Shown: one piece after another, positions 1-64,000 of the stretch | How positions within the stretch are numbered: the stretch's first letter is position 1 | Layout of the letters: each line of letters starts with the position of its first letter | Assembly: GCA_034440575.1 (NCBI GenBank) | Contig: JAOTOL010001661.1 | Location: 794,001-858,000 of the forward strand | Reading direction: 5' to 3' | Length of the DNA: 64,000 nt | From: Imbricaverruca yamaguchii | Taxonomy: Eukaryota; Arthropoda; Thecostraca; Neoverrucidae | Program-made: the position numbers and the translations under genes | Notes under the pieces: model-generated | What the model was told of the DNA's origin: nothing | What the model saw: the letters and a program-made list of their open reading frames with translations, nothing else | Databases searched by the model: none

Positions 1-1330
1 GGACATTACAACACTTCCTAGCAATCAAACTGAGATGCATTTAAATGAACGTTTGGCGATGCAAATTGCAAAATATTTGATACCATAGTAATTTGCGGTA
101 GTAGTTTCATACCCAACGATTGGCGATACGTATTCATACAAGGGTGTTTAATACATTAAAATATGGGCGATAATTTGTTGCTCAAAATATGATACACCGC
201 TTCGCAAATTATGCTGCATCAGTGTCCACCATGCTGCCATAACTGTTTGGTCCTGAAGGAAATATCATCCGATAACAGCACTGACGCCCTTGCCAGCAGA
301 CTTAGGCGGGATATTTGTGGCATCACCGAGCTTTACCATTGCCATACGAGCATGAATGCATTCTTTATAGCTCACACGTACCCAGTTTAGGTCGTCCCAT
401 AGTATTGTCCTTTGGTGTATCCAGTAGTTGTGGAGGACGAGGGCGAGATGGTACCGAAAATGCGCGAAAAGAGGCATAAATTGGATATGAAACATGTTGT
501 ACACCAGAATCGTATTTAGTTGACATGCGCAAATACAATTCTGGTATTCTGGTACAATATATACAAATATACTCATGCAGGCTCATCGAAAACAAAGTAT
601 GCGGAAAGAGCCTTCGGAATCGGGATGGGTGCACTTGAATACACTGAAGGGATAATCATGAATACGTTGCTACTCTCCGAGGGGCGCCTCTAGTTGAACA
701 ATTCGAGGCCGGGTGGGAATGCACTCGAGCTATCCCGGAGGGGCGCCACCCAGCACACATTCCGATGTCGGCCCGCTGTCGCAATGTGTTGGGACGAGCT
801 CGGCATCTTGTGAACGACGTGCCGATATTGGGCCGCTGTCGGCCCGACATCGGCAAACTGACCTGCAATATTGACATGTGTCGGGTTGAGTTCCGAACAC
901 GGGTGTTGATTTCTGAAAATTATTGGGGAGGCAAAATGCATACAGGCAATTGGCAAGCCCAAATTTGTCGGTTTTTCTTGGGGGGGGGGCACACTCCATA
1001 GAATCCCATGCTAAAAACAGAAATGATTGTGGGGGGAGGACGAAGCCAACATTGAGTGGGGCACTTGCCATTGAAGAGTATATAAAAGAACATCTCTGGT
1101 TCGGAATATCAACTTCGGTCAGCCACCGTTGTCTGACCGACAGCGGAAAATCCATATCGATAATGGTGTGACATGCCGCCATGGGGTCTACAACGACAAG
1201 AGCGTGTTTAGGAATGGGAAGTCACTAAGCGAATGACTTCAAAGGGCGCTGGCACACCGCTGTGAGGAAAGGACAAACTGTATCGTTGAGGAGTCTTAAC
1301 CAACACACAGGCGCGCACCCATGATTTTTC
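1..1330. other. Left edge, no recognised gene
   Basis: A - strand frame at 265-576 ends RMAMVKLGDATNIPPKSAGK, which looks faintly like transposon coding sequence but is not identified. Near 765-860 the words tgtcggcccgctgtcg and gccgacatcggc recur. Confidence 0.35.
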
Positions 1331-1334
1331 CATG

Positions 1335-1660
1335 GGGGGGGGGAGCCGGACCGAAAAGGGCACTTAGGCGGCTCCAAAAGGGCACTTGACCGGCTCCAAA
1401 AGGGCACTTTGCGGCTCGGGGCACACTGGAAGGTCTGTTGACCGGGGTGGTGGGGGTGGAGGGGAGGTTAATTTTCCATGCCGCATAAGACAGGAAAGGG
1501 TACAGGGAATGCCATTTTTAGTCCAAAAGGGCAGTTTTGGGCCCAAAGGGCACCTTTGGCACAGGCGGGGCACATAAGGCAGGTAATTTTTTTGTGCTAA
1601 ATTTGGGACATTCCGGCCAAGAGGACACTTTTGGCCAAAAGGGCACTTTGGTCTCATGGG
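1335..1660 (+). repeat. Degenerate short repeat around aaaagggcactt
   Basis: Units such as ccggctccaaaagggcactt recur 8-9 times with drift, followed by a gggcctgggctcccccctcc end. This resembles the low-complexity tail of an unclassified dispersed repeat. Confidence 0.7.
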
Positions 1661-3120
1661 GGGCCTGGGCTCCCCCCTCCGGTGCGCCACTGCCAACACA
1701 TCTGAATTTTTCCCATAATTTGTCAACATGTTTTCTCTAAATATATGGACTATCGGAAACTCAATTTACTGGGAGCTGTTCATCATGCTCATATCAAAAT
1801 GGCTCCATCATTCGAAGTATATGTAGAGGACGTCTACTACAAAATACATGTGTTCTGCCAGATAAAATACAGTTATCCTGAGAATCGGTTGCTGAGATCA
1901 AATGTATCAAGCAAAAGCGAGAGACAGCTGGATAGCAGAGGAACGTCGGCTGCATGTCGTCATGGGCGGATATTCCAACTCCCCAACCGACAGTAGGCCG
2001 CTGTCGGCATGTTCACTGAGCGCCTTCCATGGAGAGAGGGGACATGTGCCCCCATTTCCCCTGTATCCGTCCGCGGCCGGATAAGACTCATTTCTCTCAG
2101 AAATGTGTTGAACCAAATTTAAGCTAAGCTCTAAGTTAAGCTAAGCTTTAAGTTATAAGCTTAGCTCTATGTTTAAGCACATAGGCCATCGTCACTGGTC
2201 CATTCAATTTTTAGTATGCGACAAGTAAGATTGCTGCCGACGACAGAAACAAATCCTAAGCAACAGTTGTCGACTACAGATGTTTTCACTACATTGGTCC
2301 CTTCTCGCGTTCTCTCAGATCCATGGGTGTAGGAACCTCGAGGAGGGAGACTGGGCGGCGCCTCCCCCCCCCCCTCCCACGACCTTGGGCGAGCTTTCCA
2401 TTGACCATATGGGCATTGCATGGAAAAAATGGACTTCAAGATGGCTCTTTCCTCCCCCTCAACATTTCCTCCACACAGCCATCCAGTCACAGGCCGTCAG
2501 CCAGCTGGCAATCAGCTGACTGCCACGGCTGCCTGGGACGGCTGCGGAGACGACCCCACTCCGGAGCAGGCAGGGTCTTTGGTGTCCGATGCCACCAGCT
2601 GTCGTGGTACAACAAAGCAGGGCAGTGCTGTGCGGCATTTGTTTTGGTGCGTGCGTTTCGGAGCGAAGCCATCATCTTATCTGGACTGCCGAGTACATTT
2701 TGAGACTGAGGACAGGCAAAGATAAAGGCGCAACTACACGGATTGGCAGGCCACGCCTGGGCTCGATATGGAGGTCAACCGGTCCTCACCTCCCATGGAC
2801 CATGAAACATGGACACAGGTGGAGGAACGCATGGGGACGGGTGGACAGCTTCCTCGCTAACTTCTAAGAATTGTCAAATAAACCCCGTTGTATTTCATGC
2901 ATAGAGGAGATTTATCTACTCGTCTGTCTTCCACTATAACAAATTTCCTACTAAAACAAAAACATCGAGGTTGCCTAATTTCAAGAAACGTGCACCAGCG
3001 TATCTCCATGAGCAACACTAATCACACCAAGAAACTTACATAATGGATATGTGTACACTATGAAATCACCTTTAGGCCATCGCTTTCCTATCACTTCTAC
3101 AAACCACTGGTTTATAGCTC
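1661..3120. other. No recognised gene; possible polyadenylation signal
   Basis: A frame at 2589-2867 (ending GRVDSFLANF) stops just before AAATAAACC at about 2876, so a 3' exon of an unknown transcript or transposon is possible. No family recognised. Confidence 0.25.
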
Positions 3121-3126
3121 GTGTTG

Positions 3127-5790
3127 CAAGCAGGGGCGTCGCCACCGGGGGGGCAGAGGGGGCAATTGCCCCCCTGCCGTGAGACTGGGGGGCGCCGCCC
3201 CCTGAAATTTGAGGAAGCCCCAGGACGAAAAGGAGGCCCTCCAGGACGAAAAGGAGGCCCCCATGACGAAAAGAAGGCCCTCCAGGACGGAACGAAATCC
3301 CCCGGACGAAAAGGAGGCCCAAAGACGACAAAGAGATTCTACAAACTAGGGGCCTCCAGGACGAGGTCCATAATTTATAAAAGAAGTCACCTAGGAGAGG
3401 GTAGGAGGCCCCAGAAATCAAGCGAGTGCCAAATATTGACACGGAGGCCCTCAGGACGAAAAGGAGGCCTCTAGGATGGAAAGGAGGCCCCCATGACGAA
3501 AAGGAGGCCCTGCAGGACGAAAAGGAGGCCCTCCAGGACGAAAAGACGGCCCCCAGGACGAAAAGGAGATCCCTAGGGCGAAAAAGAGGCCCCCAGGACG
3601 AAAAGAATGCCCCAGGACGAAGAGTACACCCGCAGGACGAAAAGGACGCCCTTCAGGACGAAATTAGGCCCCCAGGACAAAAGGAGGACCCCATGACGAA
3701 AAGGATGCCCCATGACGAAAAAGAGGCCCCCAGGAGGAAAAGGAGGACCCCATGACGAAAAGGAGGCCCCATGAAGAAAAGGAGGCCCCCAGGACGAAAA
3801 GGAGGCCCCAGGATGAAAGGTAGGCCCTCCAGGACGAAAAGGAGGCCCTTCAGGATGAAAAGGAGGCCCTCCAGGACGAAAAGGAGGCCCCCAGGACGAA
3901 AAGGATGCCCCCAGGACGAAAAGGAGACCCCAGGACGAAACGAAGGCCCCAGGACGAAAAGGATCCAAGACGAAAAAGAGAAAAAACAAAAATTAGCACG
4001 GAGGCTCCCAACATTGCAAAGGATTCCCAATACGGGAAGGGAGGCCCAATAAATTGAGAGGAGACCCTAAGCCGGAAAAGAAAGCCAGTGCATATGAGAT
4101 TAGGTTTCGGAGCAGGGACGTCGCTACCGGGGTGGGGGCAGCGTGGGCAATCGTCTCCCCCCCTTGAGACCTCGGGGTGGGGGCGCCCCTGTAATTTGAG
4201 GAGACCACTATCCGGAAAGGCGTAAACAAAAAGGTGAGCGAGGAAACCAACGGGACAGAAAATGATGATGTCAAGGTGGATCCAAGATTGATAACGAGGC
4301 CCCCAGGAAATATAATCAGGTACCTACAAGACACATAGAACAGAGATTGTGAGGAGGCCCCCAGGATGAAAAGGAGGCCCCCAGGACGAAAAAGAGACCT
4401 CCAGGACGAAAAAGAGACCTCCAGGACGAAAAGGATGCCACCGAGACGGACAAGTAGCCACACAGGGTTACACGAGAAGGCTTCCGATGGGTGGCAAGAT
4501 ATTCTTAATTTGGAAAACGAGGCCCCCAAAATGGAAGGGAAGGACCCTACAATAGAAAATAATGACAAGAGATGTTTATCCGGACGCAGGAGGGGGCCTA
4601 AGATGGGTAAGAAGGTCTCCCTAGGAAGGAGAAAAGGCCACTGAGACCAGCCAGATGAGGCCCACATTTTAGAAGACGAGAACCCTAGAAGAGAAGATTC
4701 AAGACTAGGATGCAAAAGCAACCTGCTAAGAGAATAATGAGGCTCCAAACACAGATAGGGAGGCCTCCAAGACGCGAAAGGAGTCCCATAATTTTAAAAA
4801 GGAGTCACCTAGGAGAGTGTAGGAGGCCCCAGAAATCAAGAGAGTGCCAAAAATTGGCACGGAGGCCCACAGAATTGCAAAGGAGGCCCCAATACGGAAA
4901 GGGAGGCTCTAGAAAGTGAGAGGAAGCCCTAAGACGGAAAAGAAAGCCTGTGGATATTAGATGAGGTTTCGGAGACGCAACGATAGGCACCAAAACGAGT
5001 AAGGTTCCACCAAGATAAAAAAGGATAATCCAGAGACATGGCAGGAGGCACCTAATTCGGAAGAGTACGACACAAGGTTGGAAATAAGACCCCATGATGA
5101 ACAAGGAAGCCGTACAATTGGAGAGAAAGGCCATTGGATAAGAAGGATAGCTCCCAGACGGAAAAGGCTCGTAGATGTCCAAAAAGGTCCCCGGGAAATA
5201 GCAAGGCCACTGAGATAAGAAAGGTTGTGTATAATTTGATAGAGGAACCTGGGAGAGAAGAGGAGTCACCAGGAGATAGGACACCACCCTTAAGATGGGC
5301 GAAGTTCGAATTAAAACGCAGAGCATGAGGTCCCAAGGCGTGAGAGGCCACTAATTTGAAAAAAAGGACTCTAGAAAAGAAATGAGGACCCTGTCGGATT
5401 CGAGAGGAGTCCCCCAAAGAGGAGCAGGTCTATAGGACTGAATGAGGCCACGAAGACCAGAAAGATTTCCAAGAAAATGCGAGGAAGTCCTTAAGATGGG
5501 AGTGGTAATAGGTATGAAGGGGTGTAAGGTTTCCAAAATTGAAGACTCCCTCAAGACTGGTAAGGCTTTTCCAGGATAAAGGAGGAAGCCCACGAAGCAT
5601 GGCATGAGGCCCCTAATTTGGCAGATAATGCCCCTGGGACATGAGAGGAAGCCCCATGCCATGGTAAAGGGCCCCAGGATGTAAGAGACGGCCTTTCAAG
5701 ACGAGAGAGGAGGGCAATGATTATGGAGGGGGGTAGGACATTAGACGTTGAAAACCGGTAAAGAGGCTCCAGGAAATGGGACGAGATACT
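3127..5790 (+). repeat. Degenerate satellite, about 20 bp unit (aggaggcccccaggacgaaa)
   Basis: From 3210 to about 3970 clean units of caggacgaaaaggaggcccc repeat about 35 times, and increasingly decayed units continue to about 5790. A higher-order copy is visible: the segment with gcgtcgccaccgggggggc at 3132 recurs near 4117, and the segment with agtcacctaggagagggtag at 3384 recurs near 4806. Open frames on both strands are repeat shadows. Confidence 0.93.
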
Positions 5791-5950
5791 TATGACGCAA
5801 GATGAGGCCTATGATTTGCAGGAAACCCCTAAGAGATGGTAAAAGTCGTGCAGGGGTGTTTAAAATTTACGACATGGACCAAACAAATCCGGCAGGGGAC
5901 CTTGAAAATCACGCTGAGCCCGGATGTACCAAACATTTTCGACCGGACCA

Positions 5951-5951
<1 letters not shown>

Positions 5952-6034
<83 letters not shown>
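5952..6034. repeat. (AT)n microsatellite
   Basis: About 80 bp of uninterrupted AT dinucleotides. Confidence 0.99.
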
Positions 6035-6037
<3 letters not shown>

Positions 6038-6044
6038 GAACGGC

Positions 6045-7440
6045 GGGTCGTACCAATCCACAACAGTCTCATTGGGACCAACACAAATGAAGCCAAAGCA
6101 ACAAAAACACTCCGGACATGGGTCCAATTCTGAAACACACTCACAAAAAACACTTCAACTCTGGGGCCCAACAATGACGCCAAAAATCCTAAAACGTTTT
6201 AGACCCAAAAAAGTGTCGAGGCAGCTAAAGCTCGCGCTAGGGATCCAAGCAAATGACGCCGGGGCCCAAAAAGATCACATTAGACTATATATATAAAAAT
6301 CGCGTCGCAGCCCTTGAAAATCACCCTGGAGGTCCAGAATGGCGCGCCGGGCCCCGAAAGTTGCAGCTACTCCAAAAACAATTCATAACCAGAATGTCAC
6401 ACTGGGACAAAAATATACTCCTTCAGTGACCGCAGTGGCATATCAAAGGGGCAAATGCCCACTCTATCCTGAAAGATATAAGCTTCCAATGATCGTGCCG
6501 GGGCTCCAAAACTCGCGCTGGGGCCACCAAAATTTGCGTCGGTCCACCAGAATTCGCACATGTGTCTCCAAATAAGTACTTCGGACCCCCGAAAACTCGT
6601 TCCGAGGCTCGAAAACTTGCAATAGGAACCGCCAAAGTCGCATTGGGGCAGCAGCTAAGTACAACGCTTCCCACAAATTCAAATCTGTCCCCCAAAATTC
6701 CGCGCTCGGGACCCACAATTCCCATCGGCCAAAGCTCCACAAAATTGGCGTTTAGGTCCACACGTAAGAACAGTGTGACCACAAAAACGAAATCGATATC
6801 GGAAAAAAAATAAAGCTGAAGCCTTCCAAAATAAGAATGTATTAAACAAAATAAATGTCCTGTTCAAGAACATGTCACTGGAGCGCCGAACATGCAACCA
6901 GATGCCTTCACAAATTGCGTACGACACTGAAAAACATACCGTATCTAAAAAATAGAGGTGAGATGCAAAAACGTGTCGCTAGGAACTCGAAAAGTCAGGC
7001 CGGGATTCGGAATTTACAACTACAAAAAAAATCCACAAAAATATTGTTGAGCCCAGAAAACTGGCGTTGGGTCCCCGGAACCACGCGCCTGGGCGCGATA
7101 AATCGCACTGGGACTAATAAGCACCGCACCGAAGCCACACCACCGTACTGAAGCACCACAGCTGTGCGTCAGAAGCCCCCCAAAACACAACAGGAACCTA
7201 AGAACATAACGGGGGCCGACAATACAACTTGCCCTCCAAAACGTACAGTCTCCCAAAAAGCGACAGGGCCTTAACATACCTGGACCTCTAAAAAAATGCA
7301 CAAGAAGCTCTTATGGCACCCAGAGGTCATAAGGACGCACCGGAGCCGAAAATGCCGAGGTTTAGAAAATGCATTAGGCCGCTACGCAGAAAGACGCAGC
7401 GGGTCCAACAAAGAACACTGAGGAAGGGCCTCGGTTCGAC
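6045..7440 (+). repeat. Degenerate satellite, about 30 bp unit
   Basis: Loosely repeated segments of the kind ggggctccaaaactcgcgct, ggaccaccaaaatttgcg and ggacccccgaaaactcgt, heavily diverged. Period judged by eye. Confidence 0.65.
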
Positions 7441-8690
7441 AGCCATTCTGAGAGGATAGCAGCAGAGATATCAGGTGCGTCAAAGCTGAACGGAATGTGC
7501 ATTTCATAACTACCAGAAAATGTGGGAGGTAGGGAAGTAATGATTGGATTTAATTACTCGACTTTTCACAGCGAGCGCCCATACTAAGCATTGCAGCATG
7601 TCAAATATGGCGCACGTTTATCATGATACAATACTTAACAAAAGGCAGAAGGCCTAGCAGAAACCGTAGCATCGCACGAAGTGTTGCGAATGCGCCGAAT
7701 GCGCGCACGTGTACGGACGTTGGCGTTGTGGCGACCGGGTGATATGAACTGGAATGCCTGAAATTTGGAATTTTTACATTTCAAAGTGATGGGTAATATA
7801 TTTTAAATTCAAGTTAGTGGTTTAATACATTTTCTAAACTCCTGCTCGTTTTAGGGTTTTGTTGCTTTTTATGCACCAAGGATATTTTTACGTATCAGGG
7901 CGTAATATGTTCCGGGCTCCAGAGCCATTTTATCGACCCTGACATCGATTTTTGGGGGAATCCCTCCTTTCTTGAGGGCTCCAGCTTGACATTTTCGGAT
8001 ACCGATCCGGTTGTTGTGGTATGGGTGTAATTTCAGCAGTGTAAGTTGATTTATCAAGAGATACCAAAATAAAACCGTGGAATTGTGTGCGGGAGTTAGG
8101 GTTGAAATCCGACGAATCAGGAAGGATAGTGGTAGATTAGGCCCCTCCACAGGATAATTTAGTTGATCACTAATCATTTCATTTCGATAGGTCTCCTTTG
8201 ACAAAATTGCGGTCGAAATCCCAGGCGCGGGAATTGATTCGCGCAGAATTTGTAATTTTAACTTGTTTGGCAGGTGCCTTACAACCAACACCAAATGTTG
8301 GTTTTTCTTAATTTGCCGCAATACTAATCGAATTAGCAAGGCTAAACCTCGCATGGCTGCTCAATAGTCTTTTCCGCATGTCCTCATGCATTTTTAACCC
8401 TGGGTCATCTTAGGTCAGGTCACCAGGTCACGCCGTTCTCCGTTTGTCGCTAGCTAGCATAGTTCTAGAGATCTTAGGAGGGCAGACATCTGCCCCCGGG
8501 CATGTGAAGTTGGCGCGGACCGCCGGACGTGCGAGTGCTAACGTCGTATTCGCATTCGTATTCAGCGACAAGTTCACCAGAGGCGTATTTGTATTGGCAT
8601 TGACATTCAGCGAGGGGTTTATAATCGCTCGAATCAATTACCACAAATGCTTCTGCTTGCACTGAACACGCTGGAAACAACTGCATAGGT
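7441..8690. other. No recognised feature
   Basis: A - strand frame at 7869-8354 is open for 161 codons but matches nothing I recognise and lacks domain character. Confidence 0.4.
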
Positions 8691-8699
8691 TTCACGTTA

Positions 8700-10150
8700 C
8701 CACTGGAATGGTCAAGGTCCGACGCAAACCGGTTCCTTCGGTAGCTCCCTATCTTTTCCGTTTTCACCAAAACCTGCCAAATATGGACACAGGCAGTAAC
8801 CCGTGGTGAACCATCGTGTAACATTTCGAACCAGTACATGTCAAGGTTAAACTTCAAGGTCAAAGATAGCGTGATTTATTAGATAGCGATATTAAAGCGA
8901 TATCGACCGAACGCGCGGTTCAGTTGCTATCGCTTCAAATTCCATCAAACGAGCGTCATTCGATTGGTTTGTTATGCGGTATTAGAAAGCCAAGCAATCG
9001 AGTTGTTCAGGGGCAAAGGTCGAGCTGATCCTTCGTTCGCCTCAATATTTTTTTTTTCGTTTTCGCTCAAACATATCAAAATCTGGTAGCAAGCGTGAGC
9101 CAGCGGTGAACACTCGAGTAACATTTCAAACCGGGACATGTCAAGGTCAAAGGTTTGATCGAGTTTTTCGATGGCCTCGAGTTTCATCACTATGGCTTCA
9201 ATTTTCAGAAAATAGATGTCATTCGACGTCGTGTGTTGTGCGGTGCCAGAAAATTGATAATTCGCGCTAATCTCGACGGGCAAAAACTGAAGCTGATTTC
9301 TTCGGTCGCCTCGTACTATTTTGGGGGGGTTTTCGCCAATGCATATCCAGATCCACTGTCAAGCAATAGCCCATGGTGAACCTTCGAGTAACATTTTTTA
9401 AACTGGGATATGTCAAGGTCAAACCTCAAGGTCAAAGACTAGTAATTTTTGGAAGTCCTCGAAGCGATTCGTCTTTATGGTTCAATTTGCACCAAGTAGG
9501 TATCATTCGACGTGGCTTGTGCTGTATTATAATGTTACGAAATCGAACTAATTTCAAAGGTCTGAGGTCAAACCGATTTATTCGGTCGCCTCGCATTTTT
9601 TTCTTCGCCATTATCTACCGACATCTGGTATCAAGCAAACATGTGGTGAGCCTCGTGCAACATTTCAAACCGGACATGTTAATGGTAAATCACAAGATCG
9701 AAGTTTAGCTTAAATTGCTCGAAGGCATCGCGCCTCGTCGCTGTTTTAAATTTTCATCACGTGGGTGTCATTTAACGTGTGGTGAGGTACTCTAACAAAC
9801 CGTCCATAAATCATATTAATTTGCAAAGTCAAAGGTGGAACTCATTCATCGGTCTCCCCGCGCTTCTTCGTTTTCTCACAAAGCTGGCCATGTTTGGTGT
9901 CAAGAGATAGCCCGTTGGCAACCCTCAAGTAGCATATTAACCCGGTACATGTCAGGTCAAGTCTCAATGCCAATGGTTAGCTTTAATTCTTCAAATTCCT
10001 CGCGTTTCATCGCGCTGTGGCTTCAATTTGCAATATGTCAATGTTATTCGACGTGGCTTTCCGTACGTTATCATAGTGTTGAGATATCGAAATATTTTCG
10101 AACTCGTCGAAGGTCAGGAGTGTGCACAATGATTCAGTATAATAGGAATA
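8700..10150 (+). repeat. Tandem satellite, about 270-300 bp unit, 5 diverged copies
   Basis: The landmark gtaacatttcaaaccgggac-atgtcaaggtcaaa recurs near 8817, 9118, 9389, 9657 and 9930. Between landmarks each unit repeats cattcgacgtg, aaattgcaccaagt-type and ttcggtcgcctcg-type segments in the same order. Confidence 0.88.
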
Positions 10151-10199
10151 GGAGCAAATATTTTTTTTTGCAGCCGTTGTGATAGCAGGCACTCATATC

Positions 10200-10870
10200 C
10201 TATATGACGAGGAGCCCTCCAAAAACCCCCACAACCCCCTCAAAGGCGGCCTCCTCCCCTATTCAATGTTATCCCCCCATTTATTTTTTGTAAATTTAAA
10301 AATTTTAAAGGATTTTTTAACCTTTAAAAAAAAACACACAAAAAAACACTTTAAACACCCACCGATTACACCACAAAAGAAAAAAATAAAAAAACGGTAG
10401 AGGAAAAAATAATTGGGGGGGCGGCTCTGTAAAACCCACCCTCTATTTATGGCCAACGCAAAACCACCCCCAAAAAAAAAAAAAAGCAACAGGGTAAAAA
10501 AATTCCTGGGGGGGGGGAGGGCCCTCTCCTTTAAGAGGGGCCCTCTTTTTTTTGTGGGCCCTTTTTTTTAAATGCCCTTTGGGTAAAAAAATCTTTGAAG
10601 GGGATTTCCCGAAAGCCACTTCCAAGGGGTGCCAAATCCTCAGTGTCATAACCTACTCCGCCTGGTTGTCATTGCATCAAAAAGCCCCCCAAAAAAAAAG
10701 AAAAAAAAAAAAAAGGTTGTTGGGTGTTTATATTTGCTACAAAAAAAACAAAAATCCAAATCCTTTTTTTGGCCCGGGAAATAAATGGGGACGGCGCTCT
10801 CAGTGGTGAAAATAAAAAAAGAGAAAAAAAAAAAAAAAAAAAAAAAAGAAAAAAAAATAATAAAAACTTT
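10200..10870. other. Homopolymer-rich stretch, probable low-quality consensus
   Basis: Dense runs of A, C, G and T of 4-24 bases (for example at 10324, 10470, 10508, 10548, 10690 and 10820-10845), unlike either side. This is typical of poorly polished long-read consensus or a decayed poly(A) region. Confidence 0.6.
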
Positions 10871-11277
10871 TCGTAAAATATAGTTTTAAAATGGTGAGTC
10901 TGAACACTGATTGGAAATGTACACTGCCACATCACCCTGTAAGCGAAATAATATTGTAAACTTTACTTTTTTTTTGTGAAATTGACGAAGCGATTATATA
11001 TTTCAACGAGGATGAAAAATATCACTGTCATCCAAAACTGCCAACAACTGCCTAGAAAATTGTCGCGATGATCAAGTGGTGCTTACGGTGTGGCCGTCAA
11101 CTCTTGCTGAGAGTAGAGAGTTTCTGATTGGCTTAGAGTGACTCGAACCTGGCCAATGGAATGAAACCAGTGATACGCTGTTGACGGTAAAGTCAACAGG
11201 TGTCATGCCAAAGACAAGAGAGTAAGATAAGCCGTCCGAGCGTCTTCAAAAAAATAAATTGTGGTATTAGTTCTTGT

Positions 11278-11587
11278 TTAATACAACGAAGAATGGCTTT
11301 AAAGTGCTCCTGGGTTTTAGACATTGCGTGAGACGAAATGCACGATCCTCAATATACCAGGAGGTGCTGAGTTTACATCAAAAGTAACGTTAGGGATTAT
11401 GCTATATTACTCAACGTCTCGGCCAGAGGCCATCGTCAGGAGTCACTCCTGACGTCAAGAGTCACTCCTGACGATGGCCCCTGGCCGAAACGTTGAGTAA
11501 TATAGCGTAATCCCAAACGCTACTTTTGATGTAAACTCAGCACCTCCTGGTTTATTGAGGGTCGTATATTTCGTCTCACGCAATGTG
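11278..11587. mobile_element. Foldback element with hammerhead-like cores, 11 bp flanking repeats
   Basis: Two arms of about 130 bp (about 11321-11453 and 11455-11587) are inverted copies. Each arm contains a CTGACGA core, a GGCC hairpin (loop 3) and GAAA or GAGA followed by CGTT, the layout of the minimal hammerhead ribozyme of Penelope-like elements: 11468-11491 on + and 11417-11439 on -. The element is flanked by TTAGTTCTTGT at 11267-11277 and 11588-11598. Confidence 0.75.
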
Positions 11588-11598
11588 TTAGTTCTTGT

Positions 11599-11999
11599 AT
11601 CACTCGAAATGTGTCGTCTAATGGCTAATTGAAAAGAAACAGAATTAATTGCAGCACCTATGTCCCGTCTGCGTCATCTATGCATCGATTGAACGAACAC
11701 AAGCTGCTCACGACGACCTGCTGACGGCATCTAATTGGGGTGGAGCTTATTCCAGTTGACGGCAACGCATTGAGCGTTGCATTGAACAGACCTCTTAAAA
11801 CAACCTGGTTTTCTTCTTGGAACCTTGAGAACATGGCAGGCTAGGTAGTGCCTGTTTTTAACGTGCGAAATCATTTGCTGCTGTGTGATCAGTTGTTTGG
11901 ATTTTATGGTGAGTAAGTTTTTTATTTGACGACTATCTTTTCCCCAGGAGGCTGGTGTGTGTTACTATCTATTTAAGCATAGCAGGTAGGTGCCTATCT
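11599..11999. other. No recognised feature
   Basis: Unassigned sequence between the foldback element and a CCTA-rich tract. Confidence 0.45.
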
Positions 12000-12220
12000 G
12001 CCCACTGCTTTAGGGGCACCTAACTAGGCACCTACCTACCTAGGTACCTACCTACCTACCTACCTCATTTGCATTGTTCGGCATTTCATAATCATAATAT
12101 TTATGGAGGTAGGTACCTACCTACCTATGAGAATGGAAGATAAGATCAGTCCAAAAAGATGGGAGCAAACATTTACATTTGCAAATATATAAATAGGTAT
12201 GTACCTATCTAGGTAGGGTA
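12000..12220 (+). repeat. (CCTA)n-rich tract
   Basis: Runs of cctacctacctacctac at about 12026-12065 and 12110-12130, with gtacctacctagg variants. Confidence 0.9.
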
Positions 12221-13250
12221 AAACGCCAAACTCGGGCCACTTTCAGTTATCAGAAGTGATGTGCTGTGACTTGAACTGGTTGTGGAAAGAGACGTTTCGA
12301 GACTAGCAACATAAATGAACTGTCCTTACATTGTAGGAACTATTTTCTTCCCTTCAAAAAAATAACTACACACATATAGTAATCAATTTGAAGGAAATTA
12401 AAGAATGGAGGGGCAATGCACTCCCCAAAACCACCCTTCCCTAACTCAGGCCAATATCCAGATCCATGTCCAACTTGGGCCACTTTGCTATATTCTTAAG
12501 CCAACTTGGGCCACTTGGTTAATTTCTAAATATGTTTCCTGTTTATTAAATAATCATTTGAAGAGTGGAAATGAAAAATTCACATTTTTCTGATGTCTGT
12601 TGATTATTTTTCAGGTTGTGGTAGTAGTCACTGGGGGTGAGCGGGGAACTTCCTAACAGGGGATGCATTCTCAAGACCAATGTGGCACCTTTGGTGGCTG
12701 GAAGGAAAGCTGCTGCTACTCAAGTGGGGGAAGGGATGAAGTGACATTCTGAGGAGGGTCCACGCTACTGCAGGGGGCTGCTTGGTCTAACCCCTGTCCC
12801 CTCCCCATGTCTTTCCAGTCATATTCTCACACCTTGTCTCAGGAGTGGTACAACCTGTGCTCCAATCTCTAAACCAAGTGTCATATGAAAACGAGGTGTC
12901 CTCGGAAAGTGCACAAGTGGGGCCAGAAATCACCACCAAAATCCCCCCCAAAAATGATGTCAAGAGGCCAGGGGGCCTAGGTTTTCATGGCCTACATCAT
13001 GTTTCTAGCTCTTGGGAGTTAATTTTGTGAGATATTTCATTAAAAATTGAAATGATCAAAGGAAGGTGAACTCAACCATGACCCTAACCTTTTTGCCAAT
13101 GCAAAAATAAAATTCCCTTCTTTTATTTAATTTCACAATTTTGAGTTATCACTTCTTTAATTCTTATTTTCATCGTGCATAGAGTGGACCAAAAAATGCC
13201 CAAAGATTTGGTGTATTCCTGCTCAGTGGGTTTTTCAGTGATTGCACTCC
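12221..13250. other. No recognised gene
   Basis: The phrase cttgggccact recurs near 12470-12510. Otherwise nothing identified. Confidence 0.4.
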
Positions 13251-13254
13251 TGGT

Positions 13255-13640
13255 GAGGTGGCAGCTGTGGTCCTGATGAGGAAGCTGGGCAGTCCACAAA
13301 TAGGTGGTGGTGGAGGTCTCCCACAAGGTGGTGGTGGTGGTGGAAGTTCTCAGCAAGGTGGTAGTGTAGGTCCCCAATAATGAGGTGGATGCATCGGTCC
13401 CAGTGAGGCTTTGGCAACGGTCCCCAGCCAGGTGGTGGCAGGTGTACCTGATGAGGCGGCAGCAACAGTCCCCGATGAGATGACAGCTGCATCAGTGCCC
13501 AGTGATACTTTGGCAATGGTCACAAATTAGGCAGCAGCAGCGGTCCCCAATGATGCTGTGCTGTAGGTCGCAGACAAGGCAGCGGGCTGTGGCGGTGCCC
13601 AATGGGGTCACAGCAAAGGTCTGTGACTAGGCAGTGGGGG
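13255..13640 (+). repeat. Degenerate GGTGG-rich tandem repeat, about 30 bp
   Basis: Drifting units of the type gaggtggcagctgtggtcct and caaggtggtggtggtgg; it ends just upstream of the LINE. Confidence 0.65.
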
Positions 13641-13739
13641 TACTTGGTATAGCAACCCAGGAAGACAAAGTGGTAATGGTCTCATCGCTTCCCATCATAT
13701 TATTTTTATTTTCCATCAGAGAAGTTGCTTTATATGTAA

Positions 13740-16700
13740 AAATGTATATATACACAATCATAATGCAATGCTCAACATCTCAAGGCAACAAGGGGTCACT
13801 CTCAGCAGGGACATCATATGCCCATGTGGTCACAGGCCACCAGGTAGCTGAGGCTTCACCTACTGTGGAGGTGGCTGGGATTTCTCTAGAGGAGAGTGTT
13901 AATATTGAACAGAGGAGGGGTAGTAGGTCACAGGAGGGGAAGTGGCATGAGGTCAGGGGGTGGAGGATTTGGAGATGTGAGCCTAAGGAAAGGGTCAGTG
14001 AGTGGCAGGTGGTAGGAGTGGGAGGAAGCCTAGTTGAACTGCTCAACAAGCAGGCATAGCAATATGGAGTCAATTCCAGGCACTATCTTGCTCCCAGGAT
14101 AGTAGTACTGTGGATATGGTACTTGTCGTAGGTGATTCTCATGTGTGACATTTAGATTGGGTATTTTATAAAGGTAGGAGGTACAGGAGGTGCATCACAA
14201 GGCCTGGTGCTAAGGTTAAGGACCTGGTGCCAGTGGTGGCACAGGCCACCAGTGATTACCAGTTTAGTGCAGTTATAGTACAGGTAGGGGTGAATAACAT
14301 AGGTCCTGCTAGGAGTGAGGAGCTGCTGCAGGACTATAGGGCCCTTCTGGCCACCCTGAAGGATAGCAATAGGAGAGTCATTGTAACTGCAATTTTGTGT
14401 AGGGCTGGAGCCTCCCCTGAGTGGAGCTCTAGGGCACTGGCAGCCAATGCCAGGGCTAGGTAAGCTCTGCCATGAATTAGGTTTCACATTTGTTGATGAG
14501 TGGTGTAGGTTTTATGGATCCTGGGACTTTATCAGAGGGGTGGTGTCCACTTTCCGAGGAGGGGGTTCATGTGTTAAACAAAGTGTATGAGCATGTCCTT
14601 CAGGAAAACTAGGAAATGTGGTGGGGAGGGATGAAATTGTGTTGCCATCTCAGGGATATTCCAATGGTGTCAGCCAAGGCCATAGAGCCTCAAAGTCAGC
14701 AAATAGGAACAGCAGTAGTTCAAAGAGGCAGAGTTGTAGTTCATCCAGTGATAAAAGAACTCCTCAGCATGAAACAGCCAAAGGTGGTTATGGAGCATAT
14801 GTTAAGTGTATGGTGCTTAATGCTCAGAGTATCTGATCAAAATTTGATGAGTTCAAGTGGTTGCTGAGGAGGAACCAGATTTTGTTTGCATTACAGAGGC
14901 ATGGGAGAGTGAGAGGTATTTTGGAGATAACTTGCAGAACTATGAGATTTGGGGATACAATATGTTTTCATGCAATAGGGGTCCAGCAGTGAAAGGGGGT
15001 GGTGTAATGCTCTATATGAATAGCTTATTCAGTTCTCAAAAAGTAGTAGGTGGGGATAAAAATGTGTCTGTTGAGTCCATTTGGCTTGATGTCACTGTGG
15101 GAAAAGGCAACAGCAATACACTGAGGATAGGTGCTTTCTACCGATTAGGAACCCTTCCACATTCTCAGCAACTAGAGCTTGATAAGGTGATTTGTGAGGA
15201 AATCAGTAGAAACCTTCAGAGGAAGTGCCTTATTCTTGGTGACCTAATCTAAAAGAATATGAAAATGTTGGTGTTGGCTCCCCATCATGCAAAATGTTTA
15301 GGAAATGCCCTGAAGAGGACCTGTTCTTACACCAGTTTGTATCAGAACCTACCAGGCATGGCTCATTCTTGGACCTTGTATTCTCAGATTTAAGTGACTT
15401 GGTTCAAGACTTGACTGTAGGAGAAACTTTGGGAAGAAGTGATCATAACATAGTTAGAATCAAGTCACATGTAGGGGAAATTATTAAGGTTAATTTGGTA
15501 AAGGTTCCAAATTTCACCAGAGCAGACTTCGACTGCATGAGAGCAGCTTTAAGAGCCATCAGAGTGTTTAAAGAAGCTTCAAATATCGTTCATCTAAAGG
15601 CATTTCGAAAAGCTAGAGACACTGAAGCAAAAAACCAGAGCAGCAAAGCGAGCAAAAGAACTGGATTTAGCTATGAACTGTAATGGGGACAGTAAAAAGT
15701 TCTTTAGTTTCTACAAGCTGAGTAAAGTTTCTAGCACAATTGGTCCATTGGAAGTAAATGGGCCTATATTGGGTGGGAATACTGAGATGGTTGAGGAGCT
15801 GAGCAAGCAGTTTAAATCAGGGTTTACATTGGAAGATATGACCAATCTGCCGACCATACACCATAGTTCAGTGACATGGGATCTGACAAATGATGTTGAT
15901 TTCATTGATAGTGATGTTGTTTACAATCATATCAGGAAAATAAAGCCAAACAAGGCAGCAGGACCTGATGAAATTTATGCTAGGGTGTTGCGGGAAACTG
16001 AAAAGGAACTGGCATTTCCACTTCGTATAATATTTGTAGATCAGTTTCACAAAGTGAAATTCCAACCAATCGGAAAAGGGCAAATGTAGGTCCTATTTTC
16101 AAGAAAGGAGAAAGAGGAAAAGTTGAAAACTATAGGCCAGTAAGTCTCACATCCCTAGTCTGCAAGGTACTCAAATCAATTATCAAGGATAGAATGAAGT
16201 ATCTGGATAATAAAGTTATCTGGAAGGTAGCAGATTGATTCAAGATACTCAACATGGGTTTAGAAAAGGACGATCGTGTCTCACAAACCCCTTGGACTTT
16301 TTGAACTTCGCCACAGAACAATTTGATCAGGGAAATCAGGTTGATGTAGCATATCTTGACCTTAGTAAGGCCTTTGACAAGGTACCCCATAAACGGTTAA
16401 TGATACAGCTTCAGTCCCATGGTATTGCAGGTAGCATCTTAAAATGGATAGAGTTGTGGCTTTAAGATAGACAGCAAAGAGTGATGCTAAATGGTACAAA
16501 GTCATCATGGCAAAAAGTTCTTAGTGGAGTCCAGTGTCCTAAAATTACTTTACCATTAACTGTGTGGATGAAGAAAGAAGTTGCTTGGGAATAGTGAAAG
16601 ATTGTAAGAAAATAAAGGATCTCCACTTAAGGATTAAAAAGCAGAATGCTGTTGTAATACACATATTTCACTTCAATCACATGCATTTTACATTATTTAG

Positions 16701-17795
16701 CTGTCGTGTGTATAATGACTGCCCACACATCATGTGGCAAATTGGTAAAAACCTAAGACAAGGATGAAATAGCACAATTCCATTAACTGTGAATTTACAG
16801 GCCACATTGTCAATTATTTTACACTGGTGGAGTCCCCCAGGGGTCAGTACTGGGGCCACTACTGTTCATTATATTAGTAACATTGAATAACATTGAAAGT
16901 GGCCTAAGCAGTAAAATTTTGAAATTTGCGGATTATTTGAAGGTCTTTAGGGCAATAACAGGTCAAGATGAGCATATCTCGCTGCAAAAAGACTTAGACG
17001 AACTTGTGAAGTGGTCCAAAGAATGGCAAATGAAATTTTGATAAGTACAAAATCATGCATGTAGGTAAGCAGCATATGAAGGCTCCATACTTGATGGGTG
17101 GCCAAGTGCTATCAGTGACTCAACAGGAGAAGGATTTATGTGTTATTCTAAACACAAAACTGGGGGCATCAGAACAGACCAAGGAAGCCAGGAAAAAGGC
17201 ACTGAGAATGCTCGGGGCAATAAATAGGAATGTATCATACAGAAGTGAGGAAGTGATCAGGAAGCTTTACTGTGCATATGTCAGGCCACATTTGGAATAC
17301 TGCATCCAAGCTTGGTCTCCTAGCTATGAAAAAGATTGTTAGCTTTTAGAGAGAGTACAAAAGAGGGCCACAAAAATGGTTAATGGCATAAGCACCCTGG
17401 CATATGAGGGAAGATTGAAGAAATTGAATATGTTTTCACTTAGATATAGAAGGCTGAGAGGAGATCTCATCGAGGTCTTGAAATTCGTCCATGGTCTGGA
17501 GAGGGGATACCTTGGGGAAATGTTTGAATTGAACAGAAATGATGCAATTAGAGGTCATAAATTCAAAATTAAAGTTAACCACAGCAGAACAAGGTTAAGA
17601 CAGTCTTCTTCACCAACAGGGTAGTAGAACACTGGAACCAGCTCCCAGAAACCATTGTAAGTAGCAGCACATTGAACGTCTTTAAAAACAGCATAGACAA
17701 TCATTATAAGAATATAGAGGGCTTGCTTATTTTAAAGAATATAGAACTATAAGAATATAGAACTCTAAAAATAGAGGGTTCAGTATTACAGGGGG
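13740..17795 (+). mobile_element. CR1-type LINE, degenerate, nearly full length
   Basis: ORF1 region: an SGNH-esterase-like domain starts at about 14117 (MVLVVGDSHV, then a stop, then HLDWVFYK) and includes VGVNNIGPARSEELLQDYRA. ORF2: endonuclease at about 14800-15520 (NAQSI, ITEAW, SDHN); reverse transcriptase at about 15700-17050 (QHGFRKGRSC, YLDLSKAFDKVPHKRL, PQGSVLGPLLF, FADY); a C-terminal part at 17055-17700 (YVRPHLEYCIQAWSP, ERVQKRATKM, YRRLRGDLIEVLKFVHG, VVEHWNQLPETI). Several frameshifts and stops, so it is dead. CR1-like is inferred from the esterase ORF1 plus this RT style; the exact clade is uncertain. Confidence 0.92.
16565..16779. mobile_element. Insertion of 215 bp inside the LINE reverse transcriptase
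   Basis: It interrupts the RT between the SSWQKVLSGV-like segment and GGVPQGSVLGP. It is bounded by direct repeats CCATTAACTGTG (16553-16564 and 16780-16791). The insert has no recognised family. Confidence 0.7.
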
Positions 17796-17799
17796 GGAT

Positions 17800-19510
17800 G
17801 ATCGACGGATTTGGTGGGCAACTGGTCGAGTGTACAGAGTGCAACCAAAAAGGGCCCCTGTGGCTCATAGTTGCACTTCTATGTTCTTGTGATATGTTCA
17901 GTTCTTGTGATACCCTTATCAACAAAGGCAACTCTGTCAATGCTGCATATATTTCATGTCATGACCCAAAAAATTGTTTCTGATGTTTCTGGTTTTCTTG
18001 TTAGGTCATGCTGGGTCATGTTAGATTATATTGTGCAATAATATATTTTATATATTATACATTATTTTAGTCTAGGTTAGGTCAGGTTAGGTTATTTTAT
18101 TTATACTATGATTTATTTAGTTGGTAGTATGTAGACAAACCACATGCAGCCATGCTCACCACTTGTATTAGTATCTTAGATAATTATTAAGCTTTTTAGG
18201 ACAAACAGGCAAGTACATAATGTTTCCAAGAACACAGTGCCACTCCCATTGGGGTTATTTGCTCCAATTACTGTTGCTTGAATTCCACTGCCCCAAGATT
18301 CAAAAGTTCCTTCTCAAGGCATTGGGGGCATAAACCACAGACCTGTGCCTATGACATCATGAATTGTATCAACTACTGTTGACTTAAAAGTAACCATTTG
18401 TGGATAAAATAATGGTTGCATCATCTTAATCGCATCAAAAAGTGTGGTATTAAAAATTACAAACATCAACATTCACCTTGATTGTTATACTTACCTTATT
18501 TTGTAGTGATGTGCCATATTCTGAAAATGAAAATGTTGTGCTGGATTACACCACTGTAAATGTCGTGGTACAACCTATTAGTAGCTGCTAAAAAGTTCTG
18601 GTGTAATTGCAAAACAAAATGGAGGTCACTTCCTTATGGGTTTCCTAAGTCAACTGTTCTCAGAAGCCCAAAATGGTGCCTGCAGACTTTGCTAGCTCTG
18701 TACACAAAGAATTCGTAGAACTATGCAATTGGAACATTTTGTAAATATAAGTATCTCTGAGTCCATTTATTACAAGTAATTGCAATCTGCTGAGTTCGTA
18801 TAAATTTTAGAACAATTTCTAATGGTTGTCCTCTGGAAGTATTTGGATCCTTCAAAGCAGTGGTACCTTTCTGCCCTCTGGGAACATTTGGATTTTTGAA
18901 ACCAGGTTTTTGCCCTTTAAGATTCCTTTTATCATAAACTTTTTTATGAACTTCCACTGAGAGCGTTCCCATTGGCAACTGTGTGACCACTGCCCAAGCC
19001 AACTGGACTGCTCCACCCAGTAATGCAATAAGAAATAACTATGCCATATAGTCACTAACTGGGATGGATGGATGGACATGCACCCCCACTCTCCCAGGTA
19101 GCATATTTAGGTGCGGCCCTATCTGTCCCCAGCCTTACAGATAGATACACCAGCATCCCATTCAATTACCTACAATATAATATGTTTGCATGTAAGTTGC
19201 AATATATACACCACAAACTAAACATACATGAATAAGATGATGTGAGTGGTATTTCTGCCCTGACAGAGCTATTGAATAGTGAATAATCTTCTTTTGCTAG
19301 GACCTTTCAGAGCTGAGCAGAACTGTTTCCAAATAATCTTTTGACTGTAAATAGTCCCTACCACTTTCAGGATGTCTAGGATGCTCTGTCTGATTTTGAG
19401 CAATGCATATTTGATGGTTTTTTATTTTGAGCAATGGTGATGTTTTGATATCAAATTGTGATTTTGGTCATTTCCTCAATTGCTTTGAATGTGATTTTCT
19501 ATAGCTGCCA
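17800..19510. other. No recognised gene
   Basis: AT-rich sequence with a taggttaggtcaggttaggt-type tract near 18070-18095, common in arthropod DNA. Nothing else identified. Confidence 0.45.
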
Positions 19511-19522
19511 TCGATAATGATT

Positions 19523-19707
19523 TCTTGTTCGTTTATTGAGTGATTCACGAAGCACTTTATGCACATTCACGGCTAATGGCATGAATGTGTTTCGCACTGT
19601 TTCGCCGGTGGGCCGCGAGATTGGGAAATGTCCGGAGCGGCGCTAGTGTCGAACCCAGGACCTTTGGTACCCAGAGCCGACACCTTAGCCACTCGGCCAC
19701 CCCACCC
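19523..19707 (-). mobile_element. tRNA-derived SINE, family 2, full length
   Basis: On the - strand: head GGGGTGGCCGAGTGGCTAAG (Leu/Ser-type A box), B box GGGTTCGACACTAG, body with CGCGGCCCACCGGCGAAACA, and an AATAAACGAACAAG end. Flanked by CGATAATGATT at 19512-19522 and 19708-19718. Confidence 0.93.
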
Positions 19708-19718
19708 CGATAATGATT

Positions 19719-20190
19719 CCTCAATATTGATTAAGCAGAGCTCAATTCCCTCATTGGGCAGATTATTCGGTAGCTATTGATCAAGACAAATGAAACACAA
19801 TTTTGTTTTATCCACTATGCAGCCAAGTTGTTTGCTATTTGTGTTCGTTGCAGCACTTCGGCAGGTTCCGTCCTCTCCCTGTGTGCACGGCCTGGTAAAA
19901 ATGCATCGCACAAGCTCCAGACACCTACAAAGATTACTCTGCTTATAATTCGCTGTTTCAGATGGAAGCTCAGCATTGGTGAAGACAGTCATTACAAGCC
20001 AACACCATCAGTTATTATTTGTTATGGTTTTAAAGCCATCACATATTTTACATTGTCATACTGTTGCATTGGAGGAAAACGTGATAGGCTGGAAGATGTC
20101 TACATGCTAACTGATGAAAATCGCGAAGCCAACCTTGTTCAAGATGCTCTATTATTTATTTGAGATGATGAGACTTGACTTGACATAGTC
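19719..20190 (+). other. Sequence just upstream of the CACHD1 start
   Basis: It may contain the promoter and 5' untranslated region, but I see no TATA box or conserved element that I can support. A frame at 19777-20163 is open without recognisable similarity. Confidence 0.35.
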
Positions 20191-20475
20191 ATGTTGCTGA
20201 TACCATTTTGTGTAGCGGCACTCACGCTGCAGTATGCAGATGCCAACCGGTCCAAGCCAATATTGTACGTTCACAACGTGGACGCGGATCTGCTGGCGGC
20301 CATCAGAGAGAAGGCCATTCACAATAACTTCTTGATGAGCTTCAAGGAGTCCCTTGCAGCTAGCAATGCATCTGCAGGCTTCCTCAAGGGAATCAACATC
20401 AAGAGAGGGGCGCAGCAGCTGTCGTCGCACTTTGTCAACCTGGCTAGGATACAGATGGGAGTTGACAAACTACAG
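20191..20475 (+). CDS. CACHD1: CACHD1 exon 1: signal peptide and N-terminus (residues 1-95)
   Basis: The ATG at 20191 has G at -3 and an in-frame TGA just upstream (20176). It opens [18 protein letters not shown], which has a hydrophobic core and an A-D-A cleavage site, as a signal peptide should. The end of the exon ([22 protein letters not shown]) aligns with the human start of the mature protein. Residues 19-65 have no human counterpart that I can align. Donor gtgagc at 20476, phase 0. Alternative: CAG at 20230-20232 could be an acceptor, with the true start in an upstream exon; the signal-peptide fit makes the ATG preferable. Confidence 0.72.
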
Positions 20476-23400
20476 GTGAGCATGTGTATTTAGAGTGAAT
20501 ACTGAAGGTCCGTTGAAAGCTAATGCACACAAAAACCTTGTCACTATAACAAATATTATTCTGACTAAGTCCTGGCCCTTATTTTTCTCCAGGGAAACCC
20601 ATTGCCTTCTAGGTGACTGAAGGCTTGTTTCGAAGTGGTGATAGGGATATCTCAACTATGAATCCATTCAATTAGTATACCAGATTCTTTCTGATCTTGA
20701 CATATTTCCCTACATTGCTTTCTAGTATTCACAAATGTTGCATGAGTGTCACGTCCAGAAAGTGAAGCTGCAAATTTCAAGAAATTCGACTTCCATCACG
20801 ACACATTTTGCAATGGCAGTGCTATCACAATGTACCTTCTATCAAGCTGACGTTCTTACATACGCTTCTCCCTATTTAGAGGTATGCTGCATTCTGTGCC
20901 GAGGGTAACAAAATAATGCATTTCAGAACCTCACCTTGAAATGCTGAGAACATTTCTACCCGTTTGAGTCGAAACATTTTCCGTATGATCGGCTTGTGGT
21001 ATGGTGATCGGCGTTTTGCTGATAATTGAACAGTTCGTGAGGCATGGCAAGCTGGCAGTGTGGTATGTATGCATGTACGTATGTATGTATGTATGTATGT
21101 ATGTATGTATGTATGTATGTATGTATGTATGTGTTTCGCAGTCGATGAACAATCGGTACCTACCATCACGGTCCGTGTGACAACAGTGGACGAATGGCCA
21201 GTATGCGATACCACAGGCGACACGTGATTGGCACGTGTTGTTACAGTCGGTGTGTGATCGGTGTGTGTTACAGCAGCAAGCAAGCGACTGGTATTCGTTG
21301 ACGCATTCAGTGTATGACCGGTATGTGCCTGCATATGACCGGTATGTACCGGCATATGACCGGTCTGTGCCGGCGTATTACCAGTTTGCGCCAGTGTATG
21401 ATCGGTATGTGCCTGGGTATTTCCGTATGTGCCGGTGTATGACGGATATGTGCCGGTGTATGATTATTATGTATCAGCGTAAGATCGGTATGTGCCGGTA
21501 TATGCTCGGTATGTGTCGGCATATGACTATGTCTCAGCCGATGCGCCCTAAAACTCAAATAACCAACCATGTCTCGGTGTATAGCCATTGACCGGCATGT
21601 GCTACCACAGTCTGTTTATGACCAGCATAGGCCACAGTCCATGTATAAACGGCATGTGTTGAGTCAGCTTGTGTATGACCGGTATGTGTCGCCACAGTTT
21701 GTGTATGACCGGTATGTGTCGCCACAGTCTGTGTATGACCGGTATGTGTCGCCACAGTCTGTGTATGACCGGTATGTGTCGCCACGGCCTGTATATGACC
21801 GGTGTGTGTCGCGCCGCAGTCTGTGTATGACCGGTATGTGTCGCGCCCCACAGTCTGTGTATGACCGGTATGTGTCGCCACGGCCTGTATATGACCGGTG
21901 TGTGTCGCCACGGCCTGTATATGACCGGTTGTGTCGCCCGTCCACGGCCTGTGTATGACCGGTGTGTGTCGCGCCGCAGTCTGTGTATGACCGGTATGTG
22001 TCGCGCCCCACAGTCTGTGTATGACCGGTATGTGTCGCCACAGTCTGTGTATGACCGGTATGTGTCGCCACGGCCTGTATATGACCGGTGTGTGTCGCGC
22101 CGCAGTCTGTGTATGACCGGTATGTGTCGCCACGGCCTGTATATGACCGGTGTGTGTCGCGCCCCACAGTCTGTGTATGACCGGTATGTGTCGCCACGGC
22201 CTGTATATGACCGGTGTGTGTCGCCACAGTCTGTGTATGACCGGTATGTGTCGCCACGGCCTGTATATGACCGGTGTGTGTCGCGCCGCAGTCTGTGTAT
22301 GACCGGTATGTGTCGCGCCGCAGTCTGTGTATGACCGGTATGTGTCGCGCCCCACAGTCTGTGTATGACCAGCTGGCCGCACCGCCGCGCGGTCCGGCGA
22401 CCGCCGACATTCAGGAGGTGAAGCGGCTCGCCTCGCACATCCAGGCCAAGCTGCACCGCTACGTGGGCGCGCTGTGGCGGACGCGCGGCGTCATCGAGGA
22501 GATGTTTTGGAAGCACCTGCACGACCCGATGACGGCGGTGACGCCGTGCTGCGCGCTGGACGACCGTCAGCTGACGTCAGTAGCGCGCGCGCCCGGCGCC
22601 GGTGCTGGCTCGGCGGTGTGCGCTGGTAGCTGCGCTGTAGCTGGTGATGTCTGGTACTGCCTGTAGCTGGTGATGTCTGGTACTGCCTGTAGCTGGTGGT
22701 GTCTAGTCCTGTCTGTAGCTGGTGGTGTCTGGTACTGCCTGTAGCTGGTGATGTCTGGTACTGCCTGTAGCTGGTGGTGTCTAGTCCTGTCTGTAGCTGG
22801 TGATGTCTAGTCCTGTCTGTAGCTGGTGGTGTCTAGTCCTGCCTGTAGCTGGTGATGTCTGGTAGTTGCCTGTAGCTGGTGGTGTCTAGTCCTGTCTGTA
22901 GCTGGTGATGTCTGTACTGCCTGTAGCTGCTAGTCCCTGTAGCTTAGTGGTGTCTAGTCCCGCCTGTAGCTGGTGGTGTCTAGTCCCGCCTGTAGCTGGT
23001 GATGTCTAGTCCTCCCTGTAGCTGGTGATGTCTAGTCCCGCCTGTAGCTGGTGATGTCTAGTCCCGCCTGTAGCTGGTGGTGTCTAGTCCTGCCTGTAGC
23101 TGGTGATGTCTGGTACTGCCTGTAGCTGGTGGTGTCTAGTCCTGTCTGTAGCTGGTGATGTCTAGTACTGCCTGTAGCTGGTGATGTCTAGTCCCGCCTG
23201 TAGCTGGTGATGTCTAGTCCCGCCTGTAGCTGGTGGTGTCTAGTCCCGCCTGTAGCTGGTGATGTCTAGTCCCGCCTGTAGCTGGTGATGTCTAGTCCCG
23301 CCTGTAGCTGGTGATGTCTAGTCCTGCCTGTAGCTGGTGATGTCTAGTCCGCCTGTAGCTGGTGGTGTTAGTCCCGCCTGTAGCTGGTGATGTCTAGTCC

Positions 23401-26400
23401 CGCCTGTAGCTGTCCTTGGTGGTGTCTAGTCCGCCTGTAGCTGGTGATGTCTAGTCCTGTCTGTAGCTGGTGGTGTCTAGTCCCGCCTGTAGCTGGTGAT
23501 GTCTAGTCCCGCCTGTAGCTGGTGATGTCTAGTCCCGCCTGTAGCTGGTGATGTCTAGTCCTGCCTGTAGCTGGTGATGTCTAGTCCTGCCTGTAGCTGG
23601 TGGTGTCTAGTCCCGCCTGTAGCTGGTGATGTCTAGTATTGCCTGTAGCTGGTGGTGTCTAGTCCTGCCTGTAGCTGGTGATGTCTAGTCCCGCCTGTAG
23701 CTGGTGGTGTCTAGTCCCGCCTGTAGCTGGTGATGTCTAGTCCCGCCTGTAGCTGGTGATGTCTAGTCCCGCCTGTAGCTGGTGGTGTCTAGTCCCGCCT
23801 GTAGCTGGTGATGTCTAGTCCCCCCTGTAGCTGGTGGTGTCTAGTCCCGCCTGTAGCTGGTGATGTCTAGTCCCCTCTGTACCTGGTGGTGTCTAGTCCT
23901 GCCTGTAGCTGGTGATGTCTAGTCCCGCCTGTAGCTGGTGGTGTCTAGTCCCGCCTGTAGGTGGTGATGTCTGGTACTGCCTGTAGCTGGTGGTGTCTAG
24001 TCCTGTCTGTAGCTGGTGATGTCTGGTACTGCCTGTAGCTGGTGGTGTCTAGTCCCGCCTGTAGCTGGTGATGTCCCGGTACTGCCTGTAGCTGGTGGTG
24101 TCTGGTCCCGCCTGTAGCTGGTGGTGTCCAGTCCCGCCTGTAGCTGGTGATGTCCAGTCCCGCCTGTAGCTGGTGATGTCTAGTCCCGCCTGTAGCTGGT
24201 GGTGTCTAGTCCCGCCTGTAGGTGGTGGTGGCTGGTCCCGCCTGTAGGTGGTGATATGAACCGATTACAAGAGGGTTGAATATCAGGGTAGTGGTGGATG
24301 CCTTGGAATATCGGCTGAGGTTAGACTCGTTATGCTCGATCACATCCATGAGGAGAGCTTTAGGCTTAATTATCATATATGTGGGTCAGTATAAACATGT
24401 ATATGCTTAGGTTGTGAATTTTATCAGGGTTGATTGCTGCTGGTTGAAATGATTTTCTGCCACGGGTTAAAACCGGCTAGCTGAAAACATGGGTTGCAAG
24501 AATAATGGAGAAATTGCACAATTAATTCATGTGAAATGACTAGTTTATTTAATAATTCTTACCTTTCTATGAGTATCAGTCACACTTACCTCATGCCTAC
24601 CCATTATTTCTCAATTTTAAATTGGTCGTCATACTTAAGAGATATTAAGTATGTTCATTCACAGTGACATTCAGCTCATTCTGATGTTTAGCTAATGATC
24701 CGTTTACGAAAAGCAAAAAAAACTCTGTAGTAGTCCTATGCCATGGAAAAAGCAGTAGTCTTATTGCTTGCAGTTAAATTAGCTGTATTAACTAATAGTT
24801 GACTTCGCATTACTACCACATGGTGCATTTTTGACGACATAATTTTGCTTTTGGAAAGGAAATATTTTTAAGAAGTGTTTCAGAATGCTAGCGGGCTTTG
24901 ACGCGAGTTAGTAGAGATGTTTAATATTAATATTTCTTGGTGTGTATTTCATGCCATTATCAGTGTTCAATTTTACCGATCTCTACATGATGTGGTTCAC
25001 GATGAAGCTATCCTTTTTCCGTACAGAACGTTCGTTTTATATGCTCATCAGCAGATTTTTGCATGCTGCAATTTATTTATTTTAACCTTGAATTATTACA
25101 AATATTTTATCTGAACTTAGCTTTATCTATGTTTCAGTACCACATGCCTATATAAACCGCAAGAAAAAAATTATCCGGCTAGAATAACATCCTTGTATGT
25201 TGTGTAAGTCATGCATGTACTGATGTATCATCTTGTGGCTGGTCTGTTGAAGACAGCTTCGATTTTCGCCACATGTATGCTGACTTTTGTGGCATCCATT
25301 GAATAATACTCCATAAGCTATTTCTAAATGGTTACTCACATGCTTCACCACAGATGTAGTTGGTTTTCGACTATTTCGAAGTGTCCTATCGCCAGTGGTG
25401 TGTGCTGACGCTGGCAACACTGTGCAGGTACTCATTGAAGTTCGGTTCTCCGGTCGACCTGAACTCCACCTGCGATATTGCTCCCAAGCTGATCGAGCCA
25501 TTTGCTTTCAATCCAGGCCGCAACATCACGGACGGTAAGTTTCCGCCTCCATATTGCCGGCTTGCTGTGATTGTTGGGCGCGTCTCCCGCACACCCGGAC
25601 CTATTCATCACGGACTGGACGTTCTCACCTTCACTGACGTCTGGTTGGTTGTTCGGGATGCGCACGTACTGCACGGTCGGCTTGTGGAGTGGCCACTTGA
25701 GTAGCGTATATGGAATTTCTAGGACAAAACAATATGTGAAGCCCCTGGCTTATTTGTAGACCATCGTACAGCGAACTCCATCATTTCGTTCTACAAGGTT
25801 GATTTAATTAATTAATGCTTGGAGCGATCAATGACGCAGATGACGTCTTTTGACGTTATTAACGTCGCTACTGTTGGCCTCGGAGAGTGGCGACGAGCCG
25901 TTCTGATGGCACTTTGGACGCCGGCAGCTTTCAACTCGACCCTTCAGAGTCACCCGTCCATCAAGTGGCAGTACTTCATCTCCAAGGACGGCATCCACAG
26001 CGAGTATCCGGCGCACAGGTTCGCCAGCGAGCACGACTGCGCCGGCTACGACGACACTCGCCACCAGCAGGTCAGTGGTACGGCGGAGACCTGGTGGGTG
26101 CACCCGCCACCAGCAGGTCAGTGGTACGGCGGAGAACTGGTGGGTGCACCCGCCACCAGCAGGTCAGTGGTACGGCGGAGAACTGGTGGGTGCACCCGCC
26201 ACCAGCAGGTCAGTGGTACGGCGGAGACCTGGTGGGTGCACCCGCCACCAGCAGGTCAGTGGTACGGCGGAGAACTGGTGGGTGCACCCGCCACCAGCAG
26301 GTCAGTGGTACGCAAGCGGTGTGGACGCAGAGGTCAGTGGTACGGCGGAGAACTGGTGGGTGCACCCGCCACCAGCAGGTCAGTGGTACGGCGGAGAACT

Positions 26401-29400
26401 GGTGGTGCGCCCACAGGCGTGGTAAGAATGTAGGTAGTGGTACGGCGAGACTGGTGGGTCACCCGCACCAGCAGGTCAGTGGTACGGCGGAGACCTGGTG
26501 GGTGCACCCGCCACCAGCAGGTCAGTGGTACGGCGGAGAACTGGTGGGTGCACCCGCCACCAGCAGGTCAGTGGTACGGCGGAGAACTGGTGGGTGCACC
26601 CGCCACCAGCAGGTCAGTGGTACGGCGGAGAACTGGTGGGTGCACCCGCCACCAGCAGGTCAGTGGTACGGCGGAGAACTGGTGGGTGCACCCGCCACCA
26701 GCAGGTCAGTGGTACGGCGGAGAACTGGTGGGTGCACCCGCCACCCAGGTCAGTGGTACGGCGGAGAACTGGTGGGTGCACCCGCCACCAGCAGGTCAGT
26801 GGTACGGCGGAGAACTGGTGGGTACACCCGCCACCAGCAGGTCAGTGGTACGGCGGAGACCTGGTGGGTGCACCCGCCACCAGCAGGTCAGTGGTACGGC
26901 GGAGAACTGGTGGGTGCACCCGCCACCAGCAGGTCAGTGGTACGGCGGAGACCTGGTGGGTGCACCCGCCACCAGCAGGTCAGTGGTACGGCGGAGAACT
27001 GGTGGGTGCACCCGCCACCAGCAGGTCAGTGGTACGCCAAGGATCGGGAGGAGTGCACCCGCCACCATCAGATTGCTAGTGTGCCGATGGGGAGGGGGTT
27101 GGTGCGTACACCCGCCACCAGTAAGCCAGTGATATGATGGGGACAGGGTGGCCATCAGCAGGCCATTGATATAGTGGGGGTGGGGTGCTTGGGTGGCGGA
27201 TGCATCCACCACAAACAGGTTAGTGGTACGGCAGGAACACTGGGCGGTGCTTCTGCTGCCTTCTTAACTCGAATTATATGGCACAGAGGGAATGCACGAT
27301 GTGTTTAATCTCGCAATTCGTACTCAATCCAGTGAAAGGCTCGTACTGGGTGGGAGATTGCACTGCATGCTGAAGCACGTATGTTATTTCGCGGTGTGGT
27401 GTCCCTACAGATTGCGAATATTTGGCATCGTTGCTGTTTGACTGACGAATACCGGCGAGGAACATTGCTCTGCGCACGGCATTCAATTGTGACTTGTGAT
27501 GTTGTCGCGTCGCAGCTGCCCACGGTAAACTGCACATGTTCGTAACTAACCCCATCAGCTCTGATTCGGTCACCCGGCATCCCGGCTGTTGCGCAGTGAC
27601 GCCACGTGTTCCGCAGGTGCACCTCTCGACGGTCCACTCGGCTGTTGCACAGTGACGCCGCGTGTTCCGCAGGTGTACCTCTCGACGGTCCACCCGGCTG
27701 TTGCGCAGTGACGCCACGTGTTTCGCAGGTGTACCTCTCGACGGTCCACTCGGCTGTTGCGCAGTGACGCCGCGTGTTTCGCAGGTGTACCTCTCGACGG
27801 TCCACTCGGCTGTTGCGCAGTGACGCCACGTGTTTCGCAGGTGTACCTCCCGACGGTCCACTCGGCTGTTGCGCAGTGACGCCGCGTGTTTCGCAGGTGT
27901 ACCTCTCGACGGTCCACTCGGCTGTTGCGCAGTGACGCCGCGTGTTCCGCAGGTGTACCTCCCGACGGTCCACTCGGCTGTTGCGCAGTGACGCCACGTG
28001 TTCCGCAGGTGTACCTCTCGACGGTCCACTCGGCTGTTGCGCAGTGACGCCACGTGTTCCGCAGGTGTACCTCTCGACGGTCCACTCGGCTGTTGCGCAG
28101 TGACGCCACGTGTTCCGCAGGTGTACCTCTCGACGGTCCACTCGGCTGTTGCGCAGTGACGCCACGTGTTCCGCAGGTGTACTCTCGACGGTCCACTCGG
28201 CTGTTGCGCAGTGACGCCACGTGTTTCGCGGTGTACCCCCGACGGTCCACTCGGCTGTTGCGCAGTGACGCCGCGGAGCACTGGCTGTTGCGCATGACGC
28301 CACGTGTTCCGCAGGTGTACCTCTCGACGGTCCACCCGGCTGTTGCGCAGTGACGCCACGTGTTCCGCAGGTGTACCTCTCGACGGTCCACTCGGCTGTT
28401 GCGCAGTGACGCCACGTGTTTCGCAGGTGTACCTCTCGACGGTCCACCCGGCGCCCAAGCACGTGGTGCTGCTGCTGGACGTGGGCGGCCGGCCGAGCGC
28501 CCACCAGCTGTCGCTGGCGCGCGCGGCGGCGGCGCGCCTGCTGTCGGCGCTGCGCCACACCGACCGCGTCTCGGTGCTGGCCGTGTCCGACCACATCCAG
28601 CGGCCGGCCGCCGACGCCTGTCTGCGCCACGGCCTCTTCAGCGCAACCGGCGAGGCCAAGCACTTCCTCGCCGGCTTCATCGACAACTGCCAGCGCTCCC
28701 GTGGTTAGTGACCGGCGAGCCTGCCGTGGTTAGTGACCGGGGAGGCTGCCATGGTTAGTGACCGGGGAGGGGGAGGATGCCGTGGGTGCCGTGGTTCGGC
28801 GAGGCTGCCGTGGTTAGTGACGGGGAGGCTGCCGTGGTTAGTGACGGCGAGGCTGCCGTGGTTAGTGACCGGCGAGGCTGCCGTGGTTAGTGACCGGGGA
28901 GGCTGCCGTGGTTAGTGACCGGCGAGGCTGCCGTGGTTAGTGACCGGGGAGGCTGCCATGGTTAGTGACGGGGAGGCTGCCGTGGTTAGTGACGGCGAGG
29001 CTGCCGTGGTTAGTGACGGGAGGCTGGTGGTAGTGACGGGGAGGGGAGGCTGCCGTGGTTAGTGACCGGGGAGGCTGCCATGGTTAGTGACGGGGAGGCT
29101 GCCGTGGTTAGTGACGGGGAGGCTGCCGTGGTTAGTGACGGCGAGGCTGCCGTGGTTAGTGACCGGCGAGGCTGCCGTGGTTAGTGACCGGCGAGGCTGC
29201 CGTGGTTAGTGACCGGCGTTGAAGCCATCTGAGCTTCTATGGGCAAATTTGCACTCAGACCACAGCATCCCCACCTGGTCCATCTCTTCATGAAGGGTCC
29301 ACTGTTCATCCTCCTTGTGCGGTTTCCTCGACGTGTTCACAGCACTGGCCCGACGTGTCAGCTGCCACTGCTGGCCGCGGCAGACTGCTCTGCTGTGGCT

Positions 29401-32400
29401 GTTGGTCGCGACTGATGGTGGCTGTGACTGGTGGCTGTGGCTGGTGGCTGTGACTGGTGGCTGTGGCCGGTGGCTGTGGCCGGTGGCTGTGGCCGGTGGC
29501 TGTGGCCGGTGGCTGTGGCCGGTGGGCTGGTGACCGGCAGCTGCCCGCTGTGACTGGTGGCTGTGACCGGCTGCTGACCGCGGCTGACTGTTCTGCTGTG
29601 ACTGGTGGCTGTGACTGGTGGCTCTGGCCGGTGGCTGTGGCCGGTGGCTGTGGCCGGTGGCTGTGGCCGGTGGCTGTGGCCGGTGGCTGTGGCCGGTGGC
29701 TGTGACTGGTGGCTGTGGCCGGTGGCTGTGGCCGGTGGCTGTGGCCGGTGGCTGTGGCCGGTGACCGGCTGCTGACCGCGGCTGACCGTTCTGCTGTGAG
29801 TCTCGAGCCCGGCCGACTGTCGACAGCGCCGACCAACCACACGCTGGGCCTGGCGTCGGCGTTCGAGCTGCTGACGCGCGTGCCGGCGCTGCGCGACCGG
29901 TCCAGCCAGGCGCTGATCGTGTACCTGAGCCGCGGCGTGTTCAGCAACCTGCTGGACCCGCGCCGCGTCATGGCCGTCATGGCGCGCTACCAGAACGCCA
30001 TCAACGCGTCCGTCATCGTCAACGCGTTCGGCATCGCCAGCGGTCAGTGCCCCCCAGTGAATTGTAGTCATTGGTGAACTGTGGTGAATGCACCACTTCC
30101 TGGACACTGAATCGACGTGCTTACCGAAGAAGTATTGACATTGTGCCTTTTGATACGTGTTGGCACAATCTTCATTACCCGTTTCTAACAGTATCCCGTG
30201 TATATGCATCACGCTTACGCTCGCCATAACGAGCCATGGTACGCGAATATCAGGTAGCGCAATTATAGGTAAAGGTATTACCTATTATATGCTGTATTTT
30301 ACAATTTCAATTGATAGCATAGGTGCTTTTATCGTCGTCGTTCATGTGTGTATCCCTCAATGAGGTATCTAAAAACAGACGAAACGGGCGGTAATGAATA
30401 CGCTATGGGCTCAACAGTGAGTGAAGAACTTTTTTTTATCATAAGCTATTAGGTCGTTATCTATGCTTACGTAGCAATGTGATGCCAGCCGTTGTGCAAA
30501 TAAGCACGGCTTCTATTTTAGGGTGGCTAAATCGATGGGTCTTAGCAATAAATAGAGGTTCCCAAACACGTTAAGTGGTTTTGCACCGAGTGCTGTTGGC
30601 TTATTTGCCAGGTTGGGTCTGCTCGAATTTCGTCACTCTATCGGGAGTTTAACGGAATCACTGTGTGGAATAGACGCGATCTGAATGATTTTACACGTGA
30701 AACTGATTTCCCTGGCGATAATCCGCATTGATCAACTTGGCATCAACGTGGCATTGAGTTGGCCCCGAGCTGTGTTGTGAGTTGTGTTCAGTGTGCGGCT
30801 GCCGTACGTGTGACGCAATGATCACGTGGTTGGGCGGTGGTGTTTGTCGAGCAGAGTCGCAGAGCAGCCTGGAGCGGCACTTCCTGGAGCACATCACCGG
30901 CCAGGACTTCAGCAGCCACAACATCACGCTCACCAAGCGAGTGGTGCCCGGCCGCCTCTTCGTCATCAACTCGACCGACCAGCTGAGCTTCCAAGTGGCC
31001 AGCATGTTCTCCGTGCTGAACAGCACCATGGAGAGCCGGCCCGAGTTCTCGCTGCCCTACTGGGACGCGATCAGTAGAGGTAAGTGGCACTGGCGCCGTG
31101 CCGCCGACTATCACGCTGCCCTTAGCATATCACGCTTCCCCCTATTCATGTCACCACCACAGAAGTGTTTGTCGGGGTACCGATGACGTGTGTTTACCGG
31201 TAATGTTCTCGAAGAAGTGTGGGTTCTCCCCACCCAGATAGTGCTTCTGTTCGAGGGCTGATCAGATCATTTGCCCGTACACACGGTCACTGCAATAATT
31301 GCGCACAATCATGGTGATGTTTGCAATTTGTTTCCCCTTTTCAACTCGTGTCATTCCATTCTTAATGATTACATTTTAGGGAATATTGGATAAATCGCAA
31401 AGCCCATGTCGATATTTCCATATCGGTGTGTCGCATCCGAAAATGTTTTTGGATATGGTGTCTCCTAGTAGCTTTCGTGATTATCCTTTTCGCGGGACGA
31501 AGGCATGCACAATTTTATCGTGAACGGATCTATCACGGAGCATATCAGTAATATGCCCGTGGAGGTTCGAGCATGCAACTGTGTCGGGTGTCATACAGTT
31601 TCACACAGAATTGGTGGCTGATAGACTAAGTTGAGTTATAGATGTGTGCTGGCAAGGACTTCCGATGTGTGGCTGATACATTCTGTTGAGCGACAGAGTA
31701 CTGTGATGATGAGGACTATAGATGTGTTGCTGTTGTACTCAGTTGAGCGATAGAGCACTATGTAGGGACGAGGACTGACTGTGTGGCTGTTGTACTCAGT
31801 TGAGCGACAGAGCACTGTGTGGGGACGAGGACTATGGATGGTGTTCATCGCTAGTAGGTGGGTGAATCATGCGATGGTTTTTCTAAATTGACAATGCACA
31901 CACTACGTCAACTCGACTATGGAAGAGCCTGCCGTCGGCATGCGCTGAAGTTTCGTGGGTGTACTACAGATACGTGGGTAATGCCCCAGTGCGGTCGATT
32001 CACCCATTAGGACCCTCGACACGACTCATTAGTTATGATTGTTTGAGGCCCAATTCGCTAATGTCGAGGAGGACCTGTCTCCGGCTGTCCTGTTGTAACG
32101 CGTCGCGCGTACCACAGACCTGGTGGTGAGCGTCACCCAGCCGTGCTACCACGTCGACTACTTCATTGGCATCGTCGGCATGGACCTGCACCTGCCCGAC
32201 CTGGTGGAGGACCTGACCTACTTCAGCCAAATCGGCGGACGATACGCTTTCATCGTAGACGACCAGGGTCAGTGTCAGCACAGTGCGTAGTGGCCTGGCG
32301 TCCGCGTGCTTCGGAGCTCTATCGTATTTTTTTTTTTGGGGGGGGCTACAGGTTGCTTTAATTTGAATGGTAGGTATTATTATGTGATGTTCATTGCATA

Positions 32401-35400
32401 TGTTGACGCTGAAGATACCCAATGGGGCAGGTATATTGTTCTATGGTAATTGATCCTTCATACGGATGTTTCCAAGAAAATTTAATTGTATGTTTAATGT
32501 TTGTATTGGGTTGATAGCCATTCACTTCAACTCGTGGCTATATGATTACTACAAGCAGCACGCGAACCATTATCGTCTGTTGCTTTAAAATCAGTTGCCG
32601 TCCTTAGTGTTGCATCAGTTTTGAAGCTATTCGACTTATGTCCATCAGAGCAACTCCTCTCCCCTCCATCGTGCATTGTTCATGTTGAAGCCGATTGGCC
32701 AAAGATATTCAGTGTATTGTAATTGATCTTCGTATGTTTTTATTTTCATTTTTTATTCGAATAATACCGAATACTTTGGCGGGTAATATATTTTTATCAG
32801 CATGCACCTATGCGTGGAATCAGTGCCTACAGTGTTTACATTCCGAATCAGCGCCGATGATCCAGGATCAGTGGTGGTGGGATCGACACTCCTAACCTGG
32901 GGCCGTTGTCGACGCCCCCAGTCAGTGTCCATCCTCCCAGCGCTCATGCTCCGGGCGAGTGTTGGCAACCCGATGCCAGCGCTCATGCTCCGGGCGAGTG
33001 CTGGCAACCCGATGCCAGCGCTCATGCTCCGGGCGAGTGCTGGTAACATGGGGTGCCCGTGCTGCGGGTCAGTGCTGGTTGGTTGGTTGGTTGGTTATTG
33101 GTTTTTACGACACATCGACTGTTGAGTCATGTAGCGTCGCCAATCTCTCGCGCCGATTGGTCGCAGGCGAAGAGTAGCGACAGGTAAGACTCGAACCCAC
33201 AACCTTTCGATTGTTACACGAGCAACTTACCCCTAGATCATTCGTCCCCGGGGTCAGTGCTGGCGATCCAGCGTCAGTGTCCATGCTGCGGGCCGTTGCT
33301 GGTGACCGACCGAGGACACTGACCGGGGGTCAGTGTCGGCGACCGGAGTTCAGTGTCGGCGACCGGGGGTCAATGTCGGCGACCGGGGATCAGTGTCGGT
33401 GACCGGGGGTCAGTGACCGGTGCGCCCCGTTGGCAGGCTACACGCTGATGCACCCGTCGTTCTCGCGTCCGCTGGTGGAGCCGCGGCACCCGTTCCACTC
33501 GGACATCAGCGGTGTCGAACACCGGCCCGGCTTCTACCGCATCCGACAGCGCATGCTCACCACCTCCTCCGGCTCGGAGGTGCTGCGCTACCGCACCTGG
33601 GACCAGCGCGGCTTCAACGTCACGGTGAGTGGCGCCCAGCCGGACACAATCCTGCTCTGTGGGTGAGAGGTGGGCGCGCGGAACTGAAGCGCACCGCAAT
33701 GGACGGCTGTTTCGGGGCGCGCAGACGGAACCTGACCCTGCTAGTCAGCTGTATTGGTCCTGTTGAACCAACTACGCAGCAAGTCTTCCACGCTGTCAAC
33801 CATGGTCTGTTCTTAGTGGGTTTTTATCTGATGGCTCGCGAAGGTAGGCGCAAAATTGAAGTGAAGCGGACCTGACAGTAAATTGGAGGCTGTAATTATG
33901 AACAGTACTAGCATGAACTGGACTTCAACTGAATGCTGTCTCATGATGTTGAGGTGTGTTTGCTGAGTAGCTGCCAGCATCGTATTAGTCTCTGCTGGCA
34001 CATGCTTTGTCCCTGCTGAGATATGATCGTCATTCCCTGCTGAGATACGATCGTCGGTCCCTGCTGAGAAGTGATTGTCAGTCCTTGGTGACACGTGGTC
34101 TGTCTCTGCCGACACGTGGTCAGTCCCTGCGGACACGTGGTCGGCTCCTGCTGACACGTGATGGTCGGTCCCTACTGAGAAAGTGATGACCTATCCCTGC
34201 TGGCACGTTGTCTGTCCCTGCTGACACGTTGTCTGTCCCTGCTGAGATGTGATGGTCAGCCCCTGGTGACGCGTGGTCCGTCCCTGCTCAGGTGTGGTGG
34301 TGGGACCCCACCGATCCGTTGTGTTTCAGGTGCGCGTGCTGTACACGTGGCAGCGTGTGCAGGACTTCCCGTACACTGTGTGTATCGCCTACCCGGACGA
34401 ACGGCGTGAGATGCCTCCGAAGGCGGCGCCGTCGCCGCCGCCCGACCTCGTCTACCACAGGATCGACCTGGGTCGGTCACACAACGTCAAGTTGTGCCGC
34501 CAGTTTCGCCACATGGCCACGATGAGTGAGTGTCGGCCTCGAGAATCCCGGCGCGAATTGTGGTTGACCTGTCCGCGGAACACTTGTGTTTACCGCGGTA
34601 TGTAGCGAACACTTCAGATTATATCAGTTCGAATTGAAGGAATAGCCTTTGGCCATTGCTTTGGTTCGCTTTTGGTCATCGTTGAGAGAAAACCTCTGGC
34701 ATAAGCCGCGTCTAATAACATCAAGTTGTCTTGCCTTTTGAAACGAATTATCTCGCAACTGCTCCAATTTGTGCCAGCTCACCTGAACAGCACAGGGTAT
34801 TAACTCCATCGTCCGTGGTCGAAGTACCCGTTGCCATTTCCTCCGGTACAATCACATTCAGCTTAGCTTTAAGCGATCTGTATGGCAACATTTGAACCGA
34901 CGGCACTATTGCTGTCATCATATATATGACATCACCTTAGCTAGACACCCAGATAATCAGATCCACATGTGCAGGATAGCTACTACTGACACCAAAGTAC
35001 TCTTACACATTGTTTGACAAACAGCCACATACCATTCGGTGACGATTACTTCAAAGAAGCACGGCATTGCCATGGGAAATCCTGTGGTTCCCCCTCACCC
35101 TTTATGTTTGTGATCTGGCTATGACGCAGGTTCTGACAGGATACGCCCACCACCCAGCAATGCCCATACGATACATTGACGACATCCTGTGTATCTGGCA
35201 GCATGGAAGGGCCAAACCGGAAAACTACTCGGCCCTCGCTGATCAAGCCCGTCCGAATATTAGGTTCACCATAGAAAGAACGCACACATCCTCATTTCAG
35301 CAGGAGCACCTTTCTTAGATGAAATTATCACTGTTCAAGAAGGCAGAGAATACACGAAGGAGCTGTGCATTAAACAAATGACAGCTGTTGTCATGTTTCC

Positions 35401-38400
35401 CTTCAACTCGGCTCATCAAATCCAGGCGAAAAGGGTCTTCTAGGGTCACGGTTTCTAAGAACGAAACGAATAGGGTCAAACAGCATGGCTAAGAAGAGGG
35501 GCTTCTCTAAAATTGAAGAGATGTTCAGCCAAAATGGCTACCATAAAAAGCACATCTCCCGCGCTAAACGGCAGATCAACCAACAGACAGACGTCGCCAG
35601 TGCTACGAAAAAACCATCTACATCCCCGTCACGTTTATAGACGACACCTTCACGACAAGGTCAACTAGGTGGGGACGAGTAGTCTAGGGGTAAGCTGCCC
35701 GTCTTACAATCGAAAGGTTGTGGGTACGAGTCTCACTTGTCGCTACTCTTTGCCCGCCACCAATCGGCGTGAGATTGGCGACACTACATGACTCAACGGT
35801 CGAAGTGTCGTAAAACCAATAACCAGCCAAGGTCAACTAGGTCATGCAACGGTCCGGTGTTCAGCTCAGAACAGCGATGAAGGGTGGATATGCCCTACAA
35901 AAAATAATCTGGCGAGGTCTGCGTAGCAAGCAGTAAAAGGTCCCGCTGGCAACAGGCAATGCAGTGTCTGCGATGGTGGCCTATGAGGTAGATGTCACAC
36001 AGAGAGTTTCATAATAATTTGGCGACATATATAGAAGAAACATCGCGATCGGTGCGCTTAAAATTTAATGAACACCTCAGGAAATCAAAACACTTCAGGA
36101 ACTCAAAACACCAGCGTAGAGAAACGCTTCTAGGTCAGCACCCGCCTGTTACTATTCACAAGCCTACTCCCGCTAGGTCAGCACATGCCTGTTGCCATTC
36201 ACAAATTAACATCTCGGCAACGTCATTCACAGGCTTACATTTCGGCAACATCATTCACTAGCTAACATCTTGGGAACACCATTCAATATCAGGATTCTCT
36301 GGAACATCATTCGACATTAATATTCTCGACACATGCAGACAGCCGAACTAAAAATAACTGGATCATCTACATTTGCGACAAAAGACTCAGGCTTAACACC
36401 AACATCTCATCATGGCCACCCCAGTAACTGCCACAGCACAATATTGACTAATGATGGTTCTTTCTCGTCCAGAACAGTTGCCAGCACACGTTCTTGATTT
36501 TGCTCAATTATATGATTGCAGCGACCATCCAGGTGTATATAGGTTAGAATCGGTTAGAAGTGTAACTGCTTGTGTAAATTTCGTTGACTATCTGGGTGAT
36601 ATGTTGATTTTGATGTGATGGAATATTATTGGCGAATTAATGTGCTTAATCGGCACTACATGTGCGTACGCACAATTGGCTGTACGTGAATGTATGCACG
36701 ACACATGTCAGGTAGCTCTTAAATATGACAGTAAGTATGACAGTAAATATCCTAGTTCATGTTATGGATATTATCGATAATCATGGGCTGTACAAGCGTA
36801 TAATGCAGCCTGTTCCGTCGGTAAATTTTAAAATTGTAATTTTGTATTATAGACAAGTCCTACCATAGTTATCGTATCATTATGCAAGTGTTTTATTCGC
36901 GACAGATATTAATTCCAGAAGGTGTACGCGCGTGATTTGTTCGTCACCATATTCCTGGATACGCTTTCTAATCGAATTGCCTGCTTTCAATATATTTCTG
37001 TGATAATGCTCGTCTCAACTGTTAATTGAATTTGCATGAAATTGACTAACTTTGGCCAACATTTGCAGGGACATATTTGCGTTGTGCACCTTGGCTGACA
37101 TATTACTAAGCGCCCGCAAGTATGTGCGTCTCTGTGCACGTGGAGCTCATTGTAAGCCTCTGCCACCACGACTTGGCTAATGCCACCATTAGACTGCAGT
37201 AAAGTCCTTGTCTCGTCACGGGTCAGCTCCACCGCCTGGACTCCGTGACTCGGTCGCGACTCGGCTGGCTCATGGCAACTATGCAGTTCTGCATAACCGC
37301 TGTGGTGCTATATGGTCCCTGTCGCTCACTGCAGCTGAAGGCGGGCTTCGTCGCCATGCCATTACTCCCTGCCCTCCCTCATGCGTCATTCTCGGTGACC
37401 CGGCGTTACGCTGACAAGCTCAACATCAATATCCCAGTGTCCGCGCTCCTAACCCCATGGCGTTGCTACCGACCTGTGACCTCTGCGGCCTCGAGTCTGC
37501 CACGACTTCCGCGATCCTGCGACCCCCGTGACCACCGAACTCCCGTGACCCACCCCGTACCACTCCGACCCCGTCACTCCCGTGACCCCCGTCACTCCCG
37601 TGACCCCCGTCACTCCCGTGACCCCCGTAACTCCCGTAACCCCCGTCACTCCCGTGACCCCGTAACTCCCGTGACCCCCGTAACTCCCGTGACCCCCGTC
37701 ACTCCCGTGAACCCCGTCACTCCCGTGACCCCCGTAACTCCCGTGACCACCGTAACTCCCGTGACCCCCGTAACTCTCGTGACCCCCGCAACTCTCATGA
37801 CCCCCGCAACTCCCGTGACCCCCTGACCCCGGTGACCCCGGTGACCCCCGCGTGACTCGCGTAACGGCCCGCGGCCGGCCGGCAGGCTCGGCGTCGCTGT
37901 TCCTGTCGGCCACGGCGTTCCTGTCGCCGTACGACCACCTGACCGGGTTCGAGCCGTCCTACCGGATGGTGCAGGGCTACATGGCGTACCTGAGCGACGC
38001 CACGCGGCTCATCACCAACCCGGGCCTGAAGCGCACCGTGCGCGACGACGTGTCGCTGGCCAGCCGCGTGACGGCCCTGTGGCGGCGCCGCCACATGCGG
38101 GCAGGCGCCACCAGCCAGTACATCGTGCGCAGGTCGGTGCCGACCGGACCTGACCTGGCCTGACCGGACCGGACCTGGCCAGAACTGACCTGACCTGGCC
38201 TGATCTGACTAGAGCTGATCTGACCGGACCGGACTGGTCCGGACCAGCTCTGACCTGTCCGGACCTGACCTGACCTGACCTAACTTGATCTTGTCTGGTC
38301 TGGTCTGACGAGACTTGACCAGACCTCACCTCACCTCGACTTACCTCACCTCACCTCACCTCCCCTTACCTCACCTCGCCTCACCTCACCTCACCTCACC

Positions 38401-40571
38401 TCAACTGATCTCACCTGGACTGGCCTGGCCTGACCAGACCTGAACAAACTTGGCCTGACCTGGATCTGACCTGACCTGATCTCACCTGGTCTGGCCCGGC
38501 GACCTCGGTAGTCGCTGGTCTATCAACAAATGTCATCTGTCAAATTCATGTCAGCCCCACCAACCAGTACACATTGTACAAATGAGTCCCATCTCGTCCA
38601 CTCGTCTTGACCTTGTCTGCGACTTATCCCACCTTATTCACCTTATCTTGTCTTGTATTGTCTTTCTCGTATCTTATCCTTACCGTAGCTTATCTTTATT
38701 GTATCTTATCTTATGGGCGCTACATGACCAATGTAATCGATGCGCCCTAAAGCCTTAATAACTAACCAACTAGTATCGTACCTTGATCATATCTTGTCTA
38801 TCGTATCTTACCTTTATCGTACCTTATCCTTATTGTATCATATCTTATCTTACCTTAACTAACATTACATTATCCTCCCTTACCTTACTTTATATTGCCT
38901 TACCTTACCGTATCTTGCCTTACTTTACCGTACCGTACCGTACCGTACCGTACCAAAGGATTCAGACCAGCTCCACCAACCAGTAGAAAATGTTAAAGTG
39001 GTTCCTGACATCGCCTGAACTGATTTCGTGTCGCTAACACATACGGATCAGATCCATGAACCAGTACAAAGTGGGCATGTTGATCTTGACCTGACCTTTT
39101 CTGACCTCACATGACTAACGCGTGCAGATCAGATCCATGACTAGTACAAAGTGCGAAGGTGGCACCTCACCTCACCTGACATGATTTTGCAAAAAATAAC
39201 GCAAGCCAACGAAGAAAAGAACATACAGCAAGCACAAGCATTTGTTTCGTTAAGTTTTGTATTGCACCTTGGCATCCGAATTTGGACACACTACTCATCG
39301 ATCCGTCGACCCATCTGACCTTACCCGGCCGCCCGCCTGTGAGTACCCGTCCGACCCGAGCCGTCTGACCTGACCTGGCCGCCTGTGTGTACCCGTCTGA
39401 CCTGACCTGTTTGACCTGACTAGTCTGACCCGACCAGGCCACTCATCTGTGTGTGTCTGTGTCTGTGTCTGTGTGTGTGTCTGTGTCTGTGTCTGTGTGT
39501 GTCTGTGTCTGTGTCTGTGTCTGTGTCTGTGTCTGTGTCTGTGTCTGTGTGTGTGTCTGTGTCTGTGTCTGTGCGTGTGCCGTGTGTGTGTTGTGTGCGT
39601 GTACCCCTGCGCTGACGGTGGCCCGGTCGACGCGACAGTTTCGTGGCGACGTCGAGCGGTGTGCTGGTGGCGTACCCGGGCCTGCCGCTCGACAGCTGGT
39701 TCGAGCCGACTCGCCGCAGCTGGTACCTGCGCGCGCTGGAGCACCCCGGCCGGGTGGTGCTGTCGTCACCCTACCTGGACGCCGTGAGTACAGGCCTGGG
39801 TGAGGCTGGCGCCACCATAACGGCCGGCTGTGGATAGTGGAGGTCATCCATCAGCGGGTGGTCTTGTCCCTCTGCGGGCAGTGTTGTCCGCCTGTGGTAG
39901 CGTCGGTCGTCCGTCTGCGGGTAGTGTTGTCCGTCTATGGTAGCGTCGGTCGTCCGTCTGCGGGTAGTGTTGTCCGTCTATGGTAGTGTAGGTCGTCCGT
40001 CTGCGGGTAGTGTTGTCCGCCTGTGGTAGCCTCGGTCGTCCGTCTGCGAGTAGTGTTGTCCGTCTATGGTAGTGTAGGTCGTCCGTCTGCAGGTAGTGTT
40101 GTCCGTCTATGGTAGTGGAGGTCGTCCGTCTGCGGGTAGTGTTGTCCGTCTATGGTAGTGGAGGTCGTCCGTCTGCGGGTAGTGTTGTCCGTCTTTGGTA
40201 GTGTAGGTCGTCCGTCTGCGTGAAGTGTTATCCGTTGGTGTGTAGTGTTGTTCGTCTGTGGGTGGTGCTGGCCGTCCATTTGTGAGTGGCATTTGTCCGC
40301 CTATGGCTAGTGGATAGCATATGTTTATGAACATTGACGATTGCTGATTGGCTCTGAATTGGTAGCAGTCGAATTCAAACGTAAGCCAAATTACTTTAAT
40401 CACTTCTGTGACCTTTCACTTCATCCGCTACCTGGCCGGCTGCTGGCGACGAGAGGTCGTGATTGGCCGTCGCCGCGGTTTTGATAAATGATGGTTCTGT
40501 GGTTGCGGGTATTTAGCGGCGTCGCCGCGGTTTTGATAAATGATGGTTCTGTGGTTGCGACCATTTAGCGT

Positions 40572-40658
<87 letters not shown>

Positions 40659-43600
40659 GTAGAATTGGCTCTATGGGGACGATTAGTCTAGTGGTAAGTT
40701 GCCCGTCTCACAATCGAAAGATTGTGGTCTGGAGTTTCACCTGTCGCCACTCTTTGCCCGCTCCCAATCGCCGTGAGGGATTGGCGGCGCTACATGACTC
40801 AACGGTCGACGTGTCCTAAAACCAACAACCACCACCAGAGTCGGCTCTACTTAACAAACCAGCCGAGTGCGTCGCAAGGAAACTCAAGGCTCGTCTTTTT
40901 GCTGCACCTGCAGCTGACAGGTGTTCATTGAGCGACCCGAAGAAAACGACTGACGATTGTTTGCAGGGCGGCGCCGGCTACATCGTGACCCTGAGCCAGA
41001 CCTTGAGCACCGGCACCGACGGCGGCACGGTCGTCTCCGTCATGGGCATGGACATGACGATCGGCTACTTCTACCAGGTATGCCGGGCTTCCACCCGCAG
41101 TGCCACCGGTGGGCGGCGGCAGAGGCCTGCGGTGGGGATCGCCGCCACCGCTTGTCACGTTGACTCGTTTTATGCAAGGCTGTGGATAGGACGCGGTTAA
41201 AGTACTTGCAATTGGTAGTGCTGTCGCGTTGTCCTGTTCAACGGCTGATGTTTACACTGCACGCTCCTGGAGTGCTGTGCCTGTGTCGGTGTGTGTAACG
41301 CTGTCACATTGCCTTGCTCGTTATTTGAGTTGTTATTTGAGTTTTAGAGCGCATCGGCCAGGTTTGGCCATTTAGCGCATCGTCTTGTTCCGCGGCTGAG
41401 ATTTACACTGCACACTACTAGAGCGCTGTATGCTATGTCGGTGTGCCTGTGTCGGTGAGTGTGTGTGTGTGACGCTCGCCGTTATGTTCAGCTGGTGGTG
41501 TCAGTGATGGGCGGCCAGTGTCAGGCGGCCGGCGTCACGTGCTTCCTGCTCGATGACCGCGGCTACATGATCTCGCACCCGGAGCACGTGTCTCCGTGGC
41601 GGGACGGGCCCGTCGAGCAGCAGCACGTGTCCAGCAAGGAGCCGCTGCTGGCCAACCACATCCTCAGCCAGCGCCAGTTCGTCTCCAAGATACAGTGCAA
41701 CAGGTGACTGGCACGCGGGAGACGGTGCGGAACAGTATGTACCGGCCGAGTGTGGAAGGAGCAGTCTGACACACTGGGGATGGTATGACGTGTGCGAAAT
41801 GTGTGCCGCTCCGTCTGGTGGAGACTCGACTACCACTTAGGTAAGGTCACCAGTCAACACCAGTCAATGGTAACCAGCCATCAGAGCCATGCTATCTTCA
41901 ACCTTGAAGTATCTGACTCCTCAGGTACGTGCATCTGAACACCAGATAATGTAGAGTCGTGGGCGAAAAAGCCTGCAGTGTTGACTGTAGAATAGAACTA
42001 AAGTGTATGACACTCAGTTTATGATCCTAACGCACTCGCATCTGCTTGGAGTAGTGTGCATACGCCATGGCACTCGTGAATGAAGGCGGCCTTCTCCAAC
42101 AGCGCTACGACGCCTGCGGCCGCTCTCCGCGCGCTGCTCTAGCTAGCCTGTCCTGTGATCCAACTGCCCTGTAGAGACGTCTGACCCGACCGACCTGACG
42201 GCGTTACGTGACGTCATCGACTTGGCGGTGTCATGTGATCACACTGCCCTGGCGGCGGCCTTTGGCCCCATGGACGCCGATCGCTATGGCTCCACTGACC
42301 TAGCGGTGCTCCGCGACCCCACTGATCTGGCGGTGAGCTGAGACCACACCGAGCCGGCGAATGACCCGCGACCTTGGACCGACAGGTACACGGACAACAC
42401 TGTCCAGCGCTACTACCAGCTGAACACGTCAATGCTGGAGGTGGTGACCAACGTGGGCCTGGGCGGCGAACACTGCAAACAGTACCAGATCGTGTCCGTT
42501 CCGGGCACGAACGTGTTCGTCGGCGTCGTCAACCAGACCTGCGACAACCCAGCCTTCTGCGCCTGCAGTCGTGTCAGTGGCTTACACCCAGCCGGCTGCA
42601 TCTGTAGTCGGGCAGCTCACCCACATCCCGTCTTATCACATGACTGGTGCATTGACTCGCCTCCCAGTAGTGTTTCTTCTGCCGGGAGTGTGCGAGATGT
42701 GTGCTCTTTTCGGTGGCGAGCTCCAGGTCGTTAAAACAGTTTCACGGTTGATGTTCATATGGAAATGTATCCAACAGTCGCCAGCCATCCCCTACCCCTG
42801 TAACAGGGGACGAGTAGTCTAGGGGTAAGTTACCCGTCTTACTATCGAAAGATTGTGGGTTCGAGTTTCACCTGTCGCTACTCTTCGTCCGCGACCGATC
42901 GGCGTGAGATTGGCGACGCTACATGACTCAACGGTCGACGTGTCGTAAAACCAATAACCACCACCACCTACCCTGTAGCACTGTTTCTGCGTTGATCATA
43001 CGACGGTCGATCCAGCTGCGCAGTCGTCTGAGTGTACAGCTGCAGATGACAGGTGAACCGCTGTGTTGCATGCTCGTGTATGTCTACATCCTCCCCCTCG
43101 CTTCCTCCCTGTGCTCTGTGTAGCCTGTGATGTATCCCGTCGCTGTGCTTCCTGTATGTTGTTTCTTCTCTTCGCATATATTCCCAGCGTGTAGCATTAC
43201 TCACGTGTGTACTGCAACGACCTGCTGTCTACTACATGTCCCGAACATCCCAGTTCTGTGTGTACCCCACATATACTGCGTGTACGCGGTGCGCCTGTAG
43301 CCGCTGCTGGCACTGACGGGCCGTCACGCCGCCGCAGTTTGACCGTGCCTGCCTCAACTGCGACCGCATGGAGGCGTGGGAGTGCGAGTGTCCGTGCGAG
43401 TGCCGACTGCGCACCGACCTGTGCACGGAGGAGGTGCTCGACAGCCACAGCACGTGTCCGGTGGTGCCCGAGACGGTGTACGGGCCGCGCACCGACCTGG
43501 ACATCTCGCACCTGTCCGACTGCGTGCCGGTGCACTGCCCGGCGCGCGACAACTCCAGGTCAGTGCGGCGGTGGGCGCTGGCAGGGTGTGACTCCAGGTC

Positions 43601-46600
43601 AGAGCGGCGCTGGCGGGGTGTGACTCAGGTCAGTGCAGCGGTGGGCGCTGGCAGGGTGTGCTTCAGGTCAGTGCGGCGGTGGGCGCTGGCAGGGTGTGAC
43701 TCCAGGTCAGTGCGGCGGTGGGCGCTGGCAGGGTGTGACTCCAGGTCAGAGCGGCGGTGGCGGGGTGTGACTCCAGGTCAGTGCGGCGGTGGGCGCTGGC
43801 AGGGTGTGACTCCAGGTCAGTGCGGCGGTGGCGGGGTGTGACTCCAGGTCAGTGCGGCGGTGGCGGGGTGTGACTCCAGGTCAGTGCGGCGGTGGCGGGG
43901 TGTGACTCCAGGTCAGTGCGGCGGTGGTGGGGTGTGACTCCAGGTCAGAGCGGCGGTGGGCGCTGACGGGGTGTGACTCCAGGTCAGTGCGGCGGTGGGC
44001 GCTGGCAGGGTGTGACTCCAGGTCAGTGCGGCGGTGGGCGCTGGCAGGGTGTGACTCCAGGTCAGTGCGGCGGTGGCGGGGTGTGACTCCAGGTCAGTGC
44101 GGCGGTGGGCGCTGACGGGGTGTGGCTCCAGGTCAGTGCGGCGGTGGCGGGGTGTGACTCCAGGTCAGTGCGGCATAAACTGGTATTGTAAAACAGATCA
44201 GACCATGGGGCATCCTTCTATCTGGAATTATGCTGCAAAATTTGTTTTTCACGATCCGTTATGGTGAGCATAAGCATACTACGAAGGAGACACTGTTGGA
44301 AATGAGGCATGAAGACTGCATAAAGACAAGAAGCACGATGTCAATGTTTATTTTGGAATTTCTATTAGGTGTTCAGAAAGTGGTATATTCCACCCTATTT
44401 CAGCAATAATGTGTCACTACAAGTCGTCCATCGCCTGTAAGTTTGACACTAGGCCCTACTCAATGATTACTTGCGATGCAAACTCGTAGGAGGCGCGATA
44501 GTACGGGGCCGAAGCCGAGGACAGCTGTCTGAGACCCGCATCCAAAGCCGAAACTAGCAGTCTAAAATATCGCTCAGCCAAAGCCGAAGGCGATATGCAG
44601 TCGAGCCAGCATGTAAAAAGCCGACTTTGCCAAGCCGAAGCCGGGTTTCTTCCCATATCTGCCCGGAGTCACCTTCAAACAATGCAATTTGCCTATCCGG
44701 TAATGTAATGTGGCTTCCAGCTATTTGCGGGCGCCACTCGCGCGCTGGCAGCCCAATATAGCGCCACTGCTCCATCCCTGTCGCGGGGATGACGTGCGTT
44801 AGTATTGCGCAGATTCGGCTATTTCGAGTCGTGCCGTCCGGCGAAGCTGCTCGACGGCGACGACTAATTGACAGTGACGCACGCGGCCGCCCCGGATACA
44901 CTCGTGGACCCGGGGTCGCTCTGAGCCGGATCCGGGGCCGCTTTAAGCCCAGGTCCCGCCCTGAGCAGGTGCCGCCCTGAGTCGGTCCCACCCTGAGTCG
45001 GTGCCGCCCTGAGTCGGTGCCGCTCTGAGTCGGTGCCGCTCCGAGTCGGTATCGCCCTGAGTCGGCGCCGCTCTGAGTCGGCGCCGCCCTGAGCCGGTGC
45101 CGCCCTGAGCCGGTGCCGCCCTGAGCCGGTGCCGCCCTGAGCCGGTGCCGCCCTGAGCCGGTGCCGCTCTGAGTCGGTGCCGCCCTGAGCCGGTGCCGCC
45201 CTGAGCCGGTGCCGCCCTGAGCCGGTGCAGCCATAAGACGACGGTGAACTCTGAGTGGAGCGCCGACTGACCCGGTCGCGATCACTCATTGCCGCCCAGG
45301 TGCCAATCAGCTGGCGTCGGCCTGTAGTTAATAGTTGGAAGCGTTGCCGACAACGCTGCACTGTGTATACTGTCAGGCACGTGCGGCGCACGCTGTGGCA
45401 GCGAGGGCCTGCCCAAACACCTGTGTTGTGCGCTGGCTTGTTTGGGCTTAGTCCAGGTGACTCATCGATGTTGGTTTATTGGGTGGTTCACGACGCACTT
45501 TATGCAAATTAACGGCTAATGGCGGTGCCCACACTGTTTCACCAGTGGACCGCGGGATTGGGAAATGTCCTGAGCGGCGCTAGTGTCGAAGACTCATCGA
45601 GGTGAATGTCTGATCACCATCTGATTATTATCTGATAATCAACAGTGGCACTGATGTGTACGAGGGGTTGGTTGGTTTTCACAAGCACGTGAGTACCGGC
45701 GTCGGCAGTGAGTGTATCCCAGTACCAGTGACCCTCACGTGTGCGGACCGGTGTCGGCAGTGAGTGTACCTGTGTCGACAGTGAGTGTACCCCGGTACCA
45801 ATGACCCTCACGTGTGCGGACCGGTGTCGGCAGTGAGTGTACCCCGGTACCAGTGACCCTATTGACTACGTGTGTGGACCGGTGTCGGCAGTGAGTGTAC
45901 CGTGTGGAGGGGGTACCCCGGTACCAGTGACCCTCACGTGTGTGGACCGGTGTCGACAGTGAGTGTACCTCCCCGGTGTCAGTTGTACCAGTGACCCTCA
46001 CGTGTGCGGACCGGTGTCGACAGTGAGTGTACCTGTGTCGGCAGTGAGTGTACCCCGGTACCAGTGACCCTCACGTGTGCGGACCGGTGTCGGCAGTGAG
46101 TGTACCCCGGTACCAGTGACCCTCACGTGTGCGGACCGGTGTCGACAGTGAGTGTACCCCGGTACCAGTGACCCTCACGTGTGTGGACCGGTGTCGGCAG
46201 TGAGTGTACCCCGGTACCAGTGACCCTCACGTGTGCGGACCGGTGTCGGCAGTGAGTGTTCGTACCAGTGACCCCGTGTGTGGACCGGTGTCGGAGGTGT
46301 ACCCCGGTACCAGTGACCCTCACGTGTGGGACCGGTGTCGGCAGGAGACCCGACCCTCACGTGTGCGGACCGGTGTCGGCAGTGAGTGTACCCCGGTACC
46401 AGTGACCCTCACGTGTGCGGACCGGTGTCGGCAGTCAGTGTACCCCGGTACCAGTGACCCTCACGTGTGGGGACCGGTGTCGGCAGTGAGTGTACCCCGG
46501 TACCAGTGACCCTCACGTGTGCGGACCGGTGTCGGCAGTGAGTGTACCCCGGTACCAGTGACCCTCACGTGTGCGGACCGGTGTCGGCAGTGAGTGTACC

Positions 46601-49600
46601 CCGGTACCAGTGACCCTCACGTGTGCGGACCGGTGTCGGCAGTGAGTGTACCCCGGTACCAGTGACCCTCACGTGTGCGGACCGGTGTCGGCAGTGAGTG
46701 TACCTGTGTCGGCAGTGAGTGTACCCCGGTACCAGTGACCCTCACGTGTGCGGACCGGTGTCGGCAGCGAGTGTACCCCGGTACCAGTGACCCTCACGTG
46801 TGCGGACCGGTGTCGGCAGTGACCTCACGTGTGGGACCGGTGTCGGCAGTGTAGTGTACCCCGGTACCAGTGACCCTCACGTGTGGGGACCGGTGTCGGC
46901 AGTCAGTGTACCTCGGTACCAGTGACCCTCACGTGTGCGGACCGTGTCGGCAGTAGTGTACCGTGTCGGCAGTGAGTGTACCCCGGTACCAGTGACCTCA
47001 CGTGTGTGGACCGGTGTCGGCAGTCAGTGTACCCTCGGTACCAGTGACCCTCACGTGTGCGGACCGGTGTCGGCAGTCAGTGTACCCTGTGTCGACAGTG
47101 ATGTGTCGGACCGGTGTCGGTATAGTTACCCCGGTACCAGTGACCCTCACGTGTGCGGACCGGTGTCGGCAGTCAGTGTATCGGCGTGCTGGGCTGCGAG
47201 TGGTGTCAGCTGGAGGCGGACGGCCAGACGCCGCTCTCCAGACCGTTCTGCACCGACATGGAGCGCTGCTTCCGCGGCGTACTGGGCGCCGCCTCACCAT
47301 ACGGAGATCGCAGCCGAGGTGAGCGCGCCGCAGGGCCCAGCTGGGTCAGCTGGTGACTGACGAAGAGAGTCTGGACACTTGGCTCGCGCCGCCGATATAT
47401 TGGCAACGGTGTCACGCCGTCCCGGGGCCAAGCCAACGTCCCGGGCCAGCACAATAGCAACCAGGTGCTGGCGTATCGTTTAGCTACATGATTAGTTCAT
47501 TAGCGTTTGGGGGCACATCGTATATGGCGCGCGTGGCGATTGTGACCGATATCAATTGTTTATCTGCACGCGCGCCAAGATAAACAACTACAGTGCAGAT
47601 ATTCTTATGACGGTACAAAGAATAGTTTTCTTGGAGCGCAACTCTATAGAGCACAGCTGTACTTATATTCAAATACCAAGCCCATCCCACGGGAGCTTGA
47701 CTGGCGTGACAGCACGTGCGCCTGCCATTTTCAACCGGTGAATTTGGCCGAAGCAAACTCAGCGATTTATCGATGTATTTCGAAGATCCGATTTGATGAA
47801 AGCTACGTAGTTTTTGTTCACCAAAAATTGCATTGAAATTGACTAGGTTGGCGCGCGCACAGATCAAAACTGGTATAGATCGCAATCGTCACACACTTCA
47901 TATATTTAGCTAAACGACACCCCAGCAGCTGACGCTGTAGTTCAACATGACTCGATAGACCTTGGGGATTTGAAAATTTGGCACTTTACTGCGCGGCTTC
48001 TAAAGGCCGTGTACGTGGCAACATTCCGGCAGAATATTGCCTCAGCAGACCTGACTTTCGTGACGTCGGCGGCAGGAATTGGCAGGCATCGGCAGACTGA
48101 CGTCACGTTTCATTCTACCAGCGTCATACTAGCAGGCTGACGTCATCTATCCAATGCGCCATGAAGCGTCTCTGGTGCTCGTTTGCTACGCCACACGTGA
48201 TCTGCTGCAGCACTAATTAACTCAAGTAGTACCACGCTCGATGGTACCCAGATATGCATTTGGTTTTAGCTCACTTCAAGAAGGGCTCTTGTACTTCAAT
48301 GGTGATGGTTTTTATGGAGGACGTGGTAATGAGGTTACGATAATAGCGAAGCAAAGGAATATATCCTCATGTTGAGGAGCTGAAAAGGGTGCCGAATGCT
48401 GAGGTGTCGACTACTAACTACTAATTCCTACCAGGATGACGGACAAGGGAACATGAACCGAATGGGGTGGGGGTTAAGGGGGTAACGATCTCAGCTTTGA
48501 ACAAGTTGATCAATGACCGTACTGGTGTTGCATAGAAAGAATCGACTTCCCAACATTATTTGTGTTACCAAGCCAAGTGTTGACTTCATTCCCTTCATGT
48601 AACAATAAATGCCTTATGTTAATTGGTGCTGCACAACAGAATTACATAAAGTTGTACCGCTTAAAAAACTCCATTTGGTGGCATGAACCTCCCCCCCCCC
48701 ATAAAAAAAGAGGGAAAAAACACGTGTATTAGATGCGCCATCATTTGTACTTATTTGGATTGCAGTACAGGGCGTGGCGAGGATGGCCGAGTGGTTAAGG
48801 TGTTGAGCTCCCGAAGGTCCCGGGTTCAACACTTGCGCCGCATAGGACATCTCCCAACCCCGCGGCCCACCGGCGAAACAGTGTGGGCAGCGCCATTAGC
48901 CGTGATCGTACATAAAGTGCGCCGTGAAACCGACGTCGGATTCTGCTCGATTCTGTTTTGCCGGGTCCTACTCAGTCCTGCCAACGTGACGATTCTGCCG
49001 GGAGTCTGCTGAGCTTCTGCTGCGTGTAAACAGACCTTAAGCTGTACGCGTCCACATGATATGCTGAGCTTCATTCCGCAAGGCTAACCCAGAACACACT
49101 TGGATGTAATTTATGAAAGGCCTGTTTGGAAGTTCTGAGCTCTCATATTTGTGCGGGCTATCTCGTGTTGTGTATCTGAATGGTTTGGTGCCCTGTCACG
49201 TGGATGTCGGCAGTTACCAACATTGTGCAGACACACTACAGACCGTAACTGCGTCTCCGAGTCGGCGAAACCCTGCGATTGTTGTGGCGCGACGTGTGGA
49301 CGAGCTGCGGCCGGTCCGTTTCCCGGGCCGCACCACTGTGGCGGCGTGCTCGTGTCGGGCAGTCTGTCGCGTCTCGCCACGGACGCGCGCTGGCGGGTCG
49401 CCGCGACAGCAGCTGACGTGCGCCGCGCTCCGTCGCCAGGTCTGTCGGACGCCAACCGACTCCGCTCGGCCTCGTCGCCGGTGGGCCCGGTGGCGGGCGG
49501 CATCATCGCCGTGTTCGTGACGCTGGCGCTGGCCGTGCTCTGCTACCGGCACCACGCCACCAGCCGCTACCGCCAGGCCATGCCGCTCGAGCTGGAGGAG

Positions 49601-49987
49601 GACGACGACGAGCTGACGGAGCTGCAGCTGGAGCTGGAGCCGACGGCGGCCGTCGGCCGGCTGGTGGCCGCCCGGCCGGCGGCGCTCTCGCCGTACCGGC
49701 TCAACCCCGGCTACCGGCGGCCGGCGCCCGGCACCGACTCCGACCACGGCTACTCGACCATGACGCCGCACGACGACTCGGAGGCGGCCGGCGAGCCGGA
49801 GCGCGTGCGCGCCGCCTCGCCCGCCTCGTCGGCGCTCTCGTCGCCCGTGTCGCCGCCGCAGCCGGCGCCGGCGCCGGCCTCGCAGCCGGCGCTGGCCGCC
49901 GCCGCCGCCGCCGCCGCGCAGCAGACAGTGCTGGCGCCGCACCAGATACGTGCCGAGGCGCAGGTGCACGCCGTCGACGCGTGCTGA
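20191..49987 (+). CDS. CACHD1: CACHD1 orthologue, whole gene (18 coding exons)
   Basis: This entry spans the gene; the exons are listed separately. Joined exons give 3822 nt, 1273 residues plus TGA, with all intron phases compatible. In order the protein has a probable signal peptide (1-18), an N-terminal helical region (about 70-170), a VWA domain (about 262-440), a first Cache domain (about 470-650), a second Cache domain (about 745-960), a cysteine-rich segment (about 965-1075), one transmembrane helix (about 1107-1126) and a cytoplasmic tail. From family knowledge, CACHD1 is a type I membrane protein related to the alpha2delta calcium-channel subunits that modulates voltage-gated calcium channels; a role at Frizzled/LRP6 receptors has also been reported in vertebrates. 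Homology was judged from remembered human CACHD1, exon by exon, and is continuous along the whole length. Function here is inferred from orthology. Confidence 0.95.
20476..22357 (+). repeat. Intron 1 minisatellite (30-34 bp) carrying the exon 2 acceptor
   Basis: Intron 1 holds a (GTAT)n tract at about 21063-21132 and then, from about 21235, a minisatellite. From about 21660 the units are regular at 30-34 bp, each containing a CACAG or CGCAG acceptor-like end followed by TCTGTGTATGACC, exactly the first 13 nt of exon 2. A short SINE tail fragment sits near 21533-21568. Some units instead read GGCCTGTATATGACC. Long open frames through this array in several frames are composition effects. Confidence 0.95.
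22358..22575 (+). CDS. CACHD1: CACHD1 exon 2 (residues 96-168)
   Basis: The frame reads [10 protein letters not shown], then a helical stretch with [20 protein letters not shown] and a conserved CC pair (TPCCALDD), aligning with the human segment that ends TAIQDCC. Acceptor cgccccacag at 22357, phase 0; donor gtcagt at 22576, phase 2. It belongs to the helical region N-terminal to the VWA domain. Composition is strongly GC-rich compared with distant introns. The 5' edge is embedded in the acceptor-bearing repeat, so the exact 5' splice choice could vary between copies. Confidence 0.93.
22625..24255 (+). repeat. Intron 2 minisatellite, 26 bp unit, about 60 copies
   Basis: Units of the type CTGTAGCTGGTGATGTCTAG followed by TCCCGC repeat from about 50 bp after the exon 2 donor up to 24255. 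Variants swap GATG/GGTG and TAGTCC/GGTACT, sometimes alternately, which suggests higher-order duplication. The unit does not contain the exon 2 junction itself. It is the largest array in the gene by copy number. Confidence 0.95.
24256..25427 (+). other. Remainder of intron 2, no feature seen
   Basis: This is AT-richer single-copy-looking sequence. I see no gene, SINE or strong repeat in it. It ends at the exon 3 acceptor (ctgtgcag). Confidence 0.6.
25428..25534 (+). CDS. CACHD1: CACHD1 exon 3 (residues 168-204)
   Basis: The frame reads [20 protein letters not shown] and then [11 protein letters not shown], aligning with human RTISCDRLSTTVNSRAFNPG. The conserved NPGR and the lone cysteine are present. 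Acceptor tgtgcag at 25427, donor gtaagt at 25535; it enters in phase 2 and leaves in phase 1. Intron 3 (25535-25927) is short and repeat-free. Confidence 0.93.
25928..26070 (+). CDS. CACHD1: CACHD1 exon 4 (residues 204-251)
   Basis: The conserved core is [20 protein letters not shown] followed by AHRF, matching human NPGIKWQYFSSEEGIFTVFP. The exon ends ...DDTRHQQ just before the VWA domain. Acceptor ccggcag at 25927; donor CAG-gtcagt at 26071, phase 0. The last 12 nt (CGCCACCAGCAG) and the donor are the seed of the array that follows. Confidence 0.94.
26059..27130 (+). repeat. Intron 4 minisatellite, 46 bp unit, carries the exon 4 donor
   Basis: About 20 copies of a 46 bp unit. Each contains CGCCACCAGCAG followed by gtcagtggtacggcgg, that is, the last 12 nt of exon 4 plus its donor and first intron bases. 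Units are nearly identical; single differences (gaacc/gaact) and a few truncated copies occur near 26310-26460. Because 46 is not a multiple of 3 and no unit contains a stop, all three + frames stay open (up to about 416 codons), which is not evidence of coding. Confidence 0.97.
27131..27584 (+). other. Middle of intron 4, no feature seen
   Basis: Moderately AT-rich sequence between the donor array and the acceptor array of the same intron. Apart from a few decayed copies at its left edge I see no repeat, gene or element. Confidence 0.6.
27585..28426 (+). repeat. Intron 4 minisatellite, 57 bp unit, carries the exon 5 acceptor
   Basis: About 14-15 copies of a 57 bp unit ending in gccacgtgttccgcag and followed by GTGTACCTCTCGACGGTCCA, the first 20 nt of exon 5; the match reaches 26 nt in units that continue CCCGGC. 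Units differ mostly at ttccgcag/tttcgcag and cac/cgc. Read from any upstream copy in the exon 5 frame, the sequence reaches an in-frame TGA (GCGCAGTGACGCC) before the next acceptor. Open frames on both strands here are shadows of the repeat. Confidence 0.97.
28427..28703 (+). CDS. CACHD1: CACHD1 exon 5: first half of the VWA domain (residues 252-344)
   Basis: [20 protein letters not shown] aligns with human IYVSTVRPQSKHIVVILDHG; downstream, [17 protein letters not shown] matches the human KISVLTVADTV stretch. This is the first beta strand, the metal-site loop and the next helix and strand of a VWA fold. The metal-site position reads D-V-G-G-R (269-273) rather than DxSxS. Acceptor tttcgcag at 28426; donor CGTG-gttagt at 28704, phase 1. 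Both edges lie inside splice-site-bearing repeats. Confidence 0.96.
28697..29220 (+). repeat. Intron 5 minisatellite, about 25 bp unit, carries the exon 5 donor
   Basis: About 20 copies of a unit containing CCGTG-gttagtgaccgg, copying the last 5 nt of exon 5 and its donor, joined by cgaggctg or ggaggctg. The array starts at the real donor with no gap. A few units are shortened or have lost the ac of gaccg. Confidence 0.96.
29400..29770 (+). repeat. Intron 5 minisatellite, 13 bp unit
   Basis: A 13 bp unit (ggtggctgtggcc) is repeated more than 20 times in two blocks split by a duplicated segment containing gaccggctgctgaccgcggc. It ends about 60 bp upstream of the exon 6 acceptor and does not include it. 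Confidence 0.95.
29827..30042 (+). CDS. CACHD1: CACHD1 exon 6: second half of the VWA domain (residues 344-416)
   Basis: [15 protein letters not shown] aligns with human [26 protein letters not shown] with MVIIYLSAGI, and [14 protein letters not shown] with NSVMILTYALMNDG. Acceptor gtcgacag at 29826, donor gtcagt at 30043; it enters in phase 1 and leaves in phase 1. It provides the central and late strands of the VWA fold. Confidence 0.95.
30065..30255 (-). repeat. Dispersed repeat A, copy 1 (coding-like)
   Basis: On the - strand it contains [20 protein letters not shown] and KWCIHH. A related copy at 55125-55310 on the + strand has FIHEMLLDTKHEDF and KKWYIPP in the same order and spacing, and a third, frame-broken copy lies at 44240-44400. 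The nucleotide similarity includes the motif for KWxI. The family is not recognised; it could be a decayed transposon or a short interspersed element with a chance frame. Confidence 0.6.
30256..30854 (+). other. Rest of intron 6, no feature seen
   Basis: AT-rich intronic sequence with no repeat or element that I can identify. The exon 7 acceptor (gtcgagcag) follows. Confidence 0.55.
30855..31079 (+). CDS. CACHD1: CACHD1 exon 7: end of VWA, start of Cache 1 (residues 416-491)
   Basis: [20 protein letters not shown] aligns with human LKELAFLRDLAEQNSGKYGV; further on, [20 protein letters not shown] and then [10 protein letters not shown] match SMMVLNQLSNLETTVGRFYT and FSLPFSDEMG. Acceptor gagcag at 30854; donor gtaagt at 31080, phase 1. 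A nearby CAG at 30860-30862 would break the frame. Confidence 0.94.
31640..31852 (+). repeat. Intron 7 short tandem repeat, about 65 bp unit, 3-4 copies
   Basis: Diverged units share ttgagcgacagagcactgtg and ggacgaggacta. The rest of intron 7 (31080-31639 and 31853-32117) shows nothing recognisable. Confidence 0.75.
32118..32267 (+). CDS. CACHD1: CACHD1 exon 8: Cache 1 domain (residues 491-541)
   Basis: [20 protein letters not shown] followed by [15 protein letters not shown] aligns with human LIMTVSKPCYFGNLLLGIVG and VDVNLAYILEDVTYY. IVGMD is the typical Cache GV(D/S) strand, and the exon ends in the FIVDDQG loop that continues in exon 9. Acceptor gtaccacag at 32117; donor gtcagt at 32268, phase 1. 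Confidence 0.95.
32268..32925 (+). other. First part of intron 8, no clear feature
   Basis: AT-rich sequence with a short T run followed by a G run near 32328-32347. No gene or transposon recognised. Confidence 0.55.
32926..33060 (+). repeat. Intron 8 tandem repeat, 39 bp unit, about 3 copies
   Basis: The unit contains cgctcatgctccgggcgagt and gctggcaacccgatgccag. It directly precedes a SINE. Confidence 0.85.
33075..33250 (-). mobile_element. tRNA-derived SINE, family 1 (copy in intron 8)
   Basis: On the - strand the element starts GGGGACGA, has a Pol III A-box-like ATCTAGGGGTAAGTT and B-box-like GGGTTCGAGTCTTACC, then a tRNA-unrelated body containing ATTGGCGACGCTACATGACT, and ends in (CCAA)n. 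The head is tRNA-like but cannot fold into a full tRNA. Confidence 0.88.
33247..33430 (+). repeat. Intron 8 minisatellite, about 20 bp unit, beside exon 9
   Basis: Units like gtcagtgtcggcgaccgggg repeat up to about 6 bp before the exon 9 acceptor. The array does not include the splice site, though its gtcagt motif equals the gene's commonest donor. Confidence 0.88.
33437..33624 (+). CDS. CACHD1: CACHD1 exon 9: Cache 1 domain (residues 541-603)
   Basis: Opens [16 protein letters not shown] against human [17 protein letters not shown], a hallmark Cache loop. HTD/HSD and the FNVT end (human YNVSY) also align. Acceptor gttggcag at 33436, donor gtgagt at 33625, phase 0. One N-glycosylation sequon (N-V-T) crosses the exon 9/10 junction, as in the human protein (NVS). 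Confidence 0.95.
33985..34290 (+). repeat. Intron 9 degenerate minisatellite, about 25-30 bp
   Basis: Repeated gtccctgctgacacgtggt and tccctgctgagatatgatcg units with considerable drift. It stops about 40 bp before the exon 10 acceptor. Confidence 0.85.
34330..34525 (+). CDS. CACHD1: CACHD1 exon 10 (residues 604-669)
   Basis: [20 protein letters not shown] aligns with human YAWKMVQDTSFILCIVV, and [10 protein letters not shown] with KLLYHRLDLLG. This completes the first Cache domain. The exon ends in MATM plus one base. Acceptor gtgtttcag at 34329; donor gtgagt at 34526, phase 1. Confidence 0.95.
34950..36140 (+). mobile_element. Penelope-like retroelement remnant (RT and GIY-YIG pieces)
   Basis: Near 35010-35090 one frame reads [11 protein letters not shown], the RT strand motif typical of Penelope-like elements; another frame gives GDDYFKEA just before it. 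At 35172-35200 [13 protein letters not shown] is the catalytic YIDD box with the Penelope-type context. Downstream, [20 protein letters not shown] is a further RT-C-terminal match. At 36025-36090 [20 protein letters not shown] resembles the GIY-YIG endonuclease motif of these elements. Frameshifts, stops and a SINE insertion mean it is dead. It lies wholly in CACHD1 intron 10. Confidence 0.82.
35671..35828 (+). mobile_element. tRNA-derived SINE, family 1, with 14 bp target duplication
   Basis: A 158 bp element starting GGGGACGAGTAGTCTAGGGG and ending in AATAACCAGCC. It is flanked by perfect direct repeats AAGGTCAACTAGGT at 35657-35670 and 35829-35842. It inserted into the Penelope-like remnant, so it is younger than that element. 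The A-box and B-box regions are recognisable (B box GGGTACGAGTCTCAC, mutated). Confidence 0.95.
36141..37500 (+). other. Rest of intron 10, no clear feature
   Basis: AT-rich sequence with short internal near-repeats around 36130-36260 (ggtcagcac and cattcacaggcttacat motifs), perhaps the 3' part of the Penelope-like element. No host coding sequence seen. Confidence 0.5.
37500..37860 (+). repeat. Intron 10 minisatellite, about 18 bp unit, beside exon 11
   Basis: Units of gtcactcccgtgaccccc or gtaactcccgtgaccccc repeat about 18 times and end about 25 bp before the exon 11 acceptor. Confidence 0.93.
37886..38132 (+). CDS. CACHD1: CACHD1 exon 11 (residues 669-751)
   Basis: [15 protein letters not shown] aligns with human [35 protein letters not shown] with MVEHYTAYLSDNTRLIANPG; QYIVR with TYIVR. 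This is one of the most conserved parts of the protein and links the two Cache domains. Acceptor ccggcag at 37885; donor CAG-gtcggt at 38133, phase 2. Confidence 0.97.
38134..38510 (+). repeat. Intron 11 simple repeat, (GACCT)n-like
   Basis: Degenerate pentamers (gacct, cacct, ggacc) begin immediately after the exon 11 donor and run about 370 bp. From 38620 to 38950 a similar degenerate (TTATC/TACCT) tract follows, including a clean (CCGTA)n run near 38925-38955. Confidence 0.85.
38710..38772 (+). mobile_element. SINE 3' tail fragment (related tail, GCGCCC type)
   Basis: GGGCGCTACATGACCAATGT, then GATGCGCCCTAAAGCC and AATAACTAACCAAC. It shares the ctacatgac core and the CCAA-type end with SINE family 1. 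Similar fragments sit at 21533-21568 (+), 41340-41375 (-), 56041-56105 (-) and 56190-56226 (-). Confidence 0.7.
39443..39600 (+). repeat. Intron 11 (GTGTCT)n microsatellite
   Basis: GTGTCTGTGT tract with occasional longer GT runs, ending about 40 bp before the exon 12 acceptor. Confidence 0.95.
39639..39783 (+). CDS. CACHD1: CACHD1 exon 12: Cache 2 domain (residues 751-799)
   Basis: [14 protein letters not shown], then [17 protein letters not shown] and SSPYLDA align with human YIATPNGVLRIYPG, FDPTRRQWYLHAVANPG and TGPYLDV. The DPTRR-WY signature is diagnostic for the alpha2delta/CACHD1 Cache region. Acceptor cgcgacag at 39638; donor gtgagt at 39784, phase 0. Confidence 0.97.
39838..40310 (+). 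repeat. Intron 12 minisatellite, about 43 bp unit
   Basis: About 9-10 units combining ggtcgtccgtctgcgggtag and tgttgtccgtctatggtag. It begins about 55 bp after the exon 12 donor. The unit does not include the junction. Confidence 0.92.
40468..40660 (+). repeat. Intron 12: 50 bp direct duplication and (GA)n microsatellite
   Basis: Two copies of a roughly 50 bp segment (gcgtcgccgcggttttgata ... gtggttgcg) lie at about 40469-40518 and 40520-40570. A pure (GA)n run of about 80 bp follows at 40576-40654. Confidence 0.9.
40675..40839 (+). mobile_element. tRNA-derived SINE, family 1 (intron 12)
   Basis: Starts GGGGACGATTAGTCTAGTGG and contains GGCGGCGCTACATGACTCAA and a (CCA)n-rich end. Imperfect flanking repeats (AGAATTGGCTCTA before, AGAGTCGGCTCTA after) suggest a target-site duplication. 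The B box is mutated (GTCTGGAGTTTCACC). Confidence 0.88.
40967..41077 (+). CDS. CACHD1: CACHD1 exon 13: Cache 2 domain (residues 800-836)
   Basis: [20 protein letters not shown] followed by [17 protein letters not shown] aligns with human GGAGYVVTISHTIHSSS and TVAVMGIDFTLRYFYK. VMGMD is the Cache central strand. Acceptor tttgcag at 40966; donor gtatgc at 41078; both phase 0. Confidence 0.97.
41078..41491 (+). other. Intron 13, mostly unremarkable
   Basis: Contains a SINE tail fragment near 41340-41375 (gttttagagcgcatcgg) and repeated cactgcacrctcctrgagcgctgt-like segments near 41253 and 41408. No gene. Confidence 0.55.
41492..41703 (+). CDS. CACHD1: CACHD1 exon 14: Cache 2 domain (residues 837-907)
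   Basis: [16 protein letters not shown] aligns with human CFIMEDRGYLVAHPTL, and [20 protein letters not shown] with PVEQQHITHKEPLVANDILN. DRGY-x-x-x-HP is the Cache ligand loop. Acceptor gttcag at 41491; donor CAG-gtgact at 41704, phase 2. Confidence 0.97.
41704..42385 (+). other. Intron 14, weak degenerate repeats only
   Basis: From about 42170 to 42360 a loose repeat of cactgacctggcggtg-type segments approaches exon 15. I see nothing else. Confidence 0.55.
42386..42572 (+). CDS. CACHD1: CACHD1 exon 15 (residues 907-969)
   Basis: [15 protein letters not shown] aligns with human SDRTVQRFYKFNTSL; then [20 protein letters not shown] and [15 protein letters not shown] match SKYRLARIPGTNAFVGIVNE and TCDSLAFCACS. 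Acceptor gacag at 42385; donor CGT-gtcagt at 42573, phase 0. It closes the second Cache domain and starts the cysteine-rich part. Confidence 0.97.
42806..42966 (+). mobile_element. tRNA-derived SINE, family 1 (intron 15)
   Basis: GGGGACGAGTAGTCTAGGGG start, intact-looking A box (TAGTCTAGGGGTAAGTT) and B box (GGGTTCGAGTTTCACC), body with ATTGGCGACGCTACATGACT, (CCA)n end. Near-identical flanks (CTACCCCTGTAACA before, CTACCCTGTAGCA after) look like a target duplication. It is the best-preserved copy in the window. Confidence 0.93.
43338..43558 (+). CDS. CACHD1: CACHD1 exon 16: cysteine-rich segment (residues 970-1043)
   Basis: [20 protein letters not shown] followed by EC aligns with human VDRLCLNCHRMEQNECECPC; nine or more cysteines follow the conserved spacing to LSDCVPVHC (human LHQCVNSRC). 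These are probably disulphides next to the membrane. Acceptor gccgcag at 43337; donor CAG-gtcagt at 43559, phase 2. Confidence 0.96.
43551..44172 (+). repeat. Intron 16 minisatellite carrying the exon 16 donor
   Basis: About 17 units of 28 or 37 bp. Each contains ACTCCAG-gtcagtgcggcgg, the last 7 nt of exon 16 plus its donor; long and short forms differ by the presence of gcgctggca. The array begins exactly at the real junction. Confidence 0.97.
44240..44400 (+). repeat. Dispersed repeat A, copy 2
   Basis: Shares cacgatccgttatg, gtgagcataag, gcatgaagac, gaagcacgatgtc and aagtggtatattccaccc with the copy at 55125-55310. The frame contains LLEMRHEDC, like LLDTKHEDF and LLETGNEDC in the other copies, but is broken downstream. 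Confidence 0.75.
44930..45235 (+). repeat. Intron 16 minisatellite, 16 bp unit
   Basis: ctgagccggtgccgcc and ctgagtcggtgccgcc units, about 18 copies. It lies mid-intron, not beside an exon. Confidence 0.95.
45469..45590 (-). mobile_element. tRNA-derived SINE, family 2, 5'-truncated
   Basis: On the - strand it starts within the B-box region (TCGACACTAGCGCCGCTC) and runs through AATCCCGCGGTCCACTGGTG to a CAATAAACCAA end. It is flanked by perfect 10 bp repeats GACTCATCGA (45459-45468 and 45591-45600). The A box is missing. Confidence 0.9.
45690..47172 (+). repeat. Intron 16 minisatellite, about 50 bp unit, carries the exon 17 acceptor
   Basis: About 25-30 units containing ggaccggtgtcggcag followed by TGAGTGTA or TCAGTGTA, then ccccggtaccagtgaccctc. 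The real acceptor is ggaccggtgtcggcag with exon 17 starting TCAGTGTATCGG, so each unit copies the acceptor and about 8 nt of exon. The TCAGTGTA variant, identical to the exon, recurs in copies near 46430, 46895, 47025 and 47076. Confidence 0.96.
47173..47318 (+). CDS. CACHD1: CACHD1 exon 17 (residues 1043-1092)
   Basis: [20 protein letters not shown], then [20 protein letters not shown], aligns with human CFGVLDCEWCMVDSDGKTHL and KPYCAPQKECFGGIVGAKSP. Only the acceptor at 47172 gives the right phase; a CAG four bases later would not. Donor gtgagc at 47319, phase 1. Confidence 0.95.
47319..48775 (+). other. First part of intron 17, no feature seen
   Basis: Mostly single-copy-looking, AT-richer sequence, with loosely repeated gcaggctgacgtca-like words near 48045-48150. 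No gene recognised. Confidence 0.5.
48776..48930 (+). mobile_element. tRNA-derived SINE, family 2 (intron 17)
   Basis: Head GGATGGCCGAGTGGTTAAGG (Leu/Ser-type A box), B box GGGTTCAACACTT, then a body with CGCGGCCCACCGGCGAAACA and CATTAGCCGTGATCGTACAT. It corresponds to the copies at 19523-19707 and 45469-45590. Confidence 0.85.
49440..49987 (+). CDS. CACHD1: CACHD1 exon 18: transmembrane helix, tail and stop (residues 1092-1273)
   Basis: [20 protein letters not shown] followed by AVLCYRH aligns with human [20 protein letters not shown] and AVYAYRH: one transmembrane helix at about 1107-1126. The cytoplasmic tail has an acidic stretch ([10 protein letters not shown]), the conserved [17 protein letters not shown] block (from about 1190), Pro/Ala-rich sequence including an alanine run, and a C-terminus VHAVDAC (human VHTVDAEC). 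Acceptor tcgccag at 49439; TGA at 49985-49987. Very high GC. Confidence 0.96.
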
Positions 49988-50789
49988 CCGGCGCCGCGCA
50001 GCGCCGCCTCCAGCCCCATGTGCCAAATGTGTGCTCGTGCCTTGCGCTTGGCCCGCGTCGCGGCCGAGCGAGCTGATGCTGTGCCATTGCCTGTGCGGAC
50101 GAGCCGCCGTCTGGCGTCGTGCCGGACGATTGTTTGTACTCGAGGGTGGCGTTCGGCGTCCCGGTGGTTACTCGCGCGCCAACTGCATAGAGCTGCCAGT
50201 GTTCCCCCACTCCGGCGTTGCCAACTTGTGTTCTGTGCTCTGCTCGGCTAGCGGTGTTGCGCACTGCCTTCACTCGTATGTGCATGCACCATTTACGGAG
50301 CCTTTTTGGCTGTTTATACTCACCTTCGTATTTTGCTACGTAAATTTGTTTTAACACCTGTTCAGACTGCTCTGAATATTTGCGCGCCACCGCCTATGAC
50401 GCAACGAGCGTGGATCTCGCCTGCCGTCGCTATTCCGGTGGGACTGAGTCACGTGACTTTTTCGTCGGGCGGGGGGTCGCCAACGCAGCAGCTGGCGCTT
50501 CCGTGTCACCTGTCGCGGAGCTTGCGAGCGGCACTTGCGGTGCGCGTGAGCTGTCATCGGTGCTTCCCTCGCACTTGCCAGCCTCTGCTGGTTGCCGTCT
50601 CGGCATCCTCGGCACGTGGACGATACGGTCGCCGCCCGGCCGCCAGCTGCCGCTGCGTTGTCACCGCAGGATGACGTCACTGGTAGACGGCTGTCGCCGC
50701 AGGGTGACGTCACTGGACGATGGCTGCTGCCGGTGTCGATACAGCTGGACGTTGGCGTGTCGACCGACGTCGGCGGCCGCCATGTCGTG
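49988..50789 (+). other. Probable start of the CACHD1 3' untranslated region
   Basis: GC-rich sequence after the stop without conserved coding. I found no convincing AATAAA on the + strand up to 53 kb, so the transcript end is not placed. Open frames here on both strands are GC-composition effects. Confidence 0.4.
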
Positions 50790-51350
50790 CGCAGGCCGGG
50801 TCGTGTGCCGAGTGGCACCGGTGCTCCTATCATGCGGAGGCCGGGTCGTGTGCCGAGTGGCACCGGTGTGCCTGTGGCGCGCAGGCCGGGTCGTGTGCCG
50901 AGTGGCACCGGTGTGCCTGTGGCGCGCAGGCCGGGTCGTGTGCCGAGTGACACCGGTGTGCCTGTGGCGCGCAGGCCGGGTCTGTGCCGAGTGACACCGG
51001 TGTGCCTGTGGCGCGCAGGCCGGGTCGTGTGCCGAGTGACACCGGTGTGCCTGTGGCGCGCAGGCCGGTCGTGTGCCGAGTGACACCGGTGTTGTGCGGA
51101 GGCCGGGTGTTGAGTGGCACCGGTGTGCCTGTGGGCGCAGGCCGGGTCGTGTGCCGAGTGGCACCGGTGTGCCTGTGGCGCGCAGGCCGGGTCGTGTGCC
51201 GAGTGACACCGGTGTGCCTGTGGCGCGCAGGCCGGGTCGTGTGCCGAGTGACACCGGTGTGCCTGTGGCGCGCAGGCCGGGTCGTGTGCCGAGTGACACC
51301 GGTGTGCCTGTGGCGCGCAGGCCGGGTCGTGTGCCGAGTGACATCGGTGT
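50790..51350 (+). repeat. Minisatellite, 45 bp unit, 0.8 kb downstream of the CACHD1 stop
   Basis: About 12 units containing gcaggccgggtcgtgtgccg and agtgacaccggtgtgcctgt. The unit length, a multiple of 3, keeps long frames open on both strands. It may lie in the 3' untranslated region. Confidence 0.95.
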
Positions 51351-53099
51351 GCCCGTCTCGTACGTGCGTTGAGCGGTTGGCCCCGTCGCCGCCGGGTGAT
51401 CGGCTCTAGTGCCGGCGCTGGCTTCCGTCTAGCCTCGAGTGTTGGCCGGTCCGCGGCATTGTAAGATTTGCACTACTGGGCGCGGTTGCCTCGGTACCAA
51501 GATCGTGTTCAGGGTGGCTACGCATGGCAAGCATGAAGAGACGCCAGCTATTTGTGCAGCGTAATTGTTTTATTAGGGGGAATTTTGAGGGCCCGTGGGA
51601 CCCATGCAAGGCGTGTTGAAAGCAAGTCCGTTTTGCATGCAAGTGCGAATGAAATTACTCGTCGAGTTGTCCTATTATTGGTGGTATTGATCGCGTTCGA
51701 TCACCTGGTTATCATCGGGACAAGGCGTGAAACTGATATGTAGCCTCCTCATGAATGGCATTCATCCGAAGTCGTTTATGGAACGACAAATCTGCTTCTC
51801 GGCCAGTTGCGAATGTCTGTTTTTCGAGGAATGAATAATAATTCTTGATTCCTTCAGAGTCCGCGTCGTTCTACATCATATGGCAGGGTTGTAGGGAGCG
51901 TTTTGTACAAACGTGTGGTTGTCCCTCGGGACGGCGACTTCCTGTTGGCCGCCGGTCCGTGTGCCCAGTGCTCGGTCTTTTTTTGTCAGGTACTACGGCG
52001 TGTGTGCCTGCCTGCAACAATCATGCTCTGCTGCTTCAGCCATGCGTCGGCCATGTACCCAGTGTTACGCGCCACGGAAACCGCCACTGGAAAGCCTCCC
52101 GGCGGAAAGCCTCCTTGTGAGTCCCCGAGTCCCCCGGCTGTTGGTGTTGTGTGCTGACTTGTGGCGCAGCGCGGCGAGCACTGCTCAACTGGGATCGCGG
52201 CCGCCATCCTTGGTGCACGCCGGCATACATGCATGCAATACACGTGCGGCGGCGGAGATTAACCGTGCTATATTCCGAGCGAAATTATACATACAGATGG
52301 ACACCAAGCCACGTTCACGTTGTAGCTACAAACATTGCCTCGCCTCTGTCGGCGGGACGCGCCGCTCCAAACTGAACCAGCGAAGGCACGCCCGTCTGGG
52401 CTGAATCAGCGCAAGGCACGCCGATCCGAACTGAATCGGCGCAGACACACTGATTAGAGCCCGTCGACGCGAGACGCGCTGACCGCAATCGCCGGGCCGG
52501 GCGGGTTCCAAGTGGGACAAAGTTGTTCAACGAGTCCATGAAAACTTGTAGCTCGTGACAATGGCGTAGCAGGGCGCTGGCGGCGGGCGGGCGGCGCGGC
52601 GCGACCAATGCCAGCTAGTGGTGCGGCAGCGCGCGGCTGGCGACGCCAGAGCCGGCCGCACGTCGCCGACACACGTAGTTTCCACCGCTGCCGCCAGGGG
52701 CGTCGCGATCGCCCACCGGCGCGCGGGTGATAACACCGAAACGTGGACGCGCGGAAGGCGGCCGGTCGTTCACGCAGATTATACAGAAGGAAAGCGTAAA
52801 TGGAGTAGCAACATACCCTCGCGAGTCGAGCACACAAACACACACACGGGCGAACGCGGCGTCACTGGGCGAGTCCCCGCTCCGCCAGCTTGGTCGGCCC
52901 ACCGGGCGGTCGACCGTACAGGCGCGGCCGCTTCCCGCTGTCTTGGACGCCCCCGTTGTCTTGCGCGCCCTGGGAATGGAGACAGCGCGTTGCGAGCTGG
53001 TCAGCGCGCCGCACCGACGCCGTCGGATGCCGGCGGCGAGATCGCTGGCATCCCGTCAGGTGCCCTCGTTGCCGTGCACAAACTACGGCACTGGCACCA
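51351..53099. other. Region between the convergent genes
   Basis: It should hold the 3' ends of both transcripts. A possible - strand AATAAA (TTTATT at 51567-51572) could serve Rap1, giving a 3' untranslated region of about 1.5 kb. Part of it is very GC-rich (52560-53060). I see no third gene. Confidence 0.4.
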
Positions 53100-53189
53100 T
53101 TAAAACAGACAGCACCTGCTCTTCTTCCCCGGCTGCTTCTTCTTCTCGGGCGACTTGCGGTTGATTTGCCGCACCAGGTCGTAGAAAAT
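53100..53189 (-). CDS. Rap1: Rap1 GTPase, last coding exon
   Basis: The frame IFYDLVRQINRKSPEKKKQP, then GKKSRCCLF and TAA, is the C-terminal helix, polybasic region and CAAX box of Rap1. The first 12 residues are identical to what I recall of Rap1A/B apart from the usual T/S change. Acceptor tgtccgcag on the - strand at 53190; it enters in phase 0. The polybasic stretch plus CCLF predicts prenylation and membrane attachment; F at the last position is expected to favour geranylgeranylation (inference). Rap2 is excluded by its different C-terminus. Confidence 0.96.
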   Translation of the reverse strand: MFYDLVRQINRKSPEKKKQPGKKSRCCLF

Positions 53190-53289
53190 CTGCGGACAGG
53201 GACACACAGTCACCGGGACAGGAAACATGCGGTCCGTCACTAGAGTCCGACAACCGTGACCTTGACGCGGCCGGACGGACGGTCGCGTT

Positions 53290-53345
53290 AGCCAGCTGAC
53301 TACCGTTGGACGCCAGCTGACCACCGTTGGACGCCGGCCGGCGTG
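53290..53345 (+). repeat. Short tandem repeat in the Rap1 intron
   Basis: Two to three copies of cagctgaccaccgttggacgc about 100 bp from the last Rap1 exon. Confidence 0.7.
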
Positions 53346-53459
53346 CGCCACACGGACTGGGCCGCGGGCGCCGCCTCCCGCCTCCCAGCGCCAGGAATCA
53401 CAACACAGCCATCTGCACGCCGGATCGTGACCGGACAATCGGACAACACGTGGCGACGG

Positions 53460-54425
53460 CTCCCGTGACCAGTACCGCAGGTGGACTTACGCAGCTGCAG
53501 TGAGCCCAGTCTCTCCATGACGTGACCAGTACCGCAGGTGGACTTACGCAGCTGCAGTGAGCCCAGTCTCTCCGTGACCGGTACCGCAGGTGGACTTACG
53601 CAGCTGTATTGAGCGGGCCAGTCTCTCCGTGACCAGTACCGCAGGTGGACTTACGCAGCTGCAGTGAGCCCAGTCTCCGTGACGTGACCAGTACCGCAGG
53701 TGGACTTACGCAGCTGCAGTGAGCCCAGTCTCTCCGTGACCAGTACCGCAGGTGGACTTACGCAGCTGCAGTGAGCCCAGTCTCTCCGTGACCAGTACCG
53801 CAGGTGGACTTACGCAGCTGCAGTGAGCCCAGTCTCTCCGTGACCAGTACCGCAGGTGGACTTACGCAGCTGCAGTGAGCCCAGTCTCTCCATGACGTGA
53901 CCAGTACCGCAGGTGGACTTACGCAGCTGCAGTGAGCCCAGTCTCTCCGTGACGTGACCAGTACCGCAGGTGGACTTACGCAGCTGCAGTGAGCCCAGTC
54001 TCTTCGTGACCGGTACCGCAGGTACTTCGCACTGAGGAGTCTCTCCGTGACCAGTACCGCAGGTGGACTTACGCAGCTGCAGTGAGCCCAGTCTCTCCGT
54101 GACCAGTACCGCAGGTGGACTTACGCAGCTAGGGCAGTTCTCGTGACCAGTACCGCAGGGGCTTACGCAGCTGCAGTGAGCCCAGTCTTCCGTGACCAGT
54201 ACCGCAGGTGGACTTACGCAGCTGCAGTGAGCCCAGTCTCTCCGTGACCAGTACCGCAGGTGGTTACGCAGCTGCAGTGAGCCCAGTCTCTCCGTGACCA
54301 GTACCGCAGGTGGACTTACGCAGCTGCAGTGAGCTCCAGTCTCTCCGTGACCAGTACCGCAGGTGGACTTACCACTCAGTGACGTGACCAGTACCGCAGG
54401 TGGACTTACGCAGCTGCAGTGAGCT
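53460..54425 (-). repeat. Rap1 intron minisatellite, about 52 bp, with a consensus donor in each unit
   Basis: About 20 units. On the - strand (the Rap1 sense) each reads ATGGAGAGACTGGGCTCACT or ACGGAGAGACTGGGCTCACT, then GCAGCTGC-gtaagtccacctgcg, giving a strong 5' splice consensus. No exon of Rap1 is known to lie here, because the flanking exons join in phase. Some units are truncated (near 54130 and 54370). Confidence 0.95.
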
Positions 54426-55124
54426 TAAAAAAATCCCTGGTGTTTTGGGACAGTGCAACAGGCACCATGACTACCCCGAGCCTCCACACTCATGTGCATA
54501 GACTAGATGGGCTGTTCAACAGCAGGAAGCAGTGCCATCCTGGTTGAGCTCATTGCTTGATTGCCGTGGCACCTCTTGTTTTTCAACAACTCACTTTTGA
54601 CTGGTAGATATTTATAGTAGATTCAACTCGGAAACAGGTTTTCAGCAGTTTTCAAGCACGCAATAGGGCTGATCTAGTATGGGGGAGGGGGAGTGCAGCA
54701 CGACCGAGAAATGACTTCCATGTTTCTCTCAGTTCCTCATCCGGCTTTGTTTTACCCCAACTGAATAATACCTTTTTAAAGCATCGGTCAGTGATAATGC
54801 ACCACAGCGTTAAAGTAATGGTTTTTTCGTTAGGTGTGAGATGTCGAAACGGGTACAAGATGTAGAATTTCACCATGAAAACATGTAGAATTTCACCATG
54901 AAGACAATGTCATTTAAGAACCTTGTCACGTTCTGCAAACTTAATTTTGAGCAAATATGGTACTTATGACTGTACATTTCTCGCTTGTTTTGAGATGCCC
55001 AGTGTACGCATTCGTATATCAACGATAAAGATACGAAATATTTATGCTATAAATGGGCATTATGTAACAGACCATCATAAGAAATCTCTCCACCTAGAAT
55101 TGCGCTATGAGACGTTCGTGTATC
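54426..55124 (-). other. Rap1 intron, no feature seen
   Basis: AT-rich sequence. A short direct duplication (gtagaatttcaccatgaa) occurs at 54862 and 54886, and gagacgttcgtgtatca is duplicated at 55108-55142. Confidence 0.5.
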
Positions 55125-55310
55125 ATGAGACGTTCGTGTATCACGATCCGTTGTGAGCATAAGAATGCTATTTATACACGAGATGCTGCTAGACACGAAG
55201 CATGAAGACTTCACATGCACGCATCAGGAAGCACGATGTCGATGCTTCTTGGAAACGGATGTCGATTCAATGTTCAAGAAGTGGTATATTCCACCCAATT
55301 TCACGAATAA
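55125..55310 (+). repeat. Dispersed repeat A, copy 3 (longest frame)
   Basis: Best open copy of the family: from 55153 the frame includes FIHEMLLDTKHEDF, then EARCRCFLETDVDS and KKWYIPP. It matches copies at 30065-30255 (-) and 44240-44400 (+). The product is not recognised; three copies in 64 kb argue for a mobile or amplified element rather than a host gene. Confidence 0.65.
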
Positions 55311-55599
55311 TTCATCGCTGATGCACCATGGTATTTGCTTGCATGAAACTAGAAATATGAATGCATGTTTACTTGAAAACTGATGCAGGGAATTTCTCAC
55401 CCAGTACCAGTTCTCACCAATTCGTGGTATCCTTATCGTCATACCCCACAAAATTGTTCCATTATTTTTTAAGTGCCCCTTTCCTCCGGATAGGTGCACA
55501 ATTCCCAAATTTTCACACTCGGTCATTATTGCCTAAAATATCACACAGTGCACCATTTCGATTGTAAAAGTCTGCGACATTAAAATCTGTGATGTTTTT

Positions 55600-55663
55600 T
55601 AAAGCGGGGTTTGGGGGGTCCCGGGCCCCCCCCACGCCCCCCCCCCCCCCCCCCCCCACCCCG

Positions 55664-55703
<40 letters not shown>

Positions 55704-55710
55704 CCCCCCC
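55600..55710. other. Poly-C tract, probable consensus problem
   Basis: About 100 bp of almost pure C with scattered A, G and T. It may be a real poly-C/poly-G tract of uncertain length or a polishing failure. Confidence 0.7.
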
Positions 55711-55919
55711 ACTTTCGACGGAAAAAGTGGAGAAGTAGATGGACATTGATGGATGGTTCATGGGTTGAGTGAAATTTGAATTCTGTATCTTTTGAAAAAT
55801 AAAAATAGTCAGTGTTTGCTATAGCGGATTTATGGTGGTATATCCTACGCTAGGCAGAGCTTGCACAAACAACCACCCTACCACCAGCTCTGGAAATGCT
55901 CAGTATAACGCTAAAAGTT

Positions 55920-56280
55920 GTAAACGGTGGTCCAGTCCGGCCTTATAGGGCTAGTTGCTGGCTGACCCTCCCAGATCGGTCCGGCCGTATCAGGCTAGCT
56001 TCTACCCGACCCTCCCAGATCGGTCCGGCCTTATCAGGCTAGTTGGTTGGTTGGTTATTGGAGTTTAGGGGCGCATCGACTGCAGAGGTTATGCAGCGCC
56101 CATGATCAGGCTAGTTGCCAGCTGACCCTCCCAGATCGATCCGGCCTTATCAGGCTAGTTGCCAGCTGACCATGTCAGATCGGTCTGGTTAGTTAGTTAT
56201 TTGGGTTTTGGGGCGCCTCGACCATCGGATCTGTCCGGCCCTATCAGGCTAGTAGTTGCCACCTGACCCTGTCGGGTCGG
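55920..56280 (+). repeat. About 50 bp tandem repeat interrupted by two SINE tails
   Basis: Units share tccggccttatcaggctagt and tgaccctcccagatcgg. Two SINE 3' ends (56041-56105 and 56190-56226, both with TTGG/TTAG runs and a gcgc-catcgac core) sit inside the array. Confidence 0.85.
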
Positions 56281-56764
56281 CTACATGCGAGCGCCTGCAG
56301 TGACTCACGCATGTGCTGCGCTCACGCATGGGGTACACGGTTGCAGGTGTGTTATGCGATATCGATCGAGACCGGGAGAACGTAGCCAGGCATGCCGGGG
56401 TAGATGAAAGATGGGGAGACACTCTAAGCAATGCCATGTCCAAAGATCAAGACTGTCTCCCCAACTTAAAAAAAATATTGTACTATCTTCCCCTCATATG
56501 CTCAACACAGAAGGCCCGGAGGCATTTATCAAGCCCAGACACTTCATGCTGATGACTTCATGATTCGAATCTGTCTTGCCAGGGCAGGGCAGCCCCAATG
56601 TAGTGTTCCGGCCCCGCACCTCTCAGCACCGTCCGGAAGCCCGGCCCGGCCGTGGCGGGGGACCAACGCGCCGCCGACCGTCTCGCCGCTCCAACAATCG
56701 ACACAAGGTCAGCTGGCGACGGCGCGCTCGAGGTTTCACGAGCAGCGGGCCCGGCCCGGCCAGT
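56281..56764. other. GC-rich stretch before a minisatellite, unassigned
   Basis: From about 56600 to 56764 both strands are open and Arg/Pro-rich (for example RRSNNRHKVSWRRRARGF on +). I recognise no protein and treat it as non-coding. Confidence 0.35.
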
Positions 56765-57222
56765 CAGCGGCGCTCGCAGTCGGCAGAGCATCTGCATCGT
56801 GACACCCACGCTCGCAGTCGGCAGAGCATCTGCATCGTGACACCCACGCTCGCAGTCGGCAGAGCATCTGCATCGTGACACCCACGCTCGCAGTCGGCAG
56901 AGCATCTGCATCGTGACACCCACGCTCGCAGTCGGCAGAGCATCTGCATCGTGACACCCACGCTCGCAGTCGGCAGAGCATCTGCATCGTGACACCCACG
57001 CTCGCAGTCGGCAGAGCATCTGCATCGTGACACCCACGCTCGCAGTCGGCAGAGCATCTGCATCGTGACACCCACGCTCGCAGTCGGCAGAGCATCTGCA
57101 TCGTGACACCCACGCTCGCAGTCGGCAGAGCATCTGCATCGTGACACCCACGCTCGCAGTCGGCAGAGCATCTGCATCGTGACACCCACGCTCGCAGTCG
57201 GCAGAGCATCTGCATCGTGACC
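56765..57222 (+). repeat. Rap1 intron minisatellite, 38 bp unit, about 12 near-perfect copies
   Basis: The unit contains cgctcgcagtcggcagagca and tctgcatcgtgacaccca. Copies are almost identical, indicating recent expansion. Open frames (up to about 190 codons) follow from the absence of stops in the unit. Confidence 0.97.
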
Positions 57223-59950
57223 CGGTGCAGGGGCATACAGGCAGCGGACGACAGCAGCGTGTGGTGTAAAGTAGCGCTCATCCGTGGAGCACAACACTCA
57301 CGCCATAAAATAGCCATTGGCTCGGACCCATGATCGGAATTTTAGCGTCAGACCTGCGGTTGCTCAAACACATTCTTATTTATTCCAGAGTTCTGTCAGA
57401 ACAATTGTCTGGTGTAGAATTGCAGTGCATATTTATTCTGCGTTTCCACACCAAGAATAATATGGCGAAGCAAGTTTGATGTGTGCCCGAAAACACTTAG
57501 AATAACCCATGTTACGCATAACAAGCCAGCGCAGCGACGCGAAGCGAGGTCTTATTCACATGCAATGTTGAGTTTACCAATGTGAGCGACACAACCCGAC
57601 TTAACTCGACGTGACCCGACTTACCCCGACATGACCTGGCTCAACCCGATACGATGCAACCTAATCCGATACGGCTAGACTTAACTCGATACGATCGTTG
57701 GGCTTTCAATGCTTCAGAACGCTTAATTTGGTTGGTCTGGTACCTCCATCCATGAACATTTTACGGCATTCAAATTTTTGTGTTTAGACGTTCAGGTTAT
57801 GGAACAGACCAAGTAGATATGCGGCCATTATGGGGGAAAGTAGAAGAGATACAACAGTATTTTTGGTATTATCAACACCCCACCTCTGAATCCGCCAGTG
57901 GATGTCGGAGGTCAGTGGAACGTGTAAGAACTCCAAATTTTGGAGCTTCCTCCTTGCACAGAAATACTCTATGCTATATATTTGTTTGAGTTTTCAGCCG
58001 ACATGCTAGTAATTCCGGCAGTTGAAGAACAATTTGGGTGTCTAACTTGAAAAAGGTGCTACAAGGATAAACTGCTGAATGCCCAAGACCAACCAATTAA
58101 TTTGGCTTCGAATACTCGACGCGGAATTCCTAATCGCTCTTTGTATATAGAACGGTGCACCCACATGGAGACGTGAGCTATTGGTTTAATGCAGTCATTT
58201 AGCAGTGCTGGCACGGTTTCACCTCGAAAACGACACGTGCTTTCAATCCAAGTGCACCGAAAGTGTATTAGGATACGCAGGACATGTTCAGTGTTCGGAA
58301 ATGAATAGATTATTTGGGCTTAAGGGCGAGCCGACTGCGAGGTCATTTAGTTTGGAAAATGAACATGGAGCCAGTCAATACACGACATGTCGGATTTATG
58401 CTCATACTGTGTTCATATGCACGTGATTCAGCCCATGGTATAGTTCCAGATGACTCCGCTAGAGGCGCGCCATTCGGGATGTCCGCTTCCATTCCACATC
58501 GATTAGTTAATGAATTAATTTGCACAATTGATTATACAAATGTAGGACCTCAGTGATTGTCATGCGCGTTGATCGCTGCTGTTCCGGCCCCGGTTGTCTA
58601 GAACGTGGCACCGCCCGACGAGCGGTTATCTATCTTACAAGTTTTAAAAATTCCTGAATAATAAAATAACACTTTCTGCTTTTGCACCAACTTCGGCAGC
58701 ATTAATAAGTCTCATGAGGCTAAAATTTCAAAAGCTTTAGAAGCATCCATTAGCAGTTACAATCAACGGTTCACGTCGCGTCGCATATCATTTTTAGTAC
58801 AGAGATGACTGCTTCACTTATTAACCACGACATAAGCGATTCACATTGCCTGTGCTGCTCTGCTGTCCACTATAACCTTTTAGCAGCTGAAAATCACGCA
58901 TTTTTTCATGGAAGCCACGTGAGTTGTATATCGTAACAACTTGCACCAAGTAGCCATGCGGCTCTCTCCCTCCTCGGCGGACCGCCAGTGTACTGGGGCC
59001 AGCTTCGCCGCAATTAATTCTTCAAATCAACTCGCCGCTATTCTTCAAATCAATTTGTCGCCTTTCAATTCTTCATGCGGCCCTCGCTTGTCTTCGCAGC
59101 AGACCTATGTATTGAGGCGGTTTGCTGGTCCTTTAGAATGACTCACAAGCAGTTGCAGACTGACTTATTCAGTCTCAATACGACTTTCGATTAAGAAACG
59201 AGGAGAACATTCAGGAGATCGTGTTCTGGGAGGGACAAATCCACAGCGCGTTCCACCTCCAATGCCGCACGGTTCATAACCACGACACAGGGGATTGGCT
59301 CTGGCGGAACACAAACACTCCGGGGCAAGCGCATATTTTGGTCTACAGTCAATCACACATGCTTGAAATAAAGTAACTGAACGGGTAACCGTAGTAGGAC
59401 AGGTACCAGTGGCAGGGCGGGTACGCGTGCCAGAGCGAGTGGCTGTGGCAGGGCGGATGGATAACCTCAGTATTTCCACCAACGCACTGCTCATAACAGC
59501 CACACTGCATCAGAGGCGGATACAGGGGGGCACTGGGAGCATATACCCCCCCCCCCACGGCCAGGTGGAACCCTGTGACCAGGAAAAGGCGCCCCATGGG
59601 GAGGCACGAGTGCACATCCCGCTCAACTGATATTTTTCCCGCCGACGGTGCCCTCTTGGGAGAAAAGACCTTCAGAATGCTCGAGTTCAACCCCCTGCTC
59701 AACGAATTTTCAGCCACAGACGTCCTGTGTGTCTCCTGTCACAGACAGGAGACTTCGCGGTGCCATCAGTTCAGACAAGTGGCCCCATGCATAGTCCTGG
59801 ATCCGCTCCTGTACCACACCAGCCCTATTGGGTGAGATCACTTAGCTGCACCCCAGGAACCGGCTGTCAGGTCGGTCCTCTACTGGCTGTGATTACTTAA
59901 TTGCCACACTGGTGGTTGACACCACCTCGTCATCGCTGTAGGGCATGGGG
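57223..59950. other. Rap1 intron, no gene seen
   Basis: Contains a short degenerate (gacttaaccc)-like tract at 57590-57690 and a short G/C run at 59545-59558. No transposon or exon recognised. Confidence 0.5.
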
Positions 59951-59954
59951 GCAG

Positions 59955-60065
59955 GCACGATGACGATGACGAGCACGGTGACGAGCACGGTGACGAGCAC
60001 GGTGACGAGCACGGTGACGAGCACGGTGACGAGCACGGTGACGAGCACGGTGACGAGCACGGACA
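59955..60065 (+). repeat. 12 bp tandem repeat
   Basis: gacgagcacggt is repeated about 9 times almost perfectly. Confidence 0.97.
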
Positions 60066-60251
60066 CATAATACAGCCACGGTCTTACCCCTCTAATTTAA
60101 AATCGTTCCTGCGTCCCTGGGACTGGACAAGGAAGGTTCCCCACCTGGACACTGAAGATGATGCCGCCGGTGGCTATCATCTAGTCACCATCGCGCCAGT
60201 GGAAGCGATCACCTGGTCGCCACCACATATTGGTGGGCGTGATCATCCCGT

Positions 60252-60456
60252 CGGTTGGTTGGTTGGTTGGTTGGCGATTGTTTTTTTTAACGACACTTCC
60301 ACCGTTGTATCATATAGCGTCGCCAATCTCTCACGGCGATTGGTCGCGGGCGAAGAGTAGCGACAGGTGAGACGCGAAGAGTAGCGACAGGCGAGACTCG
60401 ACCCCACAATCTTTCGATTGTGATACGGGTAACTTACAGCTAGACTACCCGTCCCC
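60252..60456 (-). mobile_element. tRNA-derived SINE, family 1, with internal duplication
   Basis: On the - strand: head GGGGACGGGTAGTCTAGCTG, B-box region, body, and a (CCAA)n end. A segment of about 27 bp (gcgaagagtagcgacaggcg region) is duplicated, making this copy longer than the others. It lies 84 bp from a Rap1 exon. Confidence 0.9.
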
Positions 60457-60539
60457 TGTGTGATTATCTCGTCACTAGTGTTCCGGCGACGATGATTACC
60501 TCATCGTCGACCCGACAGCCGGCTGTTGGCGGAAATTAC

Positions 60540-60695
60540 CTCATTGACGTTGATTTTGGACTTGGCCGACGACTCCAGGAACGCGCAGTTGTTGAACTGC
60601 CGCGCCAGGTTGAGGCCCTGATCTTTGCCGACCACCCGCTCGTCCTCCAGGTCGCACTTGTTGCCCACCAAGATCATCGGCACGTCGTCAGTGTC
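60540..60695 (-). CDS. Rap1: Rap1 GTPase, penultimate coding exon
   Basis: 52 codons: [20 protein letters not shown], then [20 protein letters not shown] and [16 protein letters not shown] (G4) and SAK (G5) are the guanine-recognition motifs of Ras-family GTPases, and the sequence follows Rap1 almost residue for residue. Acceptor atgccgcag at 60696; donor gtaatt below 60540; both phase 0. From family knowledge Rap1 is a membrane-anchored switch controlling integrin and cadherin adhesion. Exons upstream (P-loop, switch I and II) are not found up to 64000. Confidence 0.97.
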
Positions 60696-61265
60696 CTGCG
60701 GCATAGAGGCACACGTCACACACGTCACACACTGGTGCATAGCGGCACACACCGGCATACGTCACACACGTACCGGCACACGTCACATACTGGTACATAA
60801 CGGCACACTTCACACATACTGGCATACGCCACACATACCACACGTACCGACGCATGTCACACACATACCAGCACACGCCACACGTCACACATACTGGCAT
60901 ACGCCACGCATTGGCACATACCGACACATGTCACACACATACCAGCACACGCCACACGTCACACATACTGGCATACGCCACGCATCGGCACACGCCCACA
61001 CTGGCATACGCCACCATTGCACATACCAGCACACGCCACCACACATACTGGCAACGCCACGCATTGGCACATGGCACACGCCACACAGCGACATATATCG
61101 GCAAGCACTACATACTGCCGCATACCGGCACTCGTCGCAAGACACCAAGATAACGGTCGTCACGTCACATGGGCGCACCCCTGACACACGCCAAGTATCG
61201 GCACGTGACGGATGATGTCACACCACCAAACGTCACGTGTCAGTACGTCGGCACACGTCACACAC
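60696..61265 (-). repeat. Rap1 intron repeat of cacacgtcacac words, beside the acceptor
   Basis: Degenerate units of about 25-60 bp (cacatactggcatacgccac, cgtaccgacgcatgtcacac) start within about 15 bp of the exon acceptor. A higher-order duplication of about 105 bp is visible (60855-60960 against 60925-61000). The splice site itself is only vaguely similar to the units (ggcatagaggcacac against tgcatagcggcacac). Confidence 0.88.
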
Positions 61266-62815
61266 CAGGCCCGTATGCCTGAGCCGCCCAAACGCAACGC
61301 CTAATAATTGCTCGATTCAAGCGCGACATGGAAAGAATCTTTGCAGGGTCGCATGAAACGGCACAAATCGTAGAATTTTGTAGAAACCGCCACTACGGAA
61401 GCAAACTAGGCAGTATGTTTGCAAGTACGACACCTTTGACATGCCCATTCTGTCCCATGCACGGGAGTAATTTGGTGAAGTTCATTGGCGTAGGAATCCA
61501 CTTGTGGAAGCATCGCCTCCGCCCCCTGATACGTTCTCCACTCGGAGCTCGGGCATTTCCTTTCCGTGTGAGCTGCTCGCACCAAGTAGGGTTAGCTCAG
61601 TGTCCGAGTGTGCTCGACGTCACGGCACAATATACGTGCGGACTGGTCAGCTAGCCACAGGCTGTGGCTGTTCTCTCCAGCTATCTGCTCCGATACACAA
61701 ACAGCAAGTCCCATCGCAGGTTTTTACCAAAAATAAATCCGATACAGACGTTCGATAAACGTCTAAGTGACGCCTCTATTGCCTGACTTAGGCAGACATT
61801 AGGCATGGAAGACGCCCCGACTATATTTTGTTCCAAATCCCCCAACAACAAATCCATATGGACTTGATGGCGTCCATATGGACGCCATCAAGCGACTGTT
61901 CATGGTCCAGCGGCCACTGAACGCATCGAGGACAAGCCTTGAAGCGTCCTAATTATCTGCAGTGGGAATACAGCAACGCGTGAACGTACCACGCCTGGAC
62001 TAAAGCATCTGCTTCCTCATCTGCTAACATCTCGACAGTTCTTACACGAAGAACGTACCTCAATAAAGAGGATTCGTTACGGACTACGTCGCAACGCAAC
62101 ATTGTGGAGATCTTAAGAATTTGAAGGATTTCGTTCGCCAATAAGCATGGAAGCAACGTTAGATAGCAAAAACGCGACTATTCGCTGGACGGGATCGTGA
62201 ACTCTGGTGACAACCTCCGGCTTGAAGGTAAAACGCGTCCAATTCCGAGGAGCATAAAGCCTGTGGCTGAACACCAGAGCTGCTCGCCATATTTGTCCAT
62301 AAAACAGTCATTGATCCATCCAGATCCGTCCAGCCTTCGTCCATCCAGAAGTATATGTGGCTCGGATTAAGTCGGGCCGGTGCGAATGGACGGACGAGAG
62401 TTGGCGCAACACATAAGACCGACGTCCGGAAAATGTATCTCTGAGTGACGTCTCTGCAACCTAAAGTAGCTAGACCTCAGACATGGAAGGTGATTTTGCT
62501 GTATTTTGTCACGAATAGGTCCAAATTATTCATCTATAAGAAATTCATAACACCAAAAAACTGGCACTGTATCCGTATGCAGAATATGTTGACAGAGTAT
62601 ATACTTCAAATCGGTGATTGGGAGTTCCCGAACCTCCTCAGTCCTAAGTAAATAAGGTAGTTTCGTGCCGTGGCCAGCGAACCACGCGATGAGCACCACA
62701 CATGCCTGGCTTATGCGATGACCTTCACGGAATACAGCCTGGCAGCGTGTTGCAGCACATTCCACACTGCGCCGTGGCATTCCTCACGTCATAGCGGACA
62801 GGTGCCGTGGCCCCA
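61266..62815. other. Rap1 intron, no gene seen
   Basis: Contains a perfect 30 bp palindrome at 61863-61892. No Rap1 exon, SINE or LINE recognised. Confidence 0.5.
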
Positions 62816-62819
62816 CGTA

Positions 62820-63330
62820 CACTGTGCCACTGCCGACACACGCAACACCTGATCCCGAAGCTACAGCACCACAGCCGAGACACGCAACCCGTGACCTTAT
62901 CATGCAGCTACAACACCACAGGCGAGACACGCAGCCCCCGATCCCTCTGCCACAGCACCACAGCCGAGACACGCAACCCCTGACCTGGTCCCTCTGCCAC
63001 AGCACCACAGCCGAGACACGCACCCCTGACCTGATCCCTCTGCCACAGCACCACAACCGAGACACGCAACCCCTGACCTGGTCCCTCTGTCACAGCACCA
63101 CAGCCGACACACGCAACCCCTGACCTGGTCCCTCTGCCACAGCACCACAACCGAGACACGCACCCCTGACCTGATCCCTCTGCCACAGCACCACAGCCGA
63201 GACACGCAACCCCTGACCTGGTCCCTCTGCCACAGCACCACAACCGAGACACGCACCCCTGACCTGATCCCTCTGCCACAGCACGACAGCCGAGGCGCGC
63301 AACTCATTCCCCGACTCCCCCACAACAGCA
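62820..63330 (-). repeat. Minisatellite, about 47 bp unit, about 11 copies
   Basis: Units contain ccctctgccacagcaccaca and gccgagacacgcaacccctg. On the - strand each unit has ccag-gtcaggggttgcg, a donor-like word, but no exon is adjacent. Confidence 0.95.
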
Positions 63331-63495
63331 CCACAGGCGAGACTACCAACCCCTCCCCTGATTCCCGGTACCAGATGACAGATGGGATGTCTCCTCCCTC
63401 GATCCAGCCGCTACTGTTGGTGAATAAAGACGCACAATTCTGGCGCTCAAGTATCTATTGCAGCAGGCAGCCGTGACCAGAATAACCTTGGGTTC

Positions 63496-63655
63496 TTTTA
63501 CGACGCATTCAACCGCTCTAGGTCGTACAGCGTCGCCTACCTATCACGCCGATTGGTTGCAGGTGGACACGGTAATGCCGTCGGCTGCGAGATTCGAATC
63601 CACAATCTTGCAATCACAAGTCCGACGCTCTACCAACTGAGTAACCGCGGCCCCC
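63496..63655 (-). mobile_element. tRNA-derived SINE, family 3
   Basis: On the - strand: a tRNA-like head with GTTACTCAGTTGGTAGAGC (A box) and GTGGATTCGAATCTCGC (B box), then a body with AACCAATCGGCGTGA and GGCGACGCTGTACGACC, like family 1, and a GTCGTAAAAGAACCC end. The head differs from families 1 and 2. A functional tRNA is unlikely because the T stem is mismatched. Confidence 0.85.
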
Positions 63656-64000
63656 AGCCATGGCCAGAGACGGCTTCTCCTCTGAATGCGTTTGCGCACA
63701 CCCTGCAGCAACGCGGTATTGCCAGCTGACCTAGATAGTCTCGGGGCGTTTTCGCAGGCGGAAACAAAACATTCTATTATACGTGTCGTCACGAAGAATC
63801 CCTCCTATGCGTGTCTGCAGCAGATTATTTTGCCGAGTTTTGTTTATCATCACGTCACATTATCGACACTAACTGCGCGAACAGGACAATTTAGACAAGT
63901 AGACAAATACAAAATTATACAATTGGTTACACAGTAGCAAAAATGCCGTGTTTTCAGAAGGAACAAATGTCGCTTGTCTAATAACTAACTCCACTTCGGA
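63656..64000. other. Right edge, no feature seen
   Basis: No gene or repeat recognised; it is presumably still Rap1 intron or upstream sequence. Confidence 0.45.

Follow-up and report, generated by a model that had tools for sequence, protein, structure and literature searches.

The 64,000-nt stretch of DNA that we analyzed (hereafter, the window) is from the barnacle Imbricaverruca yamaguchii. The forward strand encodes CACHD1 at 20191..49987, with 18 coding exons that we identified from an open frame, from GT and AG at the ends of all 17 introns, and from homology. The exons are at 20191-20475, 22358-22575, 25428-25534, 25928-26070, 28427-28703, 29827-30042, 30855-31079, 32118-32267, 33437-33624, 34330-34525, 37886-38132, 39639-39783, 40967-41077, 41492-41703, 42386-42572, 43338-43558, 47173-47318, and 49440-49987. 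Spliced together, they give 3822 nt in a single open frame of 1273 amino acids, with the stop codon at 49985-49987. The start codon is probably at 20191; the N-termini of CACHD1 from Amphibalanus amphitrite and Pollicipes pollicipes are longer than that of the predicted protein.

These two barnacle CACHD1 proteins are the best matches to the predicted protein (A. amphitrite, 75% identity with 100% query coverage; P. pollicipes, 80% with 83%). In a three-way alignment of the barnacle proteins, every pair is 78-81% identical, which by itself places the window in a third thoracican barnacle. A solved structure, CACHD1 chain 8s7c_A, is also a match to the predicted protein (E = 1.2e-236, residues 70-1089). 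When residues 1-603 were searched against Pfam, nothing passed the curated cut-offs; below them were dCache_1, VWA_N, and MCP-like_PDC_1.

The reverse strand encodes a Rap1-like small GTPase, of which we found two coding exons, presumably its final ones, at 53100-53189 and 60540-60695. The Ras domain (PF00071) lies in 60540-60695 (E = 1.2e-13). This locus has minisatellites in the intron and beyond it, at 53463-54424, 56771-57221, 59963-60062, and 60784-61072, the last of which is ~89 nt from an acceptor. The array at 56771-57221 has 11.9 copies of a 38-nt unit with 100% matches, which could be due to a very recent expansion or to an assembly effect.

Upstream of CACHD1, at 14151-17750, there is what looks by eye like a decayed non-LTR retroelement. 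It contains an endonuclease/exonuclease/phosphatase domain (PF03372) in 14851-15249 (E = 6.3e-6), and the two open pieces that follow (15243-15680 and 15598-16086) had no match in Pfam. Also upstream of CACHD1, at 3218-4439, are arrays of AGGCCCCCAGGACGAAAAGG-type units with a period of ~20; by eye, the flanks of these arrays, to ~7400, look like old, decayed copies. Finally, by eye we noticed SINE-like dispersed elements in both orientations, at 35676-35830, 40675-40830, 42807-42960, 33085-33250, and 60250-60460. These elements are related to each other, have GACGAGTAGTCTAGGGGTAAG...CGTAAAACCAATAACCA-like ends, and, by eye, resemble a tRNA-derived SINE. ARAGORN found no tRNA in the window.

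Six arrays that repeat their own exon-intron junctions

As a probe for each of the 34 exon-intron junctions of CACHD1, we used the 16-mer that is centered on it (8 nt of exon and 8 nt of intron), and we counted copies with at most 2 mismatches. Six of the 34 junctions had near copies in their own intron, and these were evenly split between acceptors (of exons 2, 5, and 17) and donors (of exons 4, 5, and 16). Acceptor 2 had 13 copies, donor 4 had 18, acceptor 5 had 12, donor 5 had 18, donor 16 had 15, and acceptor 17 had 25. The remaining 28 junctions had no copies in their own introns, and none of the 34 probes had a copy elsewhere in the window. As a control, just 3 of 329 exon-internal 16-mers had at least 3 copies within 3 kb. 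The original prediction had named the same six junctions as places where a tandem unit straddles the exon/intron border, and the 16-mer count confirms this. It had also described the six arrays as having different units, which agrees with the lack of near copies outside of each junction's own intron.

All six arrays are described here on the forward strand, and a slash outside of parentheses in a motif marks the junction. The array at acceptor 2 (22357/22358) extends over 21589..22370 and has a unit of ~30-34 nt, with 13 nt of exon. At donor 4 (26070/26071), the array is at 26055..27071, with decayed units to 27249; its 46-nt unit includes CAG/GTCAGT, and 16 nt are from the exon. The array at acceptor 5 (28426/28427) covers 27583..28452, and its 56-nt unit, with CGCAG/GTGTACC, reaches 26 nt into the exon. 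This array corresponds to two rows in the TRF output; once these are merged, the 17 TRF rows that we considered become 16 arrays. The array at donor 5 (28703/28704) is at 28695..29218 and has a unit of 24-25 nt with CGTG/GTTAGTGAC and 9 nt of exon. At donor 16 (43558/43559), units of 32 or 39 nt with CCAG/GTCAGTG and 7 nt of exon fill 43552..44174. Finally, at acceptor 17 (47172/47173), a 52-nt unit with GGCAG/T(C/G)AGTGTA and 8 nt of exon is repeated across 45717..47180. So, units of ~25-56 nt hold both exon and intron sequence from their own junctions. The original prediction had given 5-26 nt of exon per unit; the overlaps of the TRF arrays with the exons, which are the values listed above, range from 7 to 26 nt, so the upper limit stands and the lower does not.

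Aligning whole units, we found 23 units at acceptor 2, 25 at donor 4, 15 at acceptor 5, 20 at donor 5, 17 at donor 16, and 26 at acceptor 17. Of these 126 units, 114 retain the GT or AG. Counting the real site, there are 15, 23, 14, 20, 17, and 25 intact sites, respectively, which is in line with the original estimate of roughly 14-30 equivalent splice sites per junction. Loss of the splice signal is concentrated at acceptor 2: the AG is missing from 8 of its 23 units.

In each array, the real splice site is the outermost copy on the exon side, because of the reading frame and because the alignments to the proteins from A. amphitrite and P. pollicipes are gap-free across the six junctions (the latter is partial but covers all of them). 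Thus, as had been claimed, the arrays begin at the real junction. The earlier placement of acceptor 17 needed correction: the frame demands CGGCAG/TCAGTGTATC at 47173, and this agrees with NSSQCIGV in the P. pollicipes protein.

Such arrays are difficult to assemble, so they might be artefacts of assembly or sequencing. We think this is very improbable, as there are six different units, each array contains substitutions and length variants, and the coding exons that flank the arrays are intact.

The six arrays derive from their own junctions. The exon ends at donor 4, acceptor 2, and acceptor 5 are largely common to both of the other barnacle proteins, and those at donor 16 and acceptor 17 are common to the P. 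pollicipes protein (the exon end at donor 5 is poorly conserved). Because these exon ends are shared with other barnacles, the repeat at these junctions (donors 4 and 16 and acceptors 2, 5, and 17) must have come from the exon.

We also compared the edge unit, which contains the real junction, to the other units. On the intron side, it matches their consensus at 44/44 positions for acceptor 17, 30/31 for acceptor 5, 29/30 for donor 4, 15/16 for donor 5, 28/31 for donor 16, and 17/21 for acceptor 2, where the four mismatches are a single 4-nt insertion. On the exon side, one base differs from the array consensus at five of the six junctions, and none differs at acceptor 2. When read in frame, the difference at donor 4 is silent and those at acceptor 5, donor 5, donor 16, and acceptor 17 change an amino acid, as would follow if the letters of the exon are under coding selection. 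The differing base at donor 16 is the outermost one, though, and may simply mark the end of the repeat. These comparisons suggest that the edge unit turns over with the rest of the array, and that its exonic part is maintained by coding selection.

We considered whether the arrays grew outward from the exon edge and rejected this idea, as the identity of the units does not fall with distance (rho from -0.29 to 0.03, all p ≥ 0.14). For acceptor 2 and acceptor 17, the edge unit supplied the reference in this test, and this gives a slight bias toward edge growth. The far ends of the arrays at acceptor 2 and donor 4 contain decayed units.

Exon edges, base composition, and chance

For counting arrays, we required TRF rows to have a period of at least 10, at least 2.9 copies, and a score of at least 80. 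Among the rows that were dropped are one in intron 8 with 2.8 copies of a 39-nt unit, one in intron 12 with a pair of 52-nt units, and those for the arrays of 5-nt and 6-nt units close to donor 11 and acceptor 12. We then placed the 17 TRF rows at random within their own introns, with all intron positions equally likely, in 20000 runs. When arrays may reach as far as 26 nt into the exon, 1.14 straddling arrays are expected, as compared to the 6 that we saw, and 6 or more were obtained in 1 of 20000 runs (P = 5e-5). With an overlap limit of 15 nt this never happened (0/20000), and with a limit of 40 nt the proportion was 0.0013.

Part of this excess is due to base composition: exons and their flanks are GC-rich. 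The GC content is 67% in exons, 61% in TRF-masked intron, and 49% in unmasked intron; for unique intron sequence, it is 60-70% in the 40 nt closest to an exon and drops to 43-51% at distances of more than 160 nt. A null for the 16 arrays that was matched for both GC and unit length predicts that 1.4-2.1 of them straddle a junction, instead of 6 (P = 0.0012-0.0074).

Other arrays in CACHD1 are also close to exons. The original prediction had put several more of them within about 5-60 bp of an exon; arrays are indeed there, and the six that we found end at 21, 35, 41, 47, 63, and 80 nt. All are given on the forward strand. In intron 2, a 26-nt array (22623..24255) starts 47 nt after donor 2; in intron 5, a 13-nt array (29417..29763) ends 63 nt before acceptor 6; in intron 10, an 18-nt array (37525..37850) ends 35 nt before acceptor 11; and in intron 12, a 43-nt array (39864..40276) starts 80 nt after donor 12. 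These four do not include a junction. The 20-nt array in intron 8 (33321..33415), which ends 21 nt before acceptor 9, is weakly similar to donor 8 (score 11, with other junctions scoring up to 10). The 21/42-nt array in intron 9 (34009..34288), which ends 41 nt before acceptor 10, is weakly similar to that acceptor (score 10, p = 0.01). Overall, the best score against a junction of its own intron was 4-6 for four of these arrays and 10-11 for two, as compared to 15-39 for the six junction arrays, and the six further arrays do not clearly carry junction sequence. A scan of the other 28 junctions for degenerate repeats of this kind gave p = 0.02 for donor 3, 0.04 for donor 8, and 0 of 100 for donor 11. 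By chance, 1.4 of 28 would be at 0.05 or below, and we make no claim about these three. A degenerate 5-nt (GACCT) array at 38142-38488, which starts 9 nt past donor 11, was left uncounted owing to its short period.

Having 6 of the 10 non-junction arrays within 80 nt of an exon is more than the 1.95 expected after matching for GC (P = 0.004). Because the excess of straddling arrays survives GC matching, and because so many of the other arrays are near exons, something beyond GC may be at work. On the other hand, these P values are optimistic, since they come from one gene that was picked for its striking appearance. Also, the excess is visible only if arrays, rather than bases, are the unit of counting: at least 3 copies were found for 330 of 1126 intronic 16-mers (29%) as compared to 6 of 34 junctions (18%). 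We conclude that a bias toward exon edges in CACHD1 is likely but not proven.

One way to account for the bias is that tandem duplication has true hot spots at exon edges, where arrays are actively seeded, for example by breaks or template switching that are tied to transcription, to splicing, or to the sharp step in GC content. This would explain why 6 arrays straddle junctions instead of the 1.4-2.1 expected after GC matching, why 12 of the 16 arrays in the count either reach into an exon or are no more than 80 nt away from it, and why donors and acceptors are both hit, three each. Nevertheless, we consider it unlikely. The evidence is from a single selected gene, and in the neighboring Rap1-like gene, 0 of 3 junctions are repeated. 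Nor do the units point to a mechanism. We looked for a shared recombinogenic core motif; GTGAC occurs in 9 of 26 units, which is no more than the 95% limit for shuffled units (9). There was also no general tendency to form hairpins among the 16 segments that we folded: the array at donor 5 (z = -2.91) and the array in intron 10 (z = -2.54) were the only ones that were clearly better than shuffles. (For the six junction arrays, z was 0.51, -1.18, 0.99, -2.91, 1.05, and -0.11, and among the ten other segments, one was below -2.) With 2 of 16 segments clearly beating the shuffles, we rejected slippage driven by hairpins.

Furthermore, chance would suffice if seeding took place in introns of no more than ~200 nt. 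Suppose that seeds arose anywhere in introns of 100-200 nt, so that many of them straddled a junction, and that the arrays then lengthened the introns. In introns of 100 nt, 6.7 straddling arrays are expected, and in introns of 200 nt, 3.4. The probability of at least 6 is 0.11 for introns of 200 nt, 0.044 for 250 nt, and 0.005 for 400 nt. Intron 5 would be ~260 nt without its two arrays, which fits. However, the shortest introns of CACHD1 at present are 393 and 414 nt, and the 17 introns contain 15585 nt outside of TRF arrays, or ~917 nt each. We consider short ancestral introns to be unlikely as well.

The original prediction had called the arrays hard to explain by chance and had proposed a process that starts tandem duplication at exon edges. 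The first statement is correct for random placement, is weaker once GC is matched, and fails if introns were ~200 nt or shorter at seeding. As for the second, the derivation from junctions and the excess at edges are borne out, and GC could explain part of that excess, whereas short ancestral introns alone would be enough. If the excess vanishes when both intron length and GC are controlled for, then the arrays are simply what one would expect in a genome that has many minisatellites and a structured GC content.

We think that the best explanation, with a probability of roughly 0.7, is that the arrays are "mirages" (a term that is discussed below): near-neutral duplications that straddled junctions in the GC-rich flanks of exons and grew as minisatellites. 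The seed would be a tandem duplication of 25-56 nt across the edge of an exon. Small tandem duplications would arise mainly in GC-rich DNA, and in this gene, GC is high in the exons and in the ~100 nt of intron next to them, which may be part of why junctions are over-represented. Duplications within exons would probably be purged by selection. In contrast, a duplication that straddles the junction should be tolerated because its outermost copy still adjoins the whole exon: splicing would proceed as before, and the inner copies would become intron. Such a duplication would be nearly harmless, and the array could then expand by slippage or unequal exchange, as other minisatellites do. Short ancestral introns are compatible with near-neutral duplication and would take the place of the GC part of this explanation.

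Splicing and related repeats in other animals

If an inner copy were used in place of the real site, the full-length frame would be lost in 102 of 108 cases. The frame to the normal stop is kept in the other 6, of which acceptor 2 and donor 4 have one each and donor 16 has four. Those four, of the 16 alternative copies at donor 16, would add 13, 36, 49, or 62 amino acids.

Could the repeated splice sites be functional, with competition among the copies tuning the splicing or the isoforms of CACHD1? In favor of this, besides the 114 of 126 units with GT or AG, 54 of the 60 intact donors (real ones included) are equal to the real donor by a simple count of matches to the consensus. The alternatives that keep the frame, especially at donor 16, could also be viewed as support. 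Such arrays need not be neutral, as a paper by Lievers et al. (2001) reportedly, from its title, links a repeat (VNTR) in human CBS to reduced CBS activity. Yet most alternatives would forfeit the full-length protein, and the two other barnacle proteins have no insertion at the six junctions. Also, the columns of the unit that derive from the exon are not consistently better preserved than the rest of the unit. Conservation is 0.93 versus 0.93 at donor 4, 0.98 versus 0.97 at acceptor 5, and 0.96 versus 0.93 at donor 5; the exonic columns are lower at acceptor 17 (0.83 versus 0.95) and higher at acceptor 2 (0.94 versus 0.82) and donor 16 (0.97 versus 0.87). We consider a function in splicing to be quite improbable.

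Similar repeats are known from other animals and have a name, neither of which the original prediction mentioned. The repeats in amphioxus Adh3 were reportedly studied by Canestro et al. in 2002. "Mirages" have been described in Adh3, in the globins BflGb6 and BflGb9, and in other amphioxus genes: these are minisatellite-like tandem duplications that span an exon-intron boundary, whether 5' or 3', with AG or GT in many of the units (PMC3087553). Amphioxus PGBD5 is also described as having a mirage (PMC3902484). The arrays in CACHD1 share these features: their units are of minisatellite size and include their own junction, the real site is outermost, and many units retain AG or GT. Furthermore, the unit sizes that are quoted for Adh3 (10-72 bp) cover those in the barnacle.

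There are also differences from amphioxus. The host is a barnacle rather than a lancelet, and one gene has six arrays. The two BflGb6 haplotypes have 3 and 6 units, as compared to 15-26 units per array in CACHD1. In BflGb6, the units at the boundary are reported to escape homogenization, whereas the intron side of the edge units in CACHD1 is mostly like the rest of the array. Finally, RT-PCR of amphioxus globins and data for Adh3 suggest that mirages leave regular splicing undisturbed (PMC3087553). These data, and those on length instability, are from amphioxus, whereas CACHD1 is known here from one assembled sequence. Given the integrity of the gene and these precedents, CACHD1 is probably spliced normally as well.

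The closest human counterpart is the 31-bp VNTR in CBS, which is listed as c.1444_1467+7(16_21) in PMC2630376. By this notation, 24 nt of exon and 7 nt of intron across a donor are present in 16-21 copies, which is the same anatomy as at donors 4, 5, and 16. In CBS, just one junction is affected, and the variation is known as a population polymorphism. Another CBS variant, 844ins68, is described as a 68-bp duplication of the intron 7/exon 8 junction with normal mRNA (PMC2630376). It resembles our arrays in duplicating a junction, but it is a single duplication and not an array.

In the literature that we found, the name "mirage" is used for cephalochordates only, and our search of the literature on barnacles found no report of such arrays, which does not prove their absence. 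What is new here is the arthropod host and the presence of six junction arrays in one gene; the kind of array is already known from amphioxus and human CBS. The six mirages in a single arthropod gene point to a process that has recurred across distantly related animals and that can act often on the same gene. More boldly, exon edges might be genuine hot spots for duplication in barnacles and, separately, in lancelets, so that junctions seed minisatellites throughout these genomes, enlarge introns, and supply spare splice sites for new isoforms or introns. We view this broader idea as doubtful. Either way, barnacle genomes are a potential place to measure the rate of duplication at exon edges and to see how the spliceosome chooses among ~20 nearly identical sites. 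They could also show if such arrays seed the growth or the gain of introns.

Two other reports bear on intron gain. In human segmental duplications, minisatellites (internal tandem repeats) with units of ~30 bp, and ~4 copies on average, are sometimes at exon-intron boundaries; in recent paralogs, these boundary repeats can change splicing and create new introns or splice forms (PMC2812944). These repeats have fewer copies than ours and are in recent paralogs, and it is there that new introns and splice forms are reported. Introns can also be gained by tandem duplication if the duplicated segment carries splice signals (PMC4974935). In CACHD1, we see existing introns that have been enlarged rather than any new intron, but here too a segment with splice signals was duplicated, and the junctions at donor 4, acceptor 5, and donor 16 contain AGGT.
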